Positions 1 to 64,000 of a DNA stretch of 64,000 bases are shown one piece after another. The DNA is from Litoditis marina (taxonomy: Eukaryota; Nematoda; Chromadorea; Rhabditida; Rhabditidae). The notes under the pieces are model-generated. The model did no database searches, was not told where the DNA came from, and worked only from the letters and a program-made list of their open reading frames with translations. Position 1 is the stretch's first letter, and the number at the start of each line of letters is the position of its first letter. Both the position numbers and the translations under genes were made by a program. The stretch covers positions 15,899,904-15,963,903 of the forward strand of contig OZ038436.1 of NCBI GenBank assembly GCA_964036275.1. The letters run 5' to 3'.

Positions 1-409
1 TACAAAAAATCTCACTTTCTTACAATTGATCTGACTTTCTTAGAATCAGTCTTTCCAGATTTTTCACCGGTTAGTCCCATGAGATATGTTATAGTTACTT
101 ATGACTACAGTTGAACAGATTAACTTTGTAAATTTTTTCGTGTTCTAGTGTTGGTTTATTTTGAAATCATCCATGTTTCCTTTACGATTCAACCATCCTA
201 CTTCATATAACAATAACATTCTTAGATACAGTAGGTTTAACTGTTCAGTTTCTTGGGTAGCTTACTTTTTTTAGAGCTGTCGGGAACCTTTGTATGAAAA
301 AAGTCAAACATATTAAGTGGATGAAAACCAGATAATTGAAAAAAAGGTGACGAAACAAATAGTTTGATCATGAGTACTTCCGAATCTTTGTTTCAGAAAT
401 TTTTTTCAG
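1..409 (+). other. Intron sequence of transporter gene 1, no exon seen
   Basis: This AT-rich stretch ends in a TTTTTTCAG acceptor at 401-409 that opens the first visible exon of transporter gene 1. No homologue of exons 1-3 of the other two copies is present, so the 5' part of the gene lies before the window or has been lost. I see nothing else here. Confidence 0.6.
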
Positions 410-3400
410 GGATTTAAAGTGGAACTCGATGAGACCTCAGACTTTTGGGCAAAAAAACTCCTTGGATTCGCTCTCATATGTAAGCTTCTGAGTCTTTAAA
501 AAAACGAAAAGCCTCATTCCGATAATTCCAATCCTAGCTTAACCCCGACTCTAGATTTGCAGTGAGTAGGTGTCAATTTTGGGGTTTGATGTGTGAGATT
601 TTGCTTTAAAATCATTACTACAAATCGTTGAAACATATAGAATATTCTAATTTTCGTGATAGTTTTACAATAAATGTTCCGAAAACTCGAATTTGCTTGC
701 ATTCCACGCTTCCAGGGTTCCTGATGTTCCTCAACTTTTTCTCCCTCAAAACCTTCGTCTCTCGCTTCCAAATCGCAGCTACACTCGCAAAAGTGGCTGC
801 AACTGCTCTCGTAGTTGGAACTGGCTTCTATTTTTTGGTCTTCAAAGGTATAGTCACACCTAAAATCGATTCATACTCTGACGCTGGAGTTTTACAACGT
901 ACGATCTCCAACTTTTATGAGTATGCCAACCGTTTCTTCAAGACTCAATCAATTTCTCGTTGATTTTACAACATTAACAAACATAAACCAAACTCAAGTA
1001 TTGGCAGGAACCTCGCTCAAATACTAGAATCTAATATCAGAAATGAGTGTGGAACCTGCGTGTGTAATATCAAAGTAGAATCGAAAAAAACAATTTTTTT
1101 TATCACAGATTACTCATCATTTTTTAATCCAAATTACAACTTACAGGTGAAACGCAGAACTTGAAAGATCCTTTCCACGACACAAAGTTCACGATCGGAA
1201 GTTTTGTGAATGCCCTGTTTGCCGGACTGTACTCCTACGATGGATGGGATATTCTCAACTTCGGAGCTGGGGAGATCGACAATCCACGAAGGTACACACT
1301 ACAAACTTCCTCAAAAGCAATCTCAGTTCGGAAAGATGAAGTTCTTGTGGGGGTATAACTATAACATCAGTTCTCCGCTTTTTGCCTACCCATTTTTCGG
1401 TTAGCCTAGTTGGTATTGGTTGGTATTGGTAACCTAAGTCAAAAACATCTGTTACTTCCCAATCAAGAAAATAGTCTAGGTCTTGAGTATCGAAAACGAC
1501 GAACATTGAATTTGACAAATTTGGAGCAAATGTTTTTTCTTCTTCAGAAACATGCCTCTGGCTATCGTGATTGGAATGACCTCCATCGCCGGAATATATG
1601 TGGTGGTCAATATTTCGTACTTCACTATCTTGTCGGTTCCTGATCTACTCAAAAGTCCGGCTGTGGCAATGGTGAGAATTACGATGTTGTTATGAGGCCG
1701 TATTCGAAAATAAAAAATTCTGATAAGATCTGAACCTGCGTCTCCCCAAACATAGATATTTCTCCCATAGATAAGTTAGAGAAAAATTTAGTGCGGAGTT
1801 CACCAGAAATGCCTTCTGGACCAAGTTTGAAGGCTGTTTAACACACAAACAAAGATCGATAAAACGTCGACTCAACCTCAATAGTCCTCAATCGTTTTTA
1901 CCTCTTTCAATGTTTTCAGACGTTCGCCAACGAATCGCTCGGCCAGGCTGCCTTCATCATGCCCATATTCGTGGCTATTCTTCTGATTGGTTCTTTGAAC
2001 GGAACCATGTTCTCTGCCAGCAGGTTAGTAGGTGGTGAAGATATAGAGCACGGAAAACCGGAGAATGTTTGCTACTTTTACCCTAGCGTCGTTCATCAAG
2101 TTTTCGATTGAATGTTGAATCATTAAAGTTTTTTGTTGAACCTAGCTAGCTATGTTATCTTGTAGAAACTCAAGATTCAATATTTCAAGATTTATTAGCT
2201 GGGTCACATAAACGAATTCGCAGAACTGACCACCTTTCGAGAACATTTCAAGATTTAAAAACTGCCCCCAAGTTTTGAAAACTCACTTTACCAGTGTGTA
2301 AGCATGTTATCTGTTATTCATGTTATTTGTTATTTGTTATGATATCTGGTACTTCCGAAAACAACTTTACGGATGTGCTAGAAGTGTGATTCAAGGGCCT
2401 CGAATTATAACAGTGCCAAAAGCACTTTTAGAACTGAATCTTTCTCTCTGAGTCTAAACAACTGTATTTTTACAGCCAACACACTTGTTCCACTAGTATT
2501 CTGTTTCAGATACCTCCAGGCCGTTTCTAAGGAGGGTCACTTGCCATCGGCCATCAGTGGAATCAACCCCATCACCGACTCTCCCAGAGTTGCTCTATTT
2601 GTGCACGTGAGTATTTCACGAACTGTAATTAAACAATAAGCGTAGTGAGTGTTTTAAGTCGAGAGAAAGTATACACCGTTTCACGTTTCTTGTATCCGAA
2701 ACCAATCACCATATACCTAGAAATGTTAGAGTGAACGTTTCCCATATAAAATACAGAAGTTTCGAACTGTTTTCGGATTCCGTTAGGGTGATAAAACTAC
2801 AAACGTTATAAAGCTTTCCATAAATTGTATTATTAAAACGTTGGTCCGGAAATTTCACAACAGACAAACTTATTTGAAGGTGTTGATAGCAATGATCATT
2901 TCTTTCGCTGGAAACTTGGACAACTTGATCAACTACGTGGCTTTTGCTCAATGGTCTCAGAGGGCATTCACAATGGCTGCTTTGATCTGGATCAGAATCA
3001 GGTTTGTAAAAATTGAAAAGTAAAAAGTGAAAGGTTGAATGGTTTTTCGTACGCCCTTATCGTCTAATGAATCGCTTGATGTACCAGCAGGTAAAGGGCT
3101 CAAACGATGAATTCGGAAATGATAGTTTTATAAATGGTGTGCTCGAATCGGACACATTTATCTCTGATGATCGAAAGTCATGCTTTTCGATAGACGATAA
3201 ATGAATCGATGAATAAAATCAATGTTTGCAGGCATATCCCGGTGCACCCCGAGGGCATAAAAATGCCCCTCATCATGCCACTTGTTTTCTGCTTTGTTTG
3301 CAGCACACTGGTAAGTACATTCTTTCGTATATGTGTCTCCTTCCGACATACTGTATTTCATAGTTGAGTGAATTAAATTGAACAAAACTCTCATTCAACC

Positions 3401-5279
3401 TCTTTGTGGTGATTGGCATCAAATGAGTTAAACGTCGTTTTCCGGGCAAAGTCTTCAGAAAAATGCAAATTTTTACACAGTTTTAGAGTAGGAAAGAAAA
3501 TCCACTAGTAATGCCATTGTAATGTGGAAATGTGTAATAGAGCCTTGTTCGTTAAAGACGGTCTGAGAGGAACCAAATCTCGTGACTTGCGCTCCAAAGT
3601 TAATTCATTTGCTCCAAAGCGAATTCTAACCGTGGATGAATCGTGGTTGAATAATCCGCAGAACATCAACAAATCAGTTTTTGTAGCCCATTTGCATTGA
3701 AGCGACGAAATTATCCGTGGAGCGCAAGGCACGAGATTCGGTTCCTGTCAGACCATACTTAACATATGTGTATTGATTGCAGGTAATAGTGACTATCGTA
3801 GAGAACTTCGGAGAGGCCGCAGTAGGAATGAGTAAGTTCTTATGACACACTTGAAAACATCCCAAACATCTATGGAAACTTATATTCTGTTAAAAAGTAA
3901 CAGAAGGTTCCGAGTAGCACCATTCCCAACACCATTTTTGTCATTTTGTTTTCTGTTGATTGTTTTCAACTGAGATGACACGATCCAATAAACACTGCTA
4001 TCATGACAGCTTGACCTTTCATTGTCGACATACCCAAGTTAGTCACGAGAAAGTTCAACTGTTCACTATATGAGTCCACATTTTCTGAACATACGACCCA
4101 GCTCTTCTCTATCATTATGCTATTTGCACCTTACAGCAATGAGAACTTCATAACGTTTACGAGGGTGTATGAACAAGAACATTTTAAGTCTAGGGTTGTT
4201 CCACTGTCATTTTAACTCTTTCAGGTATATTGCTTGGCGGTTTCATCGTGTACATGTTGTTCGTGTTCGACCGAACGCTTCCATCTTTGGAGAGTTACCG
4301 AGTACTGACCGGATCGATAAACAGTCAGTTGTTAACTATATCGTATTCAAATACGACTGACGCAAATAGTACGCAAACACGAGAGTACTCAGGTTGGGAT
4401 GAAGGTGTCGCGAATATCGATCAGACGTTCTCTGAACTGTTGGAAGATTCTTAGCAAACGGAAAAGGCCAGTTTCGTGTAATAGCGTGTGGATGAAAAAG
4501 ATGCAAAGGGTGTGCTTCTCTCAATTCCAGTCGTCGTGTTTCATCGAATTATCCACAGTAGGTGTGGATGTTATTTTTTATTGATCGATGAGCCAGTATA
4601 GAAGATAACGATTGAGGTGTACATCTGTAAACCCTTCTTTTGTCTTGAATCCTGTCTAGAACGCAATAAATGTCAAACTGAAAACACTGCAGAACGAACT
4701 ATGGCCGTGTCTGCCTATTTTACTTCCCTCGCTTACTATAACCATCCACGTTTCCAGACAAGACGACCAAGGTAGCTCAGATCATCTTTGACATCATGCC
4801 AGAACATGGCTCAGAGGAGGACGCGGCCAGGGCTATCGGGGGCGCAACTAAGAACACGGATAAGGTACACACAAAGTTGAAAGGGCTGTTCCTGTTTCTA
4901 AAGAAAAAAGCTGGCACAGTAACAGGTTAAAAAGGGCTAGGCTCCCCTCACCTTTACCCAAGTGGTAGAAGTCCCTCATAAACTTCTAGAGAAGAGATTT
5001 TTCACAATATCTCTCCAACATGGTTCTAGAACAGAATTGGGAGAACGTAGGTAGTTAGTATGGTCATACATAGTGTACTCGATCCCAACCAAACAGAACC
5101 ATTGAAAAAGTTATTCCATATTCATCTTTCGATCTCACACGTGGTTGATACATGTTGTATTCTTCTGTCCAATTCTAATTTGAACTTTTCAGATACATGC
5201 CACCCTACCGGATGAAATACCCCCAGTGGAAAGTTGGAAGGAAAAGGAATCTGACGAATCTTCTATAACAAAGCTTTAA
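410..5279 (+). CDS. SLC7-family amino acid transporter, tandem copy 1 (5' partial)
   Basis: Membrane amino acid transporter of the SLC7 light-chain / nematode AAT family. Visible exons, numbered by alignment with copies 2 and 3: 410-479 (exon 4), 716-847, 1147-1291, 1548-1671, 1920-2023, 2510-2606, 2880-3001, 3232-3310, 3783-3831, 4225-4323, 4758-4864, 5193-5279. They join in one frame to about 404 residues ending at TAA. Recognisable pieces are the TM-segment exon with YSYDGWDILNF (a strongly conserved SLC7 stretch), FIMPIFVAILLIGSLNGTMFSAS and YLQAVSKEGHLPSAISG. The loop corresponding to the heavy-chain-linking cysteine of LAT-type transporters (exon 4) contains no Cys. The C-terminus is ITKL, a class I PDZ-ligand form. 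Exon 7 is clearly more diverged from copies 2 and 3 than those are from each other, while exons 11-15 are close to copy 2. Substrate cannot be told from sequence. Confidence 0.85.
3560..3754. repeat. Palindromic MITE-like element
   Basis: About 195 bp in the intron of transporter copy 1 between 3310 and 3783. The two ends are imperfect inverted repeats of about 37 bp (GGTCTGAGAGGAACC at 3560 against GGTTCCTGTCAGACC ending at 3754). It has no coding potential. No clear target-site duplication is visible. Confidence 0.65.
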
Positions 5280-6138
5280 CATGTTTTTTACTTGTACATA
5301 ACTTTGTTTCGCACATTATAAATAATTTTTATATTGAAATTATTGAAGACTGGAGTTGTTTTCCAAACGAGAAAAACGAGAAAAGCAGACCACGCGCGCA
5401 AAGAACAAAACAACAAATTGAAATAAAAATCTCTGGCGAGAAAGAAGACAATTTATACTGAATTACGATAGGAAATGAGCAGTAATTCAAAATGAGAATG
5501 AAAAGACTTCACGGGTACAAAAAATCTAGTTCTCTACAGAACCAGAGTAGAGAAACACCGACCTAACGCGAAAGCCAGTTTTTGTAGTCTGGTGTCATAA
5601 ACTTGCTCTTTTATGCCTCAAATTAGTTATTTGTATAGTACGCAAACTTCAGTTCTTATTATACTTTTGTATGAATATTAAATCTATGTTGAAACATTAT
5701 TTCAGTTTATGTTCTTTGTGCATGGTCAGAAATCAAAACATTTGCTGAACAATGCGAACACTTTCTATGGTCTTTTATGAATCATTCCGACTCCGCCATA
5801 TTTATATTATAGCAGCGAAACACAAGCATTTAAGTTATTTCTCAAATTCTGTCGCTGGGATCCACATTTTGTTGGCTCGACTAATGTTCGTGCACTTTGT
5901 AGTCTGGTCCGCAGTGAACGGATTTTTCGTTTTAGTTAGACTTTTGCAACAAAATATTTGTTGATGTATTACACGATATGGTTGGTAAAAACTGTTTTCA
6001 TTCCAGAAAACTTGAAATCCCTCTGGTAATCTTAAAAGCTTGATGTTAAATAATTCAGAAGCATTGTTAGTTTTGCCAAATACAGACTTAAACATTCACG
6101 GCGTTTTAAGTACAACCCAATCGAATGTTTCAGGGGTA
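5280..6138. other. Spacer between transporter copies 1 and 2
   Basis: The first 300 bp (5280-5590) closely match the sequence just after copy 2 (16777-17090). The last part (about 5640-6138) closely matches the sequence before copy 3 (about 20310-20824), including a block around 5725-5800 and 20395-20480. The spacer therefore holds the 3' flank of one gene type and the promoter region of another, and it lacks the retroelement found in the second spacer. The upstream region is presumably where the promoter lies; no core motif is obvious. Confidence 0.7.
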
Positions 6139-6141
6139 ATG
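6126..6141 (+). promoter_or_regulatory. Probable spliced-leader (trans-splice) acceptor and start of transporter copy 2
   Basis: A TGTTTCAG acceptor ends at 6133, five bases before the ATG at 6139, and no matching upstream donor is evident. In nematodes this is the usual form of an SL1 trans-splice site. The same arrangement is conserved before copy 3 (acceptor ending at 20819, ATG at 20825), which is why I start the protein at 6139 and not at the in-frame ATG at 6040. Confidence 0.6.
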
Positions 6142-9100
6142 TCCGACGATGGTGCCTCCTCTCGGAAGAAGAGTTCTTCTTCTCTCGCCCCTTCAGAAGT
6201 CGTTGAGACGGGTGGCAGAAGCGAGAAGATGGGGCTTCTGGGGGCCATCTCCTACATCGTCGGAAACATCGTCGGATCCGGAATATTCATCACACCCACC
6301 AGCATATACAAAGATGTGAACTCGGTTGGTATAGTATATTTCACACTTTCATCGACCCCAAGTATACGATTGTTTCCATTTTTAAGAATTGAGGCAAACT
6401 TAATAAAACTGCTGAACAGAGAAACCCACAATAATTACTTACTTTTTCTCGAGTTCAAGATTCAAGTGACTACTCCGCTTTCAACTCTCAAAGGGACCGT
6501 TTCTCTACAATTTGGATCGATTAAAAAACATGAAATCTCAAGATACTGCTTTGATAATGTACTGCTGGTCCCTTACTATCACACAGAAAAAGAAAATTGA
6601 AAATCAGTCGTGAACTAAGCCTTTTATGAGTCAAACCATCTTCAGGGTTACTGTATTGAAAAACTTTTGGTCAAATTATGAAATCGGTTTTAATACACAC
6701 AATCTCAATCTTAACTAAAAGCAAAAAGGCATAGATAACTAAAACACTTTAAAACATGTCAATTTTTGAGTCATAGAATTTATAATACGTTTTACGGACG
6801 TTTTGCGGACAATTTGTGTGCGTCTCCATGAAAATGTGGTACGTGCTGTGGCTTCCGTGTTGTTGCCGTTTTCAAATTTGCACAAAAACGACCCAAGTTA
6901 CGGAATATTCACTAATTCTGACTGTTTCGTTCATGTTTCGTCTCCATGAGTCCATTGATAACCTAAATTATCAAATTAAAGAGGTACGGTCCCTTAAAAT
7001 GTTGCACTAGATGAATTAAATGGAACTCACGGAAATGATAAAGACATAAAAATGTCACTGCCAAACTGTACGATAACTAAAACTTGGTATTGCTGGAACC
7101 TCAAACCTTGCTTGTGCAAAAATCGGAATTTTAGAATAAAAAATCTTTCAGGTAGGACTCTCTTTGATAGTATGGGTTCTGGCGGCCTTCATTTCCATGT
7201 TGGGCTCCTTTTGCTATGTGGAATTAGGGACCTCCATCAGAATGTCTGGAGGAGACTTCGCCTATATGTGCTTCATGAAATGGTAGCATCTTTCTATATA
7301 AAACCACCTAAAATAAACCTAAGCGTTATCAAATCTAATAAAAGAAGATACATCAAAAACTAAAATACCAAAAAATTAAAACAATTTTTTAATCAGGCCT
7401 TTCTGGTGTGAGTATAAAAACGTATGTACGTGTAAAAACGCAAAAATTGTACGTGATACTGGACTGGCCGTATTGATATATTATCGCAAGCAAGTGCAAG
7501 CAATATATGACTCATACCTTGCTTATTTTTGTCAGAGAATTGTGAAAAATTGACCTCGAAAGACATTCGGATAAATGTTCTCCGTGAAAGACATTAGTTT
7601 TCACAGGGAAATTCATCAAAACTGAGCTCACATTTTAGTCAAATCGTTCATTTGTCTTCTAGGTATCCGGTCGCATTTTCTTTCATGTGTATTGGGTGTT
7701 TCATTGGCTTCCCCGCCATATTAGCTATCCAGGCACAAACTTTCGCTGAATACGTCTTTGCCGTGAGTTTGGGACAGAGATGCCGATTTTCTAAAGGTCC
7801 CATTCCAATGTCCCAATGTTCCGATGTCTATTTCGAAGCCTCAATGTATCAATGTCTCGTTTCAATGTCCCGGTGTCTCGTTTCCATGCGTGGCTGAGAC
7901 TGTACATTAGGCAGAGAGTGCAAGACAACAGTGTGAGAGAGTGTGTAGGACTATGAAACGAGACGTTAAGAAATTGGGACATTGAAATGAAATATTGGGA
8001 CATTGGGACCTTTAGAGAATCAGCCCCAGAGTCTCTCGACTGAATTTACTAGTATAGTTTTTAGTCTGTTATCTTGAGTGTTTCGCAGTGAGAAAGAAAG
8101 AAGCATGACATGACGTATTCTCTGCGAAACTTTTAACTGAAAACTAAATTGGGTTTCATATGTCCAGGTCGAACGATTGTCAATGCTTTTCAGGGATTCA
8201 AAGTGGAACTCGACCCAACCTCTGACTTTTGGGCGAAAAAACTTCTCGGACTCGCTCTCATGTGTGAGATTCATTGAGCTTAGCAATTAAGAAAAACACT
8301 TAAAACCCATTTGCGCTCTGGTATGCTTCAATTAATGGCTGAAATGTATATTTCAAAATACAAGGCACTTTATGGGACGGTGGTGCTCCTCGACTGTTCT
8401 CCAGATTTCAAGGTCTCTGCATGCTTTCAATATCTCTTCACCACGGATGGTGGCAGGGCAGACACAAACTCTTCTGCCTGCGGTATTATAACTACGGACT
8501 GCTTCAACCTACTCATCTCTCCATCGGAGATAATAACATCATTCAGACACGACCAAGGGCCATCGGGATTGAGGCATGTGGGCCATTCTGTGAGCAAACA
8601 TCAATTCATTTGATTCTGCGAAGAACGGCACTTGGGAGGCAATCTTGTATTTGTTGGTTTTCATTCTTTTGCACGACTCGAGAACGTTCGATATTGTTTT
8701 TTGACAATGCCCAGGATTCACTGCCATATGCCTGTCTCGGTAGGAATACAGCATCAAAAATCGTCGCATTGTATCTCATGGGAAACGACGGAGTCTTCAG
8801 TATATGACGGTACTCGTTTAACGCGGAACATGCTGCGAAAATTCGTCGGCTCAGTTATACGTTCCAGTTGGCTTCCACGGAGGGATCGACATCAAGATAT
8901 TTGACTGTACTTTTGGACGGCCGGACATGGTCATGATATTTCAGCGGCGTCGCATCTTTCTCATTGTTCATGTACTCACATTTGTATGAATTCATCTTGA
9001 GACCGACTGGCAAGTCGTCTCGGATTATTCCATCATTCTTCGGAGGATCTTCTTGTTTGGAGCAAATATCATCTTATAATCCGCAAGGAGGCGGTGGCTC

Positions 9101-12100
9101 AGAAAACGACCACCCACTTTCAGTCCTTTCTCTTCCCAGTCCAATTTCCGGAGAGCGACATCGAGCACGGTGGTGAATAGCCGCGGAGAGATAACATCTC
9201 CTTGTCGAGCTCCTTGATAAACTTCAATCGGAACTTTGGAACTGTTTACTTCTATTGTTGGTGACAAACTTTTGTAGATTGCTTTCAAAAGCAAGATTAG
9301 TTCTGAATGAATACCGATGAGTTGCAGTGATGATCATGTTGCGTCGTGGTGTAGACTATCGAAAGCCTTTGCCAGATAGAAGAAGCAAAAGAAGGCAGGG
9401 GTTCTATATACTCTGCGATGTTCAATGACTTGTCGGATTTTATGGATGTTGTCTGCTGTGCCATACTTCTGCATATATGCCCTATCATTTCGTTTTTGGA
9501 GATAAATTTTGTTGTTTTTTCGTCGAAACTCGTAAATTATGGAGATGAAACCACAAAAATGACTTGGTTGTTGTTATAGAAAAAATACTGTAAGCAAATA
9601 TGATTCATTGTCTCAAAACGTTTTTTTTTCTCTAGTTTTCAGGGTTCCTAATGTTCATCAACTTTTTCTCCCTAAAAACCTTCGTCTCTCGCTTCCAAAT
9701 CGCCGCTACACTGGCAAAAGTGGGTGCAACTGCACTTGTGATTGGAACGGGATTATATTTTCTGGTCGTGAAAGGTACACTTATACTTGACACGTCAGGG
9801 GTACAGACAAAACGTACCACTGTTTTCTTCTTTTCTTTATGAAGTTGACTAGTTCACTTGTTAGATCTGGGCTTTCCCTTCTTTTGCTAATGACGCCTGT
9901 GACCACCAAACATTTTGTGATCTCCATCGATATTGTCCAAACTGGTTCTCTAAATCATAGTTTTATATTAGAGCGATAAGGTCGTCACAAATCGAGTTCA
10001 CGAAAAGCCGACCGTGATGTTAAAAATGAGATAGGTGAAGTGCCTGTGCTTAGTTATTGCGATATCTTCACTAAAAGAAGGTTCAGACTTTGGAGTAAAT
10101 CTGGAGTTTTCCAATCAAATCATGAATAGATCTTACAATGAATAGGATGTATGTAATGTACGGAGTATAACTGAGAAAATTACCAGTACTCTGAAGTTAA
10201 GTTGTTTACCAAGGTTCGCCGAGAACCCAAGTTGTAAATCAAGGATCAGACTTTTTACCGACAACTTGGTGCACAATTGTGCACCAATCTTTGATTTCAC
10301 AACTTGATATCAACTAGTGACCAATTTGGTGCGGCGAACCTTGGTAAACAACTCGGTGTTTAACTTCAGAGTAGCCAGTAGCTACTGCTCTAGAATTTGG
10401 CGGCGAGTCGCCGGCGACATGGAGGGGTCGGCAGAGTGTCGCCGGAGGGTCGCCTGCGGTTATTTTCAGGTCGTTGATTCTGGATAAGATATATGTTTAT
10501 CAGATACGTATACTTGTAGTTTTTAGGTGGGGGACATGTTTATACATGAACAATGAAGCCGTGAATCTCATCTTGTCTATTTCTGGCGACGATAAGTATA
10601 TACAACATTTTTATTCTCTGTAAAATTACCAGTTCCGGTATCTGATTACTATATAGAACGTTTAGTGTGAAGAACCTTAAAAAAATCGCAGGCGACCCGC
10701 CGGCGACACTCTGCCGACCCCTCCATGTCGCCGGCGAGTCGCCGCCAAATTCTAGAGTGAGTAGCGATGTTAAGCACAGAGCGAGAACGACTGGTACAAT
10801 GATACATGTTCCATTTTCAATCAATTCTCGCTCCGTGCTCACAGTATTATCGTGATTCGTTTGTGACTTCAGGCGAAACGGGCCAATTGAAGGAACCGTT
10901 CGAAGGTTCCACCTTCACGGCGGGAAGTTTTGTTAGTGCCCTGTTCGCCGGACTGTATTCCTACGATGGATGGGATATTCTAAACCTCGCAGCTGGAGAG
11001 ATCGAAAATCCACGAAGGTACAAACTACATACCTATAGCAAATGAGAGGATCTTCGTTGTAGTCTGATCTCGATTATCGCCGAAGATATTGAATTCCAAT
11101 CGTAAAACATAGGGATCAACTACAAACAAAGTGAAACATACATCGTATAATCCTTCTTTGGAAAGAGCAAACCCTAAATAGCTGTTGCTCTGAGAAAGGC
11201 GCGGGTATACCGTACGTCTCACTTTGTGCTGTGCAAGAACAAATATAGACGATTGGTCAACAACGCTGCTTTGAACCCAGTTGGTGGAGTGGTTAGCGCC
11301 CGAGTCTCCAAAACGTTCAGGGCCGGTTAAAGTCTCACATGAGACTGATAATTTAAAAATTCGTTGTGGTTTCAGAAACATGCCTCGAGCAATTGTGATC
11401 GGAATGGTTTCAATAGCCGCCATTTATGTTATGGTAAACGTCTCCTTATTCACGGTTCTGTCTGCACAGTACCTGTCGGATAGCAAGGCTGTCGCTATGG
11501 TGAGCAAACCACAAAAAAAGATCTTCCACAATTCCCAGTTGATCGGCCAATCAGTAGCAGCGTCGACGAAAGAGTGTGCAGATCAGAGAGGCGCAGGTTG
11601 TCTCAGCCTGTCTGCGGTCTCATTGACTTCCATGCTCTCTCAATCGCAGAAAATTGACGCAAATCGTTCAGAGAAGTCTCACTGTTATCACAGGTACAGA
11701 CAGATTGGATTGTTTAAGGTACGTTCTAACTGGATTGTAGTTTAATCTGGCAGCGCACAGTCACTAGCGAAAGTTTGTGTAAATAATCAAAAGACAAAAA
11801 CAAAGGTAGTAACGTGATAGAAAACCACTATGGACACAACAAAAGAACGAGGTTTCAATTTATATAGAAATACAAAATAGAAAGACTACAGAAGATACAC
11901 GGAAACGCAACCAAGAACTAGAAAACAAACACGAAGAGATACGAACTAATTGAAAACTACAGACTGCCCGTCTTAATTGCCTCAGCTTTGATAATGCACC
12001 AGGCGTTGACTGTGACGACAATACTTACTTAATTATTACTACGACGGTAATAAATACACACAATCCAATATCTGAACAGCACACCTAGCAAAAAATACCC

Positions 12101-15100
12101 AGATCAAGAAACATTTCAGTTATAATGAACAATGGTATTTCGCTTTTAAGATAGGTAATACATATTGACAATATAACAACTTGTAGTAGCAAATTAAACA
12201 ATAAAAGTGGCAGGATTTCGCGGATCAATCCCTGGGACAAGCGGCCTTCATCATGCCCATATTCGTAGCCATCCTTCTGATTGGATCACTGAACGGAACT
12301 ATGTTCTCTGCCAGCAGGTGACTTATCTTCTGTTCGGAACTCAAATAACGCCGAAGTTCTGTCGAGCAAAAAACTTTTCATGAGCGCACGAAATGGATGA
12401 CATGCTCTTTATTTTGGGTATGTTAACGGTGACACGCGTTCAACGGAGTGGAAACGAAATAACGCCGAATACCCCCCCCCCCCCCCCCTTTCCTATAGTT
12501 ACCATTTCTGAAATCCTACCAGATCAACGGGAAAACTAGCAAATTTTGTTGAAAAAGTACCGAAATCCTTTCAATATTAAGAAGATATAGTGGAATGTAA
12601 TATAGAAAAATACATTACAACTGTATATGAATTGTAAAGGTAAGAGTAAAATTGTTCAATTTTCTCCTTGCAGATATCTCCAGGCCGTGGCGAAAGAAGG
12701 CCATTTGCCGTCGGCAATTAGTGGAATCCAGCCAATCTGCGGATCTCCCAGAGTAGCGCTAGTTGTTCCCGTTTGTCTTTCACGATTTACTCGTACTTTT
12801 AAGTTTTAAGTGCTAAAGAAACTCAAGGTAGTGATAGTGATACGATGATATTCCCAAAGATAAAGTTCCTATTCAATGATTTGTTTCTTTGCAACTCAGA
12901 GTCGTTTTTTTACATAGACATAGTGTATCTTCTTGAAACGGGTTTCGGAAACAGTTTCTCGGTTCAAGAAGCTCAGGGATACCAACGCAGAAATATTCCG
13001 CATCTAGGTCCTATTCTACGTCTGTTTATATCCCGGTGAATAGAAAAGTAAAAAGTAGCCAGTTCTACAACTAACCCGCCAACCGGGTTTTTAGGTAACC
13101 TAACCGGTTTTTGGTAACCCTTTATTCAGATTGCCTCACAGGTAACCGGTAGGTGATCTACAATTGAAATCCGGTTACCTTACAAATTAACGGTGAATAT
13201 CACATTTTACATTGGAAAAACAGGTAACCGCTTTTTCATTTTCGGTATCCGACCGGTTACCTATTGAGGTAAACTGAAAATGGGTTACTGAAAACCGGTT
13301 AGGTTACCTGAAAACCCGGTTACATATAGAATTCACCGTAAAAAGTCGCGCACTTCTGAAAATACACAGGAACTCAAATACTCGTGCGCACTATCTTTTT
13401 CATTGAACTTTTTCAAAGGTTTTATTAGCAATGATCATTTCTCTTGTTGGGAACGTGGACAGTTTGCTCAAGTACGTGGCTTTCGTCCAATGGCAGAGAG
13501 CATTCACAATGGCAGCTTTGATCTGGATAAGAATAAGGTCGGTGAAAAGTCGTAAATCATCCAGTGAATCGCAGGGAGAGTCTGAAAAGATAAGCTGGGA
13601 AGGAACATTTATAAATTGTCTAATAAGGTTTATTCATGAATGTGTATTTGAAAAAAACAACACAAATCACGAAAAACTAGGACCCCTAAGGGGTAGAGCA
13701 GCAATACTCTACCTACAAACAAGGGGAACATAAAATCAATGATATCAACGAATCATAACATGTTCATAGGTCAGCTACACAAAAAGTACATGGGAAAGTT
13801 AAAAAATAGGTATAATGAAGATTAGGTGATTATGATATAATCAACCACCATTATTTAGAGTAGCAAGATCGTTAGTCATTTTGTCGAAACGAGAGCATAA
13901 TTCTCTATGCATAGATACAATATCGTGATCAACAGAACGAGAAGATGTGTATGGGTCTATTCGGGTCTCACAATGTTGAAGAGAAGAAGTTGATACAGAT
14001 CTAGGTACCTCTAGCGGACTATCCACATGCATTGGAGTTTCGGCAACTATTTCTTTCTTCTGCGCGAGGGCTGGTGTAGTTTGTAGTGTGGTCGGAACAG
14101 CTGCGGTGGCATCTCGTTTGGCCTGTCTGGCGAGGAATCCGGCCCTTCGCTGCTCCGGAGTCTCGAACTTGCGAACATGGAAAGTTGACAATGAACAATC
14201 ACGTTTCATGGCATCGGCTAGATCAATAAGACGTGGAAAAGGAACATCTTCTTTGATGGAAATTTTGAGTGGGCGAGGAGGTTTATCTTGACGAGGTTTC
14301 CCCAAACGGTGAAGAATACTAATGGACAAAGGAGAAATAGAAACCAAATTAAAGATAGAGTTCACCTTTTCTGTCATGGTTGAATCTTCGGGAATACCAT
14401 ATATAGTGAGGCATCGACGATCGTTGAAGCGCTGGATCTCGGATTGAATAATGGTGGGAATAGACTGCATAATGGTGTCGAATTTGGTGTTGAGAGCGTT
14501 TATTTTGCTCAAAATGGTGGAAAAATGGGTTCGAAGTGGTACCATTTTTTGACGAGGGGACGGCATATTAATCAATCGAGAGGGGTCACCTCACACGACC
14601 GGGACAAGGGGTGGAATGACAAGGGGTGGAATGACAAGGGGTGGAATGAACACAACGATGTCTGTACAACGATGGGGTCGAGCCTAACACATAATTATGC
14701 AATTCTCTCTATTTGATGATCGACGTTTAGGTTCCTTGAATGAAGATAAACAAATGAGTGAATGAAATCAATTCTTGAATATAAACATAAAAATAACTTA
14801 TTCTAATTGCAGGCATATTCCGGTGCACCCAGAAGGAATAAGAATGCCCCTCATCATGCCACTTGTTTACTGTTTTGTGTGCAATACACTGGTAAGTTCT
14901 TTTCTTATCTACTTTTCCTATACTAACGACATAATGTACTCCATAGTTGAATAAAACTGAATGGGAGATTATATCTTAACGTAGAAAACATCATTTCATA
15001 CAACAACTCTGTTTTCTATGAGAAAGAATATATATTCAACGATGTGATCTAAGGTATCGGTAGAAGTATATGAACACGAAAACTTAGTACTCGCCAAACT

Positions 15101-16776
15101 ATTATGTGCTTATTTCAGGTAATAGTGACCATCGTGGAAAACTTTGGAGATGCCGCAGTGGGAATGAGTGAGTTCGGACACAATCCTCACAAATCCAGAC
15201 ATAGAAATTAGAAATGAGAGAAATCTAGATTTTTTAGTGGCACATTTTGGCCAATTCTTTTTGTGACCGGGTTTCTAGGTAACCTAAACGGGTTTTGAAT
15301 ACCCCTTTTCAGGTCACTTCACAAGTAACCGGTAGGTGACCTAAAATTAAAACCCGGTTACCTTACAAACTAACGGTAAAAAACACATTTTACGTTAGAA
15401 AAACAGGTAATCGGTTTTTCATTTTCGGTTACCGAGCGGTTACCTACTGATGTTACCTGAAAAAGAAGATCACCAAAAACCGGTTATGTTACCAAAAAAC
15501 CTGGTTACATATAGTTTTCACCGCATGTTTTACCGTCTACATAACTTAACAGGTCAAGCGAAAGTTCAACTGTTTGAACAGTATAGTTCCTAAAATATAG
15601 CAGAACTACCAAATTGAAAAGGTAAAAACGTGTGAAAAACAGCTTCTCTCTCAGTATGCTATCTACTATTTCAACCATGAATCATGGGAATCTGGTAACG
15701 TTTGAAAAGGTGTCTGGTACGAAACTTCTGAAGTCTGGATTTGTTGAACGTTCCAGGTATACTGCTGGGCGGTTTCGTTGTGTACATGTTGTTTGTGTTC
15801 GACCGTACGCTTCCATCCTTGGAGAGTTACCGAATACTGACCAGATCGATAAACAGTTGGTTACTAATCATCATCTCGGGCCGTACTCATTAAAGGAGAC
15901 CGGAGCAGAAGTTGAGCAGAGGTTTTGCATGACGTCAACTGGTAGGAGACCGTTTGTAAAAAAAACTAAATAAAAGAGACAGGGTCTGCTTCTCTCATTC
16001 TCAGTCCTCCTATTTTTTCATAGTGTCCTCAGAACAGACTGAGTGTCGGATTTGATGATGACTGATCGTCTAAGGACTGTTTAGTGCGTGCTTAATTTAT
16101 ACCATATTCGCCTCATCTGAGACTGAAACCGGGTCCGAGTCTCAGAAAGCCCCAACTGGACTCATAGCAAAAGAGCGGGCGAATCGGGTATACGGAATAT
16201 TGCCTTCGCTACCTATTTCCCCCACGCCTACCATAAACATCCACGTTTCCAGACAAGACGACCAAGGTAGCTCAGATCATCTTTGACATCATGCCAGAAC
16301 ATGGCTCAGAGGAGGACGCAGCCAGGGCTATTGGGGGCGCAACTAAGAACACCGACAAGGTATATAGGATTGGTAAAACCGTCGTGGACACCGTACCATC
16401 GATTTTGTAAAGGGCGGGATTTCGCGAGGGTCAGCCAGTCTGCGTATCATTGATCCACACACTCTCTCAACTGCCGGCACGTATTCGATGACCGCTCGCC
16501 CAGCATCGCTCAATCAATCGAACCATCTGTTGTTTTTATGGGGAAAATGGCGACTATACTTATAGTTCACTTCAAAATATTGTAACTTTCATCTCCGCAC
16601 GCTGGCATATGGGAAGTTTGAAAGACATTCCCTAATCTTTCTGCTTCGTACAGTTTTTCGCAAACCGTTGCAGATATTTTTTTCATTTTTTCCAGGCTGT
16701 CCTACCGGATAAAGCACCTCCAGTGGAAAGTTGGAACGAAAAGGAATCTGACGAATCTTTTATAACAAAGCTTTAA
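6139..16776 (+). CDS. SLC7-family amino acid transporter, tandem copy 2 (540 aa)
   Basis: Fifteen exons: 6139-6324, 7152-7282, 7663-7762, 8194-8263, 9643-9774, 10873-11017, 11376-11499, 12214-12317, 12674-12770, 13419-13537, 14813-14891, 15119-15167, 15757-15855, 16253-16359, 16696-16776. They sum to 1623 nt with no frame break: 540 residues, normal for an SLC7 light-chain protein. Landmarks: Ser-rich cytosolic N-terminus, GSGIF at residues 46-50 (substrate-binding TM1 motif), YVELGTSIRMSGGDFAY, YDGWD from residue 237, FIMPIFVAILLIGS. No cysteine sits in the TM3-TM4 loop that links LAT proteins to a CD98/4F2-type heavy chain, as I recall for the AAT-4 to AAT-9 group. C-terminus ITKL fits a class I PDZ ligand. 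Exon 10 lacks one Ser codon present in the other two copies, and the exon 9 donor is the weaker GTTTGT. Introns are bloated by transposons. Exons 1-9 resemble copy 3; exons 11-15 resemble copy 1. Confidence 0.88.
7775..8036. repeat. Inverted-repeat element with CAATGTC-rich interior
   Basis: In intron 3 of transporter copy 2. The left end (TTCTAAAGGTCCCATTCCAA, from about 7789) is mirrored by the right end (CATTGGGACCTTTAGAGAAT, ending about 8021). The arms contain many short CAATGTCC-type repeats. A MITE-like, non-coding element of about 260 bp. Confidence 0.6.
8290..9510 (-). mobile_element. 5'-truncated, decayed RTE-like non-LTR retrotransposon fragment
   Basis: In antisense in intron 4 of transporter copy 2. 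Reading the minus strand downward from about 9500, several frames together encode a reverse transcriptase: YGTADNIHKIRQVI, then a region-A-like block YLAKAFDSL, then ARQGDVISPRLFTTVLDVAL near 9190 and FAPNKKILRRMM near 9040. The catalytic FADD block is degraded (LADYKMIFAP), and a C-terminal piece is near 8540-8770. The matching stretch of the larger element at 17.3-20.3 kb has the same motifs, so both belong to one family. The endonuclease part is absent. Frameshifts and stops make this a dead copy. Confidence 0.75.
10187..10373. repeat. Palindromic MITE-like element
   Basis: The ends TACTCTGAAGTTAAG (10187) and TAACTTCAGAGTA (ending 10373) are inverted, and the arms continue through TTTACCAAGGTTCGCCG and its complement. 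About 187 bp in intron 5 of transporter copy 2; it would fold into a long hairpin. No coding capacity. Confidence 0.65.
10388..10757. repeat. Second inverted-repeat element with GC-rich arms
   Basis: The arms at 10388-10465 (CTCTAGAATTTGGCGGCGAG) and 10680-10757 (ending GCCGCCAAATTCTAGAG) are near-perfect inverted copies of about 75-80 bp, rich in GCCGGCGA. The 210 bp between them is AT-rich and non-coding. It stands out in base composition from the surrounding intron and lies 15 bp from the previous palindrome. Confidence 0.7.
11105..11345. repeat. Dispersed repeat with a tRNA-like tail, intron 6 of copy 2
   Basis: A block beginning GATCAACTACAAACAAAGTG is followed by a tRNA-like segment: an A-box-like GGTGGAGTGGTTAGCG at about 11284 and a degenerate B-box near 11327. 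The homologous position in copy 3 (28315-28555) has the same arrangement with a better B-box (GGTTCAAGTCTC), so it predates the split of copies 2 and 3. A SINE-like element is the likeliest reading; a folding tRNA is not supported. Confidence 0.45.
12472..12488 (+). repeat. Poly-C run
   Basis: Seventeen consecutive C residues in intron 8 of transporter copy 2. The length may be uncertain because homopolymers are error-prone in sequencing. Confidence 0.9.
13081..13321. repeat. GGTAACC-rich palindromic element, copy A
   Basis: In intron 9 of transporter copy 2. Starts AACCGGGTTTTTAGGTAACC and ends with the inverted form (GGTTACCTGAAAACCCGGTT). Internal ACCGGTT/GGTAACC motifs recur throughout. 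A second copy of the same length lies at 15266-15506, so this is a mobile MITE family. Confidence 0.7.
13841..14575 (-). CDS. Orphan LINE-type ORF1-like protein (244 codons)
   Basis: Uninterrupted frame antisense in intron 10 of transporter copy 2. The first 45 residues look helical or coiled-coil (HFSTILSKINALNTKFDTIM), followed by NDRRCLTIYGIPE and a basic ILHRLGKPRQDKPPRPLKI block. This resembles the RRM-like nucleic-acid-binding core of LINE ORF1 proteins (R-x-x-N/C-L-x-I-x-G-I/L-P-E). The C-terminal third is Thr/Ser/Ala-rich. No reverse transcriptase frame follows it, so it is an ORF1-only remnant or a non-autonomous element. Function in the cell is unknown; identification rests on the short motif. 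Confidence 0.5.
   Translation of the reverse strand: MINMPSPRQKMVPLRTHFSTILSKINALNTKFDTIMQSIPTIIQSEIQRFNDRRCLTIYGIPEDSTMTEKVNSIFNLVSISPLSISILHRLGKPRQDKPPRPLKISIKEDVPFPRLIDLADAMKRDCSLSTFHVRKFETPEQRRAGFLARQAKRDATAAVPTTLQTTPALAQKKEIVAETPMHVDSPLEVPRSVSTSSLQHCETRIDPYTSSRSVDHDIVSMHRELCSRFDKMTNDLATLNNGG
14603..14647 (+). repeat. Tandem repeat, 15 bp x 3
   Basis: Three perfect copies of GACAAGGGGTGGAAT, about 30 bp upstream of the ORF1-like start on the minus strand. They may belong to that element's 5' region. Confidence 0.85.
15266..15506. repeat. GGTAACC-rich palindromic element, copy B
   Basis: In intron 12 of transporter copy 2; same ends and internal layout as 13081-13321, with several substitutions, again about 241 bp. 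Confidence 0.7.
16361..16565. repeat. Dispersed repeat, also present at 45738-45948
   Basis: In intron 14 of transporter copy 2. About 205 bp aligning over its whole length with 45738-45948 in a gyf-1 intron; shared blocks include GTGGACACCGTACCATCGAT and GGGGAAAATGGCGACTATAC. The other copy keeps inverted ends, which are worn here. Confidence 0.7.
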
Positions 16777-17329
16777 CTTGGTTCTTACCTGTAAAGAACT
16801 TGGTTTCGCACAGTATAAATAAGTTTTGTATTAAACCTATTCAAGACTCAAGTTAATAGCGGAACAAGAGAAACAAGAGAGAGCAAAACACGCGTGCGAG
16901 CAACATAAAACGTGAAAAGCTGATGTGAAAAATAAGACGATTTGTACTGAATTATGATAGAAAACAAAGAGTAATTCAAAATTTAAATGAAAAGACTTCG
17001 TGAAGACATAAAAATCTAGTTCTCTGCAAACGACATTACAGTAAGAATCGGGAACACCGACCTATCGCGAAAGCCAGTTTTTGTATTTTTGTGCTCGCGA
17101 ATTTTAGAGCATGCAGAGACATTGAGAGTTGGGGATCGCTCATGAACCACCACTGTGTAACATTGTGATGTGACGAATGAAACTCAAACTAGAAATGTGA
17201 CACTTGTCGTTACTTACTCACTTGAACTCAGATGAGGCTGTGCAATTAAACAGTTATCTGTGAATTCTCATTTCGTTTGTCGTGGCGTGCGGTCTGTTCG
17301 CATTCCCGACAAATTGATTTGAGTCTCAC

Positions 17330-20310
17330 GAGCCAAGATGGATTTGGGAACCATGCTTTTAAACTCCCTACCAGACTAACTCAGTCTCTGCTCTCTCAAC
17401 TGCCGTGGATTGGGACAAGTGGCCAAAATGCAACTCATGCTCAGTGAACTGGAGAAGATCCGATGGGACATACTCGCTCTACAAGAAGTCAAGAGAAAGG
17501 ATACTGTGGTGGAAACACAGCCATCCGATGAAGTTTTATACTGTTACTCTCATAATAGTATCCACGGAACAGGCTTTCTTGTCCACCGCAGTCTCACCTC
17601 AAGAGTCATAGGATACCATCCGGTCAACTCTCGCTTGTCATACCTGGATGTCGATTGTCAGACCCACATTTTGCGTTTTATATCATGTTATTCTCCAACA
17701 ACAGCCGCCTCAGATGGTGAATATGATGCTTTCCTGTGTGATCTCAATAGTATAATAGCTACTTGTGCCCGGAACATCATCCCATTTGTTGCGGGAGATA
17801 TAAATGCAAAATTGGGAAAACGAGAGAACCAAGAAAATGCGATAGGAACGTTTGGACCCACTACAAGAAACAGTCGCGGACAAACCCTTCTCGATTGGCT
17901 TGAATCGAATAACTACCGATCATGGAACTTGTTTTTCAGAAAGCGAAACAGCCGGATTTGGACGTGGCGTTCTCCAAATGGATTGACGTTCAACCAAATA
18001 GACTACTTTTTGTTTCGACCAACAGTTGCTGTCATGAACGTGGACGTGATTAACCAATTTGCATACGACTGTGACCATCGATTGATCCGTGCCTGAGTTC
18101 GCTAGGGAATAACAAAAAGAAAGCAAACTCAGCCTAAGAAGATTCGATTTGTGAACAGGGCCATGTACGAATTTGGAATGTCTGTTGTCGATGGCACAGA
18201 TGTGGAAACTCTCAACACAGATGGTCTTTATGAACATATCAGTCGTCGTCTCCGAACATCCTACCAAGTTGCCACATCACAAGGGGCGCCAGAGCCATTC
18301 ATATCTCAACAAACACTGGACTTGATGTGCCAAAGACAATTTTTGCAGTCGAACAATACTCCCGTGGGCCGAATTCAATGCACTTAGGCCAGTAAAGCAG
18401 CCAGATTCAGTCGTGAAGAAGACATCCGTCGAAGACATGAATCTCGTCTAAAACACACACTCGACCAAGGAACCAGTCTCAAACCTGTTATGAATGATGG
18501 AAAACGCAGCCGGAACAAACTTGTGCATTTGAAAGACGTCGACGGCAATCTGAACAACGATTCTGCAACCATCTCCGGAATTGTGAAGCAGTTCGACAGC
18601 AAGCTCTACTCCACCACCAGATCAGCAACTGTCTCAGACGTGAATGCAGCGGAACCTGTAATACTCCGAGCAATTTGTCAAACATCCACAGGAACATCTC
18701 CAGGTATCGAAAATATGCCGCAGAAGCCATGAGATGGTCAAGCACAGTTATAGCCAAAGATATCACACAACTCTTCAATAAGATCCTGTCGAATGGCGCT
18801 CTTCCCGCTGAGATGACAATGTCCAAAAAAATCCTTGTTTTCAAAAAAGGAGATGTGGTGGACATATCCAACTACAGACGCATTACTCTTCTCAACACAA
18901 TGTACAAAATACTTTCTCGTTGTATTTTGAACCCACTGGAGCCGCGTATGGAAGAGAAAATGTCCGAAGAACAGATGGGTTTCCGAAAACAGTACGGTAC
19001 CGCCGACAACATCCACATCGTTCGTCAAGTGATCCTTAGGGGAAGGTAGTGTTATTTTAATCATTCCCAGTGAAGACATCCCTTTTTTAATCAACAAATA
19101 TATGCTGTCTCGAAATACAGCCCAGCGGTTGTGGTATTGATACGGTAGTTAAGTCAGAGCATTTGTCAGAACAGTCGCTTTAGTATAGAATGTATACAAT
19201 ATTATTACATCTTTTTTCACCTATGTTCTTTTCACCATTCTCTTTTTTGGCAACCTTTCGCGTTTCAAACTTTCGTTCCGTTATTACACACTGTGTAATA
19301 AATATTTGATTTGATTTGATTTGAAGATAGAGGTCGATATCAAACGAGGAGTTCGTCAAGGCGATGTGATTTCTCCACGTCTCTTTACACTGGTACTGGA
19401 TCTGGCTCTCAGAAATATAGATTGGTCCTCTGCGAGATTGCGAGGGAATGATCAACGCCTCACCCACATCATGTTTGCTGACGATTGCTTGTTGTTCGCT
19501 CCAAACAAGAAAACGCCGAGAAGAATGATGGCAGAATTCTCAGATGCATGCAGTGAAGTCGAACTGAAGATAAATTCGGAAAAGTCCGAGTACTTGAACA
19601 ATCAGAACGACAATACTCCTCTGAAGTTACGCGGTTCTGAACTTCACCCAAAGTCCGATGTCAAATATCTTGGTTTCACTGTATCCGTCGACGGTGATTG
19701 GTCGAAAGAGATGAAAAGAAGAATTTCCTCGGGATGGGCTGGTTTCAACGCATACCGAAATATCCTGAAGGCGAAGTCGTTCCCCATGAGTATGAAGCGG
19801 TAACTTTTCAATTCTGTTTCTCTATGGTTGCGAATCCTGGGCCGTGTCGAAATTATTCATGAACCAACTCCGTGTCGTGCAACGCAAAATGGAACGAGGC
19901 ATGCTTCATCCATCTCCAAGATCGCCTTTCGAGTACCGTAATCCGCGGAATTACTCGATTGAAGGATGTAGCCAAAGAAGCTGCCAGTCTTAAATACAAT
20001 TTTGCTTACAGACTGGCTCATCTGTTCCCTGAACGTTGGTCTCTCGTGGTTTCCAAATGGCGCCCGTTCAATCGGAAACGGGTGCGAGGTCGTCCTTTGG
20101 TCTGATGACGTGATTAACTAGTCGAAGCAGTCCTCAGTTATGACCGAACTGTGAGAAGAGGCCGAGTACGGCCACCCAATATTCGTGGCAAAGAAGTTTT
20201 CCGAGTATGCAGAGATAAATACAACTGGAGGGCAGTCAAGGAACACCATCTCGAAACGATATGACGTGAACTAAATGAATCTTGAATCTTGAATCTGTGA
20301 ATCTGTGAAT
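17330..20310 (+). mobile_element. Broken RTE-like non-LTR retrotransposon
   Basis: Lies in the spacer between transporter copies 2 and 3. The 5' half (about 17370-18096) encodes an endonuclease/exonuclease/phosphatase domain: LNCRGLGQVAKMQ, WDILALQEVKRKD (catalytic Glu block), FVAGDINAKLG and FNQIDYFLF. Then come linker frames and reverse transcriptase: SNYRRITLLNTMYKILSRC and EEQMGFRKQYGTADNIHIVR (18860-19040), and after a gap GVRQGDVISPRLFTLVLDLAL and the catalytic HIMFADDCLLFAPNKK block (19345-19510), then KYLGFTVSVDGDWSKEM and LRVVQRKMERGM-type C-terminal motifs in another frame. Frame shifts near 18096, 18390, 18720, 19050 and 19800 kill the ORF. Region A of the polymerase is missing. 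The 3' end (about 20275-20310) is a short GAATCTTGAATCTGTGAAT tandem tail, as RTE-clade elements often have. Its exact 5' limit is not clear; 17100-17330 may also belong to it. Confidence 0.8.
19050..19320 (+). mobile_element. Insertion or replacement inside the RTE reverse transcriptase
   Basis: About 270 bp of AT-rich non-RT sequence sits where the RT region A (about 70 residues) should be. It ends in a TTGAT repeat (TTGATTTGATTTGATTTGA at 19302-19322). Either a small element with a microsatellite-like 3' tail inserted with loss of host sequence, or an aberrant internal rearrangement. No family assigned. Confidence 0.4.
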
Positions 20311-20811
20311 AACGCAAACACTAGTTTTCATTATCTTTTATATTAAATTTAATTCAGAAATTTATTAAATAATATTCCATTCAAGGTCTTCTATTGGTCA
20401 GAAATCAAAACACTTGCTGAACAATGCGAACACTTTCTATGGTCCTTTATGAATCATTCCGACTTCGTCATATTTATGTAGATATTGCAGAACCTAAACA
20501 TTTTTGTTATTTCTTGAATTCTGTTGCTGTGATGCACAGTTTGCTCGACAAATGTTCGTGCACTTTGAAGTCTGATCAGCAGTAAACGGATTTTTTGTTT
20601 TACTTAGACTTTTGTAATAAAATATTTGTTGATGTAATACACGTTTTGGTCTGTGGAAACTGTTTTCATTCTAGAAACCTTATTAATCCCCCTGGTAATC
20701 CTGAAAGCTTGCATGTTCAATAATTCGGAACATCGTTAGTTTCGCCAAATACAGATATATTACTACGTGCTACGTGAACATTCACGGCGTTATAAGTATA
20801 ACTCACTCGAA

Positions 20812-20827
20812 TGTTTCAGTGGTAATG
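20812..20827 (+). promoter_or_regulatory. Probable trans-splice acceptor and start of transporter copy 3
   Basis: TGTTTCAG ends at 20819 and the ATG is at 20825, matching the arrangement of copy 2. Confidence 0.6.
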
Positions 20828-23800
20828 TCCGTCAATGTTGCCTTCTCTCGGAAGAAGAGTTCTTCTTCTTCCGCCCCTTCAGAAGTCGTTGAGACGGGGG
20901 GCAGAAGCCATAAGATGGGACTTCTGGGGGCGATCTCCTACATCGTCGGAAACATCGTCGGGTCCGGAATATTCATCACACCCACCAGCATTTACAAACA
21001 TGTTAACTCGGTTAGTTTGCTGGTAGTCAATTGCTTAGTGTTGTGTCTGTCAGTACACACAACTTGTATTTATTCCAGGTTACTCTGTGTGTTGAACACT
21101 TGCTATATATTACAGTTTATTCCAGATAATAGTTACAATAATAGCAGAGAATATAGAGGTCACGTTCCCGTAGGATCAGTCTCATAACAATGAGCTCTAG
21201 CAGCCTTATATAGACAATGTGGGCGTGGTCAGAGCATTCTAGAAGCTCACGGCTAGATAGCATGGGGAGCATAGAGACGCTAGACAATGAGAGGGATATC
21301 AGCAACAGGGACGCCTGGCTGATTCCATGGGAAGAAATATAGATAGATAGTAACGTTATAATCAAATAATAACGATATACAACACCTCCCCTTTTAAGTG
21401 AATAATCGGGGGTGAGGATAGACAGTTACGATAATCGTCGACTAAGATAGATATAATTCAACATGATGGATCAAACGGTACCACTGGCTTCGGTTGGCGG
21501 CTGCTCCTTCTGAGTGGTGGTACGGCAGCTGGTTGATTGACTGGCTGTGGAACGGCTTGAACATTCTGAGGTTGTGGCTGGCGGACAGGGCTCATCTGGA
21601 CTGGAGGATCGGCTGCTGGACCATCTTGGGCATCCGGGGCGGCTGTCACGATTGCAGTAGGTTGCAAGTTGAATGTAGACAACATGACGTCGAGCCATGC
21701 GTCACCTTCATCACTTTCACTTCCAAATGGTGGTACTTGCACATTTCGAATTTGATTAGCGTGTCGCCTCACTCGCTTTCCTTCCAATTCCAATTCATAA
21801 TTGACGTTGCCAATTTTTCGCACAACTTTTGCTCGCTTCCAATTCCATTTCAGACCATGATAATTCTTGATCATCACATAATTTCCAACTTGGAAATTTC
21901 TCTCTTGCGTACCATGTTTCAGGTTGAATTGCTTTTCCGTCCTTGATTGTAACTCGCTTTGAACACGTTCAGTGTTCTCCATAGGTTGCAGTAGATTCAA
22001 GGTTGTTCGCAGCTTCCGTCCGAGAAACACCTCGGCTGGTGTTTCACCATCCAATAGCTCACTCGGTGTTGAACGGTAAGCCAACAAAAGAATTCTCAAA
22101 GCTTCTTTCGTTGTCTTCCCCTCCCCTTTTTGCTTTCGCAGTCCTCTCTTGAGGATGTCCACAAATCGCTCAGCCTGTCCATTAGACTGGGGATGATAGG
22201 GAGAGGTTCGCATGTGTTTAATTCCGTTCTGCTCACACATGTCCTTGAATTCTTGTGATGTGAATTGCGTACCATTGTCACTTACTATTGTTTCAGGCAT
22301 TCCATATCGCACGAATATGTTCAGCATTGCTTTCACTGTGTTCCTTGCAGTGATGTGTTGCATGGCAATCATTTCTGGCCATTTGCTTTTTGCATCCACA
22401 ATCACCAAGTAGAACATGCCGTCAGTTGGACCAGCGAAGTCGATGTGAATTCGCTGCCACACTCGCTCAGGAGTGGTCCAAGTTTGCAATGGTACCTTCG
22501 TAGGTGTTTTCACTTCATTCTGACATGCACTGCACTCTTTCACTATTCTTTCGCAATCACTGTCCAATCCTGGCCAAAACACCAAGCTTCTTGCTAGACG
22601 TTTCATTCTCACAATTCCAGGATGACCAATGTGAATTTCTTTCAGGACCTTGCTTCGTAGATCACTTGGAATCACAACGCGTCCTTCAAACAGTATGCAG
22701 TCATTCAGTTCACTCAGCAGTGTTCGAATGTTGAAATATTGCTTGCATTTGCTTTCAACCTTTCGCGGCCATGACGTTTTCACGTACTTCAGAACCTTCT
22801 TCAGCACGGGGTCACGTAATGTACTGTTTCGCACATTTTCAGCAGTAGTGGGTAGCTTTCGCATGTTTTCCTCAAAAACAGCTTGCACGTCGCATTCAAT
22901 GTTCGCTACCACCACATCTTCCTCAGTCATAGGAAAACGTTGTATCATTCTGGATAGACCATCAGCTTGTCCAAATTTCGTTGTATTCACGTACTCGATA
23001 TCGAAATCGTATCCCAGTAGCATAGTTGCCCATCGCATCAGTCTGTTCGCAGAGTGTACTGGTACACCTTTCTTGCTTCCGAAGATTGCAAGCAACGGTT
23101 TGTGATCTGTCAGCAATAGAAATTTTCTTCCGAAAAGGTACTTGTGAAATCGCTTGATCGCAAACACCAGACCTAGTGCTTCCTTTTCAATCTGAGAATA
23201 CTTTGCTTCGCTAGATGTCAGAGAACGTGCCGCATGACTGATAGGTTTCTCAGTTCCATCCGAAAATCTGTGAGAAATCACACATCCTATTCCATAGTCA
23301 CATGCGTCGGCTGCCACTACGATTTGTTGTTGCGGGTCGTAGTGGGTCAAATTCATTTCAGAACTCAACGCTCCTTTGAGGTTTTCAAATGCCTCTTGCT
23401 GATCACTTTTCCAGATCCATTTTGCATCCCTTTTCAGCAATTGGTCCAAGGGACCTCGCAATTTCTTCATACTAGGCACAAAACTGCTGTAGTATGTCAC
23501 CATTCCAAGAAATGCTCGCAATTTCGATTCATCTTTTGGTGCTTCCATGTTCTTGATTGCTTGAATCTTTTCAGGATTCGGTCTCCTTCCATTTCTGTCC
23601 ACAATGAATCCGAGAAATGGTATTTCAGGTTTCATGAATGAACACTTTTCCAGTCTCACTCGAAATCCGTATTCCGAAATTCTGTCAAATAAAGCCATTA
23701 GATTAGCCTTGTGTTCATCCATAGTTGTTCCAACCACAATCACATCATCCAGGTAAGAAGTCACACCTTGCAGTCCTGAACACAATTTGTTCATCAGTTG

Positions 23801-26800
23801 CTGAAATATCGCAGGGGCTGTCTTGATACCAAACGGCAATCGTTTGTATCGATACAGTCCTCGATGTGTGTTGATGACAATCAACTCCTTCGCATTATCC
23901 GTGAGTTCCACTTGCAGATATGCATCCGAAAAGTCAATTTGTGAAAACCATTTTCCACCATTCAGAGTTGCAAAAATGTCATCCGGAATAGGTAGAGGAT
24001 ATTCATGATTTTCCAGTACCTCATTCAATCCTGTCGAAAAATCAGCGCACACTCTGATTTTTCCATTTGCCTTCTTCACGCACACAATAGGTGCTGCCCA
24101 TTTGCTGTGCGTCACTGGTTCAATTACATCCATGTCAATTAACCTGTTCAGTTCTTTCTCCACAATCTCAACTGCAGAATGTGGTAACGGTCGCTTCTGA
24201 CGATACACTGGTTTCGATCCGGGTATCACTTTCATATCAGCCAATTCTTTTGTGCAGCGGCCAAGGCCTTCCTCAAATACTGTCGCGTACTTTGCCTTCA
24301 AATTGTCTACCAGCGTAGAGCAATCTTTTTCCACTGTTGCAACCGTCATCATGTTCAAATGATATGCCATAGAATCACATTGATTTATCCATTCTAGTCC
24401 CATCAGACTAGATCTCGGGGTCACGTAAGCGAATCCCTTGCCAGTTGATTTTCCAGTCTGAAAATCGCATTCAAGAACTCCTTGAATTTGCATTGTGCCG
24501 CCGCTCGCGTCGCGCACTGTCACGTTTGAATTTTCCAATTCAGGTTCACCCATTTGCTTCCATGTGTCTACGTTCAACAACGTAATGTCCGATCCAGTGT
24601 CCAACTGAAACTGTACTGGGTAACCGTTCACGCTTACGTCCAAATATTTTCGCGCTACGTTCACATTCACGCTATCAGTTGCATCCAACTCAGTTTTGCC
24701 AATCAGGACCACCTGATTCGTAGTTCGCATTCGTGCTTGATATGATTTCACTACTTCGCAAAATTTCTCTTTGTGACCGCTGGTCTTGCACTTCTTGCAA
24801 TTCCACTTAGACTTGTTACAGTCAGTTGCTCTGTGACCTCGCGAACCGCAGTTCCAACACTCAGACTCAGTTGTACGATTGTTTTTCACAAACTTGCCTT
24901 GCTTATTACGTTGATGTTCAGATTTTCTTGCTTTCACTTCATTGACAGATCGAGATGTACCTCCGATGAGCTTGGAATCACGCTTCATGCTTATCCATTT
25001 GTCACACTCTTGATACAATTTGTTCAATGAAACCGTATTTCCGTTCGCAATTTCATGGTCGAGAAATACCAGCAATCTTGTTCGTAGTTCAGCATCCTTA
25101 TTCGATTTCAAACCATAAATCCAAAGTAAAGCCTTCAATTCGTCACTAGTCATGTTGTGTATGTTCGCTCTCTCACATTGTTCATTCACACGTCCTGTAT
25201 ATTGCAAATAATCTTCAGTTTCCAGCTTTTCAGTTGTCAGACAATGATACCTCGTGGTGAACACAGAAGTCTTCACGTCAAACAAATCCTTCAAGCTTTT
25301 CACTGTCTCATCAAAAGTTCTATTCGCTGTCACATCTGGTAAAATGTGTCTCTTGTACTGTTCAAATACGTTTTCGTCCAGTTTACCCAACAACAATCGT
25401 ACTCTTGCTTTGTCGTCCAAAGATGCTCCATCCACTGTGAATACCTCGCTGTACCTGTCAAACCACTTGCTGAAAGTGTGGTTACTCTCTTCATCAAACA
25501 CAAAAGTCGTCACCCTCGCGTCCAAATCAGCCATGATACGAGAAGAATCACGTGTCACACCTTTCAATTCCAACAATTGTTTAATTTGATCTTGCTGTTG
25601 CCGGATAATATCCAAAAGATTCACATTTCCATCATCATCATCCTGTTTTTCCATCTGTTTCACCATTTTGAACAATGTTGCAATCAAAGTTCACTGATGT
25701 CACTTGCGTAAATAATTTTGCTATCCTGATCGCCACTTTGTTGTGTCTGTCAGTACACACAACTTGTATTTATTCCAGGTTACTCTGTGTGTTGAACACT
25801 TGCTATATATTACAGTTTATTCCAGATAATAGTTACAATAATAGCAGAGAATATAGAGGTCACGTTCCCGTAGGATCAGTCTCATAACAATGAGCTCTAG
25901 CAGCCTTATATAGACAATGTGGGCGTGGTCAGAGCATTCTAGAAGCTCACGGCTAGATAGCATGGGGAGCATAGAGACGCTAGACAATGAGAGGGATATC
26001 AGCAACAGGGACGCCTGGCTGATTCCATGGGAAGAAATATAGATAGATAGTAACGTTATAATCAAATAATAACGATATACAACACTTAGTGACGTGAATG
26101 TTAGACACAACAGAACTCAGAAACGTGCAGTGAAAAAGTGCACGATGCCTCATTAGAACGAACTTCACGTGAATATTCAGTTGACCTCTAGTTCAGTCTA
26201 TTTTCCGCTTTTTTCGACTGCCACAGTACACAGTACTCAGTCTACGCAAGTTGTCGAGCCAGCTCAATAACACTGCCAAACTGTACGATAACTTAAATTT
26301 TGGTAGGGGACCCAAACGTTGTGCTTGTGGAAAAAATCGGATCAGAGGAAAAAAACTTTTCAAAAAAAATTCCAGGCCGGACTCTCTTTGATAGTATGGG
26401 TTCTGGCGGCCTTCATTTCCATGCTGGGCTCCTTTTGCTATGTGGAATTAGGGACCTCCATCAGAATGTCTGGAGGAGACTTCGCCTACATGTGCTTCAT
26501 GAAATGGTACGCCAAATCGTAACCAGCTTGTTTGGTAATTTCACAAAGTAAGAATTGAGAATTAACAGCGCTGTTTTTTGGCCAAAAATGTACTGACGTG
26601 GCGAAAAATCGAGAAATCATCTTCTAGGTACCCGGTGGCGTTCTCTTTCATGTGTATCGGATGTATCATCACCTACCCCGCCACACTAGCTATCCAGGCA
26701 CAAACTTTCGCTGAATACGTCTTCGCTGTGAGTTTGGACAGAGTCTAGAACCAAATTCAGCAAGTAAAGTAAATCCCTTATCCTGAGTAAATCGCAGTGA

Positions 26801-29800
26801 GAATTGCTGTCATTAAATACAGACCAATTTAAGATTCTATAAAGCATTTCAACTGACATATTCAACAAAAATTGCGTTCCATATGGAAGGCTGGTCGATT
26901 GTAAATGCTAGATCGTCAATGCTTTTCAGGGATTCAGAGTGGAACTCGACCCAACCTCTGACTTTTGGGCGAAAAAATTTCTTGGATTCGCCCTCATGTG
27001 TGAGATTCATTGAACTTGGTCATCACAAAACAACACTTAAACCCTGTTACCGGGCATGTTTTGCCAATTATCAGCTAAAATTCATATCTCAAACCACAAA
27101 GAACTTTGTGGGATGATTGCGTGAACGTTCTCCCCATTGGGATTTGGATGAGCTGGGTTTGTTTCGGTTTCGTACCACGTATTGTATTGTGCTTGTTGTA
27201 TTTATGCTCTATCAGTCAAAGTTTTGTTGTTTTTCGGTCGAAAATTGTGACATGTATAATAGATAAAACCACAACAAAGACCGGAAGAAAGGTTTTAGAA
27301 AAATAAGATTATGTAGACAGATATGATTTGTTTTTTTGAAACTTCATTTTTATAATAATTTCTAGGGTTCCTAATGTTCATAAACTTTTTCTCCCTGAAA
27401 ACCTTCGTGTCTCGCTTCCAAATCGCCGCTACACTGGCAAAAGTGGGTGCAACTGCACTTGTGATTGGAACGGGATTCTATTTTCTGGTATTCAAGGGTA
27501 CGCTTGCATTTGAAACAATTTTGATATTGACATCTTCGAGCTTTGAATTCTCGATCTATATCACTTTTCTCCAAGTTTCTACTGGTTTTCCAAATCAGAG
27601 AAGACCATGACGTGAAAATTAAAAAACAACAATATAAAGTTGTTGTCTTCTAGGGCATTCATATAACTTTACGTTGCGGCATTCATATAACTTAACTTTG
27701 CGAAAACTACGATAGACTCAGTGGATTTAAACCACGGTATTGCTTCGTATATATCAATACGCGAGATAATCTAACAGTGATTATCTTCAGCAATCTCTCG
27801 ATTCTTTGAAATCTCGATCTATATCACTTTTCTCCAAGTATCTACTGGTTTTCCAAATCAGAGAAGACCATGACGTGAAAATTAAACAACAACAATATAA
27901 AGTTGTTGTCTTCGAGGGCAGTCATATAACTTTACGTTGCGGCATTCATATAACTTAACTTTGCGAAAACTACGATAGACTCAGTGTATTTAAACCACGG
28001 TATTGCTTCGTATATATCAATACGCGAGATAATCTAACAGTGATTATCTTTAGCAAGTCTAAAAAAAATCACTCTTGAGTGATTTTTGATAATTTGCAGG
28101 TGAAACAGGCCAACTGAAGGAACCGTTCGAAGGTTCCACCTTCACAGCGGGAAGTTTTGTTAGTGCCCTATTCGCCGGGTTGTATTCCTACGATGGATGG
28201 GATATTCTAAACTTCGGAGCTGCGGAGATCGAAAATCCACGAAGGTACAGCAAATGACAGAATCTTGTTTGTAGTCTGATCACAATGCACACCAAAGTTA
28301 CAGAATACCAATCGAAAACCATCAAATTATAAACAAAGTGGGATAAGGGACATACGTCGTATAGGCTGGTTTTAGAAAGAGCAAACTCTACATAGTTGTC
28401 ACTCAGAGTAAGGGATACTGTATATCTCACTTTGTGCTGAGTGAGAACACATTTATACGATTCGTCAACAACGCTGCTATAAGCCCAGCTGGCATATTGG
28501 TTAGTGTTCACGTTTCCCAAATATTTCGATTCGGTTCAAGTCTCTCATAAGGCGAACATAGTATAAATTCGGGACGCAGGGTAAAGTTGGTCTTATTTTG
28601 TTGTGGTTTTAGGAACATGCCTCGAGCAATTGTGATCGGAATGGTTTCAATAGCCGCCATTTATGTGATGGTAAACGTCTCCTTCTTTGCGGTTTTGTCT
28701 GTACAATACCTTTCGGATAGTAAGGCTGTAGCTATGGTGAGCCAAATACTGTTTGAAAACAACAAAAAAACATTTTCCACAACTCTCAGTCAATGGTTTA
28801 TTCACTTTTGTCGCAGCGTCGACGAGAGAGTGTGCGGATCAGAGACACGCAGAGTGTCTCGGCCTGCCTGCGGTCTCATTGACTTTCATGCTCTCTCGCC
28901 TTTGCAGAATCAATCGTAAAAAAATTGGCCCTAATCGTTCAGAGAAGTCTCACTATTATCATTGGTAGGGAATGATTGGATTGTGTAGGGTACGTTGTAC
29001 ATTCAAACTGTAGTTGTAATTTAGTCTTGGAGCGCACACGTAGCAAAAAATGCCGGGTCAATAAACTTTTCAGTTATTATGTACAATAGTTTGTCGCTTT
29101 CAAGATTGGTAATACATATTGACAATGTTGAAACTTGTAATATAGTATAAAATAATTGAAAAATGGCAGGATTTCGCGGATCAATCCCTTGGACAAGCTG
29201 CCTTCATAATGCCCATATTCGTAGCCATTCTTCTAATTGGATCACTGAACGGAACTATGTTCTCTGCCAGCAGGTGACTGATCTCTTATTTGAAGTTGAC
29301 TCATATATTGAACTCAGTACAGACGTCAAACTTCTCGATCAGTTTCACTAAGTCAAGTAACCATCGCTGTTTAACAATATAAGATAAGTCATACAAAAAT
29401 GACTCCTTACGAGGTCGAGCAAAAAACAAAGTGCAGGATGCCTCATTAGAATGCTAACTCTACGTGGCTATTCAATTCACTTCTAGTTGAGCACATTTTG
29501 TTAAAAGAGTACCGAAATCCCTTCAATGTTCCATGATTTTTCGTTGCAGATATCTTCAGGCGGTGGCCAAAGAAGGCCATTTGCCATCGGCAATTAGTGG
29601 AATCCACCCAATATGTGGTTCTCCCAGAGTAGCGCTAGTGGTTCACGTAAGTGTGTCACGACTTACACGTATTTTTTAGAGCTAACGGAACTCAGGGTAT
29701 GTGATAACATGATTTACCCAAAGATATACTTCCTATTCAATGATTTGTTTCTTTGCAACGCAAAGTCGTTCTTATTTCTACATTAACGTAGTGTATTCTC

Positions 29801-32800
29801 TGGAAACGGGTTTAAGAAGCGGTTTCTCGCTTATAGAATCTGTGCAATACGTGTGCATAAATATTCCGCGTCCTTGTCCCATTCTACGTCTATTTCTACC
29901 CCGGCGGGTCGGAGATTAACAAGCACCGCACTTTTGAAGATAAACCGGAACTTCCTAACCTCAATTTCCTAAAAGCAATAAAAACTCAGGAAGGTAAGAG
30001 TAAAAAGTCAATGTTTCCTAGAATTTTGTCAAATACCAATTTCATACACTTATTTGAAGGTTTTCTTAGCAATGATAATTTCTTTTGCTGGGGACGTGGA
30101 CAGTTTGATCAACTATGCAGCCTTTGCTCAATGGTCTCAGCGGGCATTCACAATGGTTGCTCTGATCTGGATCAGACTCACGTTGGTATTTACTTATAAA
30201 TAATGAAAAATACTTGTAAACTGAAATATAGGACTTTTTGTCCTGTACAAAAAGCACAAGTGTACATATATGATATGTAGAATACAGACTGCAGCTTTGT
30301 TCAGGTAACAGCTTCAACAACTCTTTACTTTTTTGTATCAGTTTCACACACGGGAGTATAAGGCATTCCTAACGCAAGAAAAAGATGCGAATGACGAATC
30401 GTGGGAACGTTTTTTTTCTCTCTTTGAGCGGCAAACACTCACCAATGACTCCGAATTCAGTAAAACACGTTTCGAATAAAAAATAAGAAGAGAAGCGAGA
30501 ATGGAAGGGCTAGAAACCGGAATTGCTGAAACTTTAAAAAACACTCTCCACGACTTTTAACTAGCCAAAACATTCATAGTTTTCGTTGTAGCCAGGAATG
30601 GGCTGAGTAACCCGCAGTATTCGAATGAGCTACTTATATTCCCACAAGAATTCGGACGAAACTAAAATATACGATTCTAAAAATTGTGACAGAATTATTT
30701 GCAGTTATATCCCGGTGCACCCAGAGGGAATTAAACTGCCAATAATGATGCCACTCATTTTCTGTCTTCTGTGCAGCACGCTGGTAAGTATCCAGAATAG
30801 ATAATTTTCAAGTTACAGGGTCAACCTGACACGCTAAATGTTGTACTGCTCTGCTGTATTTAGAGTTTGATCCCGCTGTGTTTCTGTAGAATTTGGAGAA
30901 TAACGTTGTTTATGGATTATACACATCAAACTACAAATAAGTTATAATAACCATGTTTATACTGTATTTTGCACGGAATAATAGAGTGACAAGAAAAACT
31001 TTCACTTAAAGAAGGACGATTACGTGGTCCAATCGCAACGGTTCAGTCCTTTAAACTGCAATACATTTTTCAATTGCAGTTTAAAGGACCGTTGTCACGG
31101 GATCGGTCCACATTATCGTCCTACTTTAAAGAAGGACGGTAATGTGGACCAATCTCGTGTCAACTGCAATTGAAAAATGGACTGCTGTTTAAAGGACTGA
31201 AGCGTTGCGATTGGACCACATAATCGTCCTTATTTAATTACAGGTGATAGTGACGACCTTGGAAAACTTTGGAGAAGCCGCAATCGGACTATGTAAGTTG
31301 AAAACGAAAAAGTAAACACTAGTTCATAGACACTCAGTATTACAGTAAAAAAATTGTATTTACCATTGCATCGTGTGGTAGTTTTTGTAAAACAAATAGT
31401 TGAACATAACTTACGAAGCATAGATACCACGACAACGGTTAAAGTAACAACTTTGGTGATTTGCTCGAAGCTCCTAGTTGACTAGGTTTTGTAATAAGCA
31501 GACTGATCGGATTCCTTAGGAAAAATTAAAGTAGGACGATTATGTGCTTCAATCTCGGCGCGTCAGTCCTTTGAACTGCACTTGAAAAATGTATTGCAGT
31601 TTAAAGGACGGAAGCGTTGAGAATGGAGCACATTATCGTCATTCCTTAGTACTTTATTTCTTCTGGAATCGTTTTTAAAATCTGATTTCCAGGTATTTTG
31701 CTGGGCGGCTTGACCGTTTATATGTTGTTCGTGTTCGATGGAACACTGCTCTCCCTGATGAGCTATCGAAAGCTAACCGGAACAATAAACAGTTTGTTGA
31801 ACACTCGAATAGTTGTAGTCGTGGACCAGCGATAGTCGTGCAGAAATTGATTCCCTGTGTCGCAGTCCTTTGAGTTATTGTGCGAATGGCTACATGAACC
31901 TAGCTGAGTTATGGTTTTTCGATGCACGCAATAGTTTAGGCATCAAACTACACACACAGCGGGATAGGACAGCATACGCCATATACCGCCTCTGAGAATG
32001 ACGAACCCTCTAGACGAGGTGTACCCAGTTTCAGAGTATTTTGCACATTTTCTGGTTACTTTCAGTAACATCGTGTAGAGTAGAGATTCAGAGTTTCACT
32101 ATCTACTTAAATGGTTACCAACTTGGTTAGTCGTCTGATTGGCCAGGAGCAAAAACTTCCAACTTTCCTGAAACGTAGTGTGATCAAACTACAGGTTCTA
32201 CTCTGAAAATTCACTGACCCGGCCCCCGCCGACTGAGTCGAAATTGAGACCGCAACGACCGTGTCGCTGTGGTGACTGATTTTACTCATGAAAATAGCAT
32301 ATGTTTTGAGGAGGCGCAGGCTGATGAGCAACAGTTAAAACTGAGACGGCAACGACCAGGTCGCGGCCGTACTCGCGTTTTACTCATAGTATGGCCAAAA
32401 AAACCCTCATTCAATCAAAGTGCACTATGTCGATGTAGGAATAAAAACTCCTAATGATTCAACTTACCAACGGGTTACCCACAAACAACTAATAAAACGA
32501 AAAACTGTCCAAAAAGCAGGTGGAAGTCGTTAGATTTCCAGACAAGACAACCAAGGTAGCTCAGATAATCTTTGACATCATGCCGGAACATGGCTCAGAG
32601 GAGGACGCAGCCAGGGCCATTGGAGGCTCAACTAAGAACACCGACAGGGTATACTTATAATTCTATAAATTATGTAATGTATTCAAGTTTTGTTATGAAT
32701 AACCTTACACAAAAGGGCGGTTTACACATCCAACCAAAATGCAACCGAGTTGCATGTGTTAAGAAAATTTGGTTGCTTTCAGTTGCTTTTCAAATGCAAC

Positions 32801-33214
32801 CAAACACTCAATTTTTGGACATTTTCCTGTTTTTAATGCAATTTGGTTGCTTTGGTTGCATTTGGAAAGCAACCGAATGCATTTGGAAAGCAACCGAACT
32901 GTCTTTACACATGCAACCCGGTTGCATTTTGGTTGCATGCAACCCGGTTGCTTGTGTAATTGGCCACACAAAAGGTGATATTCATTTGAGACATGCGTAC
33001 GAACCTTGATGATTAATTCGATCAAGCTGCACTTTTTTACATTCTGTCAACCTAAGAAGCACATGCCATGCTCATTGTTTCTCCCAGTTTATTTTCATTC
33101 CACACTCAATGAGAAACCGTTCCTCCTAACTTTCAGGTTCATGCTGCCAAATCGGAAGAAAGACCTCCAGTAGAAAGTTGGAATAATCAAGAATCATTCA
33201 AGGATTATCTGTAA
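20825..33214 (+). CDS. SLC7-family amino acid transporter, tandem copy 3 (540 aa)
   Basis: Fifteen exons: 20825-21010, 26376-26506, 26628-26727, 26930-26999, 27366-27497, 28100-28244, 28613-28736, 29170-29273, 29550-29646, 30060-30181, 30705-30783, 31244-31292, 31693-31791, 32542-32648, 33137-33214. They sum to 1623 nt in one frame. Same architecture as copy 2: Ser-rich N-terminus, GSGIF motif, YDGWD, no heavy-chain cysteine. Differences: FGAAEIENPRR where the other copies have a G or LAAG version, a diverged 3' half (exons 11-13), and a C-terminus ending KDYL, so the T-x-L PDZ-type ending of copies 1 and 2 is absent. Intron 1 is 5.4 kb because of an antisense LTR retrotransposon; without it the intron would be about 315 bp. 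Splice sites at the retained boundaries are intact, so the gene may still be expressed if the insertion is spliced out. Confidence 0.87.
21039..21384 (-). repeat. 3' LTR of the retrotransposon
   Basis: 346 bp, TGTTG...CAACA, identical by eye to 25739-26084. On the element's own (minus) strand it carries AATAAA motifs in its distal part, suitable for polyadenylation. Confidence 0.95.
21385..21396 (-). promoter_or_regulatory. Polypurine tract of the retrotransposon
   Basis: On the minus strand, AAAAGGGGAGG abuts the start of the 3' LTR. This is the expected place and composition for the plus-strand DNA primer. Confidence 0.8.
21458..25687 (-). CDS. Gag-Pol polyprotein of Ty3/gypsy retrotransposon (1409 aa)
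   Basis: One uninterrupted frame. Order of parts: gag about 1-330 with two zinc knuckles (CWNCGSRGHRATDC at 277-290 and CKKCKTSGHKEKFC at 297-310); aspartic protease with LDTGSD at 362-367; reverse transcriptase about 495-670 with FSQIDFSDAYLQ (region A) and the catalytic YLDD at 645-648; RNase H with VVAADACDYGIG and the SQIEKEALGLVFA block; integrase with an HHCC zinc finger (HIGHPG...CSACQ) and DDE core (IHIDFAGP, VSDNGTQF, PYHPQSNGQAERF). The Pro/Gln-rich C-terminal tail has no chromodomain that I recognise. The start at 25687 is 51 bp inside the 5' LTR boundary. Gag and pol are fused with no frameshift or stop. All catalytic residues I can check are present. Confidence 0.95.
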   Translation of the reverse strand: MIATLFKMVKQMEKQDDDDGNVNLLDIIRQQQDQIKQLLELKGVTRDSSRIMADLDARVTTFVFDEESNHTFSKWFDRYSEVFTVDGASLDDKARVRLLLGKLDENVFEQYKRHILPDVTANRTFDETVKSLKDLFDVKTSVFTTRYHCLTTEKLETEDYLQYTGRVNEQCERANIHNMTSDELKALLWIYGLKSNKDAELRTRLLVFLDHEIANGNTVSLNKLYQECDKWISMKRDSKLIGGTSRSVNEVKARKSEHQRNKQGKFVKNNRTTESECWNCGSRGHRATDCNKSKWNCKKCKTSGHKEKFCEVVKSYQARMRTTNQVVLIGKTELDATDSVNVNVARKYLDVSVNGYPVQFQLDTGSDITLLNVDTWKQMGEPELENSNVTVRDASGGTMQIQGVLECDFQTGKSTGKGFAYVTPRSSLMGLEWINQCDSMAYHLNMMTVATVEKDCSTLVDNLKAKYATVFEEGLGRCTKELADMKVIPGSKPVYRQKRPLPHSAVEIVEKELNRLIDMDVIEPVTHSKWAAPIVCVKKANGKIRVCADFSTGLNEVLENHEYPLPIPDDIFATLNGGKWFSQIDFSDAYLQVELTDNAKELIVINTHRGLYRYKRLPFGIKTAPAIFQQLMNKLCSGLQGVTSYLDDVIVVGTTMDEHKANLMALFDRISEYGFRVRLEKCSFMKPEIPFLGFIVDRNGRRPNPEKIQAIKNMEAPKDESKLRAFLGMVTYYSSFVPSMKKLRGPLDQLLKRDAKWIWKSDQQEAFENLKGALSSEMNLTHYDPQQQIVVAADACDYGIGCVISHRFSDGTEKPISHAARSLTSSEAKYSQIEKEALGLVFAIKRFHKYLFGRKFLLLTDHKPLLAIFGSKKGVPVHSANRLMRWATMLLGYDFDIEYVNTTKFGQADGLSRMIQRFPMTEEDVVVANIECDVQAVFEENMRKLPTTAENVRNSTLRDPVLKKVLKYVKTSWPRKVESKCKQYFNIRTLLSELNDCILFEGRVVIPSDLRSKVLKEIHIGHPGIVRMKRLARSLVFWPGLDSDCERIVKECSACQNEVKTPTKVPLQTWTTPERVWQRIHIDFAGPTDGMFYLVIVDAKSKWPEMIAMQHITARNTVKAMLNIFVRYGMPETIVSDNGTQFTSQEFKDMCEQNGIKHMRTSPYHPQSNGQAERFVDILKRGLRKQKGEGKTTKEALRILLLAYRSTPSELLDGETPAEVFLGRKLRTTLNLLQPMENTERVQSELQSRTEKQFNLKHGTQERNFQVGNYVMIKNYHGLKWNWKRAKVVRKIGNVNYELELEGKRVRRHANQIRNVQVPPFGSESDEGDAWLDVMLSTFNLQPTAIVTAAPDAQDGPAADPPVQMSPVRQPQPQNVQAVPQPVNQPAAVPPLRRSSRQPKPVVPFDPSC
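25721..25735 (-). promoter_or_regulatory. Primer binding site of the retrotransposon
   Basis: Three bases inside the 5' LTR the element strand reads TGGCGATCAGGATAG, whose complement ends in CCA like a tRNA 3' end (plus strand CTATCCTGATCGCCA). The matching tRNA was not identified. Confidence 0.7.
25739..26084 (-). repeat. 5' LTR of the retrotransposon
   Basis: 346 bp; on the minus strand TATATAAG (plus 25905-25912) is a plausible TATA box, so transcription would run antisense to the host gene. Confidence 0.95.
27539..28058 (+). repeat. 263-bp tandem duplication in intron 5 of copy 3
   Basis: Two head-to-tail copies with a period of 263 bp; for example ATCTATATCACTTTTCTCC occurs at 27554 and at 27817, and GTATTGCTTCGTATATATC recurs in each. 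Only a few substitutions separate them. Within each unit a short block (GGCATTCATATAACTT) is itself doubled. Confidence 0.85.
28315..28555. repeat. Dispersed repeat with tRNA-like tail, intron 6 of copy 3
   Basis: Homologous to 11105-11345 in copy 2. The B-box-like GGTTCAAGTCTC is near 28534. SINE-like, non-coding. Confidence 0.45.
31008..31235. repeat. Two adjoining copies of the AAAGAAGGACG MITE family
   Basis: Copy one spans 31008 to about 31125 and copy two about 31128-31235. Each is a palindrome with ends AAAGAAGGACGAT / ATCGTCCT and a middle of TTTAAACTGCAAT-type sequence. They lie in intron 11 of transporter copy 3, the second ending just before the acceptor of exon 12. Confidence 0.75.
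31528..31647. repeat. AAAGAAGGACG-family MITE, worn copy
   Basis: In intron 12 of transporter copy 3; AAAGTAGGACGATTATGTG at the left and CACATTATCGTCATTCC at the right. Confidence 0.7.
31935..31985. repeat. Short copy of the ATCAAACTACAAACACAGCGG dispersed repeat
   Basis: ATCAAACTACACACACAGCG followed by GGATAGGACAGCATACG resembles 48373-48420 and the blocks at 11105 and 28315. Non-coding, in intron 13 of transporter copy 3. Confidence 0.4.
32717..32961. repeat. GCAACC-rich palindromic element
   Basis: In the last intron of transporter copy 3. The ends TTTACACA...CAACC and GGTTGCTTGTGTAA are inverted, and GGTTGCATTTGGAAAGC-type motifs repeat inside in both orientations. About 245 bp, MITE-like. 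Confidence 0.65.
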
Positions 33215-33836
33215 AAGAGCTTCGAATCATCTTCTACTTGTACATAACTATAATTTTCGTCGTGTGATAAATAATTATTACAAGATTTTATAGCCTCAAA
33301 AAATTGACAACAAACGAGAAAAACGACAAAAGTACGACACGCGCGTCAACAACGGGAAAGCAACAACGAGAAATAGAGAACAATCCAGGACAGAGCACTG
33401 AACTATCTAAACAGACAGACCGAAGAAACTACATTTAGCTAGATAATTCCGAACTGAAAAAAAATATATTGCTAAGCAGACCCTAAACGGTTGTAAACTT
33501 GAACTCATGTCATTACAATGAAATCAGAAGGCTATAGTGCTAGAGGTGCAATAGAATTCTACGTTCACTAAGTGATAGAAAGGAAGGCAGTCCAGGAACT
33601 CTAACCAGAAGAACTCGATAACCCCTAGCAGGTCGAACACGGTGCGATTTAGGTACTAGTTTCGTGATTCAAGAGGAGATAAACAATAACAAAGAACCGG
33701 TAAAACAGAAAACGATACACTGCAAAACACGATAGAGGTACAGATCAGCATGGAAGGCTAGTAAGAGCAAAAGTGAAACAAATCGAAATAGATAAGTTAA
33801 TTTAGCATTGTCTGTACCGGTATCAGTTTGAGGCGC
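33215..33836. other. Convergent intergenic region between transporter copy 3 and gyf-1
   Basis: The first 100 bp resemble the 3' flanks of copies 1 and 2 (AATAATT-type signals). Beyond that I see no gene or repeat. It must hold both polyadenylation sites. Confidence 0.6.
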
Positions 33837-36800
33837 TTATCGTTTTTGGCCGGAAGCCAATGGAACAGTTTCAATTTCCCCTTGGTTCAATCGATTCGAG
33901 TCAGCAGCAGGACGGAAACCAAGGCAAGAGCCATCGACTACTAGACGAGTGCCCTGGAAAAAAGCATGTTATGAATGAAAAAAAAACGTTCAAAGTTGTA
34001 ACTTTATTACGTTGAAAAAGCGACAAACCTTGCTCTTCTTCTTCTTTCCCTGCCCAGACCCGGTAACAGTACCCGCAACAGGTGCCACTTTGGCACTAGA
34101 GAGATCCTGAAAGAAAAACGCAAATTCTTATACACCGTATTTAAAGATAATTCCAATAGAATAAGTACAGATTTATTATCCATGTGCTACTGTCGAACCA
34201 ACTAGGGGTCCAGCTCTATAATGTACAAAAGAACAAATTTGGAAAACAACATACATCCTTAGCGATAGCCCCGCGTTTCTTCATCTCGCAACGTTTATGC
34301 AGGAACTCCTTAACGAATTCTTTCGACGACTTGGAAGACCCGAGATAGCCTTCAACATAGTCCTCCACCTGCAAATCAGTATCAGTCAATGTACTGACAA
34401 AGACAAATTCACAAAATCCCACGTTCAACTGTATTTTGAAACATGAATACGTGTGTTTCTGACTTATGTATGAAATTTCGTAACTTTAAATGAGAATTTT
34501 TCTGAAGTTTGACACAAACTGTCAGCTGTCTTTCTGGGAATATTTATGCAAGATCAGCAGAGTTGAGAAGAAATCTTGTGGATTCGGAATACGACGCGCA
34601 CATAGCACATGCTTGCATGGTTCCCAGGTGCCTATGTGTAAGAAACGATGATACATGAAAATTAACCTTATTCTTGAATGGATATAACTTCGTTTCCACA
34701 AAACTCACTTCATTGGGATTCTCAACACTTTCAAGGAACGAGGCTAGAACGTCCGCGTCCACAGTTGAGCTGAGTTGCTTCAAACGCTGGACCACCCACG
34801 AGGTAAATGGATCAACCTCAGTCTTCTGGAAGGAATTATATAATAATGACAGCACATCTTGTTTATTGACTGCCTACATTACCATCTTGTCCACATGTAA
34901 ATTCAATTCTAGTTGTAACTATGTTCACGACAAACGACACACATAAGTTGAGTAAATGAAATGTGTCTAGAAAGCTCTAAAAATCCCCAAGAGCTGCATC
35001 ATTCAATTACTTGGCAGAATGAACTACTTTAGAAAGCGCATCTCTTACAACACTCACAACGTATGGAAGGTTGTACGTTCAAATTTATTTTCTCTAGTCG
35101 ACTCACATCATTCCACGACTTGGGAGCCTGCTTGGCAGCGGGCTTGGCTGTCGGTTTTGCAGCAGGCTTGGCGGCAGCAGCAGCCTTGACGGGAGCGGCC
35201 TTCTTGGCGGGAGCACTTGGTCGATTAGACGATTGCAGAGAAGGACCGTCCAACAGGGGGGACATGGTCACTGGCTGAAATACAATACTCATCAACCCGC
35301 AAACGCACATTTCCAATGACGTGTCTATTCTTACCCATCTACTTTAACACACGCTTCACTTGCGATGAACTCCTTATTTCATTTGAGGTGGGACGTGGGA
35401 AACAACTAAGGGCATTGGGCATCTTAATACACGAAGCTTCACGCTACAAGTTATAGGTAAAAACCCTTGAAGCCAGATTTGAAACTCCTTGAACCTTACC
35501 TGAAAACCATCATAGCACATAGCCTAGACCACACATCAGCCCCAAATGGATAAAATACTCGAGACAAGTCTCACCTTACGGCTATCGCTTCCAGAAGATG
35601 CACCCCACACGGACTTTCCAACAGAGGCCACTGGTGCCGGTTGGTTCCATGATATACGCTGGCTAGCATTCGACCATGTTCCCGACGATTGGAGGTTGGT
35701 CGCAGAATCCTAATCAATGAGCGATTAGGACGAAAAACTCAAAATAACAGGAAAGATATGACTGCAAAATAATATTCTCTAGATGCACGCCGTTATCATA
35801 AAACAGCCTCATTAGAAGAGGAAGTACTGCTAAACTTTATTACCCCTCCCATCGTATATTGAAAAAGTTTCATTTCCCATCCACGCACAGGCGGAACACA
35901 ATCAAGGTAAGTATGTTCTCTCTCTCTCTCAGTAACGATTAGAAATGCCAAGCCAACCTCCTTCTTGATACGAGCCTGCTGCTTCATCTCGGCTCGCTGC
36001 TGTCTCTCCTCCTCCTCCTGAATTTCCTTCAATGTCTTCTCTCTCGGAGTTGAGCCAACTGCTGACCAGGGAGCCGCTGAAAAACACAACGCTTACAAGC
36101 CGTTGCAACATCTCTGGATAGAATATAATGATTTATTTGCAATTTAACATCTGACTTTGCACAATGGTAGATTACGGCCATTATTACTGGCTATGATTCA
36201 GAAACTCTCCAAGGACATTTTTATTTTATCACAACTGAGCTTATTATGCAGCATTTAATTTCATCGCGTCTATGCTTAAACTTTAGACACCATCTACCTC
36301 AAACTGAAGAAAAAAAACGTGATTTGAATATCAAATCCGGACTAGTCCCAGGCAATTGATTGAACAAAGAACTGTTGAGCCAACCTTTAGGAGCAGCAGG
36401 AGTTTTCTTCTTCGGCACTCCAGGAGTGTTCCAGCCATCATCAGGCCCAGTTGGGAAATCCACAAAGGTTGGCTTCGGTGCTGCCTTAAGAAATAAATAA
36501 TTAGAAGTAGGTTGAATATAGTAGGTTAAACATCAACAATAAACCAAGATGAATCATTCGAAATCGTATGCCTTAAAAACCTTTCCGTTTTATAAGAAGC
36601 TGTGTAGTCTGAATTCACTCACCTGCCAAGCCTCCTGAATCTCGAAGGTCTCTGATGCTTTCTTGGCAGCGGCAGCGCGCTTTCGCTCTTCGTCCTGTAA
36701 ATAGCCAACTACATTCCTTCCATCAATTATCAGCCTTGAAAATTTTTCCGAAAAAAAAAACATATAACATATGTAGCTAGTTCCTGAAATACACCAGTAA

Positions 36801-39800
36801 GATTCGACTATTCGACCAAAAGGAATCTGTTTTATATTTTGACCCGTGAAAATTAAAAAATTAATGTTTTCGTTTTTGGGCTAAAAGTAGCCTGTTTTTT
36901 TAATGATTTCTAGCTACAAGTCCACTGGGGTGTAGTTTATGATAATACCTTCTTCGCAGCTTCCTGGAGAGCTTGTTGTTTGATCTTAGCCGCGTCCTCT
37001 TCCGCCTGTTGGATCAGCTTCCGTTTGTGCTCCTCGGCAGCTTCCTCAGCGCGCCTTCAAATGTGTAATGGTAAAGTATCAAACTTAGAATCGTACTGGT
37101 TCTGATTCGGTGATAAATTAGTGTATTGTATTGTAAACTGAGAAAGTCATCAATCCTACTAAAATTCGGGGTGAAATGCATACTTTTTCCTTTCCTCCTC
37201 TTGTTTTCTTCTCTGCAGTTCCATTTCTATTTCTGCTCGCCTTCTCTCTTCCTCTTCCTTCTTTTTCATTGATATTTTCCTTGCTTCTTCCACCTTCTTC
37301 GCCTCTTCTCGATCCCGTGCTTGTTCCTCCTAGAAATATGAGACTGCGTACAAAAAATGAAACTAAGTTTTATAATATGAAAAAAAAAATTGAATTAGAG
37401 CTAACAAACCTGGAGTCGAGCTTGCTTTTCCGCCTCCAACATTCGCACCTTTTCTGCCAAATGCATCTGTTCCATCTCGCGAATAGATCTTTCCTCGTTC
37501 AAGCGCCGTTCAATTTCCTCCTTAATATCGTGAATGTAGTGGAATAACGGATAACTAAGAAGATGCCATAGTATAACACTCACACGCCAACAACGCATGT
37601 TTTCTTTCTCTAGTATAACAACATTTCGAATGAGTCAATTTTTCGTTCACGTTCTTCAACCACCAACCTCTTTCTGCTCTAGTGCCCGTTCTCTTTCTCT
37701 GATGGCCTTTGCGTGTTCCTCAGCTTCTTTCAACTTTTGCATCATTTCCTGGTCACGTTTTTGCAATTGTTCGTCGATCATTCGGCGCTGTTCTTCGTCA
37801 ATACGCTGAAATTATCTCATTCTTATAAATATTGGTCGACAATGGAACATATCTGCATACCGTCTCAGACTTCCGACCCAAAATAACCATGAGAGCTTGA
37901 TAATTGGTGCAACTAATCGACGATAGAGAAAGATCACATATTTGGTTCCATATGCAAACTGAACAAACCTTGCGCTCCATCGTCATTTGATCGAAAACTT
38001 GAGTATGGGGGTGCTGTCCGTACATTGCATTCATAGGATTGGAAGTGGTGTCGTTCCAAACATTGCCGCCACCACTGTAAAAAAAAATACGATGAAAAAT
38101 TAGACAGTCCTATGAGAGAAAGTAACATCCCGAACGAGAACGCCTGAAGGAACAAAAAAATCCACATATTCAGCAATATGACCTGTAAATAAGTTGGCTA
38201 AGTTCCCTTAATAAATCAATAAAGGAACTAAGGAATCATCCACCTAGAATAATGGGTGATCTCTATGAATTCCGAAAAACTAGGATTGTATGAAAAACCG
38301 ACAGTCGTATATATCAGTGCGGGTGGATACAAAGGAAAGAACTTGTACTCACCCGAAAATAGTTCCAAATGACGATTGAGGGTACATTTGTTGAACAGGA
38401 ACCGGCAACGGGGCCTCATCCTTGTAGTCGAATGGTGTGATAGCCCCATTTATTCGTTTCAGTTCACCTAAATATATGAAATGAAATAAAATGGTAACAC
38501 AATTGCACAAAGATGAGTTCACATGGCATGCTAAAAGTTCATGAAAATTTAATCAGATACAAAACTGTTTTGTCAACCAAGAATATTCGATGGAGGGACG
38601 CCGAAGCCTTACCCAAACTCTTCCAAACAGAATCCGATTTTCGCCTCACTTCGAGCTGATCGTTGAAATATCCAGTTTTGAACCAGGCATCCATTTGATC
38701 CTGCAAATAACCTCAGTAAAAAAAGAACAGAAGCAGAAATAATGATCATTTATCGACTCCTAGTCGGACTACTTTATAAAATCTGCTACTGGTCTGCCAA
38801 CCTGAGGGAACAGATTTATGCAAAATATGCTTCTAGACACGTTGTAGTTTAATCCAAAACGTGTCATGTTCGTAGAACAGTCATGCCTCATACTGATCTA
38901 TGTCACTATTCCCTCACCTTCTCGAACGGGCCTCGTTCCTGTTTGGTGGGGTCCAGATAGAAGAAGGTTGGAGGGGGTCTCGGTATGACGGGAACCACGG
39001 GGGCCGCCCGCGGCATGACAGGCACCGAATGATTCATTGGCACTCCGCCATACGCATTCATGCTCGACAGGGCACTCGCATACACACTAGACGCCTCCGC
39101 TCCGAGCTGTGGGCCCTGAAAATAGCCGATACACTGGTTTGTGGTTTATTCGATATCAAATACGCACATACGTACGAAAGCTGAAGTCGGATAGGTGTGG
39201 TGGATATTCTTAAAAACTGGAGCACAAATACGGATGTTGAACAATGATACTGAGTAGTCGATAAACTACCCCGAAAATGAAAATAAACTATGTTTCTGGG
39301 TCGTGGGCCAAAACATGAATGGGATCATAGAGTCTATGTAGAACGAGAAAACCTCGTCGGACTATGTCCATATCCTCACATAGTAATTTTCTATAAAAAA
39401 ATTTACCTGCGGATTTCTGTTGGGATGATCGCCCTGTACCCATGGATTTGCCACAGAAGCGGGAGGGGGTGCGCTGCGCTCCTTACTGGCTTGTTCCATC
39501 ATCTATAAAATATTGAATAAACGGTGGTATGTATAAACAACTTTTACAAACGGTTAGTTGACCTTAATTTTTTTGTTGAAAAGCTCGTTTACATACACTA
39601 ATACTCCAAACCTATTAAATATTTTAGCTCATATTCGATAAATATCAGTGTTCTTGCAGAACATGATTTCATTTTTGAAAATATATTTCTCTACAAAACA
39701 GTTGTATAGGTTTGCATCAGTTCGTAATTGATGTACTTGAAATATAGGTTTGAAGGCCTCCAATTACCTCTGTAATCTTTGCCTGTCCATAATGACCCTG

Positions 39801-42800
39801 ATCATCGAAAGAGCCAGTGCCGGGCAAACGATTCGACTCAATCGCCACTTCCCTGAGATCAGATTCAATAATCTATATATAACAAGTGGAGATGTTAGGT
39901 TGTTGAAGTCGAACTAGAAACTCGATTTTTCCCCCAAAATTCAAAAACTTAGGAAACTTGAAAACTCGAAATTTTGAACTCGGTTAACAACCCTTGTAGA
40001 TGTCTATACTACTGCCACAGCCGATACCCAATAGGAGCACCAATCATCGTTAACGACGTATTTCAAAGAACTGAAAGAGCCCAGTACAATGTATCTTTGA
40101 ATGAATATGTTTCTACCAACTCTTTATCTCCATCGTCCATCCATTCAGGTAGTGGACCCGAGTTTTCCGCCTTCCATGCCGCACCGGAAGCAGATGTACC
40201 ACTGTTCTCACGACTCAGACCATTCCAGGCTGAAAAGCGATACAATTAACTCTACTCAAAATTTGCAAAACAGCGAGTTCCCGAGATTTCGACATGATAC
40301 ACTTTTACGTGACCCTTGATTTTCCAGATCAAACTCAGTACTCCACTCTCCACTGTCAAATTTCCACCACAAAATCGTTAATTTTGTTAGCAAAATAAAT
40401 CTGGCGTATATGACTTCTTGAAGACGGCACCCCACCACGCCCTTCGCTAACACACTTGAGTGTATGTTTATGGGGATGGGGAAAAAATGACTACTCCAAA
40501 GTCCAAAAAAGACTACTCCAAAGTCAACAGCAACTCACCACTTTCCTTGTCACGGTTCCAATTCTGTGCTGCTGCCCCTGCTGAAGCGGGCTCGCCCTTT
40601 CCTGTCCAGGCCGGCTTCGTCACCGTTGTCCACCCGGCAGAATCCGTGCCGTTGCCGGTGGTTGGCTCGGCTCCCTCGTCACTTGTGCTGCGCAGACGGT
40701 TTCGAGGACGATCTGCAATAAAATACAAATCGTTTTAGGATGTTTTTCTCTCCTTTTTCTTATGGTTTTTTTTAGGATTAAGATAGTTTTTTTTCTACTC
40801 AGGCAGTGACGGGCTGCTAGCCAGCTAGCAAAAACAAGATTTTTAGAATTTTTGTTCTTCTGGCTAGCACTGGCTAGCAGCTGGCTAGCAAAACCGCGAG
40901 TTTTCGTTGCAGGACCTGATAATAAATCAATAAAATTGCATAGCCCTTTAAAATTCAAAGTATAAATTTCAGAATTTCCAATTTTAGCTGTTTGTCTGAA
41001 CTTTTGATTTATTTTTGTTATTTTATTTTATATTTCGGTAAATGTTGATAATGTTGTATCATTGTTAACACAGGTTCACTTCAATGTTTTTGCGCATATA
41101 CTTCTGTACATACATGATAATAACAGCATAAATTGTTGCATACTTCTTTTTTTACTACAAGATTCATTGCTCTAGACTCATAATTCAGTTTTATTGTTTT
41201 TGCACCTATATTTATTTATTCCTCAAGTTTAAGGGTCGTCGTCAAACGTCCGAGTCAGACGGCTAATTCTGCTACAATACGCGTTCTCGCGGCGCTCCAA
41301 TATCAAATGAGCTTTCGATTCCATACCAGTTCGAGGGTGGAGACGTAGACATTGATTTTGGTATGTTTACTTTTTACTTATAGGAGAAAAAAACGAATAC
41401 TAGTTTAAAAGTTTGTCGAACTGGGCTCACTTTCATGATATTTTAATTATACGCAAGTAAGGTGCGACTCTTCGGCAAAAAGGGACCCGTATTCCAACTT
41501 CTATACGTGAAAATCATGATTATTAACCAAAATCGGTAGGTTATACCGACACTGTGGCCGTATTTTGTAAGCTCAAGTAGTCATGTAAGTTACTTGAGCA
41601 AATTTTCAATAGTTAATATGTGCCTCAATTTTCAATAGTTTTTTTTGTGCTTTGCTTGTTTTCAATGGTACCCTTCGCTACCTCAGAAACGGGCGAAAAA
41701 TCTGTTAAACCGATGAAATGAGAAGTGAATAGTCTCATTGGAAATTTGCCTATGTAACTTACATGGCTACTTGAGCTTACTAATTACGGCCACTTGTGAA
41801 GTTCGCTTTTATATTTATCCTGATTATCCGGACAATTTTACTCGATTTTGCATTTGATTATGCTATTATGCACATGGTTGTCAGGATTGCCACAAAAGAT
41901 TTTAAGGTGCTGACCTCTCTGGTAAAGTTCCGAACAATGTGAGTGTGCCCCAGCTCGAGCCAGAAACTTCAGATCAACGTGGAAGGATCTTTCAAGAATT
42001 TACGCACTTCAGAGAGCCATGCAAGTTCTAATCTATGAAAATACACTAAGACTTCTTTCTCATGTCAAGCAGGCTTTTCCCTGTTTTGATTTGATACATT
42101 TGCTCGACCTCGCCCTCTGCTAAGTTGTAACTTACCCATTAACATGTGATATTCTGCCCAATTTTCTGAAAGTTTATCGAAAATTGCAGAAATCTGGCTA
42201 ATTTGTAATTTTTGTCACCCCTGTGGGGATACTTACGACCTCCCCCCTCCCTTCGGATAGTTGTCGTGCAACCTGTGGTCACCCCTGTTTTAATACGAAT
42301 GACACGTTATCTTCTTCCATGAATGTAAAAACTTCCAATTCAACTTGTGCTTTTTTATAGGAACTACTTTTGCCGTTTGGATCACGAGAACCACATCGAC
42401 GGAATCCCTCAACCTCAAAGGTATATTCAATCCAAGTTTAATTTAACTTACTGATACTGGGTGGAACCCAAGTGTAAGCTGCTCTCGCTACCTAGCAAAC
42501 AGTTAATAACAAGGTGAACGAGAACGAAAGTATGCACACATCGATTGAAATAGGATGTTAATAGGGAACTGATGATAGAAAAGCATGATGACTGACTTTT
42601 ACACATTTTTATATATGTTCAAGTACTTCATAACTGTTTTCAGCGCGGTGGAGATGCCCGAACCGTCAGCATATAAGACGGTTCCAACTAATTTTTTTTT
42701 CAAAATTCAAAGTAAATCACGGAATTCTGTCAATCTGTGAACGGAAACTTTTTCTTGCGCCTTGCCGTCGAAATGACACAATTTTAGGTTTCTTGTCAAC

Positions 42801-45800
42801 GCGATGTTGGCATTTGACAATGAGATTCAGATTCTTTTGGCAAATGCTAAGTGAACGGAGTTCGCTTGTCACTTGTCACCCAAACAGATCATCTTTACCA
42901 TTTGCCATTTGCACTGATTCATTTTGACACGTGCCAAACCGTTGAGAGGATTCGAACCCTTGGCCGTTGGGCCAAAAGCAAGCGCACTACCACTACACTA
43001 AGGGAGCACCTGCATTTGAAAAGAAAAGACCGCGCTATATATAACCCCGCCGCAATTGTTAAGATTAACGTTGCCACACATGAGTGTATTAAAAGGGATT
43101 AGTTGATTAAAAAAATCGATTTTCATAAACATAAAACATGAAATTAAAAGTTGAACACACCAAAAAAACATTTCAGCTAGTTAAAAGCCAGTAGCAACTT
43201 TTCGCCCAACATCGTAGGTTTAAGTGTTTACTGTATTCCCTTTTCCGCTTCTCGCTTTTTTCTTTCAAAGATTCGCACCCATAATTCGATAATCTATTCT
43301 CATCCTGTTATGAATATGCCCGCCCCGGTGTGTGTACGAACTGTTCGCGCTCCAGAACGTAGCCCGCTTAGTGTAGTGGTAAGCGTCTTGCTTTTGGTGT
43401 GGCGGGGTCAGGTTCGATTCCCGCATGAAGCAAAACGTGGTTGAGACGTGTCAAGAAAGAGGATCGTTCCTGGCAATTGCCAGGTGTTGAGCAGTGATAT
43501 TATCACTTGCCAAGTGTTGAGCAGTGATATCATCACTTGCCAAGTGTTGAGCAGTGATATTATCACTTGCCAAGTGTTGAGCAGTGATAGTATCACTTGG
43601 CAGACATCAATATCCATGTTGGCGCTTGTCATTTGGGTTGGCTCTAATATTTCTCAGATTTAACAGCAACTTTGACAAGATAATGGTTTACGTGTCACAC
43701 CCACTCCGTTGACAACATTTTGGTAAAAATACGGAAATTTTGAAAAAATTTAGTTGGACCCGTCTTATATCAAATAGTCCCCATGCATCTTCGTCCGGAG
43801 GATCTCACTTATCCACTCATTCTCCAGCGCTCCAGAATATCACGCCTCTGTTTAGTTTATTCTTTGATTGTCTCTGTACACTGCATCACTCTCATTTTAA
43901 CTAGACTCCATTCAGTGCTAATTTCACTTGACCGCTAGGCAACAATCTAGTTCTTTGAGATCTATAGAATTTGGAATTATAAGCACTTTATACTCGTGTG
44001 TTAATTATAGTCGACTCCTTTTGTCATATTATTTCTAAGTTTGTACATATGTAATTCATGTCTTCTAGCCCACTCATTCCGTTTATCGTATCTCAGTTGA
44101 CTCTTTGGATTTCTGCTATAATCTCTTGAATGGGATATGTTGTGTTTTGTTACCCGAATCCCCTGTGCTCAAATTCATTGAATTATCTTGTTACGCTATT
44201 TTCGCTATTTGCTGTGATGAATATGAGTCTGTGAATAAAATTTCATGTTTACTGCGTTTGTGTGTATTCACCAATCCTAAAAATATCAAGAAAAACATCA
44301 GTTCAGTTGAAAGGATCCTATTATCGAAGGCGAAAGCCCCTTTTTAAAAGCACATTCAGCTATCTAGCTGCTAGCCAGAGGGCGCTCAAAAATGCGCTGG
44401 GCTAGCAGCCGGCTAGCAGCCCAGCGCTTGCTAGCCATTTGCTAGCTGGCTAGCAGCCCGCCGTTGCCTTAGTAGTTTTAGGAGTGCAAAGAAATGGTTT
44501 TAAAGAGATAGAAATCGGCAAAATTTCTAATCCATCAGTATTATCAATTCAAAAAAAGTTGAAATTCCTTCCATACAGTGAGAAGAGGCACGTTTGACGT
44601 AGAAACTAGAAACACTTAGTTCACGACTTAATCGCCACAATTCATAATTTCAAAGTATGTCTCACACATCCACTCTCACCACAGTAGAACTAGAAACCAA
44701 CCTTTCGGGTCACGTGGATCGTACAGACCCTGGGCACGCGAATTGAAAGAGTTGGCAGTTGTACTTCCACCTCGAGCTGTTGTTGGCGTACCACGACCAC
44801 CGGCTTTCACTAAACACCATATCTTCTTGTAATTTCATCAGTGGCGAGCGAGATCCGGGAAAATTGCCGGGGTCTACACTCTCCTCTTAAACACTCCCAA
44901 AAACGTTTATGAACCCCATGTTTTCGGGAAAAAAAAGAAAAAAACCAATTTTTAATGGACGGTGATATTCTGTATTGATATCCCCTGAATAAAACCCCAA
45001 CTAACCGAAACGTTGTCCGAAGGGGGTAGTTGAACCGTCCTCCGTCTGACCGGGAGATTCTACAGAAGGACGTGCCGCCCCACGAGCCACGTACGGACGA
45101 GAAGCTCCTCTGGCCACGGCACCCCCAGAAGCAGTCGACGCCGCATTGCTGCGAGCTGAACAGATTTCATATATGAACGCTTAGCACACAAACATCTCTA
45201 TAATGTTCTGTTATAGTGAAAAAAACCTATAAGGAAATATTCTCAACTCCTGTTAGGAATTTAGTCTTTCGCGCATATTGAAAGACCTGGCAAGAAGCTC
45301 ATTTTCTCACGTCGTCTACGTGAGAACGATGTTTAAATTAGTGCGACTTGCACTAGGAGTTCTTTCATTGTTTGCTTTAACTGGTAAACTTAAAATGTTG
45401 TTGAAAACAATAATAAAAAGTACAACTCACACCAGGAGTTGTTAGCTTTAACTGGTGTCCACCCCCCACCAGCACCACCTCTACTTGGGGCGCTGGGACT
45501 ACCGACACCATTTGGAGAGCCGTAAACACCGCCAGCCGCCACACTAGCCCGCTCAGCCTGGGTCAGCGAGGACATCGCTTTCGAAGAGTTCACATTCTGT
45601 TGGAGACGCTGAAAACGAAAAATACATTAGGAATCTCCTCTCATTCGGCATCTTACATCTGAACAACGTTGTTCTGTTCTGTGGTCCTGTGGACTAGTTA
45701 CTTAGACAAAAAAAACAACACTCAAAAAACCATACTTCTACCCGGTATAGGATTTGTCAAACCGTTGTGGACACCGTACCATCGATTTTGTAAGAGGCGG

Positions 45801-46951
45801 GGTTTGGCAAGGGGCCAGCCAGTCTGCGTATCATTGATCTACACACTCTCTCAACTGCTGGCAAGTAATCAACGACCGCTCGCCCCGCATTGCTCGATCA
45901 ATCGAACCCTCTGCTGTCTTTATGGGGAAAATGGCGACTATACCCGGTTGAGCTCGGACCTCAGAACGCAGAAAAATCAAACCTAACTTTTGTTATTTAG
46001 AAAAAAAACACATTCAGAAGAAGTATGAGGAGCTAGCAGGTCCACGCGTTGAAAACTCCAAATCAGATTTAAACGTTTAAGTATTCTTTTCATAAACGGA
46101 TAGACTAGACGCTTTTCTGAAAACAAATCTAGTTCATACTCACTTGTTCCAAGTCAGTGAGAGGATAGCAGACAATGGGGTTGGCCGGGTTGGTCAGGAA
46201 GAATGGACAGCCGGAAAGACCATCGGGAGGATGGGCCTCCTGTCCCACCAGAGCCAACAGATCTTCACGGCCATAACGGTTCTTCACGAAAACGGGAGCC
46301 GATACTGGATAGTCCTGCAATGAAAATAAGATTGATTATGGGCGGATCTGTCTCATTTTGTATCAATTTATAGATATGGAACGTCAAACAATCATTCATT
46401 CAGTTTCAGGCCGAAAATCCCGCAAAGCCTGTTATCCAAACACAAATGTAAATGGGCTACTGTTCGTTGTTTCTGGCGACAAGTTGTTGACCATTTCTAA
46501 ATAACTGAATGCTCATCTGAGAGTTTGGGAAAGACAAGGTTTTCTTCTACAACATTTATACCTCATTTCACCTAAACCCTGAACAAGCACGAGAATAATA
46601 AGGTCTACCTCCTCTTCATTGTTAAGAGCTCGCACAGAAGTCGGAGCGGGAGCACCACTTCCGTGAAAAGCAGAGCGCATCCTGAAATATTAACTCACAG
46701 TAACAATGGAAACAATGTAGCCACTATTTCGCACTAATGGTTTTTTGTTATAATCAAAATTTATAACAGAACAGTAGGAACAACTGATAAACTGGCTGAT
46801 TCTATTAGAATCTGTATAACACAAAGGAGTCAAGTCAACGAAACATACACTTTTAGTATCAAATTGTTTGATCTTTCACTATGACATACCACGAAGGATT
46901 GAAATTGTTTTGCTGGGCGGGCTCAGCGGGAACTGCAGCAGACGAAGACAT
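33837..46951 (-). CDS. gyf-1: GYF-domain translational repressor, GIGYF/GYF-1 orthologue (about 1085 aa)
   Basis: Acts with 4EHP and the miRNA machinery in translational repression in GIGYF proteins. Exons, 5' to 3': 46951-46890, 46681-46609, 46314-46144, 45608-45431, 45155-45006, 44809-44702, 40712-40539, 40229-40117, 39872-39768, 39502-39407, 39115-38918, 38700-38613, 38467-38353, 38074-37969, 37805-37668, 37520-37410, 37329-37184, 37054-36949, 36694-36623, 36484-36385, 36076-35958, 35709-35575, 35274-35107, 34825-34709, 34368-34255, 34106-34029, 33953-33837. They sum to 3258 nt in one frame. Residues 57-67 NRYGREDLLAL carry the YX4L-phi 4E-binding motif. A Gly/Arg/Pro-rich part follows, then PEWMDD near 345. 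The GYF domain is at about 461-525: FFYLDP, RGPF, then DQMDAWFKTGYF. A long Glu/Arg/Lys coiled coil covers about 580-800, followed by KEIQEEEE. C-terminal helical SFLESVENPNEVEDY with YLGSS is typical of the family. The intron before exon 7 is 4 kb because of nested transposons. Confidence 0.92.
39896..39994. repeat. ACTCGAAA-type inverted-repeat element, short copy
   Basis: Starts TAGGTTGTTGAAGTCGAACT and ends CTCGGTTAACAACCCTT. The same ends occur at 51205-51511 around a much longer interior. In a gyf-1 intron. Confidence 0.65.
41554..41793. repeat. 240-bp palindromic MITE nested in the 3.7 kb element
   Basis: The left arm GTGGCCGTATTTTGTAAGCT and right arm AGCTTACTAATTACGGCCAC are inverted; both arms continue through CAAGTAG and ATGTAAGTTAC, for about 40 bp in total. 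Confidence 0.7.
42938..43010 (-). repeat. tRNA-like (SINE-type) segment
   Basis: On the minus strand an A-box-like TAGTGTAGTGGTAG and a good B-box GGTTCGAATCC are spaced as in a tRNA promoter. The acceptor arms do not pair, so a functional tRNA is unlikely. Confidence 0.5.
43362..43435 (+). repeat. tRNA-like (SINE-type) segment
   Basis: TAGTGTAGTGGTAAGCG (A-box) and GGTTCGATTCCCGC (B-box) are about 40 bp apart. It shares GCTTGCTTTTGG-type sequence with 42938-43010. The ends do not form an acceptor stem. Confidence 0.5.
43477..43603 (+). repeat. Tandem repeat, 30 bp x 4
   Basis: Four units of TTGCCAAGTGTTGAGCAGTG plus ATATTATCAC with one or two changes each. Each unit contains a small GTGATA-TATCAC palindrome. 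Lies inside the 1.1 kb element. Confidence 0.9.
45738..45948. repeat. Dispersed inverted-end repeat, second copy of 16361-16565
   Basis: In the gyf-1 intron between exons 3 and 4. Ends TACCCGGTATA and TATACCCGGT are inverted; the interior matches 16361-16565 along its whole length. Confidence 0.7.
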
Positions 46952-48334
46952 GATGATTGAGTGATTGAGCTTTACCTAAAAATGAAATCGATTACATAAT
47001 TACTAGTAAGCGTTGAGCACAATATCACGGAAAAATAGGTGATTCTGAAGAATATGTCTACTAAACGTGTCTCAGCAAGCTAGTTACATACACACTATCA
47101 CACAATTTAGTTCTTCGTTCTTCGGCGAATTTAGATACACTGTCGTCGTTGGGTAATATCATGCTATTATAGAACGGTTACGAGCCGTCAGATCTAAATG
47201 ACGTCTGTTTGGCGGTACACGGCTGAAGTATGAAAAAATGTACAATATACATTGGTAAAGTAAACTATTTGAAATAAATCCTGATTATAGACGGTGTTAC
47301 ACCTAAATAAATGCATCTATGACTAGGTTACACAGCTTTTACACGAAGTTCGGGAGGGTGAAAATTGTTTGAAGCTAATTAGAATACTTTAAAACATAGA
47401 AGAATCAAGATATTCCTAAAAAATGAATTGAAAACTCCATTCAGAAATTAATAGACGGACCGCGCGTCGAGCACGTGACGCATCCTGCAATGGAGCAGTT
47501 TGTTCGCAATGGAGCACGGTCCCTTCACTCTGATATGACCAGAAAATGCTCACATTATTATTTGTGATCTGGCGAGTGCTGTGTTGAGCCGGGGTTCCCA
47601 TGACTCACAGTTGAACCACAAACGAGACTACCCGTTTATCAGTTCGTTTTTCATAATTTATAGTTTCGTTCATAATTTCGGTTCCAAAAACGTTCGTAGA
47701 AAAGAAGTTTTGTACATAAATGTTATATCTGGTCAATTGTTTGGTTCATGAAAGCTCTAGAGGTTCCTGGTGGAATTAGCCATAATGAGGGGCACTTTTC
47801 TCATGATTTCCGAGCACTGTCAACACTTATTCACGTTTCACGGAAACCTCAGTTTTCGAGATTCAATTCAGCAATCTGCGAATTTTCACGGTAGAAGCTT
47901 CCCACTGCACCTGTTTCTTTAATACTGTGTTACGAAAGTGTTACAGGCAGATTTTATCATGTACAAGTTTTGCGAATAGGTTGCTACTTTGCTATATTGT
48001 TCTCTGCTCTTACTAAAAACTTTTCAAAAAACCTTTTCCGAGAAGTATGTTGCTTCTTCAGAAATCGACCGCAATAATCAACTATAATAGATTACAAGTG
48101 AGTGAAATGGATTATATATTAAACGATTTGCTCTTGAAGCACCTGCGCTTATTTCTGCACCATATTGGGATTGCACTCCTCCGTCAAATGCAGCTGCCGG
48201 ACATGAAAAACTTTAGAAACCACCATCGATTGACGTTAATATACCAGGGATCATAAATTGTTAACTTCTAACAAAATATTGTTATTGAAAATGCAAATAC
48301 TTACATTACAGTGAATGCTTAAATCATTGTTGTA

Positions 48335-48420
48335 GTTCGATCTCGTAACACGCCGAAACTCCCTCGAAAGAAGCGGGATCAAACTACAAACACAGCGGAA
48401 TGTGACAGCATCGTACAGTT
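48335..48420. repeat. Hairpin-like dispersed repeat (TTGTAGTTYGA ... ATCAAACTACAA)
   Basis: TTGTAGTTCGATCTC and GGATCAAACTACAAACACAG face each other in inverted orientation. Close relatives are at 62944-63020 and 31935, with weaker ones at 11105 and 28315. Confidence 0.5.
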
Positions 48421-48762
48421 CCGATTTGGAAAAAACAAATCCTATAGGGCTTGTTTCATCGTGAGCGACTTAAAAACAAAGGCCAAAATTTCCCAGAGGA
48501 ATACATTTAATGTCCACTATAACTTTTCTCATCTTTAGAAACTTCTGAACAAAATGTAGTTGACTTTGAACTAAAGCGTCTAATACATATTCGAATCGTA
48601 CACATAAGCTTCTATAGGTGTTCCTGTCATTTTTTTTGTTACTGGCGAAAAATAACAATTCAGCAAGGCATCCGATACCCAAGAGGCACCCAATAGTGCA
48701 TTTTCAACACAACCAGCCCGGGTAGTACCTATTCTGTTAGGAACAACATGAAATTTGGGAGT

Positions 48763-48768
48763 TTTATT
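48763..48768 (-). terminator. Polyadenylation signal of ift-74
   Basis: AATAAA on the minus strand about 33 bp after the ift-74 stop codon. Confidence 0.7.
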
Positions 48769-48800
48769 GGAAAATACTCAAAAACAACACAAATAGAGAA

Positions 48801-51800
48801 TCACTTGCGTCCAGTGTTTGCAAGAAGATGGTTGTTGTACTGCAACCGGAGAGAGGTCACCTGGAAGTTAAAAACGAATGTTTCAATAGTAAGTACACCG
48901 GAGAAGGAAATAAACGTAGTTTGATGAACTGAAAAGTTCAAGACCAGCTTAAGCAAGCCAATTTGAAATTGTGTAGTAGATTATGGTGTGTATCTAAATT
49001 GCCAACTTCCATTTTATTCTGAGTAGCTGTGATTCAAAACCGAAAACCTCAGCAACACAATATCATAGTATCCACATCGGAATTTCAAGTTTAGTGTTCT
49101 CGCTTTCCTTGAAAATGGAAATCATCTGAGTTTATGCGACCAAACTCTTTACCTCTTTCTTGATCGACTCATAGTCCGTTTCCGCTTCTCTTGACATTAT
49201 ACTCGCCTTCAAACTGGCATTGGTCTCCCTCATCATCTCTAGTTTCTTCACCAACGACTTTTGCTGAAAGATTGTATATCTCAAAATATTTTTTTAATAT
49301 TTAGAAGTTTGATCTTCCTTTTCTCCATTTAATTAGGGTGCTACAAGAATTGAAATTTCCTAGAAAAGTTAACCAAGTGCGAACTTCTTGAACGGAGACA
49401 CGTTTGATAGTTACCGCTGTTGTTTTTTGCTGGTGTAATCATTATAATACTATTAAATAATTATGTATTAATCATTTAGTTACCGCTGCATAGTTGGGAT
49501 CGCTATCCAGCTGCGACTGTAGTTGTTCTAGTTGTTGGTGAAGCTGTTCTTGCTGGCTTTCGCTCTCGGGGACGGCGACCTCCAGTTGGTTGCGACTAGC
49601 CTCCAGCTCCTGTGAAATGAAAAGTTTTTTGTTAATTCTTAGAAGAGAATATAATAGAATATCATGTCCATTGAACCAAACATTCATAGTCAATGTATGA
49701 ATACTAATAAACTGAAATGTATGAACACTAATGTATGTAGGAATGAAACTGAAATGCATGAATTCTGAACATAATGAATAAACATTATCAGCACTTGAAC
49801 TACTGCAAGTTTTTCCGAGAATAATTTTCCGTCTAGGGCTTTTCAGTTCGACTGTAGGCGCTACCAAGTCCTTCGGGACACCATACAATACATTTTTATG
49901 AAACGCACAGGCTCAAACCCCGCTCTTTCTACAGTGAGTACAGATTGGGACGTTTGCTGTCTTTGTGTGAAGTGTATCGAAGAGTGTATCGGGTCAAACC
50001 TGCATATTGTTCTCTGCTTCAACCGAAAGTCTGTCGACGTTTCCGTATTGTTCCGATTCTTCCTCCATTTCCGACAGTCTTCTCTGGAGGGTTTCTATCT
50101 CCGAGTTCAGTTTCGTCTCCATTTCCTCCAGGGTGATCATCTCCTCTTGTAGACGCACGTGCACTGAATTATAGATTAAGGAACTATGTGCCTTGAAAAA
50201 TTGAACATATTCGAAATTAAGCTTATATTTATACCCCAACGTTCAATTCTAATCGTTGCTCTTTTTTGTAACACATAATATGACATTGTATTCTAACTTC
50301 TAACAACTTTCTGCGTCTCCCTCCACACTTTCTTAGAGTATTCATGAAACTCCAAAGAATTTTTATAGATAAAGAAAAAACATTCTGACTTTCGTGGATA
50401 TGGTTACATTAACGTATCTCGGAAAAAAGTTCTGCCAATTTGGTATCAAATGACAACTAACAGTCTTTGAGTTCCTTGGGAGAAGCTTTTTCGTGCAGTT
50501 CAGATCCCGCGAAGCCCGGATCCAGATCAGTGACGTTCGACTCAATACTGACCTAGAATAATATATATTAGATTAGCACGAAGACATAGAAGAAAACTTG
50601 TTATATGTCAAAAAAGTAGCCACAAAAGCCAACCTTTCCAATGTTGACCGAGATTTTCTGTAAATTCTGCACAATCGCAGCGGTGTATTCTTCCATTTCC
50701 ATGGTGAGCAGACGTTTTTCTTCCGGATAAGTGCGCAGAAACTCCTCAATTTGTTGCTCTTTCATCGCCAGTTCTCGATAACGTTCGTTGTTTTTTACTG
50801 AAACAAAAGATTTGCTGTCTTTGTTTTCAATAATAACTAGGAAAAACCTCAAGAAGTGAGCTATCTTTCTGATATTTACATACGATAGTTCCGTTTCTTT
50901 CCGCGCTTTGATCTCAGTTCTCTTAGAACATAATCAAAAATTTCGCTGTGTTCTCTCTAGATAAAGGTTAATTATCTGCAACTCACCGAACTTCGAGTCG
51001 TCGTTTTCGAAATCGCGCAACTCCTCAACACACTGCTCGATCTGTTCATTAGTCGGCTCAATTCTGGAAGTAATAATGAAATAAGTAAATAAAGATAATT
51101 TTAAAACTCATTAACTATTATTTTCATTAGTTCACATACACGAAAAAGAATGAATAGACAGAAAGCTAGCCGGAATAGACACCAGTACATGAATACTTTG
51201 TACTAGGGTTGTTAAAGTCGAACTCGAAACTCGACTCGACTCGAAAAAACTCGAAAATTTTCGAGTTGAGTCGAACTCGAAACTCGAAAACTCGAAATTT
51301 CTCAAAACTCCAAAAACTCGAAAACACGAATACTCGAAATTTCCCAAAACTCGAAAACTCGAAAACTCGAAATTTTCTAAAACGCGACAACTCGAAAACT
51401 CGAAAACTCGAAATTTTCCAAAACTCGAAAACTCGAAAACACGAAAACTCGAAATTTCCCAAAACTCGAAAACTCGAAAACTCGAAATTTTGAACTCGAT
51501 TAACAACCCTACTTTGTACTCTCTACTTCTTTGCTCTCATTATTCACTGTTACATGACTGCGTACGTTACACCAAAGCAAACTTATGTCACTCGAATAAA
51601 ATTAGTACTAACTGTTTCTCCATGTTGGTAATGTCCTCATTGTTCTGTTTCATCTGATCCATCAGATGTTGCTTTTTCTGTTCCGGAGTTTGTTGGAGAC
51701 TCTTCTCCTTCAACAGTGCTTCTTCCTTTTTAGCCAACTCAGCCAACGACTCGTGCATTTGTACTGAAACGGCTAGATTCAATACAAGTCACGGAAGTTA

Positions 51801-54701
51801 TAGTTTTTCTTGTGTCACTCAAAGGATGAAAAAGTTTATTTTTGAAAATAGAGGGAAGTTATCTAACGGTCACGCAGGATTGAGTTGATAGTTTGTTCAT
51901 TTGTTTTGTCTTTCTCAAATTTGTTAGAGAGCACGGTTTCTGCAGACTAATTATTTTCAGCTGCAAAATTCACGATAGAACATAATTTTCACTAAATAAA
52001 AAGGTCTGGTATCATGTTTGGCCAGGTTAGCAATTAACATTTAGATTACATCTTCAGTTGATTTCCTAGTTGATTGCAAACACCACCAACAATACAAGCT
52101 CGTTGAAACTATTCCCTAACCTGCTTTCTTTTTGAGTGGTGAGTTCTGCAACTCCATCTCTAGCTGAAGTTTCTTGTCGTCGAGGGCAGTCAGTTCGGCC
52201 TGTAGTTGGGCTGCCTCGTTTTTCAGATCTTCCGCTTCTTGCTTCAATTCTTCATATCTGTCACGCAACCCCGGTTCCTGAGAACATCCGTATTATCAGT
52301 TCACTTTTTCTTGTTTGACCTCTTGAGTAATTTTTGATTCACCGATGCTGCTCTATATTCATGCTTATCACTGTTGTGTGAAAATAGAAATTTCGACCCA
52401 CAAAAAAACTTACAATAGATTCTTACAACTGTACTAGAACATGAAAGAGTAGAGCTAGACCTGGGGTTCCCAATAGGAGAACTCAAATTAAAAACTTACA
52501 GTCGTACGATAATAGTTTGAATGAAACTGAAACGTGTGCTCATACAATACGTAATTTGTACAGTACATAGAAATTATTGAAAAAAAAAATACCATTCCGG
52601 CCATGATGGAATGATTGAGCTTCTTCTGTTCATCTATTGCCAAGGCTGTTTGTTCAGCCTCCCGCTCCTTCTGTTGTCGTTCAGTAAACAGCTCCTGCAC
52701 TCCACTTTCAAACTGAAACAGTTTCAAGGTAACTGCTTGAACATGTCCTTCTTGACCAAATCAAAATAGAAGTTTAAATATGATATAGTCCTTTTTAGTT
52801 CAAAAGTTCGTTTCTACCACCACATAAGACCCAAGTTTGCAGATATTATAAGAACTCTCCTTCTTTTTCAGCGAATTTAACGTGTGGGTTAAACAAAGAT
52901 GTAAAGTGCAATTTTCGTCACCATGCGTTTTTCACGTGGAGTTCACTTGTACCTCATCTCCAGTCGCCTTGACTCGTTTGGCTTCCATTTCAATCTGCAC
53001 CATGTCGCTGTTGGTGTGCATTCTGTCGATTATCTAAAAAATATATTTTCGTACAAAAAACATTATCTAAACTCACATTGGAAATAGTATTTTTCGGTTT
53101 TGTGGCGTTAAAGAAGGACGATTATGTGGTCCAATCTCAACGGTTCAGTCCTTTAAACTGCAATACATTTTTCAATTGCAGTTTAAAGGACCGTTGACAC
53201 GAGATTGGTCCAAATAATCGTCCTTCGTTAATAGTGAACAACTCACAATATTGAGATCAACGAGTCTTCCTTGCAGATCCTTGATCTCCAGCGCGCTTTC
53301 CTGAGCTCTGAAAAAGCACAAACAAATTAGATTATTCAGAATATTTGATCTCATCCCGTCCATAATTTATTGAATGTTTCAATGTCTGTATAAAGACTCT
53401 ACCTCTTTTCGTATGCAACTAGCTCCATCCTATCCCGTTCTCCTTTTGCGTAAACCTCCTCCAAACGAATGATTTCCGCATTGAGCTGACCCATTTTTGC
53501 GCGTAACATTCCCATGAAGTACGATTTGTCAAATACTTGGCGAGTACCTGGAGCAGTTTCATAATATTTATACTCAAAGTAGTACATGAGAATTTTTATC
53601 TTCGTAAAAAGACCTTTCGAGTACTGTATTATTTTTCACGTTTGACGTCACTCAGAAACGAATTTGATTTTTTAGGAGAGTTCGTGATTGTATGAACAAA
53701 CATCAAAGGTGATTGCTTCACGTCATGTCTGAATAAAGTGTTTTTCAGAAGTCTTTCAACTCTGTGGTAATACCTATGTCAGACTACGAATTATTAGACA
53801 AGTATGGTAACTAACTGGCAGTTCCCATTCGGCTGACAGCCCTGCCACCGCTCAGCCCCTGTTGGGTGACCGGGCGAATGGCCGCACTCTGTGGACGGGC
53901 CAGACCCGTCTGAGGACGCGCTCCGACCTGAAATGGTTCTGTAGTTCGGTGTCTAGAACACTTCATTCTAAAACAGTTTCCAACCAGCTAAAAATTAATT
54001 AATTTCTCTAATGTCGTGACTTCAGTACTTGGTTTTTCGATGCTTGTATTGGAGGGAAACATTTGGCTTCGCAGAGTTTTCATAAGCTGAATTGGAGTAG
54101 AAAATATATCAGAAACCGGGATAAAAAAACATTTCCCCATTTCTCAACTCATTCCACTCACCGCTGACGTTGGTGGTCTTCCCGCATTACTGGGAGGTCT
54201 GCCGGCATGACTGGGTGGTCGTGCGAAGCTCGTGGGTGGTCTACCGGCCTCCGGTCTACCCATTCTGGAGACAGCCGCACGCGACTCCGGTCGGGGCACT
54301 CCGACCATAACGTCTCCTTCAAATCTAGCATATAATGTTTTCGAATGTTTCACAATATCAAACTGATTATTTTCACAAAAGCTTGATCAGGAGCGGTAAG
54401 TTGCGTTGCTCGCTGCACAACAATATGTGTGCGGAGAAAAAGAAATTCCAAGAATTTCTCAGTAGTAAACTTGACTAGCTTTTTCTGAAGTATTCAATCG
54501 ATTATGATATGAGATTTTTGAGGTTTCTGTGAGCATCTGGAAAAGGTTTTTTTTGGTCAGAAAAAAACATATTGTGCTCTAAAATCGGGTGAATTGGGTT
54601 ACTTTGAAAATGGTACCATTAGGTGCAGCAGATGTTCTCCTTGCGGCGCTGGCCGCACGTCCGCTGGAGGTCTTCGGTCGGGCGGAGGGGGGACGGGACA
54701 T
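48801..54701 (-). CDS. ift-74: Intraflagellar transport protein IFT74 (about 619 aa)
   Basis: Coiled-coil subunit of the IFT-B core that pairs with IFT81 and carries tubulin and other cargo into cilia. Exons: 54701-54617, 54316-54162, 53927-53816, 53547-53403, 53307-53247, 53033-52953, 52712-52593, 52277-52121, 51763-51613, 51063-50987, 50797-50634, 50552-50462, 50163-50000, 49609-49484, 49263-49153, 48860-48801; total 1860 nt in frame. The N-terminus is basic and Arg/Pro/Ser-rich (MSRPPSARPKTSSGRAASAA, later GRPPSNAGRPPTSA), as in IFT74, where this region binds tubulin. Then IRPVTQQGLSG and DKSYFMGMLRAKMGQLNAEI match the conserved IFT74 stretch (human DKSYYLGLLRSKI), with continuous coiled coil to the end. 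The first exon junction is uncertain: the stronger GTAACC donor at 54602 does not keep frame with exon 2, so I used GTACCA at 54616 with an acceptor at 54317. An acceptor-like CTCCAG directly before the ATG suggests trans-splicing or a 5' UTR exon. Confidence 0.93.
51205..51511. repeat. ACTCGAAA microsatellite-filled inverted-repeat element
   Basis: Ends AGGGTTGTTAAAGTCGAACT and CGATTAACAACCCT are inverted. The interior is almost entirely ACTCGAAA / AACTCGAAATTT units. In the ift-74 intron between 51613 and 51063. Short relative at 39896-39994. Confidence 0.75.
53110..53227. repeat. AAAGAAGGACG-family MITE
   Basis: Full-length 118-bp palindrome in an ift-74 intron: AAAGAAGGACGATTATGTGG at the left, CCAAATAATCGTCCTTCG at the right, with TTTAAACTGCAATACATTTT in the middle. 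TTAA is present at both edges. Confidence 0.75.
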
Positions 54702-55347
54702 CTGGAGTTAGACAGTTCGTCAATACAGAAAGCGTTGGAACAAATTTCTCGAGATCAACAGCTCGTCAATAGAGAAAGCGTTGGACCTATCTGTAGCTAA
54801 CTGAACTTCTAAGTCAGTCAGATGGCAAACAAAAAGCAAATAAACCAAATCTTGTGGAAAAAATGGTGCATTCATGTGGAAAGACGGTATCGGTACGAAA
54901 TAATCAATAAAGGATCATATCGAGAGAATGCTAGGTTGAAATAAATATGAACTCAAAAACTAACACAATTAAAAGCGCTTGCATAACTTGTTGTTCCATA
55001 ATTCTATCACAAACTCATAGGACATTTACACGAAAAAGAACTAGTCGGTTCTATGTTTTGGATTAAAAAAATGCTTTAGTTATGTCAATGGAATAAGGAA
55101 TTTTAAAATTTCTACTTTCGTAACTGAATCTATCATTTGCATGTGTGGTTTTCACGCTGGAAAATAGCCAACTGGCTGACTTTAAATAAGCGCCAACCGT
55201 AGTTGCTATGGTAACCAGCCAAACAGTGGTCGGACTCGGCTTTGGCGCATTTCAAATGAACAGGTAGCAAAAACGGAACAATATAAAACTTTATCATAAC
55301 CATATACATATATTCACGATAACAATTTATATAATAGTCTGAGAATA
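54702..55347. other. Intergenic region upstream of ift-74
   Basis: About 650 bp holding the ift-74 promoter and the 3' end of the vWA/mucin gene. Apart from the X-box, and a duplicated GTCAATA-GAAAGCGTTGGA motif at 54718-54785 just upstream of the ATG, nothing was recognised. Confidence 0.6.
55202..55215. promoter_or_regulatory. X-box (RFX/DAF-19 site) upstream of ift-74
   Basis: GTTGCTATGGTAAC, or GTTACCATAGCAAC on the gene strand, fits the RFX X-box consensus RYYNYY-WW-RRNRAC at every position. DAF-19 acts through such sites on ciliary genes including IFT components. It lies about 500 bp upstream of the chosen ATG, further than the usual 50-200 bp, which would fit an unseen 5' exon. Confidence 0.8.
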
Positions 55348-58300
55348 TCACACGCATCCCGCATTGTCACAACATCTGCTGCTTATTTGAACTGAAATAA
55401 AGTTGTAAATGGATGTTTTATCTTGAAAACATGTTTTTTTGTACAATTTTTTGTTTAAGGAAGAAACAACAGTACTACTCTCTTGTTCACGTTTCACACG
55501 ATTCACAGGTTTCGAAACCAACACTTCCGGCCATTTTTCCTATAACGATCTTATTAGGAACTGACAGTAGAAAACTCTGTTCGTAATTCGTGCAAAACTG
55601 CAAAATAATGTTTACACTAACAGATTTAGCAAAGTAGATCAAACTGTCCCACCTAATGTATTCAATATATCCGTAGCTTGTTGCAAAGGTGGTTGTCTAG
55701 TGTCGATAGAGTGTACGAACGAGGGGTCAGAGGCCAAAGGTGAGAGATCAAAAGCAGTCGAACTGGTGACCGAGACTGTCACTATATTGATTCCATTTCC
55801 CATCATGGTGGTAGCAGTTTCTTTGGCGTCTTTAACACCGGTGTCGCTGAAAAACTGACAATATTGACTGGTAAAGAAAAAGGAAAAAAGGAAACGCATA
55901 GTGTTGACTGGTGAAATAGTCCGAATTCTATAGTCTTTCCAATATGAAGGTCAAACTTTTGTTTTCTCGACTCGTACAAGAATGAAGGGATACTGTACAG
56001 CACGCATATGGTGTGCACCGTTTTGGTTTCTACTCCACACAAGGAAATTGTCTGTTCACTGTTGAATGGAAAGGAGAGAAGCTTCTGATGTGTTCTACTC
56101 CAAGGCGCGCACACCGCAGATCTAGTGAATGAGCAACGTCGAGTTGTAGTTTGAACTGTAGTCGAATTGTAGTGTAGAACGAATTGAAGTTTACTATGGA
56201 ATTTTTACCGCAAACAAAAGGGAATGAACAGAGAAAAATAACATGAATCCAATGTGTTTTGTCAATTCAGGAACATTTGACTTTTTCGGAAAGTGATTGT
56301 GCTCTGAATCTTCATCATTCAACGAAAATGTTATAACAAATCGGCGAAATTATAGACATATATTCGTAGTTCTCCGAAAACTCAGTTCTGAATCTCACCT
56401 GTTCGCAAACAGCACGACCGTCTGGTTTCGCATCGAGGTCAGTTTTTTGAACTCAGAACTCGCGTAGCTCAGTCCGCTGAAATGTTCCACCGTGTCGTGG
56501 CAAAGTGTAAGCCAATCGTGCGCAGCGCGGAGCGCTGCGCAGATTAGTTTTTGTTCTCAACTATGCAGACGTTTTGAAAAGTTTTTTGCTCGTTTCTTCG
56601 TTATTTGTGAGCCATTTTCCGAGAAACTTGCCATGAGCAATAAACGGGCATACATCTGAAAGATTTGTGAGTTTGAGCTCAAAAAGACGTAGTTGACGTG
56701 AATTGGAAGGGTGAACGTCTCGCAAAAATGACTTCCGTAACGGGGCGGCGGCGGCGGCGGCTACAAAAAAATATCCGCCCTCTTTTCAGGTCACAGCTTC
56801 GCTCTCAATGAAAATCTCTGAACACGGTCTACACTGTTGTGAAGCAAAGAAAACGTTGGGGTATACGTATTTTTAGTCATAGTTGCAAATTTCATTTTAA
56901 GGATGATAGGCCCTAAATGGTCTCAGGAAAGTTTCTAAATCGACCGGTTTTGAGAAAATTTAAATGAAAAAAGGAGAATTACGTGAAATTGAATCCTAAA
57001 CTTCTCAGCTCAGAACTCGGTTGCGCGTACAGCCTAGTTTTCATTTGCATTCACATGTCTGAGTGGCACAGTGGATACTATTTCTGTTCTAGTGAAAACG
57101 GATTGAGGTTCGACTCCCGCATTGAGGGTAACATTTGTAATAATCTGCTAGTATAAATTCGAGTTATCCAAATGCTAAATGCTGTGTCAAACTTGATCAA
57201 AAAACACGTGCATTATTTTTACATGGTTATATATTATTTCGATAAGAGTTTCTTCGTAACTATAGAAAAATAGGTCAATTAGTATAAAAAACGAGTGTCA
57301 AGAAAGTAAAGATTAGTTTTAGAGATCACATAAACAAAAAATATAAAACAGATCCAATAAACGGATATATTGAGAGAGAAAGGCTAATCTCGCTTGGTTG
57401 AAAATTACACAAAGTATCACAAATGTTACTCAGTGCCGATGATAAAACATCTGAATACAGTACACGAAAATTCAGCTGGATTTTTGCCATACTTCAACCG
57501 AGGGAGCTTGGCCTTTCTCTCTTAATATCCGTTTATTGGACCTGTTTTATATTTTTTGTTTACGTGATCTCTAAAACTAATCTTTACTTTCTTGACACTC
57601 GTTTTTTATACTAATACATTTTCTGTTCCATAAATATAACACCTATCAGTCAAATTTCCTAGTGAAGTTTGTCTCCCCACAAAGTGTGGTCGTGTTTTGT
57701 AAGGTAGGACAGTTTGAAGCTAAGTGCAGTGAAATTGACAAGTGTTCTACAGAGTGCGCTGTTCTACTCGCCTGTTTTTATATTTGTAATGCTCACCTGA
57801 CTATGGAGGAGTTGTTGTTGTCCATAGAGGGAGCAAATAGCCAGAACACTTGGAAAAGACCCGACAAACCCGAACTTTTCAGTTTTCCGAAATCACCGGT
57901 TTTTAGATATTCGTCAGAATTAGGGAATGGCACGATGGAGACGTTTGAAAGAGAGGACCACTGGGAGGTGGGTACCTTCAGATCCCTCATTGACATTGGA
58001 ATAAGATAGTTGGACAAGAAGGTGCTTGTGAACTGAAATTATTTTCGTTTTACAACTACTAGGAACTTAGCACATGAAAATATTTTACCCAAAAAATGTA
58101 CTTCTAGAGGTTTTACGTAGGGTTTCTTAACCTCAGCGTTCAGTCGTACAGTGATGCAAGACAGTTTCATCTTTTTGTATATCTGAAGAATGGAAGTGAT
58201 TCAAATGTATACTCGATATCACCCTCACTGCTGCAAAAGATAGTTAATGTTTTTGGCATAAAATATAAGGAACTCTATTACTCACGTTGGAGACAGTGTA

Positions 58301-61300
58301 ATCACCAGTAGACGTAGATAGTTCCCATACAAAGGCTATGTCCTGCGTCAAATACTGATGAGGACAGTACATGGTAGTTGTTGGTGGAAGGGTAGACTGA
58401 GTAGTTGGACTGAATTCAGGGAAATCGATAAGAGTAGTAAGTAGTTTTCGTTCTAATATAAGACAAAATTTGGGAACGATTACTCCCATGATGGTGTTCA
58501 TTGATCTACATGTTTGGTACAGTTTTGTGTTTTAAATCTTGACTTTATGTTGCAGCGATTATTTATCAAACCTCTGACTTTCGTGCTTCATTTTTTAATG
58601 CAGTCACTAACTCGTACTTACTGTAAGTGCTAAATTTCACGGAACAGTTATCAGTTTGGTCTACCTCCTACATTTCAGAAACACAATAATATTATTTGTT
58701 GTTTTATGTTCTCAACCTACACTGGCGGCGTGGTGGGTGGCGGGGGCGTTGTTGGGTTCAGAACACAAATGGAGGACTGGCTCACTAGAATGGTTACAGT
58801 TGGTGAAGTTCTAAAATGGTACTAGATGATCTACATCTTCTTTCAACGTTATGAAATTTTTAACGAACATGAAACATTTTTTAGGTGAATTTTTAACAAA
58901 AAATTTATTTGAACAGCAGACCACCTAAAGAAATAATCTTCAGATTATCATGGTTTTCATTCAGTTAACGGTTGGAAAGCTGTTTTCGCCAAACTTTTTT
59001 TGAAAATATTCTTTCAACTTTGTCAATAAGTTGCGCGATCACCCTGGATTCACTACTCTGGGAAAACCGAAAAAGAGAGTTCTGCAAATCTAGGAAGCAT
59101 TAAATTGAGCAACCTACAGAGATATTTTGAGATGTTTTGCGCAGCCACGGAAACGGGGCTGTACAGTTTCGGGTTAGGAATGTTGTACACAGAGCTGGGA
59201 TCGGAAGCAAGTGTGGAGAAGTCTCCAGTAGAGTTGAGAGCCACAGTAAATACGTGGTATCCGGCATTTTTTAGAGTTTTCGAAGATTCGACCGCTTCGG
59301 TCACAAACTCATCACTGCAAAACTTGATCAAGGTGACAAAGTATTGAAAGCCGGTATCACTAACTGTGCCGAACGTATTGACTTTCGACCCTTGTGAAGT
59401 CATAAAATTATATGTCCTTTTGTATTCTCAACTTACACTGGTGGGTGGAGGCGGAGTGGTTGTATGAGTAATTTGTGAACATCTACAATGTGTTTGTATT
59501 TTCGCTTACCTCACTCCGACGATCACCACTGCTCCAAATCGAGATCCATGATCTTTTACGGTCGAAATTAGGTCCAAAGCACTGTAACAGACAAATCAAT
59601 AACATACCGCACATTTAAATTTTCAGTTCTTTCGTAACAGTAATATATTACATTTTCTTACGTATGAACAGTGTTCGGCGTGTTTGTACAGTAAAACCGA
59701 TTTCCCAGAATATTGACGGCTTTCGGTAGATCTACGTGGGAATGCTAAAAACGATAATGAATGTGCCCACGCCATTAGGCGTTTTTGAAACTTTGTTCCG
59801 CTTCAGAATGAGAAAAACGATAATATAGAGTGTGTACTATCAAATGCAATATCAAAACAGACTTACGTTTGTATGTGCGGACCCGACTCGTTTCCAAATA
59901 CCGTTGTCAATGTTTCAAGTGCATCCAATGATTGGTTGATCTTGCTTCCGCTTCTGAATATGGGATATTTTGATTTTCCTAATGGGAGTATAATGTACAA
60001 TGGACTCTACTGAAAAACTGTGAGACAGAAATTTCAACGAGAAAAACATCTTTTTAATTTTTTTCAAACACAAAACAGTGAAAAAATTCTCAAACACAAA
60101 AGAGTGAAAAAGACAAAAAAAACATAATAAAAATAAACCTGCACGTAGTTATTGTTCATTCTTGAATTCTGATGTGTTTCCCACGTTTCACATGAATATG
60201 CGTTTGATTAACAAAATATCCAATGGAAAGTACAAAAACCAACGTGAGTCCATCATTGTAAGCAGGCGATGAAACGTAATTGGCGGTGGCAGGATAGGGC
60301 GCCAGCAGGACTCTGGTAGTACCGTCGTCAAACTTGTAGGCATTATCTTGGGGAGAAAGCAGATGTACGGACAGGAAGATTTTGATCATTTCTGTGTTCT
60401 GAAACAGAACATTACGAGAACTAAAAAAAACTATCTAATTAGAAAAATTCAAAGTTATTGTGAGGCAAAAACATGTTTTAGTTTCATTGAAGAAACGTAA
60501 TTCGGTCACTGAACACTTATTGCTATAATGCATTTTGAAAGTTAGAATTTTTCCAAATATAAGTTGGAAAAAGTTGGAAAACTTCAATTTATACCACTTT
60601 AAATGTTTATTTTCCCATGAATTGTTGACTGTTAATCAAAATGTATATCTTTCAAAAACGTTGAGTTTGATTTTAAAATGTACAAATCGGCTCACCCCAT
60701 TCAACGTATCATTGAGCGTTTGTTCGTAAACGACAGCGATGTCTCCCTCGTACGTCCAGGTACCCGGACATGGAGTAGTTGTTGGCGCGGCGGTTGTGGT
60801 AACCACCGTACTACTCATAGAAGTGCTTGACCCTGTGGTACTCGGAGAACCAGTTGTACTGCCTGGGGTAGTGCTAGAGGAGCTGGAAGAGGTGCTGCTG
60901 CCAACAGTGTTAGTTGAGCCCGGACTCGATGCTGATTGTGAAGTGGAAGAGGCTGACGTAGATCCACTGGTGGTAGTGAAACCAGAACTCGACATAGTTT
61001 GTGAAGTGGAAGGTGCTGATGTGGTTACACCATTAGTGGTGGAACCTGAAGTTTGTGAAGTGAAAGGTGCTGATGTGGTTACACCATTGGTGGTGGAACC
61101 TGCACTTGGAGATGATTGTCCAGTGGTGGTTGCTGCTGTAGTTCCAGCGGTGGTAGGACCACTCGTTGATGATGGTGCAGTGGGCGCTGCTGATGGGGGC
61201 GTTGTTGATGTGGTAGGATTGGAAGTAGACGAAACTGTTGTTTGTTGGTTGGTGGTGGAGGAAGAAGTGGGTACAATAGTTGAAGATGACACGGTTCTTC

Positions 61301-64000
61301 TGGTTGTTGGTGCGCTTGATGAACTAGAGCTCGTGCTTTGCATACCACTCGTTGTGCCACTAGTTGCCGTTGTGGTGCTGCTCACAACAGGTGTTGTTGT
61401 CATCTGCTTCATGGTTGTTGACGATTGTGAAGTGCCTACTGGTGTCGAGCCCGGAGCAGTTGTGCTCGAAGGACCAGCAGTAGGGCAAGCGGGGCATGTG
61501 ACCGAGGGGCATGTCACAGTTGGACAACTTGGTGACAACGTTGTTAACAGGGTGCTGGCAACAGGTGGGCAGGTGACTGGACTAACTGTCGGGCATGTAG
61601 TCGGCACACTAGTTGAAGTTGTAGTGGGTTGTGGAGTTGATTGCGTGGCAGCAGATGTTGACATCGGTGAAGATTGTGCTGTTGTCACGGTTGGACACGT
61701 GACTGGCGGAGGACACGTGACGGGAGGCGGGCACGTTGCACCGTTTGTGAACAACGTGCTGAGGGACGGCGTGGTGCCAGCAGAGGAACAAGTTGGGCAA
61801 ACTGGAGGTGGTGGGCAGGTTGCACTCGTGATTGCAGATGTGCTCGTTGATGGTGCTGATGACGTCACAACTGCTGTTGGACACGGAGGTGGTGACGGAC
61901 ATGTACTGGCAGCTGCCGTGGTACCCGCTGAACTCGTTGGACAGACCGGACAGGCTGGGCAGGTGGGCGCGGGTGGGCAGTTTGTTGGGCCGGTTGTCAA
62001 AAGAGTTGAAAACAGGGCGGTAGATGAAGAAACAGTTGTCGGGCAGCTTGGACATGTTGTGGGCGGGGGGCAGGTTTGAGTACCGGCAGAAGTTTTCATT
62101 GTCGAAGATGGTGGAGCTGTGGTAGCTGCGTTGGTGGGGCATGGTTTACAGGTAGGAATTGTGGGGCAGTCGTTGGGAGGTGGGCATGTTACCGGTGGCA
62201 GTCCGGCAGTACTGGAAGGTACCGGAGCTTTGGTTGACGTCGAAAGGGTAGTGAACAATGAAGCCTGTGTGGTAGAAGAGGAGCATGGCGGACAAGTTGA
62301 GTTGGTTGGGCACACTTTCGGCGGTGGGCAGGTTGGCACTGGTGGGCAGGTCGGGGCTGGTGGGCAGCTAGGAGTTGGTGGGCAGCTACCCATTGGGGTT
62401 ACGGATGGGCAGACCGGACACTGCGTACTGGGCAAAGTTGTAAGAATGCCGTTTGTTGACGGAGTGTTCATTGTGGTGAGGGTAATGGTGTCGTTATCTT
62501 TGGCGCAGAAGTTCATGGCATTGTCTGAAAAAAATTACCTTCAATTTCTTTGAAATGGATGTTTCGTTTAATCTTCTTTCACAAACATGAAGTAACGTTG
62601 TAATAGTTGAAAACTATCACAGGTTAAAAGAATATTGTCAGTTAAGCTGTTCGACTTCCAGTATAAAATAACACTATTTCTTTCTCCCTGAATAAATAGC
62701 AAAATTCAAAACTAGAAATGGAAACCCACTGTCTACACTTCCGTCGACAGTGACATTTTTCTTGTTCGTCAGTTTGTTTTGAAGACTGTTGACGTCATTT
62801 TGACCCAACTGGTTGGGCAATTCCTGATTGGCCGCAACGGCTCCCGAAGCGAAGGCGATTACTGTATGGCCGTCGCTGGCTCGACTGAAACGATCATATT
62901 TCAATCAAAAGTGCTGATAATCGTTGAAAATGACCATGGTGGAGTTGTAGTTTGAACCCGACACAGGGGAAATCGAAACATTTCGACCAGAAGCGACTGG
63001 ATCAAACTACAAACACAGTATTAGACCAACATAGATCGGGGGAATTTGTTTTGGAGAGAGCAAATCCGACAAAAGAGTTCAATTGACTCAGTCTAAGAAC
63101 TATTCACAAGGGGTGGTTTTTTCAATGAAATGAATTCCAAAAATCAATTTTCCTATTTTTGATCATGAAAAATTTGTGAATAACACGTTTGTTTAAGGTT
63201 TATAGAAAGTCGAATGACTAGAACGAAGTTCAGAAAACACGTATAAGAAACACTCACTCAAATTTAGTCACGGAGACTATAACATTCTGGCTATCATCCA
63301 GAAGTACCTGGCTTTTCGCTGAGGTTGATTGGGATTTCAGTGTTTGTGATAACTGAAAAATTTTCAATTTCGAACTATGTTACAGTATATAGTGTTAGGA
63401 AAACTGAAACCTCTTTTTATGTCTATAAATGCGCTCTATCATGTGCATTTTGCCAAATCACTCAGCTAACCATTCGATGATAAAACAATTTTTACATTTC
63501 TTGTGACATAGTATCAGCAGGATTTCATTCAAATAGAATTCCCTAATTATTATTAAGGGAAAATCAAACGAATCTTTCTCAGGTAGATGACATGAGATAG
63601 CGCTGGTTTTGATAAATCTACGACAACAGATCGGTTTTGCTCGTATGAGTCAACTTGATATGAATTTACGGACCAGAGAATTGTATTGATCAGTGAAAGA
63701 AGGACAATTCTGTGAACCAATCCCGTGACATCGGTCCTTCCAACCGCAAATGAAAAATGTATTGCGGTTCAAAGGACTGAAGCGTTGCGATTAGATCACA
63801 TAATCGCCCTTCTTTAAATGAACATAAAAACACAAAAACACATACCACTGTCGAAATTCGCGCCTGTTGTTGCTTGAAGTAGGCCGAACTGGTATTAGAA
63901 AGACTGTCACTCCATGAGAGGACTCCTTGGTTGAGCCCGGTTCGTATACTGAACAGACTCGCTTGACATGTTGTGGGAGGCGGGAGCGTTGGGCAGGTAG
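55348..64000 (-). CDS. Large extracellular protein: SEA-like module, mucin-like Cys/Pro/Thr region, two vWA-like domains (5' end outside window)
   Basis: Probably secreted or cell-surface. Exons, 5' to 3': >64000-63846, 63352-63258, 62884-62730, 62524-60696, 60398-60244, 59953-59867, 59744-59662, 59581-59510, 59314-59114, 58780-58721, 58409-58286, 58182-58089, about 57986-57797, 56476-56399, 55846-55653, 55391-55348 (stop). The first three encode WSDSLSNTSSAYFKQQQ, VIVSVTKF and VIAFASGAVAANQ, which look like a SEA module. The 1.8 kb exon is a mucin-like tract: many TCPP/CPxC repeats, then Ser/Thr repeats with two NGVTTSAP units. Next comes a vWA-like domain (GDIAVVYEQ ... GAVVIVGVSDEFV ... 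GYHVFTVALN), a TTPPPPPTTPPV linker, and a second (QDIAFVWEL ... TVVLFANSDTGVKD ... GINIVTVSVT). The first strand of each lacks the DxSxS metal-binding motif. Most junctions keep frame; those at 59867/59744 and 58089/57986 do not with the sites I chose, so those boundaries are uncertain. Substrate and partners unknown. Confidence 0.75.
56519..56541. repeat. GC-rich perfect palindrome
   Basis: TGCGCAGCGC-GGA-GCGCTGCGCA: 10-bp perfect arms in an AT-rich intron, with a CGG triplet run (GGCGGCGGCGGCGG) about 210 bp further on (56742 onwards). This intron part probably derives from an inserted element. Confidence 0.7.
57057..57125 (+). repeat. tRNA-like (SINE-type) segment
   Basis: TGAGTGGCACAGTGGATAC resembles an A-box and GGTTCGACTCCCGC is a good B-box. 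No acceptor stem forms. In the same intron of the vWA gene. Confidence 0.45.
57278..57615. repeat. Long near-perfect hairpin element
   Basis: Two arms of about 125 bp (57278-57402 and 57490-57615) are inverted copies differing at only a few positions. Ends ATTAGTATAAAAAACGAGTG and CACTCGTTTTTTATACTAAT. Loop of about 87 bp. A non-coding MITE-type element in the vWA gene intron. Confidence 0.8.
59440..59485 (-). pseudogene. Duplicate linker exon inside a vWA intron (poison or fossil exon)
   Basis: A 46-nt stretch between a TTGTAG acceptor and a GTAAGT donor encodes CSQITHTTTPPPPTS, like the true linker exon at 58721-58780, and its downstream intron sequence also resembles that after the true linker. 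It lies between exons 59510 and 59314, in the middle of the first vWA domain. If spliced in, the next exon begins TGA in frame and the protein ends. Confidence 0.55.
62944..63020. repeat. Hairpin-like dispersed repeat (relative of 48335-48420)
   Basis: GTTGTAGTTTGAACC and GGATCAAACTACAAACACAG in inverted orientation, in an intron of the vWA/mucin gene. Confidence 0.5.
63696..63815. repeat. AAAGAAGGACG-family MITE
   Basis: 120-bp palindrome with worn arms: AAAGAAGGACAATTCTGTG at the left, CACATAATCGCCCTTCTTT at the right. Confidence 0.7.

What the first reader, a model, noticed from the sequence alone, without database searches (positions are those of the whole stretch)
410..33214. Middle transporter gene looks like an unequal-crossover hybrid of its two neighbours
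Copy 2 is copy 3-like in its promoter region and exons 1-9, and copy 1-like in exons 11-15 and its 3' flank. Counted by eye: exon 8 of copy 2 differs from copy 3 at 5 and from copy 1 at 19 of 104 sites; exon 13 differs from copy 1 at 9 and from copy 3 at about 28 of 99. The switch is around exon 10. The two spacers (5280-6138 and 16777-20824) match at both ends, the second being longer by the RTE insertion. This is what one misaligned crossover between an original pair would leave: gene 1, hybrid 3/1, gene 3. The hybrid pairs one gene's promoter and N-terminal half with the other's C-terminus.
Basis: partly seen in the sequence, partly recalled or inferred. Interest (0 to 1): 0.75.

Follow-up and report, generated by a model that had tools for sequence, protein, structure and literature searches.

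The report
Hybrid amino-acid transporter between its parents
In a nematode genome, the middle of three neighbouring amino-acid transporter genes looks like a natural hybrid made by one misaligned exchange between the other two, so it carries one parent's control region and most of its transporter body but the other parent's tail; the mechanism is a textbook one, seen here in an old copy whose reading frame is still intact.

Summary
The core finding holds. Three complete 15-exon SLC7 genes, co-orthologues of C. elegans aat-6, lie in tandem. One switch in exon 10, between 13463 and 13475, beats all 5000 shuffles; introns and flanks switch the same way. Copy 2-copy 3 silent divergence in exons 3-9 (Ks 0.305) equals copy 1-copy 2 in exons 11-15 (0.320), so one event explains both halves. 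Gene 1 / hybrid 3-1 / gene 3 is the anti-Lepore product of unequal crossover.

Corrections: copy 1's promoter and exons 1-3 lie outside the window. Fetched, they show exons 1-2 to be alike in all three copies, and about 177 bp of leader and exon 1 to be a copy 1-copy 2 conversion (3 differences). The protein tree alone is weak for the 3' half. The hybrid has copy 1's PDZ-type tail, absent from copy 3, and has proportionally more replacement changes than its parents. No sister species was available.

The parts
410..5279 (+). Copy 1 (parent A), exons 4-15; exons 1-3 lie upstream of the window (C2:15898062-15898247, 15899264-15899394, 15899574-15899673)
   Evidence: spliced frame of 543 aa without a stop; ends -ITKL
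6139..16776 (+). Copy 2 (hybrid), exons 1-15: exons 3-9 B-type, exons 11-15 A-type
   Evidence: spliced frame of 540 aa without a stop; ends -ITKL
20825..33214 (+). Copy 3 (parent B), exons 1-15
   Evidence: spliced frame of 540 aa without a stop; ends -KDYL
13464..13474 (+). Crossover interval in exon 10 of copy 2 (homologous to 2925-2935 in copy 1 and 30105-30115 in copy 3)
   Evidence: site list: last 2=3 site 13463, first 1=2 site of the copy-1-like stretch 13475; change-point
2930..13468 (+). First copy of the duplicated unit: A 3' part, spacer 1, B-type 5' part of the hybrid (borders approximate)
   Evidence: inferred
13469..30110 (+). Second copy of the unit: A-type 3' part of the hybrid, spacer 2, B 5' part; enlarged by insertions (borders approximate)
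   Evidence: inferred
5280..6138 (+). Spacer 1: left part matches spacer 2 left part (A-type 3' flank), right part matches spacer 2 right part (B-type promoter)
   Evidence: 73% over 324 columns and 79% over 526 columns
16777..20824 (+). Spacer 2, homologous to spacer 1 at both ends, interrupted by non-LTR retrotransposon pieces
   Evidence: endonuclease and RVT_1 matches
6121..6297 (+). Copy 1-copy 2 conversion tract (leader and first part of exon 1), little diverged and so probably younger than the crossover
   Evidence: 3 differences in 177, longest identical run 115 bp; 98% over 180 bp
16696..16776 (+). Exon 15 of the hybrid, encoding the A-type tail that ends in a class I PDZ-type ligand (T-K-L)
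33137..33214 (+). Exon 15 of copy 3: the alignment shows small length differences that put the end of the reading frame elsewhere; the -T-K-L end is absent

Best explanation
An ancestral tandem pair A-B of aat-6 genes in this nematode lineage (silent divergence about 1 per site) mispaired, B on one chromatid with A on the other, and recombined within exon 10. The duplication product A / B5'-A3' hybrid / B was kept. The hybrid took B's promoter and exons 1 to early 10 (about TM1-TM9, helix borders recalled), and A's remaining exons (about TM10-12, the tail and the class I PDZ-type end) with A's 3' flank. Shown: mosaic structure, flanks, breakpoint, equal age of both halves, open frames. Inferred: that the joining was homologous recombination; that the B promoter drives the hybrid; that the A tail binds an NHERF/NRFL-1-type scaffold. 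Separately, and judging by divergence later, leader and exon 1 sequence was converted between copies 1 and 2, and exons 1-2 were homogenised among the three. The hybrid then accumulated proportionally more replacement changes than its parents.
For: Change-point in exon 10: gain 45.8, 0 of 5000 shuffles as high; 1=2 against 2=3 sites are 42/144 before and 76/18 after, p=5e-21. Ks 2-3 in exons 3-9 0.305 [0.22-0.40]; Ks 1-2 in exons 11-15 0.320 [0.19-0.50]; Ks 1-3 1.17 and 0.90, not different from each other (p=0.30). Raw divergence of 2-3 introns, 2-3 silent sites, 1-2 introns, 1-2 silent sites and 1-2 3' flank: 0.235, 0.249, 0.248, 0.261, 0.247, homogeneity p=0.96. Introns whose homologous match beats all 26 mismatched pairings: 2-3 in 7 of 9 before the breakpoint and 0 of 5 after; 1-2 in 3 of 5 after and 1 of 9 before (intron 1, 26 vs 25 bits); 1-3 in 0 of 14. 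Flanks: 2-3 share 526 columns of 5' flank, 1-2 share 324 columns of 3' flank; 1-3 share 26 bp of 5' flank and pieces of 65 and 49 columns of 3' flank; 2-3 gave no 3' flank match. Protein tree of exons 3-9: (2,3) 100/100, alternatives rejected p=0.0002 and 0.00005. The three copies form one clade against the 15 other nematode rows in both segments.
Against: The protein tree of exons 11-15 gives (1,2) only 86/71, and neither (2,3) nor (1,3) is rejected (p=0.21, 0.27). The 2-3 5' flank is less diverged (0.173) than the rest (p=0.06 when added), perhaps from constraint. Introns 10 and 14 show no 1-2 match above controls, and the intron segments were picked by alignability, so their divergence is biased low. 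A weaker change-point within the 3' part (p=0.017) reflects copy 2-private sites clustered in exons 10-11; exon 10 of copy 2 has an excess of them (11 of 119 vs 49 of 1495, p=0.003), which blurs the breakpoint. Exons 1-2 need extra conversion events. No sister species or reads were available.
Confidence: 0.88

Rival explanations
1. Copy 2 began as a whole-gene tandem duplicate of copy 3 and later had exons 10-15 plus 3' flank overwritten by copy 1 through gene conversion.
For: Gene conversion has probably acted in this cluster: 3 differences in 177 bp between copies 1 and 2 in exon 1, and low silent divergence of exons 1-2 in all pairs.
Against: The tract would run from exon 10 to over 300 bp past the stop codon (about 3.6 kb); surviving tracts in Caenorhabditis paralogues aggregate at 50-200 nt, though single tracts can reach several thousand (PMC3966223 section 7). 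It also needs the conversion to be as old as the duplication (0.320 vs 0.305, p=0.88).
Confidence: 0.08
2. Copy 2 began as a duplicate of copy 1 and its promoter and 5' half were overwritten by copy 3.
For: Same mosaic pattern; conversion has probably acted here.
Against: Needs an even longer tract (promoter to exon 10, about 7.8 kb) and the same coincidence of ages.
Confidence: 0.03
3. No exchange: one history (2,3), with copy 3 evolving fast in its 3' half.
For: Copy 3 is long-branched in exons 11-15, and the protein test there does not reject (2,3).
Against: The 1-2 silent distance itself falls from 0.92 to 0.32 (p=2e-5), and 1-2 introns 11-13 and the 3' flank align; acceleration of copy 3 cannot do that.
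Confidence: 0.01

Closest known systems
Anti-Lepore haemoglobins (beta-delta fusion)
   Same: The duplication product of unequal crossover within a tandem pair. PMC10954745 (passages) describes hybrid beta-delta chains from non-equal crossover and a duplication of about 7.4 kb from HBD exon 3 to HBB exon 1. The gene order delta / beta-delta / beta is recalled.
   Different: Those are rare human alleles; here the event is old (silent divergence about 0.3), present in the assembly, and the hybrid has diverged.
CYP11B1/CYP11B2 chimera of glucocorticoid-remediable aldosteronism
   Same: Promoter of one gene joined to coding sequence of its neighbour by unequal crossing over (PMC8750845, passages).
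   Different: A disease allele with a known regulatory effect; here there are no expression data.
C. elegans AAT-6 (SLC7 family)
   Same: 64% identity over 90% of copy 2. AAT-6 ends -T-R-M, a class I PDZ motif needed for binding NRFL-1, mainly by its PDZ II domain (PMC3419730, passages); copies 1 and 2 end -T-K-L.
   Different: The list (120 of 675 hits) shows one C. elegans protein named AAT-6; here there are three tandem co-orthologues, one of them (copy 3) without the class I end.
Gene conversion between Caenorhabditis paralogues
   Same: The 177-bp tract shared by copies 1 and 2 in exon 1 is within the usual 50-200 nt (PMC3966223 section 7).
   Different: The main mosaic is far longer and its flanks are joined in the order that crossover predicts.

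Membership tests
Unequal-crossover hybrid (anti-Lepore type) | Hybrid lies between both intact parents, same strand | tested here: met
Unequal-crossover hybrid (anti-Lepore type) | 5' part from the downstream parent, 3' part from the upstream parent, one switch at homologous positions | tested here: met
   exons 1-2 are an exception, put down to conversion
Unequal-crossover hybrid (anti-Lepore type) | Flanks follow: promoter as downstream gene, 3' flank as upstream gene; two spacers homologous | tested here: met
Unequal-crossover hybrid (anti-Lepore type) | Both halves diverged from their parents for the same time | tested here: met
   (p=0.96 without the 5' flank, 0.06 with it)
Unequal-crossover hybrid (anti-Lepore type) | Two-gene ancestral state in a relative | not testable with these tools
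   nearest listed protein 67% identical; no relatives of G000 held (message)
AAT-6 / SLC7 | Amino acid permease domain | tested here: met
   copy 2: PF13520 4e-42; LAT1, xCT and b0,+AT chains among the 34 PDB matches of copies 2 and 1
AAT-6 / SLC7 | Groups with nematode AAT-6 | tested here: met
   no other C. elegans AAT was put in the trees
AAT-6 / SLC7 | Class I PDZ ligand at the C-terminus | tested here: inconclusive
   met in copies 1 and 2, not met in copy 3; present in 13 of the 15 tree rows and in 24 of all 120 listed proteins, which include other AAT types and partial models
Heterodimeric SLC7 light chain (LAT1-like) | Cysteine for the heavy-chain disulphide (LAT1 C164; its role recalled) | tested here: not met
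   no Cys at the aligned place in copies 2 and 1 (alignments)

The most novel reading that the evidence does not exclude
The crossover created a new functional transporter: a B-type permease under B's promoter that carries a PDZ-type membrane anchor which B itself now lacks, and then changed in function. Support: class I tail in copies 1 and 2 but not 3; 22 replacement and 21 silent private changes in the hybrid (exons 3-9 and 11-15) against 7 and 39 in the parental lineages (p=0.0006); 24 of 214 columns that are conserved in at least 14 of 15 other AAT-6 rows changed, against 8 in copy 1 and 16 in copy 3. The alternative is relaxed constraint on a dispensable copy, to which its unusual splice donors (exon 9 CCC|gtttgt, exon 10 AAG|gtcggt) and the loss of a Ser present in all 15 other rows may also point.
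Probability: 0.3. Interest if true: 0.55.

Novelty: new member of a known kind. Interest (0 to 1): 0.4.

Why it matters
It is a clear example of a hybrid gene kept together with both parents, with equal divergence on both sides of a breakpoint placed within about 12 bp. It offers a natural domain swap in a transporter whose C. elegans orthologue has a tested PDZ anchor, so the effect of moving a membrane-retention tag between paralogues could be measured.

Tried and rejected
Constraint instead of conversion for exons 1-2: against copies 1-3 the C4 paralogues have Ks of at least 1.2 there wherever exon 1 or 2 aligned (L011, L012, L029), so silent sites are not frozen, although somewhat slower than elsewhere (L011: pS 0.61-0.67 in exons 1 and 2 against 0.73-0.81 in exons 3-9). 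A lost gate residue: hybrid F245L first looked like the LAT1 gate Phe, but by alignment LAT1 F252 matches Y235 (the role of F252 is from recall, being a listing only), so this was dropped. GATA-site differences in promoters: 3 in 1000 bp of copy 1, 0 in 859 of copy 2, 1 in 524 of copy 3; too few to use. Assembly artefact: copy 2 has its own private differences along the gene, so it is not a join of unchanged copies; reads were not available. Species identity by COX1: not completed. A structure prediction was not attempted. Papers: searches gave listings; of PMC3419730, PMC8750845, PMC10954745 and PMC3966223 I saw passages, and of PMC3966223 also section 7 in full; no other paper was opened. 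One search (anti-Lepore + unequal crossing over + hybrid gene) found 0 papers. One search (aat-6 + SLC7 + nematode) listed 3 papers, none with duplication in its title; I claim nothing further about what is in print.

Full report
What is there. The window is G000:C2:15899904-15963903 of a 262-Mb, 522-contig assembly. It begins inside the first of three tandem genes on the + strand. With the upstream DNA (L008, L009; overlap checked), all three genes resolve into 15 exons and open frames of 543, 540 and 540 aa (exon borders were set by hand from splice sites, frame and homology). Copy 2 is an amino acid permease by Pfam, and copies 2 and 1 match SLC7 structures. The nearest proteins are nematode AAT-6: Auanema sp. 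JU1783 67%, Ancylostoma ceylanicum 67%, C. elegans AAT-6 64% (675 proteins found, 120 listed). In trees with 15 of the 25 printed homologues (the other 10 were partial, unnamed or other AAT types), the three copies form one clade for exons 3-9 (100/99) and exons 11-15 (96/92). The cluster is therefore most likely a lineage-specific set of aat-6 duplicates. BLAST of copies 2 and 3 found no further copy in the 20 kb upstream, and DNA searches of the genome with exons 1, 6 and 14 gave these three and weaker, distant matches only.

Checking the counts. Over exons 3-9 (772 sites) copies 2 and 3 differ at 65, 1 and 2 at 162, 1 and 3 at 163. Over exons 11-15 (406 sites) copies 1 and 2 differ at 38, 1 and 3 at 90, 2 and 3 at 87. 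A one-change-point model on the 340 two-state coding sites puts the switch in exon 10 with a gain of 45.8; the largest of 5000 shuffles was 11.3. The last 2=3 site is 13463 and the next 1=2 site is 13475, so the exchange lies within about 12 bp, at codons 378-382 of copy 2. By alignment to LAT1 and xCT this is probably between TM9 and TM10 (helix borders recalled).

Non-coding evidence. For each of the 14 introns I compared the homologous pairing with 26 mismatched pairings. Copies 2 and 3 beat all controls in introns 1, 3, 4, 6, 7, 8 and 9 (7 of 9 before the switch) and in 0 of 5 after. Copies 1 and 2 do so in introns 11, 12 and 13 (3 of 5 after), and in 1 of 9 before (intron 1, 26 against 25 bits). 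Copies 1 and 3 do so in 0 of 14. The 5' flank is shared by 2 and 3 (526 columns, 79%) and the 3' flank by 1 and 2 (324 columns, 73%), with only fragments shared by 1 and 3. These are the junctions that A / B-A / B predicts.

One event or two. Under one crossover both halves of the hybrid have been separate from their parents for the same time. Ks is 0.305 [0.22-0.40] for 2-3 in exons 3-9 and 0.320 [0.19-0.50] for 1-2 in exons 11-15, while the parents are at 1.17 and 0.90. Raw divergence in five sets (2-3 introns, 2-3 silent sites, 1-2 introns, 1-2 silent sites, 1-2 3' flank) is 0.235-0.261, homogeneity p=0.96; adding the less diverged 5' flank (0.173) gives p=0.06. The intron pieces were chosen by alignability, so they understate divergence. 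A conversion history would need a tract of several kb including a flank and the same coincidence of ages.

What does not fit simply. Exons 1-2 have low silent divergence in all three pairs (Ks about 0.12-0.13 against 0.92 and 1.17 for 1-2 and 1-3 in exons 3-9; p=1e-10 and 2e-13; for 2-3 p=0.03). Leader and first part of exon 1 of copies 1 and 2 differ at 3 of 177 bp, and a second change-point lies in exon 1 (0 of 5000 shuffles). The C4 paralogues show that these silent sites do diverge. Short conversion tracts are the best reading; their length is typical for Caenorhabditis paralogues (PMC3966223 section 7). So 'copy 3-like in exons 1-9' should read 'exons 3-9'. The protein tree of exons 11-15 supports (1,2) only at 86/71, and its rivals are not rejected (p=0.21, 0.27); the case for the 3' half rests on silent sites, introns and flank. 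Exon 10 and the start of exon 11 carry many copy 2-private sites.

What it probably does. A C. [quoted passage not shown] Class I ends occur in 13 of the 15 tree rows. Copies 1 and 2 end -T-K-L; copy 3 ends -D-Y-L, and its last exon aligns with small length differences that move the end of the frame. The crossover therefore joined a B-type transporter body to the A-type tail; when copy 3 lost its own tail is not known. Binding and expression are inferred. The heavy-chain cysteine of LAT1-type light chains is absent. The hybrid's private changes are 22 replacement to 21 silent, against 7 to 39 in the parental lineages (p=0.0006; exons 3-9 alone p=0.009, exons 11-15 alone p=0.06; one ambiguous site set aside), and it departs from 24 of 214 conserved columns against 8 and 16. 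That means changed or relaxed selection; the frame is open, and pairwise Ka/Ks stays low (0.11 for 2-3 in exons 3-9, 0.15 for 1-2 in exons 11-15).

Verdict. The mechanism is the known anti-Lepore type of unequal crossover; this is a new, old and well-marked example.

Noticed in passing
21039-26085: LTR retrotransposon in antisense in intron 1 of copy 3: 347-bp LTRs identical, TTAG on both sides, one uninterrupted 1410-aa frame with zinc knuckle, protease, RT, RNase H and integrase matches. A very recent insertion.
   Followed up: partly
17380-19800: Non-LTR retrotransposon pieces in spacer 2: endonuclease match 17380-18093, RVT_1 matches within 18498-19046 and 19315-19800.
   Followed up: partly
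13419-13537: Exon 10 of the hybrid has excess private changes (11 of 119 vs 49 of 1495, p=0.003) and lacks a Ser codon found in copies 1 and 3 and in all 15 other AAT-6 rows checked.
   Followed up: partly
27541-28056: Two head-to-tail copies of a 253-bp segment, 97% alike, in copy 3 intron 5.
   Followed up: no
31001-31237, 31525-31648, 53108-53231, 63696-63822: Family of inverted-repeat elements of about 120 bp.
   Followed up: no
13082-13338 and 15266-15523: Repeat in introns 9 and 12 of the hybrid, also about 2.1-2.4 kb upstream of the window start, matching in both orientations.
   Followed up: no
C. auriculariae proteins P0010 and P0018: Two AAT-6-like proteins from contigs of the same length (285186), possibly an independent tandem duplication; the second lacks a class I tail.
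   Followed up: no
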